NCBI GenBank assembly: GCA_030765065.1
Contig: CM060990.1
Coordinates: 218,211,290-218,275,289 of the forward strand
Origin: Deroplatys truncata
Lineage: Eukaryota; Arthropoda; Insecta; Mantodea; Mantidae
DNA length: 64,000 nt
Direction: 5' to 3'
Of the stretch, positions 1 to 64,000 are shown in pieces. The notes under the pieces are model-generated. The model was given only the letters and a program-made list of their open reading frames with translations, ran no database searches and had not been told where the DNA came from. Position numbers and translations under genes: made by a program. Every line of letters starts with the position of its first letter. Position 1 is the stretch's first letter.

Positions 1-491
1 AAGCTTATAGTTGCATGAAATGTGCTCTTTCAGTATAAGGGAGAACTCCAGCAAGAACTATAATAGGTAATCCACCCCAGTCACAATAAGAGGTAAACGT
101 GCATTTCTCCAACCTTTAGGTGGACAAGGAATTCATCTCTTCATACCAGCTATGTCACTTTGTTTTGAAAGAGTGGGTTTTTAAACCCCCAATTATGCTT
201 TCATTATTATAACTTCCCCTTTTGTTCTTTCTAGAACATAAAATCTGGGTCTAAGAATTCAGAGAATTTAATTCAATCTCTAGTCCTATTTAGCATTTAG
301 AACTGCAATTTTCCAAAGTCCCTGTGATATTCATGAAATTGTACAAAAATTCTCTTTGGTACTAATATTCACAGAAGGGAGAAAAATGTATATTGTAGTA
401 ACTCCAGTTCCCTACTTATTTTGTGAATGTTAGATGCCTGTAGGTTTTGCTGTGTTGTTTCAGCAGTGAAGTAAGTATCCTAATAATAAAT

Positions 492-528
<37 letters not shown>

Positions 529-728
529 TAATGGCAATTTCTCATAGAATTGCCTTACACAAGCATCAAGCATTGTCAAGAAAGTAAAAGAAATCTTAAT
601 ACAATGTTGTTTAAAATTTATTCATTGAGTACAAATATTTCTTAATTACATTTTCAGTTCATCCTTGAAGGTTAGTCCCTTTAAAATTTCATTTTGTTTT
701 ATAATATACTTCCCATAATGTAACATAC
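1..728. other. AT-rich intergenic or intronic DNA with a TAA microsatellite
   Basis: No gene or recognisable element is seen here. A (TAA)n tract lies at about 481-531. The stretch ends at the 4-bp target duplication ATAC (725-728) of the LTR element that follows. Confidence 0.6.
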
Positions 729-1305
729 TGTCACGCCTTAGATTTGAAGGGGGTTGAGGACGTGCATTTGGGAGCGTAGCAGGATTAAGGGTTGGTGAGC
801 AACTCCGAATAGCAAGATACAATTAACAAAAAGGATAGCAGATTTAATATAATATACGAGTAGACACAGACAGTGAGCAAGCAAGCCATTTTTAGGATTA
901 AGTATTTAAGACAGAACAGTTTCTAGTTACCTAGTGCCATTGAGCAGATGTTACGCTGGTTGCCATACCCAAAGGGTAAATGTTGATCTGGGCAGCGCCT
1001 CCGGCTGCACCTGGGTTGTTCCTATCCAGACTGCCATCCCCATAGACTTACGATAGGGGTTTTATATCATAGATATACGCCTCCACACAGGACATTCCAT
1101 ATATGGAGAGATAACCTCTACTCTAGGAGTTGGCATCACCCACATAATATCACAAGGATATGACTGGCACTGAATGTCCAGCTCATGCATCCTGTGTTGC
1201 ACCATGTGAAGTAAGAATGCAAGAAATAAGCTTCACATGAACCAAATTCTAAAGAAAAGTAATTTTTAGGAAAATAATTTAACTTAACTTGACCCATACG
1301 TTACA
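729..1305 (-). repeat. 3' LTR of the LARD-like element
   Basis: Nearly identical direct copy of 5895-6470. It starts TGTCACGCC and ends ATACGTTACA in plus orientation. The adjacent plus-strand sequence TCTGCCCCGGC (1306-1316) reads as a purine-rich tract on the minus strand and is a plausible polypurine tract. Confidence 0.88.
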
Positions 1306-2120
1306 TCTGCCCCGGCATCAAAATAACACACTGCCACTGTGTGTTGATAAAAAAATAATCAAAAGAATGGTACAAGGTCACATAAACACACAAAAAATTA
1401 TTACATGAGTATAAACAATTACAAATTACAATAATAACAGTAGTGAGTCAAAGAAAAGGTCAAAAAAGGAGGAAAATAATTGAATAGAGTGCTTGAGCAC
1501 ATGTAAATATCTTGGTCATCCTTGGGCATTGAAGCATGGGCCATAAGTTGGAGGAATTACACCTGTAATTCTTGAAGTAACGAAGTGAGTGACATACCCT
1601 GTATATCGGCTATGCTGACAAAACTGCAAAAACCAGCATTTCATTATCACTTCCTGCAGAGGAGGATGTGGCCAGAGATATGAGCTGCAGTACCAGATTA
1701 CTCTGGAGACAAATAACTAAGGTAAGCTCCAAGTCTTGTCCATGGTTTTAAAGGACGTCTGGTATCCATTGTATGAAGGAGTAAATATGCAGCAGTGGTC
1801 TGCGCAGGCTGGCTGACGAATACACCAAGTATTAGTCCGTAGTGAATACTTCAGAAGTGCGACGTACTGTTGGCAGCAAGTCCATATCATATGCAGGTAT
1901 GTGTCAGAATACTGTGGCTCTTGTATTTTTGTAAGCCGTTCGAAGCACTTAATGGTGATAGATTCAGAACACTCATAATAAAAGTCATTGACACAAAAGG
2001 GAGACACTCGGAGACCTTATGACTCATAAAGAATGGATTACAGAATATTTGATAAAATAAAAAAATTAATGTGACCGTACCAAGAAAGAAAAATTATGAG
2101 AAATTTAAGAAAAAGCTTGC

Positions 2121-2165
<45 letters not shown>

Positions 2166-4616
2166 CAATTTGAAGTTTTACATAAGAAAGGCATAAAATA
2201 TAAAGAAGTTGTACAAAGAAATACATGACATAACATTATAAACATAGATACATTAAAGAAATATTACATTGTTGCATACATGACAATATCTGTACAACAT
2301 ACAGTACCATTAACATTATTTGTGCTTGAATAAATTTACCAACCATATCATGTTATAAATAAAAAAATTTACATAAGCACATCTGTGCACAAGTCAACAT
2401 TTTTACATAAGCAGAATTCACAAAATTTCCCCAATTCACAACAGTCATGACATAATCGGTTTAATTCTCATCAGCTTAACTCTCTTAAAATTCAGTTATT
2501 ATAAAAACGACAATGTTTACAATGAAGTAACAGGTGCGTACAATAATAAGGTGTTATCAGTTAACTCAATGCTACACACATTATTGAATTTTTCTGAATT
2601 TGAGTTTTTCATTAGTGTTAGTGAAAACAAGATTTAGGTTAAAATATTGAAGGTAATAACAATTGCAAATGAAAAACAAAGTTTAGAAGCTACTGTGTTT
2701 CCACAAATTACAATTTTACACACAAATTAACGTGTTCAGAAAATTTGATTTATTTACTTAAATTTTTTTTTTCCTGCTCCTCTTTATTACCTGCATTCCT
2801 GACAATCGGCATATACTTGTTAACATTTAACAATAAAATCAACATCCCTGTGGGGCAGGTTTCAACACAAATTACTATCAGAAGCTTGCTTATTTTACCA
2901 AATAGAATATTTAATAAATACTAAACTTTTCGTAAAAGAAATTACACATATCCTTGTGATTATAAAATTTATAAAATATAAATGTCACTTCCTATCTTCA
3001 AGTTAATCACAACATATAGTAGGAATCGGTCTACAGAAAAATTCAAGGTTTCTGAGTAACAATTTAAAGAAATTGTTTCAGAATAAAACAAAAATTATTT
3101 CACAGAATTAAAATAGAAAAAGTATGTTTTGGAATTTAAACCGACATCCACTAGTGACACTATGTCTACCAAAGTTCGGCATTGAATTTAAGCTGTTAAG
3201 GTTGTTGATATGAACCACTGTGATACATTATTAGTTATTATTATACATTGTTACCAACTGTTTGTAAATGAACATGCGTCTACATTGAGCACTAACTATT
3301 AACTTATTCTTGTTTATTGAACATTATTCATGAATATCATATTACTAACTCCCCCTGGATAATGTATATCCAGGTTCTCCAAGAGGGTGTAACTTACAGG
3401 TGCACGAAATATTTTAATCTTAACCTGAATGTGAAAGAATGCATTCTTCTCTTTGTGTACCACTTAAATGTGAAAACAATGACAAAATATTCCATTGTTT
3501 ATTCAATGTGCGCACTCGCACTGTACTAGATGAAAATCATCTCTTCATCTTACTTGTAAGTTATCTCTAAGGGGCCATCAGGCATAGCCTAAGAGAAAAA
3601 ACATACATACCATGAAAATCAATGACGTCATAGCACATCCACAGGACCATCAGGCTAACCCGTGAAGCTATGTTTCTCCGAACAATAACAGCAAAACCGT
3701 AGGAGTGTCCCATAATTATTACTAATGTGAGTAATAAATCTAGAAAATAAATCTAAGTAAATTAATCTAGGGAAGCGCTTCCATATTCTACATTAAATTA
3801 CAGACTATCTAATATTACCAAAAGAATTGATATTCTTAGGGACAGGAGTTAGGGAACCAATGTTCCAACGATGAGAAAGTGCATCTTCCACACCTGCAAT
3901 AAACAAACTTTCTTGAGATGTAAATGTGCTCAAACAAAAAAATAATAAATTGCTGAATCAGAGTGGAGAGAAGCTGTTGCTGTACAAATCTATAGACAGC
4001 ATGAGGGTGAATCGCAACAATACTCTTCGAGCAGTGCTGGTAAAATACTGTGTTCGACTCCTGAACAGTGCAATATGCAGTAGCATAAAAAAATCGTAGC
4101 TCAAACTATACAATCTGTGAACAGAACTAAAGGTAAATGAGAGTATATCTCGCAATAGAATAGAATGGTAAAACACAAAAAAATTATGTATATAAGGGTG
4201 TAAATCAACAGAATACCGATAAGCACTATGTTTAGGTCATCATTGGAAATCTACAATATGTATTTATTTTAAAACTCAAATCTTTGATTGCAAGCGTTAA
4301 ATAATTGGCAGTTGTATTAACAAATAACATGTGGGGCTAATATATAGTATTCAAAAAGAATTTGAAAAAGAAAGCGTCCAGTGGTGAAAGGTAACAGTGA
4401 TAAACTCGAGCATACATCATTATTTAACTATAAGCATTTCCGGTATTCGAGGAAAACTAAAATGGACATCCTGCTCAAAATAAGCATGAGTTTATATGTT
4501 AATGGGGCTCTGTTATATGTCTGAAGGAACAGTGCGTGGAAAAATGATATAAAATATTGCTTTAAATATTTCAAACCATATTACAAATTGTCTCTTTCTA
4601 GGTTTTCTGGAAGAGA

Positions 4617-4665
<49 letters not shown>

Positions 4666-5264
4666 TAGAGGGGTGGGGCAGTAATGTAAATCATTGCAGA
4701 TGAGGCATAAGAGGATGAGGGCTATCACAGTTTCAAATTCACGAACAACTTAACATGTAAGAAATAACCATTCTTGCTTTAGCATATATAACTCAGAACA
4801 AATTAAATGCTTTTTACTGCCTGCATACTCATAATAACCGTATTAGAACATATGGTATGTTATGTTTCCAAAGCTTGACATTATTAACTCATTAAACCAT
4901 GTATGATTCCGGAAGAGTAGGAGGGGTAGAGAAAAGATAAACATAATATATCCGAGAAACAGTGGCATACAGGATTTCAACAACAATCTTGACCAATGTA
5001 TCGCCGTAGCAGTAAGTATGGAGAATACCTAGTGGCGACATCCTGTGACAGATAAGACTTCTACGGAAGGCTTGTGCAAGCTAATACTAATGTTCACAAG
5101 CACTAAATTCTTTAATTGTGTCAGAGATGAAAAGTTTATACTTTAATGTTGAACATAACTATGCCTTTGTAAGATTCAGCTACATAAGTTTACTAATTAA
5201 TGAACATCACATCCTCCATATGTGAATAAAATGTAATAAGGGTGAAGCCTTTTTACATGGACAA
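1306..5264 (-). other. Non-coding interior of the LARD-like element
   Basis: About 4 kb of AT-rich sequence with no convincing ORF. It contains a 37-base A tract at about 2125-2161 and a (GA)n microsatellite at about 4619-4662. I see no pol motifs on either strand. The short ORFs here are low-complexity or chance frames. Confidence 0.6.
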
Positions 5265-5570
5265 CTATATCTTTACGTTTAGTTCAAAATTGTGCAAATA
5301 CATTTGCACATTCTGATCAGGTTTCCCGTTAAACTGACCAGGGTCTATAAATGGTCGTGCAAAAGGTAGGCTAGCGGGAACCGGGTTGGTGGAGGGTGGG
5401 TCCGTAACGTCAGGCATTGTAACCTTTTCTCGAGTATCCACAAAAGTTAAGTTAAGCGGTATTATAGGTGGCGAAGGAATATTGTGTGAGCTAGCAGATG
5501 GAAGTTCAGGGCGGGGCTGGTAATTCGGTGGAAGAACGTGTCTTCGAGAACGTAACTGACTTTTGGACAT
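5265..5570 (-). pseudogene. Truncated gag-like ORF
   Basis: The ORF opens with an ATG about 325 bp inside the 5' LTR, where gag is expected, and stops after 101 codons. The N-terminal part is proline-rich and basic. The last third contains a FNGKPDQNVQMYLHNFE stretch, the 'F-G-....-W/Y-L..FE' pattern that opens the conserved core of many Ty3/Gypsy-type Gag proteins. No zinc knuckle follows and the frame is closed by a stop, so the product would lack the nucleocapsid region. Gag normally packages the element RNA, so the retained start may be functional packaging sequence rather than protein. The Gag assignment rests on this one motif plus position. Confidence 0.55.
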
Positions 5571-5875
5571 GCAAATGCGTTTAACAATTATTGTGCATAT
5601 TTCGAGTGAACATTATAAAATAAGAACATAAAATATCAAGCATTCAAGCAATTCAAAGCATTAACAGATAAATAGAATACTGTAACTTTTAGATTTAAAT
5701 AGATAAGTAACTTGAAACCTTTAATATAAAAAGAGTTTGGGAAACAAATTAAAGCTCACTTTTACCAACAAATTGTGAAATTAGCAATACTATGAACCAG
5801 TGTAGGGGTGAAGTATTGTAGAAAAGGTACGAGATCGTACCATATTTCTAGCAAGAGTAATTAAAATGCAGAATT

Positions 5876-5889
5876 CGGCGCCTCCACCA
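5876..5889 (-). promoter_or_regulatory. Primer binding site candidate
   Basis: On the minus strand this reads TGGTGGAGGCGCCG, five bases downstream of the 5' LTR. It begins with TGG, the complement of a tRNA CCA end, as priming sites do. The matching tRNA was not identified. Confidence 0.5.
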
Positions 5890-5894
5890 CTAAA

Positions 5895-6470
5895 TGTCAT
5901 GCCTTAGATTTGAAGGGGGTTGAGGACGTGCATTTGGGAGCGTAGCAGGATTAAGGGTTGGTGAGCAACTCCGAATAGCAAGACACAATTAACAAAAAGG
6001 ATAGCAGATTTAATATAATATACGAGTAGACACAGACAGTGAGCAAGCAAGCCATTTTTAGGATTAAGTATTTAAGACAGAACAGTTTCTAGTTACCTAG
6101 TGCCATTGAGCAGATGTTACGCTGGTTGCCATACCCAAAGGGTAAATGTTGATCTGGGCAGCGCCTCCGGCTGCACCTGGGTTGTTCCTATCCAGACTGC
6201 CATCCCCATAGACTTACGAAAGGGGTTTTATATCATAGATATACGCCTCCACACAGGACATTCCATATATGGAGAGATAACCTCTACTCTAGGAGTTGGC
6301 ATCACCCACATAATATCACAAGGATATGACTGGCACTGAATGTCCAGCTCATGCATCCTGTGTTGCACCATGTGAAGTAAGAATGCAAGAAATAAGCTTC
6401 ACATGAACCAAATTCTAAAGAAAAGTAATTTTTAGGAAAATAATTAACTTAACTTGACCCATACATTACA
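5895..6470 (-). repeat. 5' LTR of the LARD-like element
   Basis: Direct copy of 729-1305 with about five substitutions or indels. The duplication ATAC follows at 6471-6474. The minus-strand transcript would start within this LTR. Confidence 0.88.
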
Positions 6471-6639
6471 ATACTTTTCATTGGCCACTTTGCTAAAACC
6501 AAAACAGTAGTAGTCTCTTATTTCCAATGTTATAGTTGTGCACATTCTTGTTCATCATCAAATCCCTCTGCTTAATGAATAGTATTGCCCTATATGTAAA
6601 GAGTACAGCATATGTATGCATCTTATGAAAGCATTACTA

Positions 6640-7740
6640 CAAGATTCAGATTCATATTCTTTATTCAGTGTTTGGAAATTTCAATGACTTCATTAAATAC
6701 ATACTAAATTTACAATTTAGGTACACCATAAAGCAAAGATATATACATCATTTACAAACAGTGAGTGAAGTGCTCATTGGACACTTGAGTATTATAAAAA
6801 TGCTTATCAATTAAAAATTTCTTAACCTTCTTTCTGAATCTAATTGGCAGTCTGTCATTTATTTCATTTGTAATTGAGTTATACATGTGGATGCCAGTAT
6901 ACAAAATTGAGACCTTTCTAGTAATCCTAGCTGCTTGCAGATAAATTCTATTACTGCTTCTGGTAGTGTGGTCATGAATAGTGTTATTTGAGTAAATTTT
7001 GAATATTGTTTATAAAGCATACCGTTTTTAAGATGTACGAACAGGGCAAAGTAAGCATATTATTTTGCATCAAGTGAATTTTGCAGTGTGCAGACCTATT
7101 TAGATTAAACATGTTTTATATTTTCTTTTGTGTTATCAGAGTATTAGCCTTCATAGAATTTCAAAAGAGAATTTCATATGGAAGTACTGATTCTACATAA
7201 GAGAAATAATCATTTTTAATGTTCTAAGGTTGCATACATTTTTAGTACCGAATTTACATAGTGAGTTCTGTTAATCTTAGTTGTAATGTTTTGTAAGTGT
7301 GGCTTTCAGTTCAAGAATTTCGGTTATTCCTAAACATTTTGCTTTGGAGGCATACTACCTACTTTATTATTAGGGGTGATCACTGGATCTCTATTCAGTC
7401 CGTTCATTACAGAGAACAAAACTAGTGCATTAGAATTTACTGGTATTTAATACCAGATTATTTTCAATCAGCCATTCCCTCAAGCTAGTCATAATATTAT
7501 CAGTGTGTTGCTCAAAGTCTGCAGAAATGTTTCTCATATATACATGGCTGGTATCATCAGCATTAACCTTTGGCGCTATAAACCAAAGAGAAGATATAGT
7601 ATCACATAAAGACATAATAAGAGGCCTAGTAGACCTCTTTAAGGGTATAGACCTCAATTATTAGGATCAAGCAGGAGATAAAAGCTGTACAATGGATTAC
7701 AGAGGCTTCAGTGCAGAGTGGGAATTGGACTCATACCCCG
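6640..7740 (-). pseudogene. 3' portion of a non-LTR retrotransposon (LINE A)
   Basis: Minus-strand reading gives a reverse-transcriptase palm segment near 7430-7657 with the catalytic box as NADDTS (expected YADDTS), followed by the usual thumb pattern (REWLIENNLVLNTSK). Near 6800-6960 is the C-terminal tail with an INDRLPIRFRKKVKKFLI-type ending. The 3' end at about 6640 carries short TGAATC repeats rather than poly(A), as in CR1/L2-like LINEs. The frame is broken many times. The upstream half continues beyond an inserted transposon, at 10113-10345. Dead copy; the clade is inferred only. Confidence 0.65.
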
Positions 7741-7752
7741 TTGTACAATAAC

Positions 7753-10112
7753 ACAAGCCTGCGAAGATTTTGTGGCATGGAGTAATTTACATCATAATGG
7801 TCAAATTGGATGCTCTGCTTTTGAAAATAATAGTTTTTGTATATCACATATAGCTTTTTGAAAAATTTTGTTTCAACACAAAATTGAAAGTTTAGTGTGC
7901 TAGTATTAACATCACTGCATATCCAACTTACAGCATAGTTGATTAAAATATGTAAACATGCTGAATATATCATGTTGCACCACTGTCTATCTCTGTTTAC
8001 AGGTAATGTTGAACCTATCTGATAAACATTTATTGCCTAAGGTATCAACAGGAACCTATCTTAGAATCCTCAGTACAGTTTTGAACTTCTCAGTGGGTCT
8101 CTCTTGAAGCCGTATTCTGTTGTGAATTTTATTTGTGGAAAAAATGGCTAGTTCAAGTGGTATATCTAGGAGGGGCTGTGTGAAAAATCCTAACAATTTC
8201 TGTTATGTCTGTAGGTGTTATGTGATAAAGCAACAGAAAAGAAACATTACTGCATGTATAAACAGTTTGTATCTGGCCTATTTTAAAATTAGGAGATTAA
8301 GACAAGAATTTTGCTCCTCATATTGTGTGTAAAAGTTGTGTAGAAAATCTAAGACAGTGGTACAAGGGAGTTTACTCCTCTATGCCCTTTGGTGTTCCTA
8401 TAGTATGGCATGAACAACAAAATCATTGTAATTACTTTTATTTTTGTCTGTAATATATCTGGATTCAATAGGAAAAACAAGGGGGTAAAGCAATATATAC
8501 ATTATATATCCAAACTTGCCAGCAATTAGGCCTGTGCCTCATGGGCCTGATGTACCTGTTCCATCACCACCTATGATATTACCAGAGTGTAGTACTGATA
8601 CTTCAAGTTTAGAAGATGATTTAAATTTGTTCCCAGACTTAGAAGATGACATTCCAAATCCATTGAGTCAGTCAGAATTAAATGATTTGGTACGCGATTT
8701 GGGTCTTCCCCCCCCCCAAAAAAAAGTGAACTTTTAGATTCAAGGTTGAAAGAAAACAATCTTTTAGGACCTAGAACAACTTTCTACTGGTACAGACATT
8801 GACAAGAGGAGCTCCAGAAATATTTTGTAAAGGAAGGGGAACTAGTGTATTGTTGATATATCCCTAACTTGATAGGTCATCTTGGAACAGCTTACGAAGC
8901 AAAAGATTAGCATCTATTTATTACCTCAAGCAAGAGAAGTCTGAAAGGTGTTCTGCTGCACAATAGCAGTATGTTTGCTTCAGTTCAAGTAGCTCACTTA
9001 CATCCTTTAAAGAAATGTACCAAAATTTGTATACTGTCCTAGAAAAAATTAAATATAATCAACACAAGTGGTATGTGTGCTGTGATCTTAAATTGTGCAG
9101 TATTTTATTGGGCCAACAAGCAGGGTACATGAAATTCCCATGTTTTTTGTGTGAATGGGGATCTGGAGCCAGAGAAAGACACTGAGGTGAAACTAATTGG
9201 CCAAAAAGAAAAGATTTAGTGCTAGGGGCAAAAAATATAATAAATTGCCCGCTGATTGACTCTCAAGAGGTTTTGCTACCTGTTACATATCAATATAGAG
9301 ATAATGAAGGAATTTTTCAAAGCTTTGGACAAATGCGGTATGCGTTTCCAACATCTTATTCAGAAATTTCCAGTGTTGTCTGAATGAAAAGAAAGAAGGC
9401 ATTTTTGACAGTCCACAGATTCACAAACTTGTGAAGGACATTCATTTTAGAAATATCATGACAGACATAGAGCTTCAAGCTTTGGACTCATTCAATGAAC
9501 TTACAAACAAGTTTTTGGGTAATGTTAAAGATGGCCAATGTGAGCATATTGTTAAAACAATGCTCAAAGGGTTAGACACTTGGATGCAATATGAGCTTAA
9601 AACTGCATTTTCTGCATTCGCATCTTGAACTTTTTTCCTGAAAACTTGGGTGCACTAAGTGAAGAACAAGGGGAGAGATTCCACTAGGACATAAAGGAGA
9701 TGAAACGAGGTACCAGGGTAGATGGGACGTCTCCATGATGGCAGACTACTTTGGAGTTTAATTAGAGACAACCCTCGTCAGGACCAAAAAGCCCAAGTCA
9801 ACTCAGCATTCATTTTCAACCAAGCAGAGGAGAAAATAAAATCATAAGGTGTTTTGGAATTTCTTAGTTCATTGTAAACTGTTGCATCTGTAGAATTGAC
9901 ATTATTTCTTAGTTTGGGCAATTTCACGCATTTTAAATTGTACTTAAAGACTAGAAATACTCAGATTTTACATATTTCCTTTCTGCGTGCCAAAAAAATT
10001 GTATTTGGTACAAAAAAATGGTAAGCAGATTTGAGTTCAGCATACCAAAATTAGGTTTACAGACCTGTTTATCCCCAGACCGCAGAAAAAAATTTTAAAT
10101 TTGCAGGCCTGT
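7753..10112 (+). mobile_element. Unclassified TIR transposon, copy 1
   Basis: The element begins ACAAGCCTGCGAAG and ends ATTTGCAGGCCTGT. These are imperfect terminal inverted repeats of about 13 bp whose consensus, from the second copy, is ACAGGCCTGCAAA. The flanks are ATAAC (7748-7752) and ATAAT (10113-10117), a near-perfect 5-bp duplication. A second copy lies inverted at 46552-48656. This copy split a LINE: RT sequence on the minus strand resumes on either side. It carries the remains of one ORF, described separately. Confidence 0.78.
8135..9840 (+). pseudogene. Uncharacterised transposase-like protein of the TIR element, broken
   Basis: Start ATG at 8143, giving MASSSGISRRGCV. The N-terminal part holds paired cysteines (CYVC, and a later CXXC after a frameshift), suggesting a zinc-binding DNA-recognition domain. 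An acidic, serine-rich linker follows at 8516-8737 (SLEDDLNLFPDLEDDIPN). The central and C-terminal parts include FYWYRH, a CDLK..LLGQQAGYMKFPCFLCEW stretch, HFRNIMTD at 9446, and FPENLGALSEEQGERFH with ADYFW near 9640-9760. The same order is readable in reverse in the second copy. I recognise this as a protein type scattered through insect genomes without a functional name, and I cannot place a DDE triad with certainty. At least four stops or frameshifts disable it. Size before decay would be about 600 residues. Confidence 0.65.
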
Positions 10113-10345
10113 ATAATCAATCAGCATACAATATTGTTGTTGCACAAGGTGTGCTCACTGGCAAATCATCGGTGTATACTAGACACAGCAGAGGTCCAAA
10201 ATTAAGAGCCCTGAAGAACCCCCACATTTTACTGCTTTTATAACTGAGTTAACATTTTTACCATTGATTTCATTTCTTACAGAATTAATCTGTTTCCTGT
10301 TGATTAAATAGGATTTAAACCACATATGCACTAACACTGCATTTA
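10113..10345 (-). pseudogene. 5'-side half of split LINE A (reverse-transcriptase palm)
   Basis: The minus strand reads WFKSYLINRKQINSV, then a degenerate 'GVLQGS-LGPLL' segment and a YTDDLPVS box (normally YINDLP). These are the RT motifs that should lie just upstream of the ADD box found at 7560. The two halves are therefore one element separated by the 2.36-kb transposon. Confidence 0.6.
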
Positions 10346-10583
10346 CCTTATTCCAGTTTAGATAATATGATGATGATTATAAATCTATAATAATAAATAA
10401 TAACTTTATTGCAGTCAATATACTCTTAAAAGAGCATCTGACACTGTCAATTATAGCTATACAATACAATTTACTTAATATTTACATATGTACATATATC
10501 CATTATAATTCAGTAATAGCATTTCTCTATCGGAATGATTAATATGGTTGACTTAATAATATTTACACAAGTTCACATATCCA

Positions 10584-12546
10584 TTATAATTCAGTAATAT
10601 TATACAAGTATTTCTCTATCAGGAATGATTTTAGGACAGTTTTAAATTTTGAATCTCTGGTATTCTTAATTGCAGATGGTAATTTATTATATAGTATAGC
10701 TCCCATTTTATATGGGTCCTTATTTGTTTGACTTTTATTCATGCTCACCCTATGGTAATTGTTTGATCTTCTCATATCGTATGAATGACAGTCTTTATTG
10801 AGTATGTTAAATTGCTTTCTATTTTTAACAAGTATAATGGTTTTAAACACATACAGTAAAACTACAGTTAGGATGTTTTGTGTTATAAATGTTTCACAGC
10901 AGGATTGCTGAAACCGAAGGTTGAACACAGTTCTTACGCACTTTTTTTGTATTTTTAATAATCTGTCCATATTGGTTTTACTTGTTCCCCCCCCCCAAAT
11001 TTCAATACCATATGTTAGATGTGGGTAAATGATGCCAAAGTATGCTACTTTAAGAATATTGGTGTCTCCGTATTTGGCTAATTGTCTCAATAATTACAGT
11101 CCTGTGTTCATTTTTTACAGACAATTTCTACATGTATGTTGTAAGATAGTTTCTTCTATGTGAATGCCCAGAAATTTATAGCTTCTTACCTGTTTTAAAG
11201 CAGTATTGTTAATGTTTACATTTATATTATTATTTTGAAATGTCATGAATTTTGTTTTCCCTATATTTAACTTTAGTCCATTGCGTAGGAGATAATGTGA
11301 TATTTCATCTGTTGCATTTGTCATTTTACCTTCTAAACATTCTTTACTTTCACTCCAGCCTATTACAGATGTATCATCTGCGTAGATGATCACCTTGCTG
11401 TTTTCTGGTTCTGGTATATTATTTATATACATAAAAAAAGTGTGGGTCCCAGTACTGATCCTTGCAGTACTCCCAATTTTACCAAATTATACTGATTTAA
11501 TGGTGTGTATAGTGTCACCTTTTTTCCAATTTATTTCTGTGCATTGCACCCGATTTTTAAGATATGTTGCTAGTAGTTTATTAATGTGTCCTCTGAAACC
11601 ATAGTATTCTAATATTGTCATTAAGTGATCATGGGACACAGAATCAAAAGCTTTGGAGAGGTCTAGGTAAATCCCTGTTGTGTTTCTACGGATATCTTTC
11701 AATTCTAACAATTTATGTACATATTCCGCTATAGCTGTGATGGTTGATAATTTATTTCTAAATCCATGTTGAAATTGATTAAGGGTATTATTAGATTTTA
11801 AAAAACTGTTTATCCTAGCTATAAGTACTTTCTCATAGACCTTGCTGAATACTGAGGTTAGAGTTATTGGTCTGTAATTACTGACATTTGTGTTTGAACC
11901 TTTTTTGTGAATAGGTCGTACCACGCTAATCTTTAATATTTCTCGGAATATGCCACCGTTCATTGAGTAATTTATTAAATGCACCAGTATACACAATTCT
12001 TGTTCGCAATGCTTTAGTGTTATAGATGATATGCCATGCCATCCCATCCAGAGGATTGCCGATTTTTAAAGTTACTTATTTTATATATTTCATCATTTGT
12101 CTCGTGCAAGTACAGGCTGTTCACAGCTGTATTGTCTTTAGTTTTCTTACTGTCTATGCTCTTAGTTATAGGACTATCATTAGTATTTATAAAGAAGTTA
12201 AATAATTTGCAGATTTCAGAAGGGTCATGTAGTACTTCCCCATTTTGGCTCATACATATATTTGAGAGTTCACCTATTTGGGCTTTACTTTGCTTGTTTA
12301 TAATACTCCACACAGTTTTTGTAGTATTATTGGAGTTCATTATTTTTTTTTTCCTATTTGTTCTGCTTTTAGATATATCAACACTTTCCGGTATTGCTTT
12401 TTATACTTATTATAGGTATTAATGTAAGCATTCAATCTGGTGGATTTAAAGAATTCATACATAGTTTTCATTTTATTTTTTAAGTGTAAAACTTCAGGCG
12501 GCAAGGTTAACTTCTCTTTCGTTTTATGTTTAACCATACTTTTCAA
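10584..12546 (-). pseudogene. LINE B reverse transcriptase
   Basis: The RT is spread over consecutive ORFs in different frames. 12546-12020 gives the linker and the beginning of the fingers, including NRQSSGWDG. 12047-11487 gives RPIHKKG, NYRPITLTSVFSKVYEKV, FQHGFR and the first catalytic aspartate in YLDLSKAFDSVSHDHL. 11432-11115 gives the intact palm box YADDTS and the thumb (RNGLKLNIGKTKFM). 11090-10584 gives the tail (LTYGIEIWGG, then LYNKLPSAIKNT near the end). The catalytic residues are preserved, but at least three frame breaks separate them. Confidence 0.8.
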
Positions 12547-12549
12547 GTG

Positions 12550-13600
12550 AGGGCAAGCTTCATTGAAGTGGAGAGTAATTTTTTTTATAAAAGCCTTCCA
12601 TTTTTTGTGTATGTTGTGTGTATTATATATCTCTGCCCATTCCTCTTTAGCAAGCCTATCCTTTAGTTTATCTAGGTTACATTTTCATGTGTCCCTAATG
12701 TGCCTGTATATGCTGTCTTTCATTTGGCTGAAGCAGTTGTAAATATCAATAATTTGACCCCTATGGTCTGACACATGAAATTCATTATTTATAGTGGAAA
12801 ATCTGTCTTTATTTAAATTTGTTATGTGATCTATTGAGCTGCTGGAGTGATCTGTGATTCTAGTGGCCCTTGAGAGACAATATTCAAGTAAAAGCTATCG
12901 AGGATATCCCCTAGATCTCTGTTATCCATGTCTACGTTAAAGTCACCTAGGATGATTATGTGTTGGTTGAATGTAATTTTGTGCAGTATATTTTCCAGAT
13001 GAATTAGGAACTCCTGTATACTTGAATTAGGGAATATCTAAACACCAAAAATGAGTACTTGTCCTAATTCTGTGTTTAGTTTTACTGCTGCTACCTCAAA
13101 GACCATCTCTACACTTAAGTTTTCTACCCAGTCTACCTTATTTACAATAATATCATTCCTAGCATACAGTAAGACTCCTCCACTTCTGTGAATTATACGT
13201 CAATGGGAAACTAATTCATAATTTACAAAGTTTACAGAATGTAATTGCTCCTTCCTTAGGCCATGTTCTGAAAGTACAACAACCTGAGGATTTGTCACAT
13301 TTAGGACTGTTTCTAATATTTCAACTTTATTGGAGACATATTGTGCATTTTGGTGGTATATTCTAAGGGTAGAGTTACTGTGCAGGCTGCTTTTATCATA
13401 GGATGAACACGAATTTATGGCTTGTCGTTGTATATTGTCTACTTTCCCAAATGAATTGAGTACAAGGGGTTTTTCTCTGCCAATGGTTTTTATTTTGTCC
13501 GAGAGGAGTGAACTTAAGAACCCTTTTCCTTTGTTGTTCAAGTGTAAGCCATGTCTGTTATGGTACTCATGTTTAAGGTTGCCGATGGCCACTACCATGA
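12550..13600 (-). pseudogene. LINE B endonuclease and upstream esterase-like remnant
   Basis: At 13390-13200 the frame opens an APE-like endonuclease (RIYHQNAQYVSNKVEIL..., then VVVLSEHGL, with the catalytic E). It continues in other frames to HIIILGDFNVDMDN near 12930. Just upstream, around 13510-13560, the reading RHGLHLNNKGKGFLS matches the DxxH-bearing C-terminal end of SGNH hydrolases found in ORF1 of CR1-like LINEs. The copy is 5'-truncated within that domain. Confidence 0.65.
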
Positions 13601-13765
13601 TAGTGTGGTCAACCGAATCAAATGCCTTATTTAAATCCATAAATATACCAAGTATAGACTTGCTAGTATCAAACCCCTCAAGCATTTATTTTGTAACGGA
13701 ATATTGGACATTTGTTATACTTTTGTTTCTCTTGAAACCAATTTGCTGTTACACCCCCCTCTAAA

Positions 13766-13810
<45 letters not shown>

Positions 13811-14500
13811 TTCAAGAAAAGATGCAATTCATTTGTACATTACAGTTTATAGTATTTTTGAGAATCCTGATAAAGGAGATATCAACATTATTTGGGTCAT
13901 CTTTTTTAAACATTATGACAATTCTGGTTGCCTTTAGGTTCTCTGGAAATTTTCCTGAAGAAATTGAACTATTGCATATCTTGACATTATAAAGCTCATG
14001 CAGTGCTTAATTATAAAGTATAGTACTTCATCAGGACCAGATGAGAAACTCTTCCTTTTGGAGTTGACTATTCTAATTAATTTTTTGTGTGTCACTGATA
14101 TTGGTATATGCTCTTTATCATTTCTATTAAATTTAGCATTTGTAATTTTATTATTATTTTGTGATAGCATTCTATTCACAGCTGTACTGAAATGATTATT
14201 GAAAATATTGGCAACTTCAACTGGATTTTTAACTATGTATTATCTGTTAAGAATAGAATTTTATATGTATCAGGCTTTGACTGGTTATTTTGCTCCTTTA
14301 TGATATTCCATATACTCTTGAGTTAAGACCATGCTCATCAATGTGCTCTTTCTTTGCTGCCTTTATTATCTTTCTACAGAGTTGCTTACTGTTTGAAATA
14401 TTTTTTGAGCCCATTGGTTCTATTTATTTTAATTATTCCAAAAAAGATTATGCATGTCCTTGCTGTAATTTATAGTTCATTCTGTGATCCAGTTTTACTT
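13600..14500 (-). pseudogene. LINE C reverse-transcriptase fragment
   Basis: Minus-strand RT fingers are readable at 14179-13934 (KSFSSGPDEVLYFIIKHC, then FLQENFQRT). After a (CA)n insertion, the palm-A box FMDLNKAFDSVDH follows at about 13690-13600. The fragment ends abruptly where LINE B begins, so the rest of its RT was displaced or lost when LINE B inserted. The first catalytic aspartate is present and the YADD box is missing. Confidence 0.65.
13768..13809. repeat. (CA)n microsatellite
   Basis: About 21 CA units inside LINE C between its fingers and palm-A segments. Confidence 0.95.
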
Positions 14501-14578
14501 TTATGTGCATAACCTTTATTTATTAATTTTTAGGGGAAGGCAGTATTAAAATAATCCATGAATGCACAGCGTAAGACA

Positions 14579-14976
14579 AAATCAATGAGCAACAGCCAGA
14601 GAGGGAGTTCAATTCAGAAAACATTGTAAGCATTCACTGAAGCTATGTTCACAATACAATTATTTAATACCACCCTGCATTCATTTCAAAGCTATGTGAT
14701 AAGTAGGAAGATGCCTTTCAGTTCGGTTGTATACATGGTAGCCCAACATTGAAAAGCACATGTCTCATAATTGGAATAACCTGGGTTCAAATCCTTGATG
14801 TACTTTTTTTATTATTTAAATTTTAATATGTTAAATATATGGCCATGCCATATGCTTTCCATGTATAAGATATCTATTAATTTTGAGACATTCATGCATA
14901 AAAACACATACAAATTACTCTTTGTTTCAAAATAATAGCCATATTTAAGAATTTTAAAGTAAAAAATTAAACCAAA
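14579..14976 (+). repeat. Left part of an inverted-duplicated repeat block, with a tRNA-like B box
   Basis: This sequence reappears reverse-complemented at about 54065-54402. It contains GGTTCAAATCC (about 14791-14801), a good Pol III B box, and a weaker A-box-like TGGTAGCCCAACATTG about 50 bp before it. That suggests a tRNA-derived SINE, although about 170 bp of conserved sequence precede the tRNA-like part, which is unusual. The homology runs on to 14976 and resumes at 17968, after LINE D. Confidence 0.6.
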
Positions 14977-15112
14977 TTCTCATTCTCATTTATTATCTGT
15001 CAATTAAAATTAAAAAATAATTCATGACATTGTCAGTACAAACAAAATAAATAATAAGATACAATATATACAATAGTATGAATTAATACATAATAATCAC
15101 ATATTAATAAAC

Positions 15113-16876
15113 TCATTTATGGAATAAAAGCAACCTTGAATACAATATTTTTTTCAGTTCCTTTTTGAATTGATTTAAATCATTTATGCTTTTTAATATA
15201 TGTAGGTAATTTATTATAAAAATTGCATACAGCAACAGTAGGTTTAGTTTTGAATAACTGGATTCTATGAGATCTGACATGAAAGTTTGTATTACCTCTT
15301 GTGAACTGATTATGAATCTGATTATTAACTGTTTCACAATTTACATTATGTCTTAAATACATAATAACTTCAAACATATATAAAGAGTATAAGGTAAGAA
15401 TATTTAATTTTACAAAACTATCCTTACAAGATTGTTGTGGTTTTAAACCCATCATCACCCTAATTGGTCTTTTTTGTAGAAGAAAAAGTATTTTAGTATG
15501 CTTATCAGCACAGTGACCCCAGACAGTTATTCCATAGGACAAATGTGGATAAATTAAACCATAATAAATGTTCATTAGTATACTTAAATCCACAACTTTC
15601 ACCATTCTTTTTAGAAGAAAAGTACTAGAGCCTACCTTATTACAAATTTTGTCAATTTGTATATCCCAAGTGAGATGTTCGTCAAGCATAATTTCAAGGA
15701 AGTTTGTATAATGACCCTTGTTAATATTTTCATTATTAACATTAAATTTTAGCTGAATATAGTTTCTGTTTTGAACCAGCATATATTCATAAAATCAGTT
15801 TTCTTTGTATTAATATGCAATTTATTTAAATTAAAAAACTGCGCAATTTGAATAATGTTTTGATTAGTGGAAGTCGCAAGTTTTTTGACAATTATCACTA
15901 GTGTTAACAATGGATGTGTCATCAGCATAAGCAATAATTTTTCCATCTCTTATAGTTATATCATTCATATAAATAATAAATAGAAGGGGACCAAGAATGG
16001 AACCCTGCAGAACACCATATTTAACATTTAGCATCTTGGAGTAATATGTATTGATTTGCTGACCACATTCACGAGTTAACTTGCTGTGTTCCATCACATA
16101 AATAGGACCTTATTAATCTGAGTGGAATTCCACGTATACCATATTGCTCAAGTTTAGTTAATAAAATATCATGGTCAACACAATCAAAGGCTTACTTAAA
16201 TCTAAAAATATGCAATTGTCGAACTCTCCCTTATCTAAACTGTCAATCAGGTATTCAACTATTTAAATTATTGCAGCTTTAATTGATCTCCCTTTTCTAA
16301 AACCATACTGAAAATTATTTAAAATCTAGTTAAAATATGGATAATAATTATTTTTTCAAAAACTTTAGAAAGAGTTGAAACCAAAGTTATTGAATGATAG
16401 TTGTCAGTCGAGTACATATCTCCATTTCTGTATAGCGGGTTAACAATAGGTTTCTTTAAGCAGTTAGGATATATTCCCAAGGTTATACTAGAATTAATCA
16501 GTTTAACTAATGGTTTTAAAATGCTATGAGCACACTGCTTTAAAAGAGTTGAGATGCCATCTTTACCAGAGGAACTTTTACTTTTCATTTTATTGATTCC
16601 TTTTAATAATCCTGCTTCAGAAATTTCAAGTAGATATATTGAATCGCAAATGTTATTACTACTTTTAATATGATCTAAAATAGTATCCTTATTACCTATT
16701 AATTTATATATGTTTTCAATAAAACTTTCGTTAAATAAATTACTTGCAATAGTTGTATCACCTATTTTTTTTTTATTCCTGACAATTAATTCAATATCTT
16801 CATGTGATTTACATTTACCATGCTTGATATTTATAACATTCCAAGCAGTTTTTGAGATATTACTTGATTTATTCAT
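15113..16876 (-). pseudogene. LINE D reverse transcriptase
   Basis: 16876-16319 carries the fingers (KSSSGKDGIS, ITLVSTLSKVFEKIIIIHI). 16097-15864 carries VLQGSILGPLLFIIYMND and the intact YADDTS box. 15782-15180 carries the thumb and tail (FLEIMLDEHLTWD, LSYGITVWGHCADKH, FYNKLPTYIK). The segment with the first catalytic aspartate, around 16200, is broken by frameshifts. Inactive as it stands, but all major motifs are recognisable. Confidence 0.8.
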
Positions 16877-16904
16877 TAACTTTTTATATAATTTGATTTA
16901 GTAT

Positions 16905-16985
16905 ACTTTATTAATTTTTGGTATAATAAATTGGTAAATTATAAATTGGTATAATTTATAATTTGGTAAATTATAAATATTTCTG
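16905..16985. repeat. AT-rich tandem and inverted repeat inside LINE D
   Basis: TAAATTGGTA and TTTGGTAAATTATAAAT units recur in both orientations over about 80 bp. They interrupt the linker of LINE D and could form a hairpin. Confidence 0.6.
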
Positions 16986-16999
16986 TCTTTTTTTATAGA

Positions 17000-17960
17000 T
17001 TAGTTAAACTATATATATTATAATAAAATTTTAATTGGTTTTTAGCTGTAATTATGTTTTTATTAATCCACTGCTTACCAGTAAAATGTTTTTAATGTTT
17101 TTATTTTTTAAAGGACAAGCAACGTCCAGCTAATAATTAAAAGTTGTGTAAAATTGTTCCCATTTTTTATTTACATCTATTTTATTATACATATCCACCC
17201 ATTGTTCTTTTTATAACATAGTACAAAAAGTCATTGTTAAAAAATTCATTTCTTGAACTTGTATATTTAAATTATTTGCAGTATGAATTTTAAGTGAAAT
17301 ATTAATTTGTAGTGCAAAATGATCTGACAAGTAACTCTTTAATAACATTAACATTGTATTGCTCAGAAGGGAAATTTGTAAGAATATGATCTATGACACT
17401 TGTAGTATCAACGACTCTTGTTGGCTCATTAACAGTAATTTTAGGATTATGCATGCTAGCTATATCAACCAGTAGCTTATAATTGCTATGCAATTCATCC
17501 CTATTTATGTTAATATCTCCCAATAAAACAAGAAATTTATTGAGAAGCTGTTAAAGTATCACTGTTAGTATTTGAAAAATTCTTTAGAATTACTACTAGG
17601 GGATCGATAACGTGAGATAACAATCTTGCCCATTTCTACTTGAATTTAAATGCCAACTATTTTGCATACTTTTTCAATGCTTTTGAATTTAATCCAGTCT
17701 AAAGGTTTGATTTTAGTTATTTTATTTGAGACAAGAATAACAGTTCCACCACCCTTATATAACTTTCTGTAGAAGCAAGTTGCATTACTATAAAATTACA
17801 ACATTTTATTTGATCTTCATTAACTCCATGCTCAGTTATAGCAAGAATATTTGGACTATTGTCATGCAAAAACACAAAGTTCATCTATTTTATTACTTAT
17901 ATACTGCATGTTTTGATGAATAATTCTTAATGTGGTAATAGCACTTTTTTTACTAAAGAC
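17000..17960 (-). pseudogene. LINE D endonuclease
   Basis: Readable pieces on the minus strand are LHDNSPNILAITEHG near 17860 (catalytic E), then MGDININRDELHSNYKLLVD at 17523, and TSVIDHILTNFPSEQYN at 17400. The last two are the GDxN and xDHI motifs of LINE apurinic endonucleases. The frame is broken several times. Confidence 0.7.
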
Positions 17961-17967
17961 AGACTCT

Positions 17968-19096
17968 ATTTCATTGACTTAATATTGGATGTGCAAACTC
18001 TGTCTCATTCTTCAGTTATGAATGGCACTGACATTATCATGCATGCCCACCTCATAGCCTTGGAGTTCTGCCTGATATGTTAGCAATGAACTGTCTTTTG
18101 CTATGGCTGAGTGCACACATAAAGACAAAGCTACAAGGAGATTTCTCCTTATGTTAATGAACGTTGTTGGATACTTCATGTCTCAGGCTGCAAGAGCACT
18201 TGAGGTCCCTATATCTATGGCTATGAGGTGAGTGTGATTATCCAGGGAAGGAATTGTTGGTTCTCAACCTGGTTTGAGTCGAAAATGTTTGTCCACTCCT
18301 CAGCAGGACACTGCATTTCTAGAAGAGGCAGACGGTAATCCCTTCCAGTGTGTGTCTACAATTAGAACTCTGGGTCGAACCACACAGCCTTGTATTGTTT
18401 GACTACAGCAGGGCTCTTTGCTCAATCAGTAGCTAAGAAGCAGCATCTTATGTCGCCTCACATTTGCAGAAGAAAATGTAAACTATAACTGGAATAGGGT
18501 TATATTCATGGATGAGTTGACATTTTCAACTACAAATGGGGGGGGGGGGTGGTAATTGTCTACCAACCCAGAGGAAAGCATTAAGAGAGACAATATTTTG
18601 CACAAATGGAACACCATGGTTACGTATCTGTATCATGTTAGGGTTGGATGTCATAAGATGATTTAGGTGTGTTGTGGCAGCTTAATGGTACATTAAATAG
18701 CCAAGAGTATAAGACATCCTTAAAACCTCATGTTTCTTCAAGGACTAGATATCCCTATGGAATATCCCTAGATATCCCAGGCCTACCCTGCCCACACAAG
18801 TTGGCAGGATTCAAACTGGTTCTTGCAAAGGTAAGATATCATACTGAGTGATTGGGCTCCTTGCTCATCAGATTTGAATCCCATTGAAAATGTGTGAGCA
18901 GAGGTGAAGAAAATTTTGGAGTTAAATTGGGCTGCAAGACAAAAGAGGATTTTTGGGATCAAATAAAAGATGCTTGGAAGTGTCCTCTCATGGAAAATTT
19001 ACTAGGAATTTGATATCATCCAGTAGATACTGCCCCGTAGAATGAGAGCAGTAATAGCAGAGGGATTACACATCCAATATTAGGTTAATTTCTATT
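17968..19096 (+). mobile_element. Tc1-like DNA transposon, copy 1
   Basis: Inverted termini with the shared core TAATATTGGATGTG lie near 17980 and 19070-19085. The interior reads as a Tc1-family transposase with stops. An inverted copy lies at 52940-54064. A G homopolymer at about 18538-18550 interrupts the coding region. Flanking homology with the second copy extends beyond both termini, so the element sits inside a larger duplicated block. Confidence 0.7.
18160..18990 (+). pseudogene. Tc1-like transposase, broken
   Basis: In shifting frames the plus strand gives FAEENVNYNWNRVIF, then MDE for the first catalytic aspartate (18506 region), a LWQLNGTLNSQEY stretch at 18675, and DLNPIENVWAEVKKILELNW near 18870, which carries the catalytic glutamate. 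The second catalytic aspartate region (normally QQDN) is damaged near 18775. Multiple stops. It cuts and pastes DNA in intact relatives. Confidence 0.75.
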
Positions 19097-19100
19097 TTAA

Positions 19101-21554
19101 CCCTCCATCAGGCGTGCACTCTGGTAGAACACCATTGGTCGCATGGGGCCTACTAGGTCAGCGCTACACTTTTGTTGTCATTGTTTGTATTTGTTTCTTT
19201 GGCTTATTTTCCTTTTTTCCTATGTTTACCTTTATTTAGGTTAAGTATACATAGCTTTCGTTAGTAGGTTTATCTTACAACATACGACAAGCTAAAATAT
19301 TGAGTACATATATATTATAAATTGTATTACAATAAGTATAAAGAAATACATTTTCAGGTATGCATACAACTTATTTCAAATGTTCAGTCACTCAGAATCA
19401 TCCAATATCTCTCCCATGTTTTCCCCGACTAAGCAACTGAAATAATTTTCAGTTTTCGCCAATAATTTTAGCATGTTTGCTCAAACGGGGGGAGTGTTCC
19501 ATTTCCCATATGCATATTTAGTTTGGCATTTCTTTTTGTCTTTGTCGCAGGGTTCAATCGCTTTGTTTTCAATGTGGATAGCGGTGCATTTGACAATTCA
19601 TCTTTTGCGGATCTTTGGGTTTATATTTTGTCACAAGGCCTTTCAAATTACTGGGTAGATTTGATACTGTTGCTCTCCTTTGTAACTGTTGCGATAGTAA
19701 AGCTAAAGACAGTACTTTCAAATACTCCTGCCTTGCGGAATATTTATTTTGGTTTCCAAGGAAGATAACCCTAGAATTAATACCTGCAGTGTTAAAGATA
19801 TGGTAAAAAAATTACCATGGGCCACCTTCTCCTTGTTCTAGCTAAATTGTATGTAGCACACAATTTATCTGTTACATCAGCTCCAGATTTAGTGTTGTTG
19901 TAATGCAGGATTATTTCAGGCTTTATCTCAGCACCTTGTGATAACTGCTTGGATGAAACATGTAGACTTAAGAGCAAAACTACAGTTTTATCCTTTTTTG
20001 GAACATATGAAAGAAGTGTTTCAGTTTTTGTGAAGCCAAATATGCTTTCTTTCTGACTGTGACCTTTTGGAGAAGTCAAAAAGAATGTTTTTTTTTTTTT
20101 TTGTTTCTTACTGTACGGACGAAAGAAAGCTGTCTTTGTGTAACTCATTCACAACCAATAGATTGGAAAACCAATTATCTGCAGCAACATTTTGTCCAGT
20201 GCAGAGATTGGCTCAGTAAGTCTCAGCACTACAGCCTCTGCCGAATTAGTTTGCAAATATGGTCCATCTGGCCTGCTGTCCACAATAAATCTCCATATTA
20301 GTGGTGTAAAACAGCTTTGCATCACTCAAATAGAATATTTTTATGCCATACATGTTTAGCTTGGATGGTATATATTGTCTAAAACATCATCGACCACGAA
20401 ATTCCGGCAAGTGTTCGTTGACAGTGACATTTTGTCTAAGAGAATAATGCTTTTGACAGTTGTTCAAAACCAATGTAAACATTTCTCTAACAGCAGCCAA
20501 TTTATCCAATCTTCATCGCTGTAGTCTTGAGCTTTTGTTATCAAAGCGAATACAGCATATTAGAAAAGTGAATCGTTTTTTCGGAAATAGCCATTTGAAA
20601 TAGAGGAATTCCAAGATCACGAGTTTTCCAAAATCGTAAATATTCTAACATCCACCATGAAAAATTCCTGCCCAGGTACAATAAGCCTAGGAAAGCTTTT
20701 ATTTCTATTACATCTGTAGGTCTGCTGTCTCACAATTTAATTTGTGCTGCACATTGCTAATGTAAGTATTTGAGCTTTCAACAATCAAATCAAGTATATC
20801 TTCGGTAACAAAAAGCTTCCAACAATGCATTTCCATTTTTGGCAGCTCCTACACCAGGAAGCTTAGTCAATATATTGTGAGCCCTTATCCGTGTTATTTT
20901 CCAATGCGTTTTTTTTTTTTCCATTTTGTTCCATCTCTTCCTGTAAATAATACCAGAATGTATTACAGATAATAGCTATTATTAGTATTATTAGTATTGG
21001 TGGTGGTGGTGGTGGTGGTGGTGGTGGTGGTGGTGGTATATGATGTTACCTATAAAATACATGTTACACATACGCTCCTTTCATAGTCTTCATCTTCATG
21101 ATCTCTTTTTGTGAATCTAAAGATCTCGTTTCGAGTTTATCTTCAGAGAAAAAAAAGAATCATCTGATTCGTATAAGTTGTCATCCACGGGCAAGGCATT
21201 ATCACAAAGTAGGCAATGTACTTCTTCCAAATCATTCGGATTTTATAGATCGTACATTTTAGTCGTGTTCATGACAAATCAGTAACAGTTCCTTGCAATG
21301 GCAAAGCAATATTGCACAGCTAATGAGGAACAAATCAGTCAGCAATATGTAATGAGAGCAGGCGCGCGGGACCTGGTTGACCTGTGCGACACAAAACTGC
21401 TGATTAGTCATTCTTCCAGCAAAATAAACAAACAGATAAGGTTGCCTTTGCAGCAAACAATCGAGCAAGGTGTAATATTAGATGTCCTAGTCAGGCAATT
21501 GTGAAATTTAAATAATTCCAGGGGTCTCTGAGGCCCCTAGCAACCAACGGAGGC
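19101..21554 (-). mobile_element. piggyBac-like transposon
   Basis: The element is bounded by TTAA on both sides (19097-19100 and 21555-21558), the target site that defines this superfamily. The ends are CCCTCCATCAGG and, reverse-complemented, GCCTCCGTTGG. The inverted block at 52862-54402 lacks it: flanking homology stops at the left TTAA and resumes at the right one, which confirms a 2.45-kb insertion. A (GGT)n microsatellite lies inside at about 20998-21037. Confidence 0.88.
19590..21250 (-). pseudogene. piggyBac-like transposase, degenerate
   Basis: The C-terminal core is clear at 20148-19792: KPEIILHYNNTKSGADVTDKL and CATYNLARTRRRWPMVIF, the usual segment around the third catalytic aspartate (GxDxxD). 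In another frame the tail reads ALLSQQLQRRATVSNLP near 19690, typical of the C-terminal part, although I do not see the cysteine-rich finger that often ends these proteins. Upstream pieces such as YKPSKHVWHKN near 20350 are readable only with many frameshifts. Inactive. Confidence 0.75.
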
Positions 21555-21630
21555 TTAATTTAGTTCTTCATTTAGGAATATAATATTTACTTATTTCATA
21601 TTTAGTTTGAAAACAAACTAAAGCATTTCA
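21555..21630 (+). repeat. Right remainder of the duplicated repeat block
   Basis: AGGAATATAATATTT and TTCATATTTAGTTTGAAAA match the reverse complement of about 52862-52925. This closes the block that LINE D and piggyBac had split. Confidence 0.65.
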
Positions 21631-21958
21631 GTTTTTGTGTGTCAGCATAAATGCCTTGAAATCATATAAGTCTTAACAATTGGAAATTGTATTATATGTA
21701 TAATAAACATTGCAGTTTCCTGCCTCCAAAAAAATGCTTGGGATACAAACCTCGGTAGGCCCTGCTTATAACCGCTCGGTTGTCAGGACATACTCAGTAG
21801 CTGACACTCGATATGAAAGGTGACAGTAGAATGAAGCTAAAGACATGTGTTCCAAGATACCATTATGAACTGGCTGTGGAAGTGATTTGGACTTCGACAA
21901 ATATACGCCTCATGAGTGTGCTCATTCTTTTTGTCTTAGGGTGTACATAGTCATTTTA

Positions 21959-22147
21959 AGGTTTCAGTGGGCCACATGTTCTTATCATAGTACATTTTGT
22001 TTGAAACATACATCTGTCCATATAGACCTTTGCCTCTATTTTTTTTGCGGGGTGGGGGGAGGGGGAGCAACAGCAAAGGTGTATATGGATGGGTTTATTT
22101 TTCAAAAGAAATGTATTATGGTCAGGAATATGCAACCCACTGAATCC
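21959..22147. mobile_element. Foldback or MITE-like hairpin
   Basis: The left arm (about 21959-22037) and the right arm (about 22068-22147) are imperfect reverse complements over some 80 bp, separated by a G-rich loop. Because of this the two strands encode look-alike peptides (KVYMD..FQ.KC). No coding function is supported. No clear target duplication was found. Confidence 0.65.
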
Positions 22148-22379
22148 CACAAATTAATAACTACATTCATGGATCATTTTAATACTGCCTTCTCCTAAAA
22201 AATTAATAAATAAAGGTTATGTCCACAAAAGTACAAAATTAATCATAAAAGAATATCTAGATAAGTAACATATAGCAATAACTTTGTATAAATTGTACCA
22301 TAGTATAATAAGAGTATGCTTATTTCTAACAGTTTTAAAACGTCTTGAGATAAATTAACTCACCTTATTTTACTACATG

Positions 22380-23105
22380 ATATGCTCTCTCCAGATAAAT
22401 TTATCATCCATTATAAGGCTATAAATGTGTGTGGTTTCTATTCAGTTAATTTTACATTGTTTACAATAAGGCTCATTTCTGAAGCCTTTTTGCTAGAGCG
22501 CAATTGTAGTATCATATAGCTTCTTTTTCATATTGTACAGAAGATCATTAATTTCAAAATACTTCTGCAGGCATCTTATTGTATTTAAAATTTTCATTTA
22601 GTGAAATGTAACTGGGCCCCCAGTAGTTTGCTGCTTTTACCAGCGAAGGAAGTAATGCTGGAGAGTTTTGTGACATTAATATTGTTAAAAAGTTAACATT
22701 AATAGTTTACATAAAGAATAAATAACAGAGGACCCAAGATTGAACATATTATATTAATCTATAGTCACTTGCAGACTTAAATTTATGGTTTTGCGTATGT
22801 TATGAAGAATAAGTGCTGCTTTTTTCCCTTCCTATTAAGCATGATCCTATTATATCTTTAAGTAGTCCATTTAAGCCATATAGTTGTAATTCATTTGTTA
22901 ACAGGTCATACTTCACCAGGTTAAAGGCTTTCTCAAACAAACAAAAATATATAGACCATATTTCCACTTTTTCTGTATGCTCAAGAGCTTCATGTATAAG
23001 TTCAGCAATTGCTGTTTTGGTTAAGAGACATTTCTAAAACCATGTTGAAGCTTACATGACAGCTTATTGGAATTTTAAAACATGTGTTAAATGTCTAGAG
23101 AAAAT
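22380..23105 (-). pseudogene. LINE E reverse-transcriptase fragment
   Basis: The minus strand reads HGF..., ELIHEALEHTEK, then a degenerate palm-A, then LGPLLFILYVN at about 22735, and further left a thumb segment (FEINDLLYNMKKSYM, ASEMSLIVNNVKLTE). The YADD box between the last two is missing, so an internal deletion is likely. Confidence 0.6.
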
Positions 23106-23114
23106 ATAGTATAA

Positions 23115-24156
23115 CACAGTAGTTGAAGCAAAAATGCTATATGGAAGTGAAATATGGGGAGTAGGAGGAGGCTGGGAAGTGATAGATATGGTACATAGTT
23201 TTTGTAGAAAAGTTTTAGGCTTGCCAAATGCCACAGTAAAGGAGTTTGCTCTAACTGAAATGCAGAGAGTGGAAAGAAAATGTGTAATAATGGGGAGATC
23301 CCTTAAATATTGGTATAGACTATTAAATTTAGAAGAGAAAAACTTGTTGACAGTGTCTGGAATTTCAAGAAAGGAGCTTAAAGAAGAACGGGTGGAGTTA
23401 TAGTATACAAACTAACTTGAAAAATAGTGGTCTGGGAGAAATCTGGAGGAGGAGGGAAAATAATTTAAAAGGTTTATGGAAAGAAGCTAGGTGGAGGTTT
23501 GAAGATTGAGATACAAAATGCATTTAGTAGCATCGGAAAGAAAAGTTCCTTGGAATCATATATATTAATAAAAAATGTGTGGGCTAGAGAACAGTATGTA
23601 GATTACTCAAATAAGGAACAAAGAGAAAGTATAGCTTGGGTACGAGCAGGTGTATGGAGACTAATAGGAATGAGAAATGGGTTCCCACAGAACCAGTGTC
23701 CAATATGTGGGGAAAGAGAAGATTTAGAACATAACATGTTTGATTGTAAAGGTACACAGCATTGAAGAAAGCAAGCTATAAATGGGAAATGGTTAAAATT
23801 GGACAGGAAAGTAGCCTTAAGCAAGATTTTTAACAAAGATAATAAAAAGGTAGGAGAGTACATGTCCAAAGTAAAAAAGAAATGATTATGGACAATAAAA
23901 AGAGATGTGAATTAATTTCATTATGAGATGTAAAGATATGTAATTATATCATTATTATAAAATTAGTAGTATTAGATTATCCTTTTGGTATTACTACTAT
24001 TATATTGTTGTTGTAAATTTTTTTTATAAAAAAGAAAGTAATATGGGTAGAATATGGCAAGATAACAGCTTGGGCTGATATATAGCCATATTCTAAGGAA
24101 GATTGCTAGCACATTTAAATAAATAAATAAATAAAAATAAATAAATAAATAGAGTT
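23115..24156 (+). pseudogene. LINE F C-terminal fragment with zinc knuckle
   Basis: The plus strand opens with MLYGSEIWG (23134), the post-RT tail signature of many LINEs, and continues to 23403. After frame breaks, 23499-23765 ends in CPICGEREDLEHNMFDC, a C-X2-C-X7-H-X4-C finger. The 3' end carries (TAAA)n from about 24115 to 24151, a tail typical of target-primed insertion. It lies head to head with LINE E. The RT core is absent, so this is a 5'-truncated copy. Confidence 0.7.
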
Positions 24157-25689
24157 GAAAATAAGGGAAAGGTACGTATGTCTTTAAAAGTCCCATGGTA
24201 ATTAGGCAATAATGATTTTTTTTTAAATGACTGATATCCAAAGTTCAGCAAGAGAGCCCATTCAATGGTGAAGGAAGAAATAAACTAAATCATTGGAGTG
24301 GTTTCTGCAAAAACTTGCACACTCACTTACTGTATCTCTGGTTGTGATATTGCCTATATTATTAGACTAGGCACAGAATTTGATGGCAACTGCGCTCTTG
24401 GCTACTACTGGAGCTCCAAATGTTGCCATGGGTTAGAGGGAGAACCCAAGCTAAAAATGAAGCAGAAATGAAATAATTTATAGACATAAATTATTGTAAG
24501 ACGTAAGCAAATACAAACTTGTTAAGCATTCATAAATCAACAATTAAAACGACCTGAAAATTATACCTTGATAACAAAAACAAAACTTGTGCAGACCAAG
24601 CAGAAAAACTCCTTATGGTAAACTATCATATTCAAAGGGTTAAAAAAAAAAAAAAAAAAAAAAAAATTGTAAATTCTTACTTGAAAATGCATCACTTACC
24701 ATTTGGGGACTATTGGTTCCCTCTCACCACTTGTACATTGCTCATTAAGTAAAATTTTGGCTAAAAACCAATAAAATTGAACATGTGCAGTTACTATAAC
24801 TGTTCCAAGAGTGCTCACTGAATTTACTACCATATATAAAAGCTACAACCTCAACCGAGTGTGAAACTTGCCAACTAAAGATTTCTTGTCATTTAGCTGA
24901 ATGTGGTGTGTGGCCTGTTTTGCATCAAAATCAACAATTTGGTTCATAGCAGCATCCCTTGTAGAAAGATAAATTCAGCTGCACATTATCATCTGGCAAG
25001 AAGTTTTTGTACTACACACTTCAAAATAAAGCACTTTTCATGAAAAGAATGTTTGCTTTCTTGGAATTTCAGTAGATTCTGTGGATGCAAATTATATTTG
25101 TATCAATGCTTATACAACGTAATTTCACAGCAACCGAAGTATCAATACTGCAAGGCAGAGCATGAATTTTATTTCTGTTTGCACTGACCAGCTTTGCCCA
25201 TCAGCCACAACAAAGTTTTGTTTGCCATAGTATAAGTTTCCATATTAGAATCCAAAAACATATGTTTCTAAGAGCTACTTGTAGCTCCTTATCTGAATAT
25301 TGAACTTAATCCCACATGAGGGAGAGGGAGACTTAAAGTGGAAGAAGCATAACTGTGCCAGACAGTTATATTCCATTGTCATAGCTGGAAAATAACAGGT
25401 CTTCCTTATACAGGGTGTCTCGCCTAACCCTAACCTCAAATATCTTCAAAATTAAATAAAATGTGAAAAATTTAATTCCATAGGAAGGTAACTATGTCAC
25501 CGGCTGACACAATCGGAAGGCATGCACAATCCATTAGAGTAAACAAATACTGCTTTCATCACAAAACTACGTTTTTTATATGGAACATGTTTGTTTCTAG
25601 CAAACTGAAAACTTAGTTACAATTAGTATTAATGGACTTGATTTCACTTTTATAACTTGAAAGATTGTTGAGTCAGTTTGCGACACTAA
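24157..25689. other. No gene recognised
   Basis: AT-rich DNA with a 26-base A tract at about 24641-24666. At 25411 there is an ACAGGGTGTCTCGCC... start that resembles 52671 and the ends of non-autonomous insect repeats, but no partner terminus was found. Confidence 0.5.
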
Positions 25690-26054
25690 CTTCACTTAAT
25701 TAAATTTTATTTCAGAATATGTTTCAGAAGCAATTGCTTCCATCTTCAGCCTTGGTCCAACTGGCAGCACTGGAGATATTACTGGTGTTGGTTGCAGAGG
25801 TGGTGTCATCAGGTATCCTTGTGATGAAGCTGTTGTCATTCAAGGGTGAATTTCAAAATTCATTAAGTGTTCTTTCCTTTTTATGATGTGGATGTTTTCC
25901 CAGACTTTTAATTCAGTGGACTGCTGATGTACCTCAATGTTCTTTTCTGGATTGATGTCATGGTTGCCATCCAAAAATGGGTTGGCTACAGCAGATTTTT
26001 TGGTTTGTTTACTGGTAATGCAACTGAAATGTCCTTTCCTTCCGGTGTCAATGT

Positions 26055-26057
26055 TTT

Positions 26058-26100
<43 letters not shown>

Positions 26101-26105
26101 CTTTT

Positions 26106-26136
<31 letters not shown>

Positions 26137-26154
26137 CTTTTTCTTTCTTTCTTT
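26055..26154. repeat. (CTTT)n microsatellite in the GIY-YIG region
   Basis: On the minus strand it encodes KERK-type repeats in frame between NLVYI and TLTPEGKD. In the plus Penelope copy these two pieces are only a few residues apart. Confidence 0.9.
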
Positions 26155-26302
26155 AGAATATACACCAGATTACAGTTTTCACAGTTGATTAAGTAGATGC
26201 CCGAATTTTGTTGTGATGGTCGTGTCTGTCTTTCAAAGACTTGCATGAAGCAAGTAAATTTTTAATGTTATACTTGTTCTGTGGAGCCAAAGTTATATTG
26301 TA

Positions 26303-27134
26303 TTAGGTTGTCTTGCAACTAATGTCAGTTTTTAGGTTTGGTGTTTTATAAGATAGAATTGGTTTTCTTTAGTTCGCCAATGCTATTTACAGAATGCCAT
26401 GGTTAGTATTAGTATTGCGTACATTGCAAGAATGTATCAGTTGTCAGTTATTATTACACACTCGCAAAATGGAAATTACAAAGTTTGAGAATTAGTCCTC
26501 CTAAAACATTACAGAAAACAAGATTTTTGAGCCACAGCAGCAGGTTTATAAATATGTGAAGTGAAAGAAGGTGTCATTAGTGAGCATGTGACATAATGAT
26601 GGTTCCAACATTTCAACACTGGAGAAGGAAACACTAAAGATTTACCACGTTCTGGAAGACCTGAATTATGGGATATTGAAAACAAACATAAGAGTTTTGG
26701 AAGAAAATTCACAAAAAAGTACTCGTAGCATTATTAACTGAAATAGAGTTCTCTTGCAGCAGGACAATGCAACATTACATACTGCACGAACAGCCATGAC
26801 AAAAATTCAGGAATTGGAAGGAGTCAAACTGCTACCATATCCAGCATACAGCCCTGATCTTGTGCCTTCAGATTACCCTCAGGTTCGATCCATGGCCAAT
26901 TTCTTGCGTGGAAGAAATTTTGAAAATATTGAAGCTGTGGAAGTGGGTCTCACCAGATTCTTCACATCAAAAACCAGAGAGCAGTACCATCATGGGATAA
27001 TGAACCTCGCTGAAAGATGCTAAAGACCATAGAATCTGATGGTCTCTACTTTGAAGAGTAGTTTTAATTTCTTGTCAGAAAATATTCCAAATGAAGTTGT
27101 GCTTAAAAACCGACATTACTTATGAGACACCATC
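26303..27134 (+). mobile_element. Internally deleted mariner
   Basis: It is flanked by TA on both sides (26301-26302, 27135-27136). The ends are related: TTAGGTTGTCTTGCAACTAA on the left and GATGGTGTCTCATAAGTAAT reverse-complemented on the right. It is 832 bp, against about 1.3 kb for intact mariners. Alignment of the flanks with the other Penelope copy shows an exact empty site. Confidence 0.85.
26470..27055 (+). pseudogene. mariner transposase, deleted
   Basis: The N-terminal part is readable only with frameshifts and runs to about 26735. The frame then jumps directly to LLQQDNATLHTARTAM (26750), where the aspartate is the second catalytic residue, and YSPDLVPSDYPQVRSM, which holds the third (SD). 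The C-terminal part is intact to LAERCxKTIESDGLYFEE. The middle third, with the first catalytic aspartate and part of the DNA-binding domain, is gone. A mobilisable but non-autonomous copy at best. Confidence 0.8.
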
Positions 27135-27389
27135 TATACTGAAAATTTTGATGAGTCTGTATTTTAGACTAGGATGGCAAGTGAATTTTGCAAATTGTTG
27201 GCATATTTCTTGTGTGCAGTGTGTACTGTTTTTTCTGATGTTTTTATTTGTTTTTGAAATTTTGCAACCTTGTTATGCACTATTTTGGGTTTGAAACCAC
27301 ACCATTGTAATATGGAAAGGATGTGGTGGTATTCCTGCTGATAAATATTGTAAGCAACCATAAAAGCTCTAAAGGAAAAACCAGTCATT

Positions 27390-29040
27390 TACACCAAGGT
27401 TGATAAAGGCAATACGATAGTGATTTTAGACCAAGCAGGCTACATCAACAGGACAGAAGGCCGCCTCCATGATGGAAATTACATAAAAATTAAATCCAGC
27501 AGATGTTCAAATTCTTTTAAAAAAAAAAAAGACAAATTCAGAATTAAACCGGGTAATCCAATTTTACCAAGACTGTACACACTCCCTAAGATTCACAAGC
27601 CTAGTAATGGCATGAAGCCAATAGTAAGCTGTATAGATGATCCTACCTACAAATTGTTAAATAATTGGCTTGTCAACAAATTTGATTCTTTTCCAAAATT
27701 TGAATGCAGAGTTATCAAACACCCATTTGATGGGTAGAAAAGCTGAAAGATGTTGCAATGCAGAAGATTCACTGGTTTCATTTAATGTTGCTTCTCTCTT
27801 CACCAGCATACCTTTAAAAAAAAATTCTTGATGCTCTTAAGACAATGGATAATAGACATTGGAGCACCACAAGAAGAAATAGAAAGCCATTATACCCTCG
27901 TAAATCTATGTATTCAACAATATTGTTTTCAATTTAACAAGTTCTATAAACAAACATCTGGCCTAGCCATGGGAAATCCATTGCCACCATTTCTTGCATA
28001 ACTCTTCATGAGCCACTTTGAGATACACATCACAAAATCGTTTCCACTGATATTCAAAACTTGGATTATATATTTTGATGTTTTTGCAATCATACCCACT
28101 AAACTCCTAGATGAAGCCCTCAGACTGCTAAATCGACAGAACAAATCCATTCAGTTCGCAATTGAAATAGAGCATGAAGGGTCTCTTCCATACTTAGACC
28201 TGAAAATCACCAAGAAACAGAACATGTTCACTTTTGGCATTCATCAAAAACCCACTCATACGGACAAGAGTGACAGCTTCAACCCAAAACCCCATATTCA
28301 ATAGTCTTACCTACAGATTGGTCAACTTACCTCTCAGCAAAGAAGAATATCAGCAGAATACAACCACATCCTTTCCATAGCATAACAGAATGGTTTAAAC
28401 CCAACATGGTGCATAACAAAGTTGCAAAATTTCAGAAACAAATAAAACATCAGAAAAAAAACTACCTTCTGCATGCAAGAACCACACTGACAATTTGTAA
28501 AATTCACTTGCCACCCCAGTTTAAACCACAGCTTCAACAAAATTTTCAAGACATAAAACATAACTTCAGCTTCACAGAATAAGTATACCATTCATAATTT
28601 GCTTGCTTCTCCTTTGGAAGGTGGAATACCACCACAACAAAATTCGGGCATTTACTTAACTGTGAAAACTGCAACCTGGTGTATGTAGGTAAACAAAATG
28701 AAACATTGAAACCAGAAGGAAAGGATTTTTCAGTTGCATTACCAGTAAACAAATAGAAAAATCTGTTGTAGCAAACCATTTTTGGATGGCAACTATAACA
28801 TCAACCCAAAATAGTGACATTATTGAGGAATGTCAGTATGTGTGCTAAACTAAAGTCTGAGAAAACAACATAGAAGGAAATAACAAGCAATGAATTTTTA
28901 AATCCTGCCCTTGAATAACTTCAGCAGATTCAGCACAAGGATACCAAATTATGCCACCTCTGCAACCAACACCAGTAATAGTCTCCAGTGCTACCAGTTG
29001 CACCAGGGCTACAGATGGAAGTTATTGTTTCACTTCACTG
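27390..29040 (+). mobile_element. Penelope-like element, plus copy
   Basis: It contains RT and a GIY-YIG-like endonuclease in that order, the defining arrangement of Penelope-like elements. Its 5' end is truncated inside the RT N-terminus and fused to the inverted copy. The 3' region matches 25690-25860 in reverse. No pseudo-LTR was recognised. Confidence 0.8.
27395..28960 (+). pseudogene. Penelope-like reverse transcriptase and GIY-YIG endonuclease
   Basis: 27420-27737 reads TKVDKGNTIVIL at the start and LPRLYTLPKIHKPSNGMKPI, the RT fingers signature of this class. After a frameshift QTSGLAMGNPLPPFLA appears at about 27950. At 28008-28304 come YFDVFAIIP and a HEGSLPYLDLKI...PTHTDK stretch. 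The palm box is YFD where YVDD is expected, so one catalytic aspartate seems lost by a 3-bp deletion. The endonuclease piece is NCENCNLVYVG at about 28660, with later stops. In intact relatives it copies RNA at chromosome breaks or ends. Confidence 0.8.
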
Positions 29041-29399
29041 TTTCCAACTTCTAACTTAAAAATTAATTCACTTTTCTATACCTCATTAACCTGAAATGCT
29101 TAAGACTTTTAAAGGATGGTAACAGATATACTGTTTCTGATTTATACATGCGCAGTACCGTGCTTAGGCAAGGGTTACTTGCATTGTCACTGAAGCCTGG
29201 TGTAAGCCAACCAATATCAGTATGACACATTCTACCATTCAATGTACTAGTGTCTCCTGATCTGTCTGAAACAGACAACAGTACAGCAAACAGAGAGATA
29301 TTACATAGAACACACTGTAACATATTTTACATATATTACTATTTTCCATATTCATACATTGAACCCTTTTTTGGTGTTTGTTACATTTGATTTTGTCTA

Positions 29400-30440
29400 G
29401 TGTATATGTCAGTCTTCAGTAATGACAGTCTTCACTTATGGCAAAAGTCACAGAAATGCAACCACAGCTGTGGCATTGTATGCTGAATGCTTCCCAGATT
29501 GACGGTGTCCTTCACCTTGTACCATTGCCAACAGCTGCACAAGTCTCATTGAAAAAGGAAGCTGGGCTCCCAGAAAGCAATCAACATACAAACACAGCAA
29601 CTAACACTGGAAATGAAATTGCTGTTCTGGCTGCTGTAGTGCACAATCCAGAGGTAAATGTATGACAGATTGAACACACTTCCAGAATAAGCTGCAGTAA
29701 TGTGTGGAGAATTTTGCTAAGGCATAAATTTCATCCGTTTCATATGTCACTGCACCAAGAACTGTATGGGAATGACTGAATCCCACATTGCTTTCTGTCA
29801 TTTTGCTCTTCAGCAGTTGCAAGGTAATATTTTGTTAACAGATAAAGCTTCATTCACAAATCATGATAATGTGAATTTGGAAACGTGCACTACTGGTTCA
29901 TGCAAAATGCCCACTAGCTCCGCGTGTTGCTCATCAACAGTGGAATGTCGATTTTTGGTACTGTATCATTGGTAACTATATTGTAGGCCCCTATTTTTAT
30001 CAGGGAACAGTTAACAGACAGCAATACACAATAGTTCTTAGATACTCTACCCCTTCTCATGAAGGATGTGGGATTGGAAACATGTCTCAATGTGGTTCTG
30101 CATGATGGGTGCCCTACACAGTTTACACATGTCTCCAGAGAAGTTGTGAATGCAAGGTTTCCCAATAGGCGGATAGGATGCAGTAGTCCTGTGAGGTGGC
30201 CAGCTCAGTCCCCTGATTTAGCACCATTAGACTTCTCTGAAGTGCATTGAAAGATAGTGTATCAGGAGCCCCCAATGACATGAGAGAAAATGCAATAATG
30301 GATTACTGTGGCATGTGAGGCAATATCTGTAGAAACGCTACAATCTGTGCAATGCTCTTGTTCACCATCTCCAAAAGTGCATTGATGCAAACAGTGGACT
30401 CTTCAAGCATCTGCTGCAGTGACAGTTTCATCAGATAAGA
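29400..30440 (+). pseudogene. Tc1/mariner-related transposase relic
   Basis: An N-terminal helix-turn-helix pattern is readable near 29440-29560 (YAECFPD.RCPSP, LIEKGSW). The middle holds KASFTNHDNVN near 29850 and IVGPYFYQGTVN near 29985. The C-terminal part at 30059-30250 reads PNRRIGCSSPVRWPAQ then SPDLAPLDF, where the last aspartate fits the third catalytic residue. An EKIVYQEPPMT-type tail follows. This matches the common insect transposases with a DUF4817-type N-terminus. Multiple frameshifts, and no termini could be fixed. Confidence 0.6.
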
Positions 30441-32466
30441 CATTACCAATTATTTGAGAGTGCATTTTCCTTGTTGGATTAATTAACAAAGATGAAGTTT
30501 CTGTGGGCTATAGGCCATTAGTAATTATGTTTGGGAAAGTGAAACCAAGTTTATCATTAATAATTCTACCTCTAATTTTCATTTCACTGGAAATAACAAA
30601 TGTTCCATTTTAAAAACAAAATGTAACTTTGTGTTGAAAGTGATACTTGTTTGCTTTCATGAATTTTGCATACTTCCTCATTATATGAGCCACTGACATG
30701 GGTACATTTCTGCACAACTAGATTTTTCATATCTTGTTTAATTTGTAAATATTTGGAGTTGAGAGTTAGGGGAGACATTCTGTATATGTAGATCTAGCCT
30801 TTAGATGTCTGATACTTAACCATGTTAAAAGCCTATAACACACAAGCCATGTTAAAAGATTACACTGTGGCCCATCTAGTAATCAGCTTGGATATTTTGT
30901 TATAACTTATTGTATCAAGGTCACAAATAACTTATCCTGCTAAACAATATTTGTGATATTCTTTGCCATGCATTTAAACATAAACTTGCATTAATGAGCA
31001 TTCTACAGCACCAGATACAGTACAGTACTTCAATAACTCTGTGACAGTTACTGTTACTAATTAGTTGCTTTGACACGTATGATACAGCTGTAATAGCGAA
31101 TAAATATTTAAAAAGGAAGGAATAATTTATATATATTAAGAATGTTCATCTCTCTCTTACCAATAATTAATATTTTAACTAATAAACTAATCTAACTTAA
31201 ATCTAATTAATAAATAAACTAACTATATTAACTATCCATCTTAAAGTCCCCCTACTTAGTTTCCAAGCAATAATCTACTCAGCTTGTATAGAACCATTGG
31301 TGAGAGGCTCATAAAAAAAGCATTTCTGTATTATACTGCTTTAAATATTATGCTATCCTATTCCTTTTTAAGCTTTCTGCAGTTTATTTGCATTTCATGT
31401 TTCATAATTAATCCCAGTTTAACACAAGAATGAATAAATGTGTTAAAAGAACTAAAGCTGCAAAAGGAGTGGCGTTTCCAGATAAGGCTATAATCTGTTA
31501 GCATATGAACTTAAATCTAAGGGTGTTCATTCAGCTGGTATAATCTTTACATGGGTGAATTAGTAACACTGAAACATAATATCTGAAAGAAAACAAAATA
31601 TGTAGTTGCCACATAGCCAATTATTTTGGCTGCAATAGTACATATTAAATGCATTTGCAGCACATGCTTCTCGTGACACAATTTCCCACTGAAGAATAAT
31701 AAAATACTTAAATTTTAATGTAGATAAATTAATGATGAACCTGCAACTTTTTGAAGCACCACCATCTTGTTTAAATTTGTTCCAGTAACCTTCTCACTCG
31801 TGTATGAATCTAAAATGTTTCTGTTCAGTATCAGATCTTCAAAGTGTTTGTATGTAGCCTTTCAGTCTTTACTGTGATTGTTAATATTTTATCTCCACTG
31901 CTATTCTAACAGTTGTATACAAATGATGGGGATCATCAGCTGATACCAAACATTTTTTTCATAATTTTTTTCTCTTGCTGGAAAATCGTTTTGTGCTTTT
32001 ATGACTTTTATTGTGAAGTTTTTCACAAAAAAATGAGTTTTTGTTAACAGTTCATTCATTGTTGAGTTGTGATTATCAGGAAATGTGTATATCAAATTTC
32101 TTCTTCCACATAGTAGTCGGTAAACATTGCACTTATCAGACTTGAGTTTCAAGGTCTGATAGAAAATATGGCTAAGAGATACTAACATACAGAGTTTGAT
32201 GAAAGAGAGAATGAAAGATCTTGAGAACTGACAATTTAATGTGAATAAAACCCTATTTTATAACTCCAGCAGTAAACCAAAGATGTTACTACCCATGATC
32301 TTAAAGAACTTAAAAATATTCCTATAATAATTTCCCTTCTTTTCTTTCCTCTTAAGCTAAAATATCAGCCTTGGGGGGAAAAAGTAACTCGTAATGCAGT
32401 AGGAAATATTCTGAATAGACTGCTAATATTTATGATCAGAAAGTAAGGATGCGAGCCGATAAGTAC
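30441..32466. other. No gene recognised
   Basis: Two kilobases of AT-rich sequence. Two minus-strand frames (30584-30778 and 31901-32188) have no motif I can place. Possible old LINE debris, unproven. Confidence 0.5.
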
Positions 32467-32964
32467 TGTAACAAATCAAAACACCACTTACTGTGAAAAC
32501 ACATTTTATTTATCACATGTCGCTCAACGTTACACAAACTTTGAACTTAAGTCGCTTTGGCACACACTCAAATACATCACAACTGATCCATCGAACCAAA
32601 TCAAAACTGAACTGCTGAACTGCATGACTCACAAGTGACTGCTGAGTTACAGCTCATAATTAAACTGCAATGTCCACTTGCATTGTTGCAAGTGGACAGT
32701 GCAGTTTAATAACAGAACTTAACACTCGACGAATTCAACACTGACTGAACTCAACATGAGCAAACTCCCTTATATAGGTCCCGCATATAAAACAGAACCT
32801 TCTCGAAAAGGAACCCACGAGAACACGCCGAAATGAATGCTCCAGAACAGATAAGCAGCAAACAAAGAGATTTTTATTCCACACTCACTATTGTTCCGAC
32901 GACCCGTCGCAGGCCCATCCGGGAGCCACGGGCGGCCGCGGATAGCGCCGCACACGTGGTCACA
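32467..32964 (-). repeat. 3' LTR of the Gypsy element
   Basis: Starts TGTAAC and ends GTCACA. At 32661-32708 it carries a near-perfect hairpin (TGTCCACTTGCA against TGCAAGTGGACA) that is absent from the other LTR. TTGCTCCCTCCTCAGGG (32965-32981) is the polypurine tract in minus orientation. Confidence 0.8.
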
Positions 32965-33019
32965 TTGCTCCCTCCTCAGGGCTGGTCGTCCTGAACAACA
33001 CAGTCGTGACAAACTAAAC

Positions 33020-33900
33020 GATCTAGGTGTACCACCTGCGTCTTCCCTCGGGGCAGCCTCTGGATGCGGTAGACCACATCATTGATCCTCTTAACCACGT
33101 AGTAGAGTCCTTACTATGGTTGTTGAAGCTTAGGACAACGCCCTTTGCCCAGGTAGGGCGATACAGCCACACCAAATCACCTTGCTGGACACCTTGGCTG
33201 ATGGCCTGGTGGTTGTAGCGGGTTTTCATCCGGTCTCTCGCTATCTGGATGTGTTTGTGGACCATTTCGTGCACGTCGTGAAGACAGTCCGAGTTTCTCC
33301 ACGTAGTTGATTGCCGAGCGTTCCGCCCCAGGGAGACTTCCAAAACTCGGGTCACATGGAAGACGTTGCTCCCTGCCGAAGACTAAGGTGGCTGGAGTTA
33401 ACCTGGTGGTGTCGTGAGTCAACGAGCGGTAGGCCAGCAAGTACCCTAATATACTAGTCCCTCTGGTGATTGTCCACGACCTTACTTAGGTGCTCTTCTA
33501 GGGTCTTGATGTACCGTCTGAATGCGGGTGGAGAAGCGTTGACGCGTCTTGTACACTCTCTCTAGCGCTTCACTCATCAGGTTCGACTCGAAGTTAGTGC
33601 CCTGATCGCTGTGTGGCTCTAACAGTATCTCAAATCGGCAGAACATTTCTTCCCTTAGTCAGTCCACGATCGTCTTGTCCTTTTGTTTAGGAATGGCGTA
33701 CACCTCCAGCCACTCGGTGAAGTAATCCATGACCAACAGATACTTTTTACCCCCTGTCGGACACAGGGTACAGTCCAGCCATATCAATGGCGACGCGCCC
33801 GAATGGTGCTCCCACGTTGTATTGCTGCATGTGACCACGGCTCTTAGTCTGGGCCACGACTTGCCGCACACACATGACATTGCCGGCACCACCTCTCAGC
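33020..33900 (-). pseudogene. Gypsy integrase
   Basis: 33892-33659 contains GGKKYLLVMDYFTEWLEVYA, the core around the first catalytic aspartate, then QKDKTIVD. After frameshifts, PHSDQGTNFES near 33610 holds the second catalytic aspartate. 33440-33177 gives MLAYRSLTHDTTRLTPATLVFG, and 33355-33023 gives QQGDLVWLYRPTWAKG, the C-terminal DNA-binding segment. At least three frame changes. Confidence 0.8.
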
Positions 33901-34224
33901 GTCCGTCCGTAGTCTCAACCAATAGTACTTTTGTCGAAGCTTGTCAATCGTTCGGTTGGGTCAAAGATGTCCTCCCGAAGTTCTCGCGTGTACTTCCTCC
34001 AGGACTTCGACACCTTACTTCGAAGGAGGAGCATTGCTCTCTTCAGATCTTCCCTTCTGGCAACTCCCTTACTCTAAACAACACATCGTACTTGGTCTTC
34101 AGCGAGTCCCATTGAACCCAGTAGGATTTGCACGCTACTTCTGGGAGCGATGTCCTCCCACTTCGGCCTAGTTCCTGCCCCATCTCTCTCAGGAGCGGTC
34201 CCAAATCTGCGTCCGTCAGCTGCT

Positions 34225-34900
34225 CCCTCCTTAGGCCTGCGCTATCCTATCCATCTGCAGGTACCGCTGAAATCTCGGGATAACTGCGGCACACTCCTTC
34301 ACCCTAGTGCACTGGCCGCACTCTTTCGGGCAGGGTCTTCTTGGTATGGCATCCGCATTGGGCTGGCCCCTTCCTCTCTGATGCTCTGATGTGAAGTTGT
34401 ATTCCTGAAGCCTCTGGATCCAACGGGCTGTCTGGCCCTCCAGGTTGTTAAAGCTCAATAGCCAGGTTAAGGCGGAGTGGTCAGTTCTCAGGTGGAACGG
34501 CTGCCCGCACAGGTACTTAAGAAAATGTTCCAGCGCCTTCACAACTGCCAGGAGTTCCCATCGGGTAACGCAGTAGCTCTTTTCCGCCTAGGAGAGCGTC
34601 TTGCTGTAGTGAGAAATTACCCGCTCTTGCCCATCCTGGATATTACGCCTCCAATATCACTGTCGCTGATGTCGGTGTCCACGATAAAATCGCCGCCTGG
34701 ATGTGAAAAATCCAAAACATGCGCATTGCAGAGTGCTGACTTAAGCGCCTGGAACGCTTTTTCGGTCTCTTCTGTCCTCATGTAAGGCCGGTGTTCTTCC
34801 TTCTGACGAGTGAGGGGCTTCGTGATGTTGGAGAAACCTCTAACGAACGGCGGTAGTAGTTGCATAGGCCCAGAAAACTGCGCAACTCTCGTTTATCTTT
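34225..34900 (-). pseudogene. Gypsy RNase H
   Basis: 34865-34617 reads NITKPLTRQKEE, then FQALKSALCNAHVLDF and FIVDTDISDSDIGGV, which holds the first RNase H aspartate (normally DASDxGIG). 34542-34231 reads FHLRTDHSALTWLLSF and ARWIQRLQEYNF, with the second aspartate, then GQPNADAIPR. Frames are broken between the two. Confidence 0.82.
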
Positions 34901-35420
34901 CGGGCGAATCCAATCTCTCTCAGCTCGAGCCTTCTCCGGGTCCGTGGCCATCCAAGTTGGTGAGACTACGTGGCCCAAGTAGTTAACCTCCTTACAGAAG
35001 AGTTGGCACTTCTTCGCGTTCAGTTTCAGGTTAGCTGCTTGCAGTCTCTGTAATACCTTGATCAGGTTCTCTAGATCTTCGAAACTACTGCCAGTGGCGA
35101 TATCAAAGTACAGCAGGCAGACGTCGTAGGTCAATACCCTTATCACAGATTCCATAAGGCTGAAAAGTGGCTGGCGCGTTGCAGAAGCCAAAGGGTATAA
35201 CCGTAAACTGCCAAAGCCGTTGGCCGGTCGAGAATGCGGTGTTTTCCTTGTCTCTGGAATGCATAGCCACTTGCCAATATCCCGATTTAAGGTCCAAGAT
35301 CGATAAACACTGGGCGCCAGCAAGTGTGTCCAGGAGGTCGTCAATCCGGGGTAAGGGAAAAGTCTATCGGGTGACAGCGTTCAACTTCCTATAGTCCACG
35401 CAGAAGCGTAGCTCGCCGAT
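34778..35420 (-). pseudogene. Gypsy reverse transcriptase
   Basis: 35297-35103 gives MDLKSGYWQVAM with the first catalytic aspartate and VIPFGFCNAPATFQ. In the neighbouring frame CLLYFDIATGSSFEDLENL stands where the YLDD box belongs. The second aspartate of the pair is replaced by isoleucine or lost to a small indel, so the active site is broken. AANLKLNAKKCQLF, NYLGHVVS and LRSFLGLCNYYRR follow in the expected order. Confidence 0.82.
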
Positions 35421-35539
35421 CTTCACCAAGACCTCAAGAGAACACCAAGGGCTGTCGGACTCTTTGATGATGCCCCTAGATATCATGCCCCCCAACATGT
35501 CTCGTACCTCCGCTTGCTTCACTAGAGGAACACGTCTTG

Positions 35540-36200
35540 GTGGTTGTCAGATAGGTCGGGCTTCTCCGGTGTCGACGTGGTGGAATACTCGGTTGGTGCG
35601 GCCGTAATCGCCATCTCCTTGGCTGAAGGCGGATTGGTATTGCCTAAGGAGTTGTTGGATCTTCTTAAGTTGTGCCGCAGTCAGGCGGTCGGCCGCCCTC
35701 TTCAAGCCTTCCAGCCGGGTCCCCAGACCTTGAAATAGTGATGGCCCCTTCGGGTTCGTCGCACAGCGATACACTCGCACTGGCTAGCATTTCCCTAACT
35801 CCGTTCCGGCCTGTATGTCCTGATCGGTGTCCTAAGGATTCAGCAATCTCACAGGCACTCCCTCCCGGCAAGGCAACAATGCTCCGGTGACGCACTTTCC
35901 ATTAATGGTGGTTTCCGGTCCAAACCCAGGTTCTTTGAGCGCTGGCCTTACAGACACGCCTTCATCACCTCGTTTCTTGCGGGCACAACTACATCCTCCG
36001 TCAGGATAACCTTGTAGATCTCCGGATATTCGTCGATTCTCCGGAGCGTTATCTCGTCTCGGCGAATCTCAAGACACTCCTACCAATGTTGACCGTCATC
36101 TCGTGGCTCCTGAGGGCATCCAGTCTCAGTATCACATCTTCAGCCATTGCTACGAACACCCACAACCTTAAAATGCTCCGCCCTAAGTTCAACTCCAGCA
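35540..36200 (-). pseudogene. Gypsy pol N-terminal region (protease to RT linker)
   Basis: 35780-35547 contains LTAAQLKKIQQLLRQYQSAFSQGDGD and GRTNRVFHHVDTGEARPI, the segment just before RT (HxIxTG..RPI). The protease (expected D-T/S-G) lies upstream but I could not place its active site with confidence. Several frameshifts. Confidence 0.6.
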
Positions 36201-36700
36201 GGCCTCCTCCACAGGCAATGTATCGCCTGATACCGTCACAGTTGGTAGGGTCAATTCGGTTTTCTCGACAACCCCTTCGCCACGTCAGATCTGATTACGG
36301 TCACGGTTACACCTCACAGCTTCCCTTGTATCCAGCCGTCCGCGATGAGACTGTCACTCATTCTACCCAAGGCACGCAGCGTCACTCAAAGGGGTGGTGA
36401 AGACAGCCCCGAAGTGCCCCTCTCCACGCCGGTGCTTATTCGCTTCCTGCCCGCTCGTCGGCTTGATGTGGACAGTCCTTTACTAGATGTCCTGGCTGAC
36501 CACACCTCCAACACACCACTTGAAAATCTTCGTCTTCGTCCTTGGGTTGATCCTCTGTCCCCGTTGTATCGAATGCTCCTGATCTTCGAGGTGAGTGCCG
36601 CTGTTACCTTAGCCGCCTCCATCCTTAACGCGGCCGTTAGCGCCTCGTGAATTGTCTTTTAATCGTCGACCATTAGAAGCTATCGTATCTCGACGTTACC
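36200..36700 (-). pseudogene. Gypsy gag C-terminal region, degenerate
   Basis: Minus-strand frames between 36200 and 36650 are basic and contain scattered cysteines (for example 'CWRCGQPGH'-like remnants are not intact). Assigned by position between the SINE and protease. I see no complete zinc knuckle. Confidence 0.35.
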
Positions 36701-36708
36701 CCCTGTCG

Positions 36709-36960
36709 TCCCCCGTGGTCTAGGGGTAACGTGCTTAGCCTTTGGTTCCCGAGGTCGCGAGTTCAAACCCGGTAGAGGGCGATGGATTTTTTTTCGGGAG
36801 TAAAAATCCTTGGCATAGCTTCCTTCGGAAGGGAAGTATAGCCGGGGTCCCGTGTCGTAGATTTGCGGCACGTAAAAGGACCAAGTCTAATAAAGAGGCC
36901 TCTGAGCAAAATTACAGGTCTTTCACGCCCAATACAGAATGGAACGCTAAGGACCATTAG
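36709..36960 (+). mobile_element. tRNA-derived SINE inside the Gypsy gag region
   Basis: A tRNA-like head carries an A box (TGGTCTAGGGGTA, 36716-36728) and a B box (GAGTTCAAACCC, about 36759-36770). It is followed by a body with GTCCCGTGTCGTAGATTTGC and CACGTAAAAGGACCAAG, a stretch I recall as recurrent in insect SINEs. Short GACCATTAG repeats lie on either side (about 36668 and 36951), but the left one is some 35 bp from the head, so the target duplication is uncertain. It is opposite in orientation to the host element. Not a functional tRNA gene: the head is embedded in a longer repeat and I could not fold a full cloverleaf. Confidence 0.65.
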
Positions 36961-37079
36961 TAGTTAAGGAGCGTCCATAAATAAAACTCAGCAGCGGTTA
37001 CCCACCCCGGCGACAAAGCAGTGTGCAGCTTCCTAAAATACGAAGCTTGGCGGGAGATTCACCAGGGCTTTATTCACTA

Positions 37080-37860
37080 GCTGTTCAACTGCCAAGGTGA
37101 ACTCCTGCAGCGTCTCCCCTGGCTGTTGCGGCTTTGACTTGAGTTAACAACGATAGGCTAATGCCAAGCAATGGTTCCCGAGTCGGTTTTCGAGGGCCTC
37201 CTAGATATCTGCGGACTTTGCCGACGTTGGAATCGCATTCAAAATTTTTTATGCCCGTCCCTGGAGGCTGGCTATTAGCTGTATGGCCTCCTCCTCTTCT
37301 GCTGACCATCGTTTGTGGGTAACAACGGCGGCGAATTGTCGGCGGAAGACTTCGAAAGTTGACGTTCCGTCGTATTTCGGTGTCTTGAGGCGTGGATGTC
37401 GTCGCGTCCTGACGTCTCGACCTTAAAGTCCTCTAGTCTTCCGCTAAGCATTTCCTCCACTATGGCGTTCAGTTCCTTGGCGCTGCCGTCGACTTTTCCT
37501 TCCAGGATGCTAAACGGTTCCCCGACGTCCTCCAGGGCGTATACGCGTTGGCCAAGTTCCTTCACCTTTCCGCTGAGCTCCTCCATGCCTTTCTCCACAC
37601 CGACCAGTCGTTCGTCAATTTTGTCTGATAGCTCAGTCTTCATCTTGGACATTTGTCTTCATTTCTGTCTGCATCTTCTACATTGTGGAATTCACTGTCA
37701 TTTCATTTCCCATCTTGTCTATTCCGGATTGTATTTTCATCTCCATCTTCTCCATTTTAGATTTCATTTCGGTCTCCTCCAATCCAGCTTCACATTTTCG
37801 TCTCCATCTTCTCCATTTTGGCCAATAATTTTTGTAGGACTTCATCCATCATGGCTTTTA
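37080..37860 (-). pseudogene. Gypsy gag N-terminal region
   Basis: 37652-37275 encodes a heptad-rich coiled coil (MSKMKTELSDKIDERLVGVE, then GMEELSGKVKELGQRVYALE). Upstream to about 37855 the frame has repeated MEKME/KMETKM units that also predict coiled coil, starting near MMDEVLQKLLAKMEKM. A 'FRRQFAAVV..NGWS' core-like segment follows near 37340-37300. N-terminal coiled coils are common in insect Ty3/Gypsy Gag and mediate assembly. Frameshifts and stops break the frame. Confidence 0.65.
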
Positions 37861-37864
37861 TATA

Positions 37865-37879
37865 CCACTCCTGACACCA
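37865..37879 (-). promoter_or_regulatory. Primer binding site of the Gypsy element
   Basis: Minus strand TGGTGTCAGGAGTGG lies one base after the 5' LTR. The TGGTGTCAG start is a recurrent Gypsy priming sequence. Confidence 0.7.
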
Positions 37880-37880
37880 A

Positions 37881-38349
37881 TGTAAATGAGAACACCTATT
37901 ACTGCAAAAACACTTATCTCAAGGCACTCAACATATATGTTACACTTCAGTCACTTTGGCACATACTCGAATGCAACACAACTGATCCATTGAACCGAAT
38001 CACAACTGAACTGCTGTACTGCATGACTCACAAGTGACTGCTGACTTACAACTCATAAACTACACTGACCACTTGCACTCTCATTGCTAACAAACTCGAC
38101 ACTCAGACTCAGTTCAATACTCGACTGAATTCTGCATGAGCAGCCTCCCTTATATAGGTCCCGGATACAAAGTGGAACCTTCTTGAAAAGGAACCCATAA
38201 GAACATGCCAAAACGAATGCTCCAGAACAGGTAAGTGGCAAACAAAGGTATTCTTATTCCACACTTGCCATTGTTCCAATGACCTGTCACAGGCCCCACA
38301 GAGGCACTGCCACCCAGCCACCACAGGTAGCGTCATATGCGCAGTCACA
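37881..38349 (-). repeat. 5' LTR of the Gypsy element
   Basis: Diverged direct repeat of 32467-32964. It begins TGTAAATG and ends AGTCACA. GTAT follows at 38350-38353. Confidence 0.8.
38148..38158 (-). promoter_or_regulatory. TATA box in the Gypsy LTR
   Basis: Minus strand CCTATATAAGG, about 195 bases into the LTR. It is conserved in the other LTR near 32770-32778, which supports it as the Pol II promoter element. Confidence 0.6.
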
Positions 38350-38353
38350 GTAT

Positions 38354-39595
38354 ATACATCTAGTTACCATAGCAAAAGAGAGGTTAACTTCCATTACATA
38401 CTGCTCAGTGTGATGATACTTCTCATTTTTATCTACAAGACCTTTGATATAGCTTTTATTTAGAGTATTTCTATACTGCATGAATTGGAATTATATTTCT
38501 GCAAGGTAATGTGTTCCACACTGGCTTTGTACCAGCTAGGGTCAGAAAATGGATTTAGATTTGAAGAAATTCTCTCTCATGGTTAAGACTGAAGCCATAG
38601 ATCTTCAACTTGCCATGGTTCAAGTTCCTGACTGCGGTATAGAACTTTTCATATATGAGGAGTAACTTTTCAAAAAGCAATAAGTCCACAAATACAAATT
38701 TTACAGGAGAAGCCAAAAACTAATATTGAGTGATGTTTTATAATAATTGATAATTAAAGTACAGAGATTTATTAGGAATTCCAAACACAGTGAAATAGTA
38801 TAAGTGGGGAAGATCTCGCTCTTTATTTAAAAGCACAGTTTCTAAATGAATTTTGAAAATCTGTGGACTTGTTGCATTTTGCACCAACCAAAGGGACAAA
38901 ATGTGTTTTGAAACAAATTTATACAGAAATAATGCAAGAATCTGTTCTTCAATTTTTATTTTTAGCTAAATAATTGATACAAAGAAATCAGTAATTGAGG
39001 AGGATGTTCCCAACCAATTACTTTAAACAATACAATCAAAATCAGTCACTTGTTTTAATGGTTGCATACTGCTTCTTTGAAAAATGTCCTAACAGTATTT
39101 AAGTAATGCAAACAAAATTGTTAATTAAGGAGAAAGTTTTCAAATATTATTTAATGAATACTGTCAAAATTCTTACTCACTTTTCGTTAGCATTTTTGAA
39201 AAATATATTAAGCAATTCAATCAAAATCACTAATAATACATAAAGTTCTTTTCACACTTTATAATAAATAAGAGATTCAAAATTAAATTTGTTCCTAACT
39301 AATCTGCAAAGTACTTTTTGGCTTCAAACTTTATCTGAGGAATAAAATCAATATTAATAATTCACAAAAATCTTTAGATATTCTAAACAAATTGGTAAAA
39401 AATTATCCTGCTTGAAAATAAAGTGTAAAAACCTGTTTTAATGCACATATTAGAAGAAAAAAAAATCATGTGAGCATCATTAAAAGTAGTTTCACTGACT
39501 GTAATCGGATTTTAGTTAAAACTTTGAAATCTGAATGGATAGTATGTCTCTTAACTCCTCCTATTTGATATCCAGGTTCCTGCTTCAAGCAATCA
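38354..39595. other. No gene recognised
   Basis: AT-rich DNA without motifs or clear repeats between the Gypsy element and the DUF7869-like copy. Confidence 0.5.
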
Positions 39596-39599
39596 CACT

Positions 39600-41270
39600 C
39601 TACGTTCTCAACTTGCTCCTCTACATTGTTTGTTGCAACATCTTCTCTCTCAAAAATACATCAACATAAAATTTCAGGGTTTCATCCTCCTCCCAGCTAT
39701 CACCAAAATGTCGTTTCAGAATAGTGAGCAAGTCTTTCTCTTTTTCTGATTTTCTAGGGTATTTCAAACTGACATCTGGGTCAGGTATCTGATCTGCTGC
39801 TACACCTCTTTTTAGCAAGGAAATATAACTTTCTGATGAATCGTCCAGTCCGCATGAGGGCTCCATTTTAAAAATAGTTTTTCTTCCTATGGAATTTCGT
39901 TTTCAATATTACCTATTTCATATCTCTTATGCTCACCAGCTTCTTAAAATCACAACAAGGTCCTTGAAGTTTAAAATATTCCAGTCTATTTCTAACTGTT
40001 GAATATTGAACATTTTCTCATATTGTTCAAGAGTTAATGTTTCAGATTGTTTCTGAAGACTCTTCTCCACTGTGCCGAAAATGTGGTCTGCAGATAAGTC
40101 ATGACCATGCATGAGGAATGTATTGCAGATCTCTTCGAGCCTGGAGATTTCTTTAAAAGCCACCAATACAGAGAATGAACTATGTGGGCATTTTTGTTCT
40201 GCTCAGCGCAGCTGTCGGAAAATAATCTTATGTCTGAAGTGTGTTCTTCGTATTTTACTTGCTTAGAACATCTAATCAAAGTAGAAGCTACTTCATTTGG
40301 TCCATGGCCAGCCTGGTTTTCAGTCCAGCAATAGAAGTTTGGAGACATTTTTTGTCTGTAATGCAGAGAGCCTAATATAACAGTTGTTATGCATAATATG
40401 CCTCATCAATAGCAAGTTTTGAACTTGCTGTAGATCAAAGCTTAAAGACATGTTGGGCAGTTTCTCTTTCATAATTTTATAAAATTGTTTTGCTCTTATT
40501 TTATGGGTAGCAAACTCTGCTTGCATTCTGTCTTTTGCTAGAGTCTTTAGTGAGTTTCATTTAATGTTTCGTTCTACAGCAATAGCTACAGACATCTACT
40601 GCAAGATCACCAAATCCCAAATTAAAATTTTTAGAGATGTTGCTGAAGAACCACCTTTTTACCTTTCATGAATTGGCAACACTATCATTACACATTTTAA
40701 AGAGCTTTGTGATATTCATGTCCAAAGAAAGGTATAGCCTTTTACTTTTTTCTCTGTTGTAGTGGCTTTCTCTAATCCTCAAATTCGAAATGAACTTGAT
40801 CACGTTGTCTTTCTTTGGTATGTTTTGTTGTGCAGTTCCCTCCTCTTTTTTCAAGAAGGGCATTACCAGCAATTAGTGAGGCAGCAATACTATTAAGTCT
40901 GGTTGTTCCTATGCCAAATAGAACTCTAAAGAAACTTGGACCACATAGGAACTTGCTCACAGTTTAATCTCTTCTGAAACTTTGTAACTAGGATATTCAA
41001 TTTTCTGCTTTCTTTCCAAGGATACACAGTCATTTTGGGCTGGACACTGTCATAAGTGATGAAAGAATGCTGTCCTGCTGCTGCTGTTTGTTTACATAGC
41101 TATAGACCACCTTCCTGTTCCTGATAAGATGGTAGAATGGGATGCTACAGCATTTAAATCTTCCCTCCTTGTGTTCACAAGGCAGTTCAAACTCCAACAT
41201 TTCAGGGTCTCTATCATGATACCTCAAACAATTGAGACCATCAAGTGCAAAACTCATCTTATCCAAAATT
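39600..41270 (-). pseudogene. DUF7869-like transposase, minus copy
   Basis: Reading from 41266 leftwards: an N-terminal segment starting LDKMSFALDGLNC with KCCSIPFYHLIRNRK; FLCGPSFFRVLFGIGTTRLNSI at 40960; IRESHYNREKSKRLYLSLDM at 40780; ELPNMSLSFDLQQV at 40450; NFYCWTENQAGHGPNEVAST, then LFSDSCAEQNKNAHIV at 40250; and HGHDLSADHIFGTVEKS at 40110. These match in order the arthropod family annotated as DUF7869, taken to be transposase-derived. The aspartates in FSDSC and SADH are candidate catalytic residues. The C-terminal acidic part ends near 39621. At least four frameshifts. About 550 residues before decay. Confidence 0.65.
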
Positions 41271-41530
41271 TAAAAAAATTGAGCTAGACATGGGATTCGA
41301 GGCTTCTTGCAGTTCTCTACGAACTGGTGACTTTGGATTTCAACAAAACTCATCTAATACACCTGCAAGAGAGCCCTGAAAACTGCTGTTCAATGCAAAA
41401 CTCTTCAAATCCATGGTGGCGGTTGATGCAGAACTCATTTAAATCCTCTTACAATTCAGAGCAAAACTTGCCTTATCCAATATTGTTCCACTACAATTGT
41501 GTGGTGTGAAGAGCAAAACTCACCTTATAC
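41230..41530 (-). repeat. Cluster of six iterated 18-bp motifs
   Basis: The minus-strand motif GGATAAGGYGAGTTTTGC recurs with variations at 41247, 41343, 41395, 41428, 41461 and 41513 (left edges). Spacings are about 96, 52, 33, 33 and 52 bp. The first copy overlaps the start of the DUF7869-like reading frame and forms one half of a 35-bp inverted repeat. Confidence 0.7.
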
Positions 41531-41989
41531 AGCACTAAAAATATAGCAGTTTTGTTTCTCTGTTTCCCTACATTGGCAGTCCTGTGTGATTCCAACTGTT
41601 TTTAATTTAGTTTTAACTAGTCTAAGGTGCAGATCTGATATCCTGAAGTTGGTGGAAAGGATAGAACTAGGAAACGGGCATCCCATGAATTGAAACGTTA
41701 AAGAGAGAAGAGGGAAAGGTATGTATGCTTGAATTACAATTAAGTAGTATTCCTCTAATGTTGACAGATGAGACTCATCTAGGAATAAGCAGATGTGTTT
41801 ACAATATAGTCTCAATTGTTAAAGGCATTCAGCAAGCCTCGGCTCATGCTTGCTTGCTTGCTTGCCTGCCTGCAATCACAACAGCAGGTAATTCCAATGC
41901 AGTAACTTGACACAGGACATATGGAAATTCTACGAAGCCTTCTATAGCTGCAGTTCTAAAATTAAAAGACTGCATTATATTGACTTACT

Positions 41990-42890
41990 GTTCAACTGAT
42001 ATACCTAATCAGCAGCATGCAGTAAAAGATGATTCTAGGAAGGGGTTTACAACAAAGTATCACGTGAAACGTGTACTAGGTCTGCCAGTTCAGGTGTGTC
42101 AAACTTTTCTGTACATTTTGCAAATATCAAAAGACTGAGTACAAAAGACACCTTGAAACTGGAGTGGTGCCAAACAGATTCAGAGGTGGAGACAGGGTGT
42201 CACAAAAAATAGTAATAAGAGAGAATCTGTGATTAAATTCATACAGAACGTTAAAGTACTTGACGTCCATCATTGTAGCAGCAAAACATCAACACAGCAA
42301 TGCTTACCAAGGGAATTAAGCAGGTGATAGACATGATCTTTCCTATTCCTGGCCATTCATTCACCCCTCCCGATCGTGTTTTCGAGCTAATAGAGAAATA
42401 AATAAGGCCTGAAGAATAATTTGAAATCTACAAAAATCATGAAAAGGTAATCAGGCTATGGACAGCTGTATCTGTACAAGATTGGAAGTATGCTGCAAAG
42501 AAACATTGAAGTCACCAGGATCCAGGCATTTTAAAATAAAGCATCTAAACATATTTTACGTTTTACCTCAAGCAAAGTTCTAGTGAGAGGTGAGGCAAAT
42601 TATCACTCCAATTTGTGTGTAGGCAAGACCATTCTGAAGCGAGGCAAAACCTTACAAATGCATATTGCAAGGAATTTAGATGTAGGTGTAAAAGTAAAGG
42701 AGGAAAAAGTTAAAGAGGTCAACAATTTATTAAAAAAAGGTTGGCGATAACTGGAAAGTAAATGAAAGCCTGTATTTTAAGAGAATTAATATCTAAAAAC
42801 AATATTGCCAATGACGATAAAGAAGTAGATGCTATCTGTGAGTGTTTCTTGGATAGTGAGGAAGGACAACTTAGAATTTGATATGTTTGT
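41990..42890 (+). pseudogene. DUF7869-like transposase, plus copy (partial)
   Basis: The plus strand reads KYHVKRVLGLPVQVCQTF near 42060, then SVIKFIQNVKVLDVHHCSSK and TQQCLPRELS near 42230-42320. This corresponds to the VCK-TF...NT and ESHY-R...YL segments of the same family seen on the minus strand. It breaks off before the SDSC region. A last frame (DAICECFLDSEEGQLRI) ends at about 42882. Much more decayed than the minus copy. Confidence 0.5.
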
Positions 42891-43200
42891 TTTTGAACAT
42901 TAGTTATTAATACTACATTTTAAACATAACATATAAATTTTACAAGTCATAAGATGTATGCGATATGAAAACTGGTTAATTCTAGTGAGCAAACTATGAA
43001 AGGAGTGATTCATTGATATTCTTATGTGAAATTGGTGAAAAAATTGTAAAAATTTAGCTTTTTTTTAGCTAAAATGAAATCAGAAATGATTATACTTATA
43101 TAAATATTGCAAGAAGTCCTTTATTAACATTGTCCAATACAAATACTGAGAAGTAAATCTGAAAATGTTTGCACTTAATTGTAATTTAGTATTGTGTTTC

Positions 43201-43453
43201 CACCAAAACTCGCCAAATCCACTACCGTTGTGTGCAAAACTCGCCTTATCCAAAATTAAATTTTTATTTACCGCCATATAATTTGAGACTGATTTTCAGG
43301 AGAATACATGCATCTTTAAGGGTCTAGTCTGGACATTATTACATTAAGAGAATTTTCGAATGTTCTGCTGTTTGCCTAATTTTAGTTTTTTGCATTTTCT
43401 GAAAATTTGTTTTACCCAGATAAGGCGAGTTTTGCACTTGACGGCCTCAATTA
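43201..43453. repeat. Further iterated motifs and the inverted partner
   Basis: Two more direct copies lie at 43201-43220 and 43234-43251. An opposite-strand copy lies at 43419-43453. The last is a 35-bp inverted match to 41230-41264 and includes the AAGTGCAAAACTC and TTGAGGCC parts, not just the motif. Confidence 0.7.
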
Positions 43454-44492
43454 ATATGTAATTGCTTAAGTGGAGTTCGATCCACGGATTAAAGCATGGA
43501 TATGCCACTAGTAATAATTGTAATAAAAGGCAACTTAAAAAACTTCATTACAAAATTGTCTTTTAAAGCAGTTACCTTTCCGTCTGCTCCACTTTTCTTT
43601 TCACTATGCCCTTCTGCTACTTCCTAGAGCCAGAAGAATGGTCCCCTGTATGTGCACTTTCTTCCGTGTTCAGCACTTACAGAAACTGCAGGCTAGCACA
43701 AGAACACAATGCTGAACAACAAACCTGTCGCATATGACAATATGTTGACCACAGAACAGTTGATAAACACAACACTGTTGTGAGGGTTTGGAATGTTTGC
43801 TTTCTCAGGTTTATTGCTTCTTTTATTCTACTTTAGGTGCAACATACATTAGCAATTGTAACAAGCTGGACTTATTGCAGTTTGAACCAATTTCAATGCT
43901 GACTTATTGCGTTTTGAAACAAAGCCCATAATATGTACTTGATTTAGAGGGTTAAAAGTTGTGTTTTGAATCAAAGCAACACCGTAGCTCAATGCAGCCT
44001 ATCTTTTGGAGTAGGAACCCGCTTCAAACTAATTTACTTCCGTGAGTGGACTTATTGCATTTTGAAATGTCACTCTTTCTACGATTCTGCTTTCCTGGAA
44101 TAATTGTATCCTTTGAGTATATCATAAAATAAATGTAACATATAGTTTGGAAAAAGTAAAATTAATTTTTAGTGAAAAATTTATAATTCTAAATGATATG
44201 CATTTGTAAACATTTTACTAAGTAGTTCCCTAATACTTTATGTAGAAATTTCCAGCACAAGAAATTACAAAAGTATATTGCTTACCTTATTTTACTGCAG
44301 AAATGTGTGTAAAGTCTATGGGATCGGGCGTTGAGCCTTGCCATTGGTATTAGTGCAAAGATCAGTATTGGTTATCAACTGTTTGCCTATTCAATATTCT
44401 TCCTCCTATCCTTAATAAATTTATTTTAGAATCCTTAAAATGCATCAGAGAATTAATGCTATTCATAGCAATGCATAACATTTTATTTGCAG

Positions 44493-44629
44493 CAATGCAA
44501 AATAAACCAGTTGGTGGAGACCTAAGAGTGCCATCAGGAACCTGGATGGGTTATGGTTTGAGCCAGTCCAGTCCTACTCCAGAACTTGAGAAGAACTTCA
44601 AAGAATGTTTTGCTGCATCACTTAAAAAT
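44493..44629 (+). CDS. BicC: Internal exon of a Bicaudal-C-like gene
   Basis: The acceptor is TTTTATTTGCAG, ending at 44492. The donor is AAT|GTAATG at 44630. The frame reads MQNKPVGGDLRVPSGTWMGY and then GLSQSSPTPELEKNF. It enters with one base from an upstream exon outside the window or not recognised, and leaves in phase 0, matching the entry of the next exon. Bicaudal-C is a cytoplasmic RNA-binding protein with N-terminal KH domains and a C-terminal SAM domain. This segment belongs to the poorly conserved linker before SAM. The assignment to the same gene rests on phase, strand and composition. Confidence 0.6.
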
Positions 44630-46551
44630 GTAATGTATAAAATTATGAGTTATGCATAGTATGTATTGCATTCAAGTCACAGCCAAGATAATCGCAATTT
44701 TCACTGAAAATTTTCTATTCATTGTTACTATTTAAATTGCAGCTTCATACATTAAAACACAAATGTTCAGATCATTTAAGTGCCTGTTCACAAGGAGTAA
44801 ATGCCTTTAATCATACATTAGAATTGTTCAGTTCAAAAATTTGTACCTTTCCAGTAGAAACATAAGTTCTGTTACAACTTTGCAAAGTAATTTAAGTAGC
44901 AAATAGAAATTCACCGAACTTCAACATAATATAAAAAAGCACTATTTTAATTAAACATTTGCAAATTGGATTAACCAGTGCCCACTATGACACTAATGCA
45001 AGTGCTCTGATAGAATACTATTCATGTGTAGCAGCCTGTATGACATTTATATTCAAATTGATTACCAGTTGCATTAAGGACTTCAAGAGGTATTCACTCT
45101 TGTTTTGTCTAGATGGCTACCATTCTTCATCCCTGATTGACTCTGATGAGTTCTTAAATAATATAATTACCAAGGCCTGGAAGCTTAGTCAAATCTTACT
45201 GAGATTAACGTTGCACCAAGTATAGGCCATGATTGTAATCATGGACTATTGCAGATAGTGCAAGGGTTTAGATGACAGCAGATAAATAAACATTCATAGT
45301 TTTGAGAGATTTTAGTGAGAGCTGGTCACTGCAGTAGTGACATAAAAATGTATAAGAGAGGACGTCCAAAAGTTGTCACTGCAAATGTTGTTTTATCCAA
45401 ACATGGCAGTGTGTGTTTGAGCTGTGCTGGGGAGAATATTGTTTGTAAATTGAAGAACTTGGTGCAATAACCTGCAGTGCCATATTACCGCTAAAAATTG
45501 GTTAATTGATTTTTCTTGTGTCTCACAGATGTATCTAGTGTTCCTTCACTTGTCACATATAATATTCCACATAATAGCAGCAGAATATACAAAAGCTCCT
45601 TATTTATTTTCTCTATGGAAACTAACATATTTCAGAACAAGTATGCTCTGTAAATAAATAAATGACAATGCAGTAGGAAACCTGCTTATTAAACTTGCAC
45701 AGAACCAATGTAAATTTTTAACGCAGAGAGCTTTCTTGCCAGAAGAAGTTGCTCTATTAATTGAATTCTTGGGCATTTTAAAATTTCTATTTAAAAAATA
45801 AGGGCATTCTAATACTTTGTTTCTATGCTGTAACCCAAACTTAATAATGGTCATTGTAAATTTGATGCAGTAGAAACTAAAATATTCTGATTTTATTAAT
45901 TACATCACACAAATAATATTAGATTGCTCTTTTCTCAAAATTACAGTTTTTACATGTGCTTTTATGGAAATAGGGCAGTAAAGTATGATTTGCCAAATAA
46001 GGTGGAAAACCTACTTTAAGTATTTAGAACGTAAATACCTACTAGTATAAAAAATGAGAGGTATGCAAAAAATTTAATATGATTTTGTGTGTGCGCATCA
46101 GAAGCCCAATGCATCATCTGTTCCCAGGTGTCATGATGAGGAGCGAGTCATTTAGGTTTTGTAATTTACCACATCTTTATGTAAGATAAAGATGACAAAG
46201 TGTTTGCATGGACTGTGGAGGAAGAGCTAAAGTAAATAAATAAATAAATATACATATATATATATATATATCTATTAATCGTTTCTTTCAAGGTTATGTG
46301 CCTTAGTATTCAATGAAATAATAGCAAGTGCATCTATAGCAGTATAATCCTTGTTCCAATATTTGGAGAAATTATTAATTTGTAGGATGAAGTTTACCCC
46401 CAAAAGTTTAAGTTGACACAGTCTGAAACACCTTTTTGTCTTATATGTAATAAGATTTTAAGCTTCATTGCAATTATACTTGTCAAGTTTCTCTCTAGTG
46501 CATGCCTATATACAAAAGTAAGGCTATAAACCAATATCAGTCAAGGGTAAC

Positions 46552-48656
46552 ACAGGCCTGCAAATTTAAAATTGTTTACTGTGATACAGGGTTAATCAGG
46601 CCTGTAAACGTAATTTTGGTATGCTGAATTCAAATATACTTTCCAGTTTTTCAGATCATGAACCGTTTTTTTATGTCATGCAGAAAGGAAGTATGTAATA
46701 TTTGAGTTTATTTATAGTTTTTAAGTAAAATTTAAAATGCGTGAAATCATAAAAACTAAGAAAAACTCTCAATTCTACAGATGTAATAGTTTACATTGAA
46801 CTAGGAAATTTCAAAAATACTTACGATTTTCTCCTCTGCTTTGTTGAAAACAAATGCTGAGTTGACTTGTGTTTTTGATCTTGATGAGGGTTATCTCTAA
46901 TTAAACACCAACAGTAGTCGGCTATCATGGAAATGTCCCAATGACCCTGGTACCTAGTTTCCATCTCTTTTATGCCCTGGTGAAATCTCTCCCCTTGTTC
47001 TTCATTTAGTGCACCCAAGTTTTCAGGAAAAAATTCAAGATGCAAATGCAGAAAATGCAATTTTAAGCTTGTATTGCAACCAAGGGACTAACTTTTCGAG
47101 CATGGTTTTAACAATATGCTCACATTGGTCATCTTCAACATTACCCAAAAACTTGTTTATAAGTTCATTGAATGAGTCCCAAGTTTGAAGCTCTGTTTGT
47201 CATGATATTTCTAAAATGAACGTCCTTCATGCGTTTGTGAATCTGTGGGCCGTGAAAAATGCCTTCTTTCACTTTTGATTTAGACAAAACTGAAAATTTT
47301 TGAATAAGATATTGGAAATGTGGACCATGTTTGACAAATTGCTTCATATCCCTGATTTGATATGTAATGGGGTAGCAAAACCTTTCGTGAATCAATCAGC
47401 AGGTGATTTGTTACATTTTTTGTCCCTGGCACTAAATCTTTTCTTTTTGGCCAATTAGTTTCACCCTAGTGTCTTTCTCTGGCTCTAGAGTCCCATTCAC
47501 ACAAAAAAACATGGGGAATTTCATGTACCCTGCTTGTTGGCCCAATAAAATACGGTATACTTTAAGATCACAGCACTTGTACCACTTGTGTTCATAATAT
47601 TTAATTTTTTCCTAGAACAGTATACAAATTTTGGTACGTTTCTTTAAGGGATGTAGAGTGAGCTATTGGAACTGAAGTAAACATATTTCCATTGTGCAGC
47701 AGAAGCTTTTAGATTTCTCTTGCTTGAGTCAATAAATAGATGCCAATCTTTTGCTTTGTAATCTGTTCCAAAATGACCAATCAAGTTAGGGATATCACAA
47801 CAATACATTAGTTCCTTTCTTTACAAAATATTTCTGGAACTCTTCTTCTCAATGTCTGTACCAGTAGAAAGTTGTTCCAGGTCCTAAAAGATTTTCTTTT
47901 GGTTTTGAACCTAAAAGTTAACTGTTTTCTGTGGTAAGTATACTGCCTGCCTTGTTTTTCCTATTGAATCCAGATATATTACAGACAAAAATAACAGTAA
48001 TTAAATTAATTTGTTGATCGCACCCTACCACAGGAACACCAAAGGGCATAGATGATTTTCTTAGATTTTCTGCACAACTTTTACACACAATATGAGGAAC
48101 AAAATTCTTGTCTTAGTCTCCTAATTTTAAAATAGGCCAGATACAAACTCTTGATAAATGCAGTAATGTTTCTTTTCTGCTGCTTTATCACATAACACCC
48201 CAGACATAACGTAAATTGTTAGGATTGTTCACACAGCCCCTCCTAGATATACCACTCGAACTTGCCATTTTTTCCACAAATAAAATTTACAACACAATAC
48301 GGCTTCAAGAGAGACCTGCTGAGAGGTTTAAAACTGTCCTGAGGGTTCTAAGATAGGCTCCTGTTGATACCTTAGGCAATAAATGTTTATCAGATAGGTT
48401 CAACATTACCTGTAAACAGAGATACAGTGGTGCAACATTATATATTTAGCATGTTTACATATTCTAATCAACCATGCTGTAAGTCGGATATGCAGTCATG
48501 TTAATACTAGCGTACTGAACTTCCAATTTTGTGTTGAAACAGAATTTTTCAAAATCTGTACATGACTCCCAAAAACTATTGTTTTCGAAATCAGAACATC
48601 CAATTTGATCACTGTGATATAAAATATTCTGTGCTGCAAAATCTTTGCAGGCCTGT
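46552..48656 (-). mobile_element. Unclassified TIR transposon, copy 2
   Basis: The termini are ACAGGCCTGCAAA at 46552 and its inverse TTTGCAGGCCTGT ending at 48656. The flanks are GTAAC (46547-46551) and ATAAC (48657-48661), a near-perfect 5-bp duplication like that of copy 1. It is 2.1 kb and collinear with 7753-10112 in reverse. It sits within the host intron, antisense to the gene. Confidence 0.8.
46810..48270 (-). pseudogene. Transposase-like protein of the TIR element, copy 2
   Basis: From right to left: MASSSGISRRGCVNNPNN at about 48265, then FYWYRH near 47850, VYRILLGQQAGYMKFP near 47540, MKQFVKHGPHFQYLIQKF at 47350, VHFRNIMT at 47220, and FFPENLGALNEEQGERFHQG with MIADYCWCLIRDN at 47030-46880. 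The C-terminus ends RKS. Compared with copy 1, it lacks the acidic linker region (a deletion near 48000), which explains its shorter length. Stops and frameshifts occur throughout, so neither copy is active. Confidence 0.65.
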
Positions 48657-49007
48657 ATAACATGATGAACAAGTACAACAGGGGTGAGATAGGTGTACCT
48701 CTAGGTTCAGGCAGCTGCCACACATTCCTAATGACCAACTACAGATTTGGTCCTGAAATTATGCAACTCTTTTGTGGCCTACCTAGAATAAAGCAAGAAT
48801 CTAAGTGGGATATTGTATTACTTTCATTCTGCATTAGTAAATATCAAAATATTTGTACTGATATTCTTCCCAGTCTGTATCGTAATGATCTTAAATATTG
48901 AATTATATAGTTTTTTTTAATACTTTATAGATGCTGCAATGGCACAGAGTATATTCAAGGAATTTCTGGTATCACCTTTTAAAATTGTGTGTGTAACTCA
49001 TTTTTAG

Positions 49008-49215
49008 GATACACTTGGGGATACTTGGTCAAGCTCACCTCAGTCCATATTACCAAGTACTTCCAATGAATCTGAAGCAAAATTAAGTGGCTCATCATTA
49101 AGTACTAGCAATTATTTAGATTCAACTCCAACAGCTGTGAAGAAGAAAGTAATGGGAATGCAATTCAATGATCTTGTGGTACTTCTAGCTTCTCTTGGTC
49201 TTGAAAAATACATAA
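49008..49215 (+). CDS. BicC: Bicaudal-C-like exon: linker and first half of the SAM domain
   Basis: Acceptor CATTTTTAG precedes it and the donor is ATAA|GTAAGT. The frame is open throughout: a serine-rich linker (WSSSPQSILPSTSNESEAKL), a basic KKKVMGMQ, then FNDLVVLLASLGLEKYI, the first helix pair of a SAM domain. It ends in phase 1. The SAM half is completed in phase by the exon at 63218. Bicaudal-C SAM polymerises and organises RNA-protein granules. Confidence 0.82.
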
Positions 49216-52200
49216 GTAAGTATTAGCTAATATTTTCATTCTCCATTATCACAAATGCTTGCATTGCTAAACCTGGTTTTCACACTCTGGCAGATGCTTT
49301 AAAATCTGCAACAAATGAGATGTGAATACCTAGAAAGTATTTCTGATCAAAAGCTAATACATTTTATCCCCATATACAATAAAATATATTCACACTAATA
49401 TAAAAAACACTTTGTACTATTCATGGTACCATTATATAAGATTAGTTCCTATGTCTACTACTTTGATGGTAGTGAAAGGCTCCCTATCTGCAGCAACTCA
49501 TAATTTAGGTTGGTATGAGAAAAAAGGTACATAGAAGAGATTGGTGGAGCCTCATTCAGACCTGCCCAGAACTGTTTACCTTGATTGGGTTTAGGCACAG
49601 TATAGATTGCCAGCCTTCAACCTGCAACCACAGGCTGGTACACACTGTTCTTCAAACTAACTCCAGATAGTCCTAATAGTGACTTCTGAAGACTGTTATG
49701 CCTCATCGACTTGCACCAGACTGCTACTTTGTTCCATAATAAACATAAACATCATCACTTCCAAACCTGAAAAATGTTTGTTGCAATAGAAACATAAGTG
49801 ATGTGAAGCAAAATCTGATCGATAGGGTTATATTACAAGCAGCAGTGAAGGAAGAAGTAAAGTTTGGGCAACTTATAAGGAAGTTGTTACTGCTGAGAGA
49901 GAAGGAGAGGAACAGTATGCACAGTGTACAAAGTGCGATAGCATTGTTATTCAAATCAGGTACTCTTTAGAATGGGTGCAAAATATGAGCACATACATGA
50001 AACAGAATACCATCACATCTACATACAATATTGTTTAATGGAAGAAAAAAAAGACCGCAGATTGCCTAAAAGTTGACAAAGTCCTTCATACCTATAAAAG
50101 GATACCATGTGCAGCTCACATTTTAATTAATCTGTTAAAATACCTTTAAGGAAGATTATATAACACAGGAGTTATGCAATATTGGCATTTGTGACCATAT
50201 GCAAAGACTGGAGCTAAACAAGGAGGTAACTTTTGCTGTCAAATGGAACCCTGGCAGAATTTACAATCATACAGAGATTTATAAAAATACACCACCACCT
50301 GGTAAGCAGAAAAGTTCTTGACTACATACCCCACTTCGCAGCAGCTTTAGCATTGCAGCAAAATGCCACCAAAAGGAGACGCAAATTCAGTCCAGGGTTT
50401 GGAAGAACATCCATCACCCTGGACCAGTAGAGGAGGCAAAACAAATGTTTTCTTGATGCAAAACCAGTCCACTGCAATACACTTACTAAGGAGGAGCACT
50501 GATAATTCTAACAAGGCAAAGGCAGTTTGCTTAGAAACAAATACCAAACTGGACAGGCTTCTGGATTCAAGCCTGAAAGAATGGCATCACAGATGGCACA
50601 CTCCAAATCTGGAAGGCAAAATTTTTAACACTTCTATTGAATAAACAGTTCCACTAGACCCTGAGGGCACAAATAATGACCTTATGCTAATCTGAAGGAT
50701 TCACATCATGGAATGAAAATGTACAGCACTGTTGAATGAAATGTGCCCAAAGAATTGCCAGATTCCTTCGCCCTAACCAAGAGCTGCAGAAAAAATTCTC
50801 CTCAGCTTGGTCACCACTGCCTTGAGAGCTTGTTTGGCAGGAACACAATGGATAAATGCAATCTGCTCACATGCACCAGAAATCAAGAAAAATATGTAAG
50901 ACAGACAAAACCTTAACACATCAAAATTCTCTACCACATCCATCAACTGCTGTAATGGATATACCATCTTCAAGGTATGAAAGACTGACAAAGATGCTCC
51001 TGCCTGGTCCACCACTGGAGCGAACAAGGACTTGGTAATATAGGGCAGCATACCAAGCTGAGATAAAGATCTCTTCTGTTGAACCATAAAGGTAAATTTT
51101 ACAAGAAGAGCCTCAAAATTCTATTTGATGGTTTTTAATCTGAGTGGAAGCCTCAAAATGTAGCAGATAAGTAAGCATATAGCCGTCTATTGATGTATGA
51201 TGGATTAGTGCAAACAGGCAAACCTGCTGCCCTTTGTAGGGGTCCCATCAAACAAAAACAAAACAAAACAAAATGGCAATGTTTGCAGTGATTCTGTATA
51301 CATTGAATTTTCAAATGATATGAAGCATATTCAGTGCTGGGAGCACAAGTTAAATATTGTTAGTACATAGATCATCTTGATCTCTACTTACCTACATTAT
51401 CTAATCAAAGACGCCATTCTTAAACATGAGTCGGCATAAAGCACTCTTGCCTGTCTTGAGGGAGAAACACCCAAATGATGAAAACAAATATATACTGTTT
51501 CTAGCACCTGTGTTAAGTTGCTGGAATTCCTGGTTCAAATCATTGGAATACATTACACATGTTAAAACATGCTTAGGAATTTTCTTTGGCTACAAGAGAT
51601 AAGCTGCTGCTCTGATATTATAGAAATCTGACCATTATGACCTCAGAATCTTTTCTTATAGACCACTACAAACCAGTTATGATCTCCTTTACATTCTAGC
51701 ACTCATCTGTGCACAACGTTGCTTCAGAAATTCACATATTCTGGGCAAATTTGAAGCAGTAGATAATGGTGTATTTCATGATGAATTAACTTGAATTAAT
51801 AGAGGCTACCATATCAGTTATATCATAATTTGGGGCACAAATTTTTGTTAGAATGTGAATATAAAGGGAAATTCTCATCAGAAACATGGGGAAATTATTA
51901 AACATGGTAACAAACTTATTTGGTCCGGGGGGGGGGGGGATATCCAAAGTTTATTCAGAAAGGCAATGCGAATTAGCCTGTCCAATATTAATTCTGCATA
52001 TCTTTTTCAAGATTATGAAATTACCTTTACAGATTTGCAGACAAATTTAAAATGAAGAAATGCATAAATAATCTTGCCAAATATTTTAAAAATGCAAACA
52101 AAATACATCCTGAGAATGCATAAGTGCTACAGCATGCTTGTATTATTTTGTTGCCTTGTATCTTTATTTTCTAGGATGCTAAATACAATAAACATTAACT

Positions 52201-52664
52201 CTTTCAAGTACATGGGACAGTTAGCTCCTTTATAAATCACTTTAATAATTGGACTGTATTCACAAGAGTTGAATTGTAGGTGCTTTACTTAAAATATATT
52301 TGTTTTCTTAAATTTCATAGTTTTTTTGTGATAACACTTATTATAATTACCACCAATTGTTAGTTATTGTTAATTCTTACTTCAAGCACACATACTAGTT
52401 GGCCATTATATGAGTGCGTAAAGTGGGAAGAGGAACTAAACAGTTTTGGGACAAACGGGCAGGATATTGGAAAAAGTCAGGTGAAGAAAACATCTGCAGT
52501 TCTGAGTTGCATTTACTAGTGAGGCTGAGGCCTGCAAAATGTAGTACTGTTTACATTGTGCAACTGTACATTTCTCTATTGCCTTGCCCCTCACTCCCCT
52601 CTCATTGTAGCCTTTATGATGTTAGGCATTGTCAACAAAAACCTGACCCCTTCTCAAAGTGCAC

Positions 52665-52860
52665 TCATATAGGGTGAACCATTTAAGTTGAGACTGTACA
52701 ATATCTCCAAAACTAAGCATTGTAGAAAAAAAAATTCTTTAATAAAAGTTGCTTGATATTATGGGGGAAAGTAAATGCCATTAGCCATGTTTTGTTTGGA
52801 GGATGTTATGGTGGTCATTTTAGGGTCAATTTAATATTTTTAAATAGGAACCCAGAATTA
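52665..52860. repeat. Possible non-autonomous element
   Basis: TATAGGGTGAACCATTTAAG and ATATCTCCAAAACTAAG resemble ends of dispersed insect repeats and the start at 25411. No inverted partner end was found. Confidence 0.3.
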
Positions 52861-52939
52861 GGGTCAATGAAATACTTTCATTTTCAAACTGAATATGAAA
52901 TAATTATATTCCTAAAAGAAAAAGCAAATAAAAATAGAA

Positions 52940-54064
52940 GGTAACTTAATATCGGATGTGTAAACCCTTTGCTTCCATTATTGCCCTCATTCTATGAGAC
53001 ATGGATAACATCAAATGCCTAGTCAGATTTTCACGAGAGGATACTTCCTCCCAAGCATGCTATATTTGATCTCGTGAGATCTCTCGTCTTGGTTGTCTTG
53101 CAGGCCAATTTAACTCCAAAACTTTCTTCACTTCTGCCCACACATTCTCAACAGGATTCAAATCTGGTGAGCAAGGAGGCAAATCAATCTCTGTGATGTC
53201 TTGCCTTTGCGAGAAAGAGTTTGAAACCTGCTGACTTGCATGGACAAGGTGGTCATCCTGCTGGAATTCAATCATTCCATCTGGATATCTAGTCCTTGCA
53301 AAAGGAATCATGTTGTTTTCAAGGATGTCTCTATGCTGGTGGCTATTTAATGTCCCATTAAGTTGACACAACACACTTAGACCATCTCATAACATTCAAC
53401 CCCAACATGACATATATAAACACGATCTTAGTGATACATTTGTGCGATATATTTTATGTCATAACATTTGTCTCTGGGGTGGTAGACAATTACTCTCACC
53501 CAATTTGTAGATGAAAATGTCACCTTATCTGTGAATATAGTCCTTTTCCAGTTACATTGGCATTTTCTTCTGCAAATGTGATGTGACGTAATCTGTGATC
53601 ATGTGTAAGACACTGCTTCTTAGCTGCTGATTGAGCAAAGAGCCCTGCTGTAGTCAAACAACACAAGGCTATGCGGTTTGACACAGGGAGATTAGAATTG
53701 CTTGTAATTGTAAACAAATGCTGGAAGGGATTGCTGTCTGCCTCTTCTAGAAGTGCAGTGTTCTGCTGAGGAGTGGACAAACATTTTCAACCAGGTTGAC
53801 TACAAACAATCCTTTCCCTGGATAAGGACTTAAAGTGCTCTTGCAGCCTGAGACACAGAGTATCTGGCAGTGTTCACTAACGTAAGGAGAGATCTCCTTG
53901 TAGCTTTGTCTTTGTGTTTGCTCAGTCATAGCACAAGTCAGTGTGATTGCTAACATATTATGCAGAACTCTAAGTGTATGAGGTACACATGCATGATCAC
54001 ACCAGCACCTTTCATAATTGAAGAATGAGACAGTGTGTTTGCACATCCAATAGTAAGTCAATTA
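52940..54064 (-). mobile_element. Tc1-like DNA transposon, copy 2
   Basis: The ends share TAATATCGGATGTG and TACTATTGGATGTGCAAAC (minus strand) with copy 1. The transposase is better preserved here. Confidence 0.7.
53060..53960 (-). pseudogene. Tc1-like transposase, copy 2
   Basis: 53780-53520 holds a region ending ITFAEENANVTGKGLYSQI. The following frame with the first catalytic aspartate is broken. 53374-53060 is open and reads MLCQLNGTLNSHQHRDILEN, FARTRYPDGMIEFQQDDHLVH with the second aspartate, and PPCSPDLNPVENVWAEVKKV with the glutamate. Upstream, 54061-53880 gives a degenerate helix-turn-helix. Inactive. Confidence 0.78.
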
Positions 54065-54657
54065 AATACTTGGTTTAGTTTTTCACTTTAAAATTCTTAC
54101 TAATATGACATTTATTTTCAAAGCGAAGAGTATTTGTTCTTTTATGCACGAATGTCTTAAAATTAAGACATCTTATGCATGGAAAGCATATGGCATTTCC
54201 ATATATTTAACAAATTAAAATTTAAATAATAAAGAAACATACATCAAGGATTCAAACCCAGCTTATTCCAATTTCACTGTTTGTTAACCATGCATACAAC
54301 TAAACTGAAAGGCATCTTCCTACTTAATGGTATTAAACTGTGTATTGTGAATGCTTCCAATGTTTTCCAAATTGAACTCCCTCTCTGGCTGTTGCTCATT
54401 TATATTGTTTTTAGGCTGTACAATCTCAAAAGCAATGGACTAACAATCCTCGGAGGAATGTATAACAAGCCAGTTTATGTACTATCTAATTCCATTTCCC
54501 CAATACCATGTGCAACTGTGAAGAGGCATCAGTTTGGTTCTTCTGATATCAGTGTTCAGTATTCCTTTATGATGTAGTACAAGTGGTTGGAGAGTAGACT
54601 TCGTGGAACAGAAGAAAGTGATTTATGCGATTGACAGTAAGGAAATATTATCTCAGT

Positions 54658-54727
54658 TCTTTCTCTCTTTCTCTCTTTCTTTCTTTCTTTCTTTCTCTTT
54701 CTTTCTCTCTTTCTTTCTCTCTTTTTA
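54658..54727. repeat. (CTTT/CT)n microsatellite
   Basis: Pyrimidine array of about 70 bp. The ORFs across it are artefacts. Confidence 0.95.
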
Positions 54728-55460
54728 TCTTCTTGACATTGGAGTGAAAAATGCATGTATAATTATATTCAAAATTGGCAGCAGAAGCAGGATTGAAGTA
54801 AACATTATCATTCTCTGGAGTTCAGACAAGACATTGCAGGAAGCTGATCAGCAATTATTCATGTCGACAAAGTAATGTATCGACTGTTGTAAAACCCTCA
54901 CAAGGATTACAAATGTGTTGTAATCCAAATAGCCCAGAGCACCAAATGATAGAATTGGATCTGAGAAAAAGGTGTTAAAGTGCTTCAAAATCGCATTACA
55001 GCATCTGTGAGCAGTGTGGTGTTCATTTATGCTTGATTTCAAGCAGAAACTGTTTTGCAGAATTTCACATCAAATAGATGAGAGATAAACAGCCTTTGTA
55101 TTTCTTTGATATATAATGTGCAATATGTTATGTAACTGTCCTTTTAGGTACATAGGGGAAAATATGTCCCAGTATTTTTTAGCAGTACACGTAAAAACTT
55201 TTGGAATAACATGTTGTTTATAAGCCTTCCAATTAATGCAGAGATTTATGAATTTCAATCATTACCCCTTTGGTTTTTTTTTTGTACTTGAAAGTGCTAA
55301 AGTTATTTGACAATTTTATTTACCACATTTTAACTGAGTACACTTCCGTGGATATTTTTATTCACCACTTTTGTACTCTTTAAGGTAGCTAAAGCCCCAC
55401 GGATTTGCATTTGGCATTTTTTTTCGGCTAATTAATAATTTTCTAGTGTTCATAAATTCC

Positions 55461-55681
55461 TTTTCTTTCTTTCTTTTTTTTTTCTTTCTTTCTTTCTTTC
55501 TTTTTCTTTCTGTTTCTTTCTTTTTCTTTCTGTTTCTTTATTTTTCTTTGTTTCTTTTTCTTTGTTTCTTTCTTTTTCTTTCTTTCTTTTTCCTTGTTTC
55601 TTTTTCTTTCTTTTTCTTTGTTTCTTTCTGTTTCTTTCTTTTTCTTTCTTTTTCTTTCTGTTTCTTTTTCTTTCTTTCTTT
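55461..55681. repeat. Long CTTT-type microsatellite
   Basis: About 220 bp of CTTT units with periodic CTGTTT and CTTTTT variants. Phe/Leu- and Lys-rich ORFs here are artefacts. Confidence 0.95.
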
Positions 55682-55789
55682 CAAAATCAAGAGGTGATAA
55701 AATGTGGAAATCCTAAGCATTAATCCATTTGCCTAAAATTTTTCCTGAACATAATTTAGATGAATATAACCAAGAATAAATTCTGAGTG

Positions 55790-57050
55790 GCACTAAAATA
55801 CTGTGCGTTTGTAGATCGACCGGACCGTTGCGCAGTGGCATTGAACTGGATGAGGAGTGGCATGCCTGCCGCCAGAGAGTAGCGTTGTAGCATCAGTCGA
55901 GTTGGATCTATCATGAGGGAAAGACATCTGTGTGCATGTTTAGAGTAAAAATTTGTCTCTTGGTGACATTGTCCATTAATAATGGTTGAGTACACTTTAG
56001 AATAACATTTTTTCTGTATGTTGGGTATATGATGATGCGTTCTCTTCTGTAAGAAGGTGTCTTAGAGCATTTCAACATAGGTTTACAGGTGTTCAAAATC
56101 CTAGCAGTTCAACTAATCATGGCCTTGTCAATAAAGTCGGGCATACAGGATCTTTTTTGAACGTGTTCAACAATGCCATATGCTGACAGAAGAGAAGCTT
56201 GATGAAGTAGAGGCCCGGTTAGAGCACTCGTCCCAAAAGTCACCGAGATGTTTAGAACAAGAAGTAAACATTTCCAAAACGTCAGCTTTTGTGGCAACGA
56301 AAGTTCTGAAAATTAAGCTGTACAGGGTAACTGTAGTTCATGCTTTACCAACCAGAAGATCCTGTAACTAGGGTTAATTATTGCAATTGGTTTTTGCAGT
56401 CCGTTCATAATGGCGACGTGGACCCACTTTTAACCTTCTTCACTGATGAAGCGTGATTTTATCTTCAAGATCACGTTTCTACTCGGAACACTAGATACTG
56501 GGCTACCGAAAATCCCCATATTCATGAAGTTCCTCATCACGTTGCAAAAGTTGGGGTTTGATGCGCAGTGAATGCGCATAGAATTATCGGTCCCATATTT
56601 TTCGATACAGCAGTTGATTCACACGTTTATGTAAATTCAATTTTAAATAAATTCTTGCCGCAACTAACAAGAAATCAAAGATTCTGTGGCTGGTTTCAGC
56701 AACATTCAGCTACAGCGCACACTGCTGCGAATTCTATGCATGAATTGAGACGATGATGACAGTAATTAGTCGACGATTGTGGCCATTTCGTTCACCTGAC
56801 CCATCTCCATGCGATTTTTATTTATGGAGAACGTTAAAGAATAAAGTGCACACATCAAATCCGCACATGTTACAAGAATTCCAGGACGACAACACGAGAG
56901 AAATACAGGCAGTCGGTCAACATGAACTTTTGCGAGTAAACCAGAATTGTTTTCGTAGATATAAGGAATGTGTTCGCGTTGAAGGTCGTCAATTTCAACA
57001 TCTGTTATGATGCAGGTAAGCCTAATGTAGGTTAATACAGTAGCTCGTGT
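55790..57050 (+). mobile_element. Tc1/mariner-related transposon
   Basis: Carries a near full-length but broken transposase. Ends were not fixed: neither a clear terminal repeat nor a TA duplication could be confirmed. Confidence 0.6.
55985..57008 (+). pseudogene. Tc1/mariner-related transposase
   Basis: The start is near MVEYTLEQ (55985). A helix-turn-helix region holds LTEEKLDEVEARLEHSSQKS (56180) and VNISKTSAF. The first catalytic site reads FFTDEA-like near 56440. 56568-56756 gives AHRIIGPIFFDTAVDSHVYV, then CGWFQQHSATAHTAANSM, where histidine replaces the second catalytic aspartate. 56753-57010 gives LWPFRSPDPSPCDFYLW with the third aspartate and the C-terminal GRQFQHLL. Frameshifts plus the D-to-H change make it inactive. 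The protein type is abundant in insect genomes. Confidence 0.75.
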
Positions 57051-57223
57051 TCAACAATCGACAGCAGGCAACCCAGGTTTACCTGGACGGGATGTTAATT
57101 GCCACAGTATCTAGTCGCAAGTGCGGCTTTACCTTTGCGATATAGAAGATGAATAAGGATTTTCGCAAGCTTTTATGCTTGTGGTCAATAGGCAGAATTT
57201 GGCTTCTTGCACTGCCATTGGGT

Positions 57224-57437
57224 GGGTCTCGGTGAACCCACTTGGGCGGCAAAGCCCAATACTGCTTAACTTTGGCGGCCGCTTGCTTGGTCTCAAGTTA
57301 AGCAGGCCGGCTGGCAGCGAAGCAGGATGGAATTTCGATATGGGTTTGAGGAATATCCAAGTTAGTAGGACGGGCGGGTCATCCCTACATGGTCACTCAT
57401 CCAGCTAGTGACCAAGCCCGATGCTACTTAACTTGGG
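57224..57437 (-). repeat. Two 5S-rRNA-like modules at the Jockey 3' side
   Basis: On the minus strand, 57437-57391 reads AAGTTAAGTAGCATCGGGC, then GGTCACTAGCTGGATGAGTG. These are the internal promoter (A, IE and C boxes) of 5S rRNA genes with few changes. A second, weaker copy spans 57275-57224 (AAGTTAAGCAGTATTGGGC). CTGCTTAACTT (57262-57272) and AAGTTAAGCAG (57295-57305) form an inverted pair. This is not a 5S gene: only the internal control region is present. Confidence 0.6.
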
Positions 57438-57529
57438 AGGGGGGTTGTGATAGATAGGAGTGCTAGCCCTTAAGCCCGGGGGCCGAAGGCAACCTTAGGT
57501 AACCGGCAACTCTTCCGTCGTCTTGGTAC

Positions 57530-57655
57530 CCTGTGGTCGTAGCGACCCAGGATGTGCACCAGCTGGTTGGTATAAGTGAGTTTCGCGTACATGGTACGGG
57601 TTCTCTCCCGCACCATGTCCACGATGTATGGGAGACCGGAGAGAGAGTGAGTGTC

Positions 57656-57704
<49 letters not shown>

Positions 57705-60149
57705 GTGAGAGGGGAATCTACGCCCGGTATCGTAGATCATCCGAAGCCCCTGTTATGGACGGTCTGTAGCCTGCGGATGGTGGTCGCTGCCCCCGATCCC
57801 CAGACCTCGCAGCCATACAGAATCATGGGCGGGACAATCGCCTATGTAAGCGTAGTTTGAGGTGTGTAGGCATGGTGGAACGAAATACAGGGTGCAGCTG
57901 CCTGAGAGCGGCGTGGCCGAGGCCGACCTTTGCCCTGACATGTGGAGCGAAAGTGACCCCGCGGTCGAGGGTGACTTCAAGGCATTTGGCCGAGGCAACC
58001 CAAGGGATTCTCCTCCGCCGCAGCCTCAGTGACCGCTCGGGCCGCCAGTGACGGACCTTCGTAAGGAGAAGCGCAGAGCTCTTCCCCGGGCTGATGGCCA
58101 TCCTCTACTTCTCGCTTCACCTGCCAATGCGTCGGAGCTGTCGCTGTAGTTGAGGGAAACAGAATCGGGCATTCTTTCTGTGCCACAATGAGAACGTCGT
58201 CCGCATACTGGCACGTAACAGTCCTGCGTTCCGTAGGGAAGTCAGACATGTAGGCCGCGAAAAGAAGCGGGAACAGTACATTGCTTTCAGGGACTCTAGC
58301 GGATACGGGACGGACTGATGAAACCTTCTCCTCCACTCTCACCCTGAATGTGCGATCTCGGAGGAAGCTGCTAATCGGGGCGAGATAAGGGGGAGGGATG
58401 TCTGTCTCCTTGAATTTGTACAAAAGACCTTGGTGGCACGTTGTGGCAAGAGCCTTCTCTACGTCCAGCAGCACCGGGATCGTCTTGAACTTCCCCTGGA
58501 AGCCCAGAGAAGCCTCGACCAATTGCAGTAGCCGTAGGGTCGTGGAGTGCCCGTGACGAAAACCGAACTGGTGCTCCGGGAAGAGGCACCTCTCCTCAAA
58601 GAGAGGGGTGAGGTGGGCTAGGAGCAACCGCTAAAAGACTTGAGACGGACGGGAGTAAGCTAATGGAACGGTAACTGCAAGTGAAGACCGGATCCTTGCC
58701 GGGCTTTAGAATGCATACCACCCTCGCTTCCTTCCAACTAGTTGGGAAGTGACGGAGATGGAGGCACGCATTGAAAATCCGCGTCAAGTGAATGAGGGAA
58801 GGTCCTGGAGCATGGGCGCCGTAACGCCGTCATGTCCAAGGAATTTGTTAGGGTTGAGTTTGCGGATCTCAGAAGCCACCTCTTTCGGGGCGACTATGGG
58901 AAGGTGAACCACCTCGTACCGCGGTTGTGGCTCCTCATAAAGGTAGTCTACAGTCGCCTCCACAAGATCAGTGAATTCTTCGTCCTGGGGGTCCTCCCGA
59001 GGTTCGAATTGCAATTCCAGGTAGCCTGCGAACAGCGTGGCCTTTACATGGGGCTCAAAAGCGAGTCTCCCTCCGAGTGACATGTAAAAGGTGCTGGTAC
59101 AGGATTTTATCCCTTCTTAAGGATTTAATAATCCGCCATGTCTTCTTTTCTTGAAGGTTTAAGCTTTCCATCGTGTTTTCTCAGACTACTTTCCTGTGCA
59201 CACCTTGCCAGGACTTTGAACCGCTGGTATACTGCCCCTATTCTAGAATGGAGGAAGCACTGCCATAGCCTCCGTACAGTGGCCTTGGATTTTTAGCAGC
59301 TGCTGGAGATTGGGGATAGTTCTCGGGGTAGGGAAGTCAGACGGGATGCGGTGGGTGTGTGCACGTATAGCGTTCAGGATCTGTTGGGAGAAGTCCGTCG
59401 CTGCCGCTTCCAACGCAATCGATGCGTGGCCGCGGGTCGACGGACTGGTTAAGTTCTAGAACGGCTGCATCCCAGTCTACCTCATTTATCCATTCTGGGC
59501 TGACCAGTGCTGGCATTGCAACGTTGGAATCCACCAGGACAGGGTCATGGTCGGAGTCCAGCTCGTTGACCGCCGAGAGGTCTAGATGGAATGGAATGTT
59601 TTTGAGATCATGATATCGGGAATCGCGGGCCGAATGAAACGTAGGCCCTCTCGGCCCGTGCGCGATTAGACTCGGGTCTCCGCTGATTGGGGCGGAAGAG
59701 CCCGCGACCTTTCTGGTTATGCGTGCGGCTATGCCAGTGCCCGTGCTTCGCGTTGATGTCTCCTGCAATGCAAACCATTGGGTGTAGGTTCAATAAGGTA
59801 CGGCAGTCTGCTTCGTAGAAGCGATGGTCTGGAGAGTCATATACTGCTATCAGAAGTGTCGAGCCCGCCAATGGCAAGCCGAAAGGCACAGGCTTCCACA
59901 TGCTGAAGTGGTGGGAGAGGGGAGGGTGTATGCGTGATGTGATTTTTTGATGAAAATAGCTGTACCGCCCCCCGGTCGGCCGACCCGATCTGACCGATGG
60001 GTGACGTAACTAGGCAGCGAGAAGTTAGTACCAGCAATCGGGTGCGTTTCACAGACCATTAAAACGTAAATTCCGTAGGAGTGAACATGCTCAACCACGC
60101 TGGGGTAATGTCCCCTTATTCCATTTGCGTTCGAGAACGCAGCTCTCAA
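57530..60149 (-). pseudogene. Jockey ORF2: endonuclease and reverse transcriptase
   Basis: The frame opens RAAFSNANGIRGHY at 60146, then VMVCETHP (catalytic E). MVCIAGDINAKHGHWHSR (59780 region) and ELDSDHDPV (59560) complete the endonuclease. RT follows with NPNKFLGHDGVTAPML (58830), ARVVCILKPGKDP (58720), HQFGFRHGHSTTLRLLQLVE (58560), LLDVEKA for palm A, RVPESNVLFPLLFAAYMSDF and the intact QYADDVLIV (58200). The tail has MILYGCEVWGSG near 57820. Breaks separate the two endonuclease halves, endonuclease and RT, and RT and tail. A (GT)n(GA)n tract at about 57653-57710 interrupts the C-terminus. Confidence 0.82.
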
Positions 60150-60174
60150 TGGCTTCCGGCGAGTCTGGTGGTCA

Positions 60175-61755
60175 TTACGAATCGGAACTTGGGAACAGAT
60201 GCTCCAGCGTTTCGAGCATGACTTTGTGTTTTTGAATGCGGCTCAATTGCGGGTTAGTTAGCTGCAGCTTGCAGTTGCGTAGCGCAGGTAGGTCCCTTTT
60301 GATAAGGTCACCGAACCACAGGGATAGGGCCCGGAATTCTTTCAAGTCTTGCTGGGAAATGGTATCGCCAAAACCTGCAAAAGACACCAGCGATGTTGGT
60401 TTGAGTGCCGGTGTTGCTGCGCTGGTTGTAGCCGGCGCACAGGTGGTCTCCGCGGCCGCCAGCAATTTTTGTGCCACCACTGTGGGCGGGGCCTCTAATT
60501 GGCTCGGCGCGGTTTTAGAAGACGGAGTTTTCCTACTGCTCTTCTTTTTCTTTTGTTCTCTTCTGGGCTGTTGGATGTTCCTGTTGTTGCTGGGTCACTT
60601 GTTGCGGCTGTGGCACTTCTTCAGACGTCGCTGATGTCGCCTTTGGGGCGCGAAGCTCCGTCCACTTACTGCAACGTATCCTCTGCTTTTTTGAGAGCGG
60701 CCGGGAAGGAGATACCGGGCAGACGGTTGGCGCTGCCGGAGCTCTTTGTCGGCGGCTCTCGATGATCCTCTGCCTCGTCACGCAACCCTTGTAGACACTA
60801 ACGTGGTTCTGGCGGCAGTTAGCACATGTCTTCTCCTTAAATGCCTTGTCGCAATCCCGTATAAGCTTGCGCTTACACGCCAGGCTGGAGTGGTGGAAGC
60901 CCATACATCTGTGGCGCTGCATAGGTCCACCCTGACCGTAAAAGCGTTCAACTTTCACGATAGCACCCGAACAGCGTCAATGGACTGAATCACGAAGCCA
61001 GGGACCTTGTCCACAACGACAAGGTAGAGAGGCATAGGAACCTTGACCGGGCCTTTCTCGGCGACGACAGTTTTCCTTAGCTGGGCCACAGCCGATTCAA
61101 CTATGTTGTGTTCTTCCAAGAGAGCAGCCCTGACATCGTCGGGGTGGCACTCGGAGTTAAGCCCGTATAACCCGGCGCTCAACGTGTGAACGCTGCGGCG
61201 AGTATGAATAAAAATTATGTTTTCCCCCAAAACCTGCTTTGCCACCTCGAAATCCTCAGGCGTAAAGGTCTGCAAGTGGACCTTGAGTGGCTTTCTCTTG
61301 GCCTCGAAGTCGCCTGTTATCTTAGCCCTCAGCCGCCGCATGACTCCTACATGGTCCCTGAAGGAGTCCGCTATGATCGGCAGCAGCTTTGCCTCCCTTC
61401 TGGATGGGGGTTATTGGTGTCCCTGTGGGAGTGGCTGCAAGCTAGCGCCCGAGTTGGGTTTGGAACCCGGGGATGCCCTTTTCCTTCCCTCGACGACACT
61501 GAATTCATCGAGATCGGACTACTCCCCCTCCGAATCAGGTAGAGGGGCGAGGGAGAGGAGAGAGGGGACAGCTGGTGATGTACCAGTTACGGTCCGCTGA
61601 TGGGCCGAAGCCTTCCTCTTGAACCCCCTGATCTTCCCCTTGGCTGGGTATACCAGTATAGGAGAGGCTAGGGTGCTTGGTCCAGGCTGTTGCCCGTCAT
61701 TGAGGTCCGTCAGCGCGGTTGCCCTGTGGCTGTTCGTAGAGAACCGGACCTCCAC
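60175..61755 (-). pseudogene. Jockey ORF1 (Gag-like)
   Basis: The start is at about 61755. An N-terminal basic, proline-rich part (61755-61522) ends in an in-frame stop. The same frame resumes at 61341 with MRRLRAKITGDFEAKRKPLK and FTPEDFEVAKQVLGENIIFI. At 60958-60533 come the zinc knuckles, CMGFHHSSLAC and CANCRQNHVSVYKGC, then a glutamine/lysine-rich segment. The C-terminal part (60480-60175) ends LETLEHLFPSSDS. Jockey ORF1 binds element RNA and localises it to chromosome targets. At least two stops and one frameshift. Confidence 0.75.
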
Positions 61756-61759
61756 AAAG

Positions 61760-61866
61760 TAAGCGTCTGCGCGAGCCCTATGGACCCTGGGTGAAGGACC
61801 GGCGGTCCTGGCCCTTGGCTATAGTCCTGCGAACCCGCTGTCTCGTCTCGTCTCGTCTCTGTCTGT

Positions 61867-61898
<32 letters not shown>

Positions 61899-62500
61899 AA
61901 GTCAGAATTCCAGGAAAGAAAGATGATAGAAGTGTGAAAGCGGGGATGAACCTGCTCTCGAATACAACCGCAGAACCTTAGCGAGAGACCGGAAACAAGC
62001 TATTACGGGATGTTAGGTCCACTGCTTGTCCGTCTGTGCACGACGATTTCTCTGGTCGGGCCTTTTCCTGGCGGGCAGGAAGAGGATGCAAGTCCACTGC
62101 TCGCCAGTGGATGTTGTGAAGGCGGCTCGCACTATTCGCGGCCGAGCGGCAAGCCAGAAGAGGGTGCATTGCCTAATGCTTGCCGCTATGAGGGCTACTG
62201 GTATCGTAGCAACTGCCAGAAGTTGCCGCTAGGTGCCGCTGAGGCGTCCCAAACTCCGGCGGATGATGGCGCTGACCTTGCCCAGGATGATGCAGCGTTG
62301 CCCCAGAAGAGCGCTGAAGACTCCAAAGTAGGTGCTTCTTCCTCGGCTCCACGATGCTGAATGAAATGTGAAGCGTATTAGTGATCTGTATCCATGACTT
62401 GCTGGTCGTTTACGTGTAACTCTGGTGGAAGGCCCGCCAATCCTCGCCCAGTCCAATCACGCTGGGGAACGGTCCGGCCGATCTACGAACGCTCTGTACC
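61760..62500 (-). other. Jockey 5' region with CTGC and GTCTC repeats
   Basis: GC-rich untranslated region. (GTCTC)n and (CTGY)n tandem repeats lie at about 61838-61897. The GC-rich sequence ends near 62505, which I take as the 5' end. Confidence 0.5.
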
Positions 62501-63217
62501 TCTGGAAAAATAAATTTTGAATCTTCATATTTTGGGGCAATTGTGCAAATTAATAATTTGTGAAAGAGGGATATTTTTCACACCCAACCGCTTAGCATTT
62601 GTGTGCAAATGCTATTGGTTCACCTAATTTCTTCCTTTTTCCCCTACCTCTTCTCGTGCTACCATCAAATTAATTGCTTCACGAGTATGAAACAGGAATG
62701 AGTTAGAACTTGATTAAAAGTTTCCATTTTCTCAATCTTTTTTGGCAAAAAAAATGTATAATTTTAAACGCATAGAAAGCTGTTTGGACGGTTTTCTATG
62801 AATATGATTGTAACCAATGTGAAGAGAGCTACTATGCTGAGTTTGAAAATATGAGAGAATTTATTAAACTTCCATATAAATAATGCAGGTGTATATGTAC
62901 TTCTAAATAAATGAAATTAACATATGCAACATCAAAATGGAGAACCTCAAAATAATACATAAATGTTTTCATAGCTCAGTTTAAATATTATACCTTTAAG
63001 CATTCCGAGCTACATGGAAATAAGAGCATTAATAAACACCTGCAATTACAAGAAATTTCCCCATTAGATATAGTTAGTACATTAATATAATCAATCTGTA
63101 TTCCAGTTGCACTGCTGGTCAACCTTATATGTATCAATTTAAAAACATAAAACGTATTCATAGTGAGTGCTTAAATAATTGTATTAAATACTTCTTGACC
63201 TTTTTTTCTTTTTTCAG

Positions 63218-63337
63218 ATAATTTTAAATCGCATGAAATTGATTTGGCAACATTTTCGTTCCTTACTGATGGTGATCTACGTGAAATAGGAGTGAAGGCT
63301 TTGGGTGCTCGAAGAAAGCTGCTTTTTATAATATCTG
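63218..63337 (+). CDS. BicC: Bicaudal-C-like exon: second half of the SAM domain
   Basis: The acceptor is TTTTTTCAG, ending at 63217. The donor is TCTG|GTATTG. Joined in phase 1 to the exon ending at 49215 it gives YI-NNFKSHEIDLATFSFLTD, then GDLREIGVKALGARRKLLFIIS. The EIDL, LTDGDLREIG and GARRKLL positions are the conserved core of the Bicaudal-C SAM domain; the same fold occurs in other SAM proteins such as ANKS family members. The frame is open and has no changes at core positions. The gene continues beyond the window. Confidence 0.85.
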
Positions 63338-63381
63338 GTATTGTATCAAGCTATCAAATTCCTATCATTCTGCTTTAGTTA

Positions 63382-63386
<5 letters not shown>

Positions 63387-63419
<33 letters not shown>
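63387..63419. repeat. (GA)n microsatellite
   Basis: About 16 GA units, some 50 bp downstream of the SAM exon. Confidence 0.95.
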
Positions 63420-63420
<1 letters not shown>

Positions 63421-63789
63421 ATGTGCACGAGCATTCTTTCCTCTACCACAAATCACTTCCATTTCTATAGAAGAAAGAACTCAGTGCAGTTAATTCTGTA
63501 ACATTTATCATAACTATGTATATTCTCCAAACAAATGTAGGTATTATGAATTCCAATTTTTTACAAATTGGACAAACTTGTTTTGTAATTGGTGGAGTAT
63601 TATATTATGAAAAAAATTAGTACACATAAATGAATAAATGTAATTCTCAAATCAGTAGAGGGACAAAAACTAATGATATCATATAAGAATGCCAAACAGC
63701 CTAGTGTACACAATAAATGAAAGCAACATTGTTTTTTCTCAATTTGGGAAGGAAATGCTAAACCAGCCTTTCATTGGTTAGCTTTTACA

Positions 63790-64000
63790 TAAACTACCCC
63801 CAGAGGCTTACTTCGTTAAGTACGAGATTGGCGGTTCCCAGGTCCCGAGCCACCGGTCCTCCGGGTTTCGGGGGTTGGGTTAGGGTTAACTACCCTGCCC
63901 GTAAAACAGTTGTGTTTCTACTCCCTTGGAGGATAGCCGGGGCGGCGCGGGGTCTCAGGTCGACCCCATTCGGAACCGCCATGAGGTTCGACCTGGCATG
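63790..64000 (+). mobile_element. 5' end of a LINE-like element, cut by the window edge
   Basis: An abrupt change to GC-rich DNA. The last codons read MRFDLAW-like from an ATG at 63980. This resembles the 5' leader and ORF start of insect LINEs whose ORF begins just before an endonuclease. Only the leader is visible, so the type is a guess. Confidence 0.4.

Follow-up and report, generated by a model that had tools for sequence, protein, structure and literature searches.

Two decayed DNA transposons in the genome of Deroplatys truncata very probably belong to a Chapaev3-group family

The two transposon copies described here lie in a 64,000-nucleotide stretch of the Deroplatys truncata genome (the window), and they are very probably decayed members of a single family within the Chapaev3 group (CMC/CMCT clade), whose published description they match. 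The assignment rests on the anatomy of the element, its target signature and the order of motifs in its protein. What is new looks to be the family, its kind having been described already. The preliminary description of this DNA had singled it out as the best candidate for something undescribed, a view that did not survive the correction of the element ends, which gives the published Chapaev3 signature. A repeat left unnamed by the family libraries searched, with nothing above the cut-off in Pfam and nothing in NCBIfam, is now placed in a described group, although its wider interest is modest because the copies examined are broken.

Alignment of the two copies, which lie in opposite orientations, gives two blocks with identities of 87.5% and 84.7%, copy 2 lacking about 0.2 kb of internal sequence relative to copy 1 (coordinates in the table). 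That they are related and carry inverted ends, as first proposed, is confirmed. We searched 4.29 Gb of genome in 818 contigs. Copy 1 found at least 53 matches at no fewer than 40 distinct places (40 of the 1,385 first-look candidates were scored), and among the matches listed the copy itself stands at 100% and the rest at 81-88%. A 24-mer internal to the gene, kept with at most two mismatches in 24/24 aligned copies, occurs at 378 genomic places (control, 1), and another near the 3' end, kept in 23/24, at 495 (control, 0). These counts suggest a family of roughly 380 to 500 places, some being fragments, and also suggest that there was no large burst of short derivatives keeping the 3' end.

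Features of the two copies in the window
Feature	Positions	Strand	Remarks
TSD TAA, left of copy 1	7749..7751	+	TSD table; single TAA/TTA in 5 paralogous empty sites
Copy 1, Chapaev3-like element	7752..10113	+	2,362 bp, near full length, decayed, terminal G to A
Transposase gene remnant, copy 1	8144..9836	+	consensus residues 4-567, stops and frameshifts
TSD TAA, right of copy 1	10114..10116	+	TSD table, empty sites
TSD TTA, copy 2 3' side	46548..46550	-	minus-strand reading; L040 row of TSD table
Copy 2, Chapaev3-like element	46551..48657	-	2,107 bp, internal deletion of about 0.2 kb, outermost C to T
Transposase gene remnant, copy 2	46827..48268	-	consensus residues 4-567, broken
TSD TTA, copy 2 5' side	48658..48660	-	minus-strand reading; L040 row of TSD table

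The exact position of the ends proved to be decisive. From 70 loci, some of them overlapping, we retained 41 distinct copies with both ends, including the two in the window, and in these the element runs from CACAGGCCTGC to GCAGGCCTGTG. Its terminal inverted repeat is CACAGGCCTGCRAA, 14 bp long; in each window copy one of the two ends has a mutated outermost base. The termini of about 13 bp first drawn at 7753-10112 and 46552-48656 are indeed inverted, but had been placed one base too far in: at that boundary A-TWA-C precedes the element and G-TWA-T follows it, which makes the C and the G part of the element. Copies start with CAC in 30/41 cases (8 of the other 11 are one base off) and finish with GTG in 29/41 (7 of the other 12 are one base off). 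The consensus termini are CAC...GTG, the termini given for Chapaev in the published account (PMC4079192). Together with the empty sites described below, the 41 copies uphold the proposal that this is a family of mobile DNA transposons whose inverted ends are conserved.

Tabulating the target site duplications, a step that the preliminary description had recommended, gave matching 3-bp flanks in 30/41 copies at the corrected boundary, against 551/1640 swapped pairs, which match through shared composition. Where TWA stands on both sides the pairs agree in 29/29 cases, 14 with TAA and 15 with TTA (Fisher p = 1.3e-8), so the preference for TAA-type targets stands in the form of TWA. Longer matches are nearly absent (4 bp in 1/41, 5 bp in 0/41), the base before the duplication is A in 35/41 copies and the base after it is T in 39/41. 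The 11 copies without a 3-bp match (L003, L008, L009, L022, L027, L033, L037, L051, L056, L065 and L077) include lost or miscalled ends and plain point mutations. The duplication is 3 bp, TWA, mostly in an A-TWA-T target, copy 2 being an exception with G-TTA-C. In the Chapaev3 elements examined in the literature all duplications are TWA and lie between A and T (PMC4079192).

This leaves little room for the reading first proposed, in which an undescribed superfamily duplicates 5 bp of its target. The 5-mers agree in 0/31 copies at the earlier boundary and in 0/41 at the corrected one, and it was the one-base misplacement of the ends that made a 3-bp TWA duplication look like a 5-bp one. Such a superfamily would fit with no curated family model matching above the cut-off, but the Chapaev3 features that can be tested, the Chapa zinc finger apart, are all found here, and we grant it only a very slim chance. 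By its signature the family falls into a catalogued group, Chapaev3, which is largely the outcome that the preliminary description had named as counting against its proposal.

The insertion of copy 1 can be read from its paralogous empty sites. A search with its two flanks, placed together around one TAA, gave 36 partial relatives other than the site itself, none of which spans both sides in full: 29/36 match the left flank, 20 of them ending 5-20 bases beyond the insertion point, and 7/36 match the right flank, starting at most 6 bases from it. Six relatives were inspected, five of them left-flank matches, and these five read CAATAATCAATCA (3/5), CAATAATTAATCA (1/5) or CAATTATCAATCA (1/5) at the insertion site. 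In place of the TAA-element-TAA of the window they show just one TAA or TTA, from which it follows that copy 1 inserted with a 3-bp duplication, and its mobility, claimed earlier, is real. The same cannot be said of the claim that it split a LINE. A LINE-like reverse transcriptase does lie on its right (RVT_1, E = 3.3e-17), but the split is not proven because 0/36 relatives cover both flanks in full, and as stated it was rejected; the insertion point is at, or close to, a boundary between repeats. For copy 2 the genome search gave no empty site, its joined flanks matching only themselves.

A majority consensus was built from 24 genome copies, as the preliminary description had advised. It is 2,385 bp long and contains one uninterrupted frame (405-2108) of 567 aa, the single open frame expected of a single-exon Chapaev3 transposase. 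The "one long ORF" seen earlier is thus a property of the family consensus, both window copies being interrupted by stops and frameshifts. The N-terminal paired cysteines are present as described (CYVCG, CKSC and DCYFC), and so are the three motifs HFRNIMTD, EEQGERFHQ and MADYCW, which the window copies carry in altered form: copy 1 has HFRNIMTD intact, EEQGERFH followed by a stop, and MADYFG, whereas copy 2 has HFRNIMTN, EEQGERFHQ and IADYCW. Along the consensus come D261, D315, the C(2)C motif (C334/C337), the LH motif (H383, within PPLHIKLG), the H(4)H motif (H491/H496) and E509/E510/E513, within EEQGERFHQ. D261 and D315 are candidate catalytic residues. The order C(2)C, LH, H(4)H is that of the Chapaev3 DDE transposase, and the length of the protein is close to the published value of about 556 aa. 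C(2)C followed by H(3-4)H is the order reported for the CMCT clade, within which Chapaev3 is placed as part of Chapaev (PMC12730594). Chapaev3 is also described as having a complex N-terminal zinc finger, "Chapa" (PMC4411706); what the consensus shows, among Pfam models that do not include Chapa, is a sub-threshold zf-AD match at residues 33-79 (E = 0.012), in addition to the paired cysteines.

Curated models say little more. The profile search proposed by the preliminary description was run against Pfam and returned nothing above the cut-off, so that no superfamily comes from models: with the consensus, no transposase or DDE nuclease family appeared at E <= 10, and the hits obtained with the consensus or the sister lineages described below (zf-AD, as above, and Fur_reg_FbpB, E = 0.18) are sub-threshold or due to chance. 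Transposase_21 (PF02992) gave no match at E <= 10 with the consensus and three sister rows, NCBIfam had no match to the consensus, and PDB searches with the consensus and with a four-row profile gave no transposase, RAG1 and Transib chains being absent at E <= 10. DUF1280, equated with Chapaev, has been grouped with RAG1 (PMC3985635); its model, PF06918, is silent in this genome and equally in every control genome, and is thus uninformative. Among viral contigs, genome contigs and phage collections there were no relatives and no named Chapaev3 protein, three viral contigs reaching at best E = 0.007 in a locus-only search around the motif that had picked them. The motif strings of the family had no relevant occurrence in the papers searched.

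Two other placements share part of the signature. An EnSpm/CACTA-proper family, of the same CMC clade, could happen to prefer TWA targets, and CAC...GTG ends, a 3-bp duplication and the C(2)C...H(3-4)H order are all reported as common to EnSpm (PMC12730594). But the signature published for Chapaev3 is a TWA duplication flanked by A and T (PMC4079192), element length, single exon and LH motif also fit Chapaev3, and Pfam gave no transposase match at E <= 10, Transposase_21 included, although that family is described as mostly from plants (PMC3985635), so that its absence is weak evidence against EnSpm. We consider this placement highly unlikely. The 3-bp TWA duplication is shared as well by a PIF/Harbinger-type element, to which we give practically no chance, given the CAC...GTG ends, a consensus with one frame only, bearing C(2)C...H(4)H, and a Pfam search in which no DDE nuclease appeared at E <= 10. 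PIF/Harbinger elements make TWA duplications and are defined with a Harbinger-type DDE nuclease, and membership in that group was rejected on the protein motifs and the lack of a nuclease match in Pfam. The Chapaev3 group is the placement that we retain.

The family appears to have been left to decay. Divergence of the 24 copies from the consensus is 6.8%, 6.5% and 6.3% at codon positions one, two and three, and this equality points to decay without visible constraint. CpG sites differ in 34.8% of cases against 5.8% at other sites, an excess that suggests a methylating host. In tblastn over loci L001-L069 no match spans the whole frame free of stops, the longest stop-free one being 368 aa (25 longest among the matches listed). 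Judged from the copies examined, the family looks dead, because both window copies are broken and decay is equal at all codon positions.

The same genome holds more distant relatives. A degenerate EHGERFHQ pattern occurs at 186 genomic places (control, 0), from which we sampled five loci plus one second copy. One of them, L077, is a variant of the family of the window copies, and the others form four diverged sister lineages (L073; L074 with L078; L075; L076), whose amino acid identity at covered positions is 40-52% with the consensus and 29-44% from one lineage to another. As these loci were picked by EHGERFHQ, that motif is no independent evidence. In the sister rows, each taken from one decayed copy and in part misframed, retention is 5/5 for the LH histidine, 3/4 for D261 among those covering it and 3/5 for H(4)H, while C(2)C is intact in 1/5 and D315 is kept in 1/4 of those covering it. 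The best inverted repeats of L073-L076, each a single locus, score no higher than shuffled sequence, and that of L077 scores 19 against a shuffled maximum of 18; for the L074/L078 pair a probable 3' end was found in L078 (...CAGTG|TAAT). With the window family and four sampled sister lineages, Chapaev3-like elements are numerous and diverse in this host.

The ends of the consensus are bipartite and asymmetric, an outer block CACAGGC being separated from an inner block TGCGGCAC by a spacer of 12 bp (5' end) or 22 bp (3' end). Allowing for CpG-type changes, the inner block stands at position 20 of the 5' end in 21/24 copies and at position 30 of the 3' end in 14/24, with 4 more at 29 or 31. It is a post hoc find and statistically weak, its exact length being equalled by 74/2000 dinucleotide shuffles and a 9/10 match by 121/2000. 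The spacers in RAG recombination signals are 12 and 23 bp, which the 12 and 22 bp seen here recall. By this analogy, synapsis of Chapaev3 ends might obey a RAG-like length rule, a speculation that we regard as a long shot. Against a general 12/22 asymmetry speaks the sister locus L076, whose inverted repeat of about 19 bp is symmetric and comes without a clear duplication.

On the Chapaev3 reading, and assuming the fold and chemistry of a DDE transposase, the single-exon, 567-aa enzyme would bind the 14-bp CACAGGCCTGCRAA ends and excise the element. Joining to the A-TWA-T target would be staggered by 3 bp, and filling in the stagger would produce the TWA duplication.

These properties set the family apart from some known elements and close to others. 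Transib duplicates 5 bp, as opposed to 3 bp here, and membership in Transib was rejected on the 0/41 count given above. Like the window family, Garfield and Merrow have a TWA duplication between A and T and CAC...GTG ends. The likeness to Garfield extends to the protein: Garfield_BM is reported as 2,289 bp long with a transposase of 556 aa, against 567 aa here, and the Garfield transposase has C(2)C, LH and H(4)H as our consensus does (PMC4079192). The difference lies in gene structure, since the transposases of Garfield and Merrow have two exons and the consensus frame has one; it is the latter that appears to hold for most Chapaev3 transposases in the published account, those two aside (PMC4079192). 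Conan and other Repbase entries of Chapaev3 show, by description only, the same duplication and target signature as the family in the window.

The terminal decamer of the family consensus, ACAGGCCTGT-like in sequence, is a near-palindrome, and a second decamer of the same type lies 44 bp inward of the consensus 3' end, with none inward of the 5' end. This inner 3' decamer is perhaps a second binding site for the transposase. Its position in copy 1 is tabulated below, together with the reverse transcriptase remnants found in the window.

Coordinates of the ACAGGCCTGT-like decamers and of the reverse transcriptase remnants
Feature	Location	Strand	Match
Inner decamer, 3' side	consensus 2331-2340		
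Terminal decamer, 3' side	consensus 2375-2384		
Inner decamer of copy 1	window 10059-10068		
Reverse transcriptase remnant	window 11487-12047	-	RVT_1, E = 3.3e-17
Reverse transcriptase remnant	window 34778-35344	-	E = 2.6e-05, under the family cut-off
Reverse transcriptase remnant	window 57977-58627	-	RVT_1, E = 3.2e-12

In the 24 aligned family copies, divergence is 34.8% at CpG positions versus 5.8% elsewhere, which suggests germline CpG methylation in the host. At one genomic locus (L029, G000:C16:344173758-344178251), a long copy adjoins the inverted first 1,037 bases of another, with the junction at locus position 2968; this arrangement is a rearranged or nested pair of family copies.

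A degenerate pattern for the GERFHQD motif gave 186 exact matches in total in the genome versus none for the control. Among 100 exact matches listed for a 24-mer of the family, 78 fall on C1-C15 and 22 on C16, the contig carrying the window, up to its 429-Mb point. C16 (707 Mb, 16.5% of the genome) holds 25 of the 40 distinct scored family places (p = 8e-11), an excess that is possibly biased, since places were selected by similarity to a copy on C16. Our guess is that C16 may be a sex chromosome.

The GERFHQD motif also occurs in four additional, diverged lineages on contigs C1-C16 (loci L073-L076 and L078). Over covered positions, these sister lineages share 40-52% amino-acid identity with the Chapaev3-type family.
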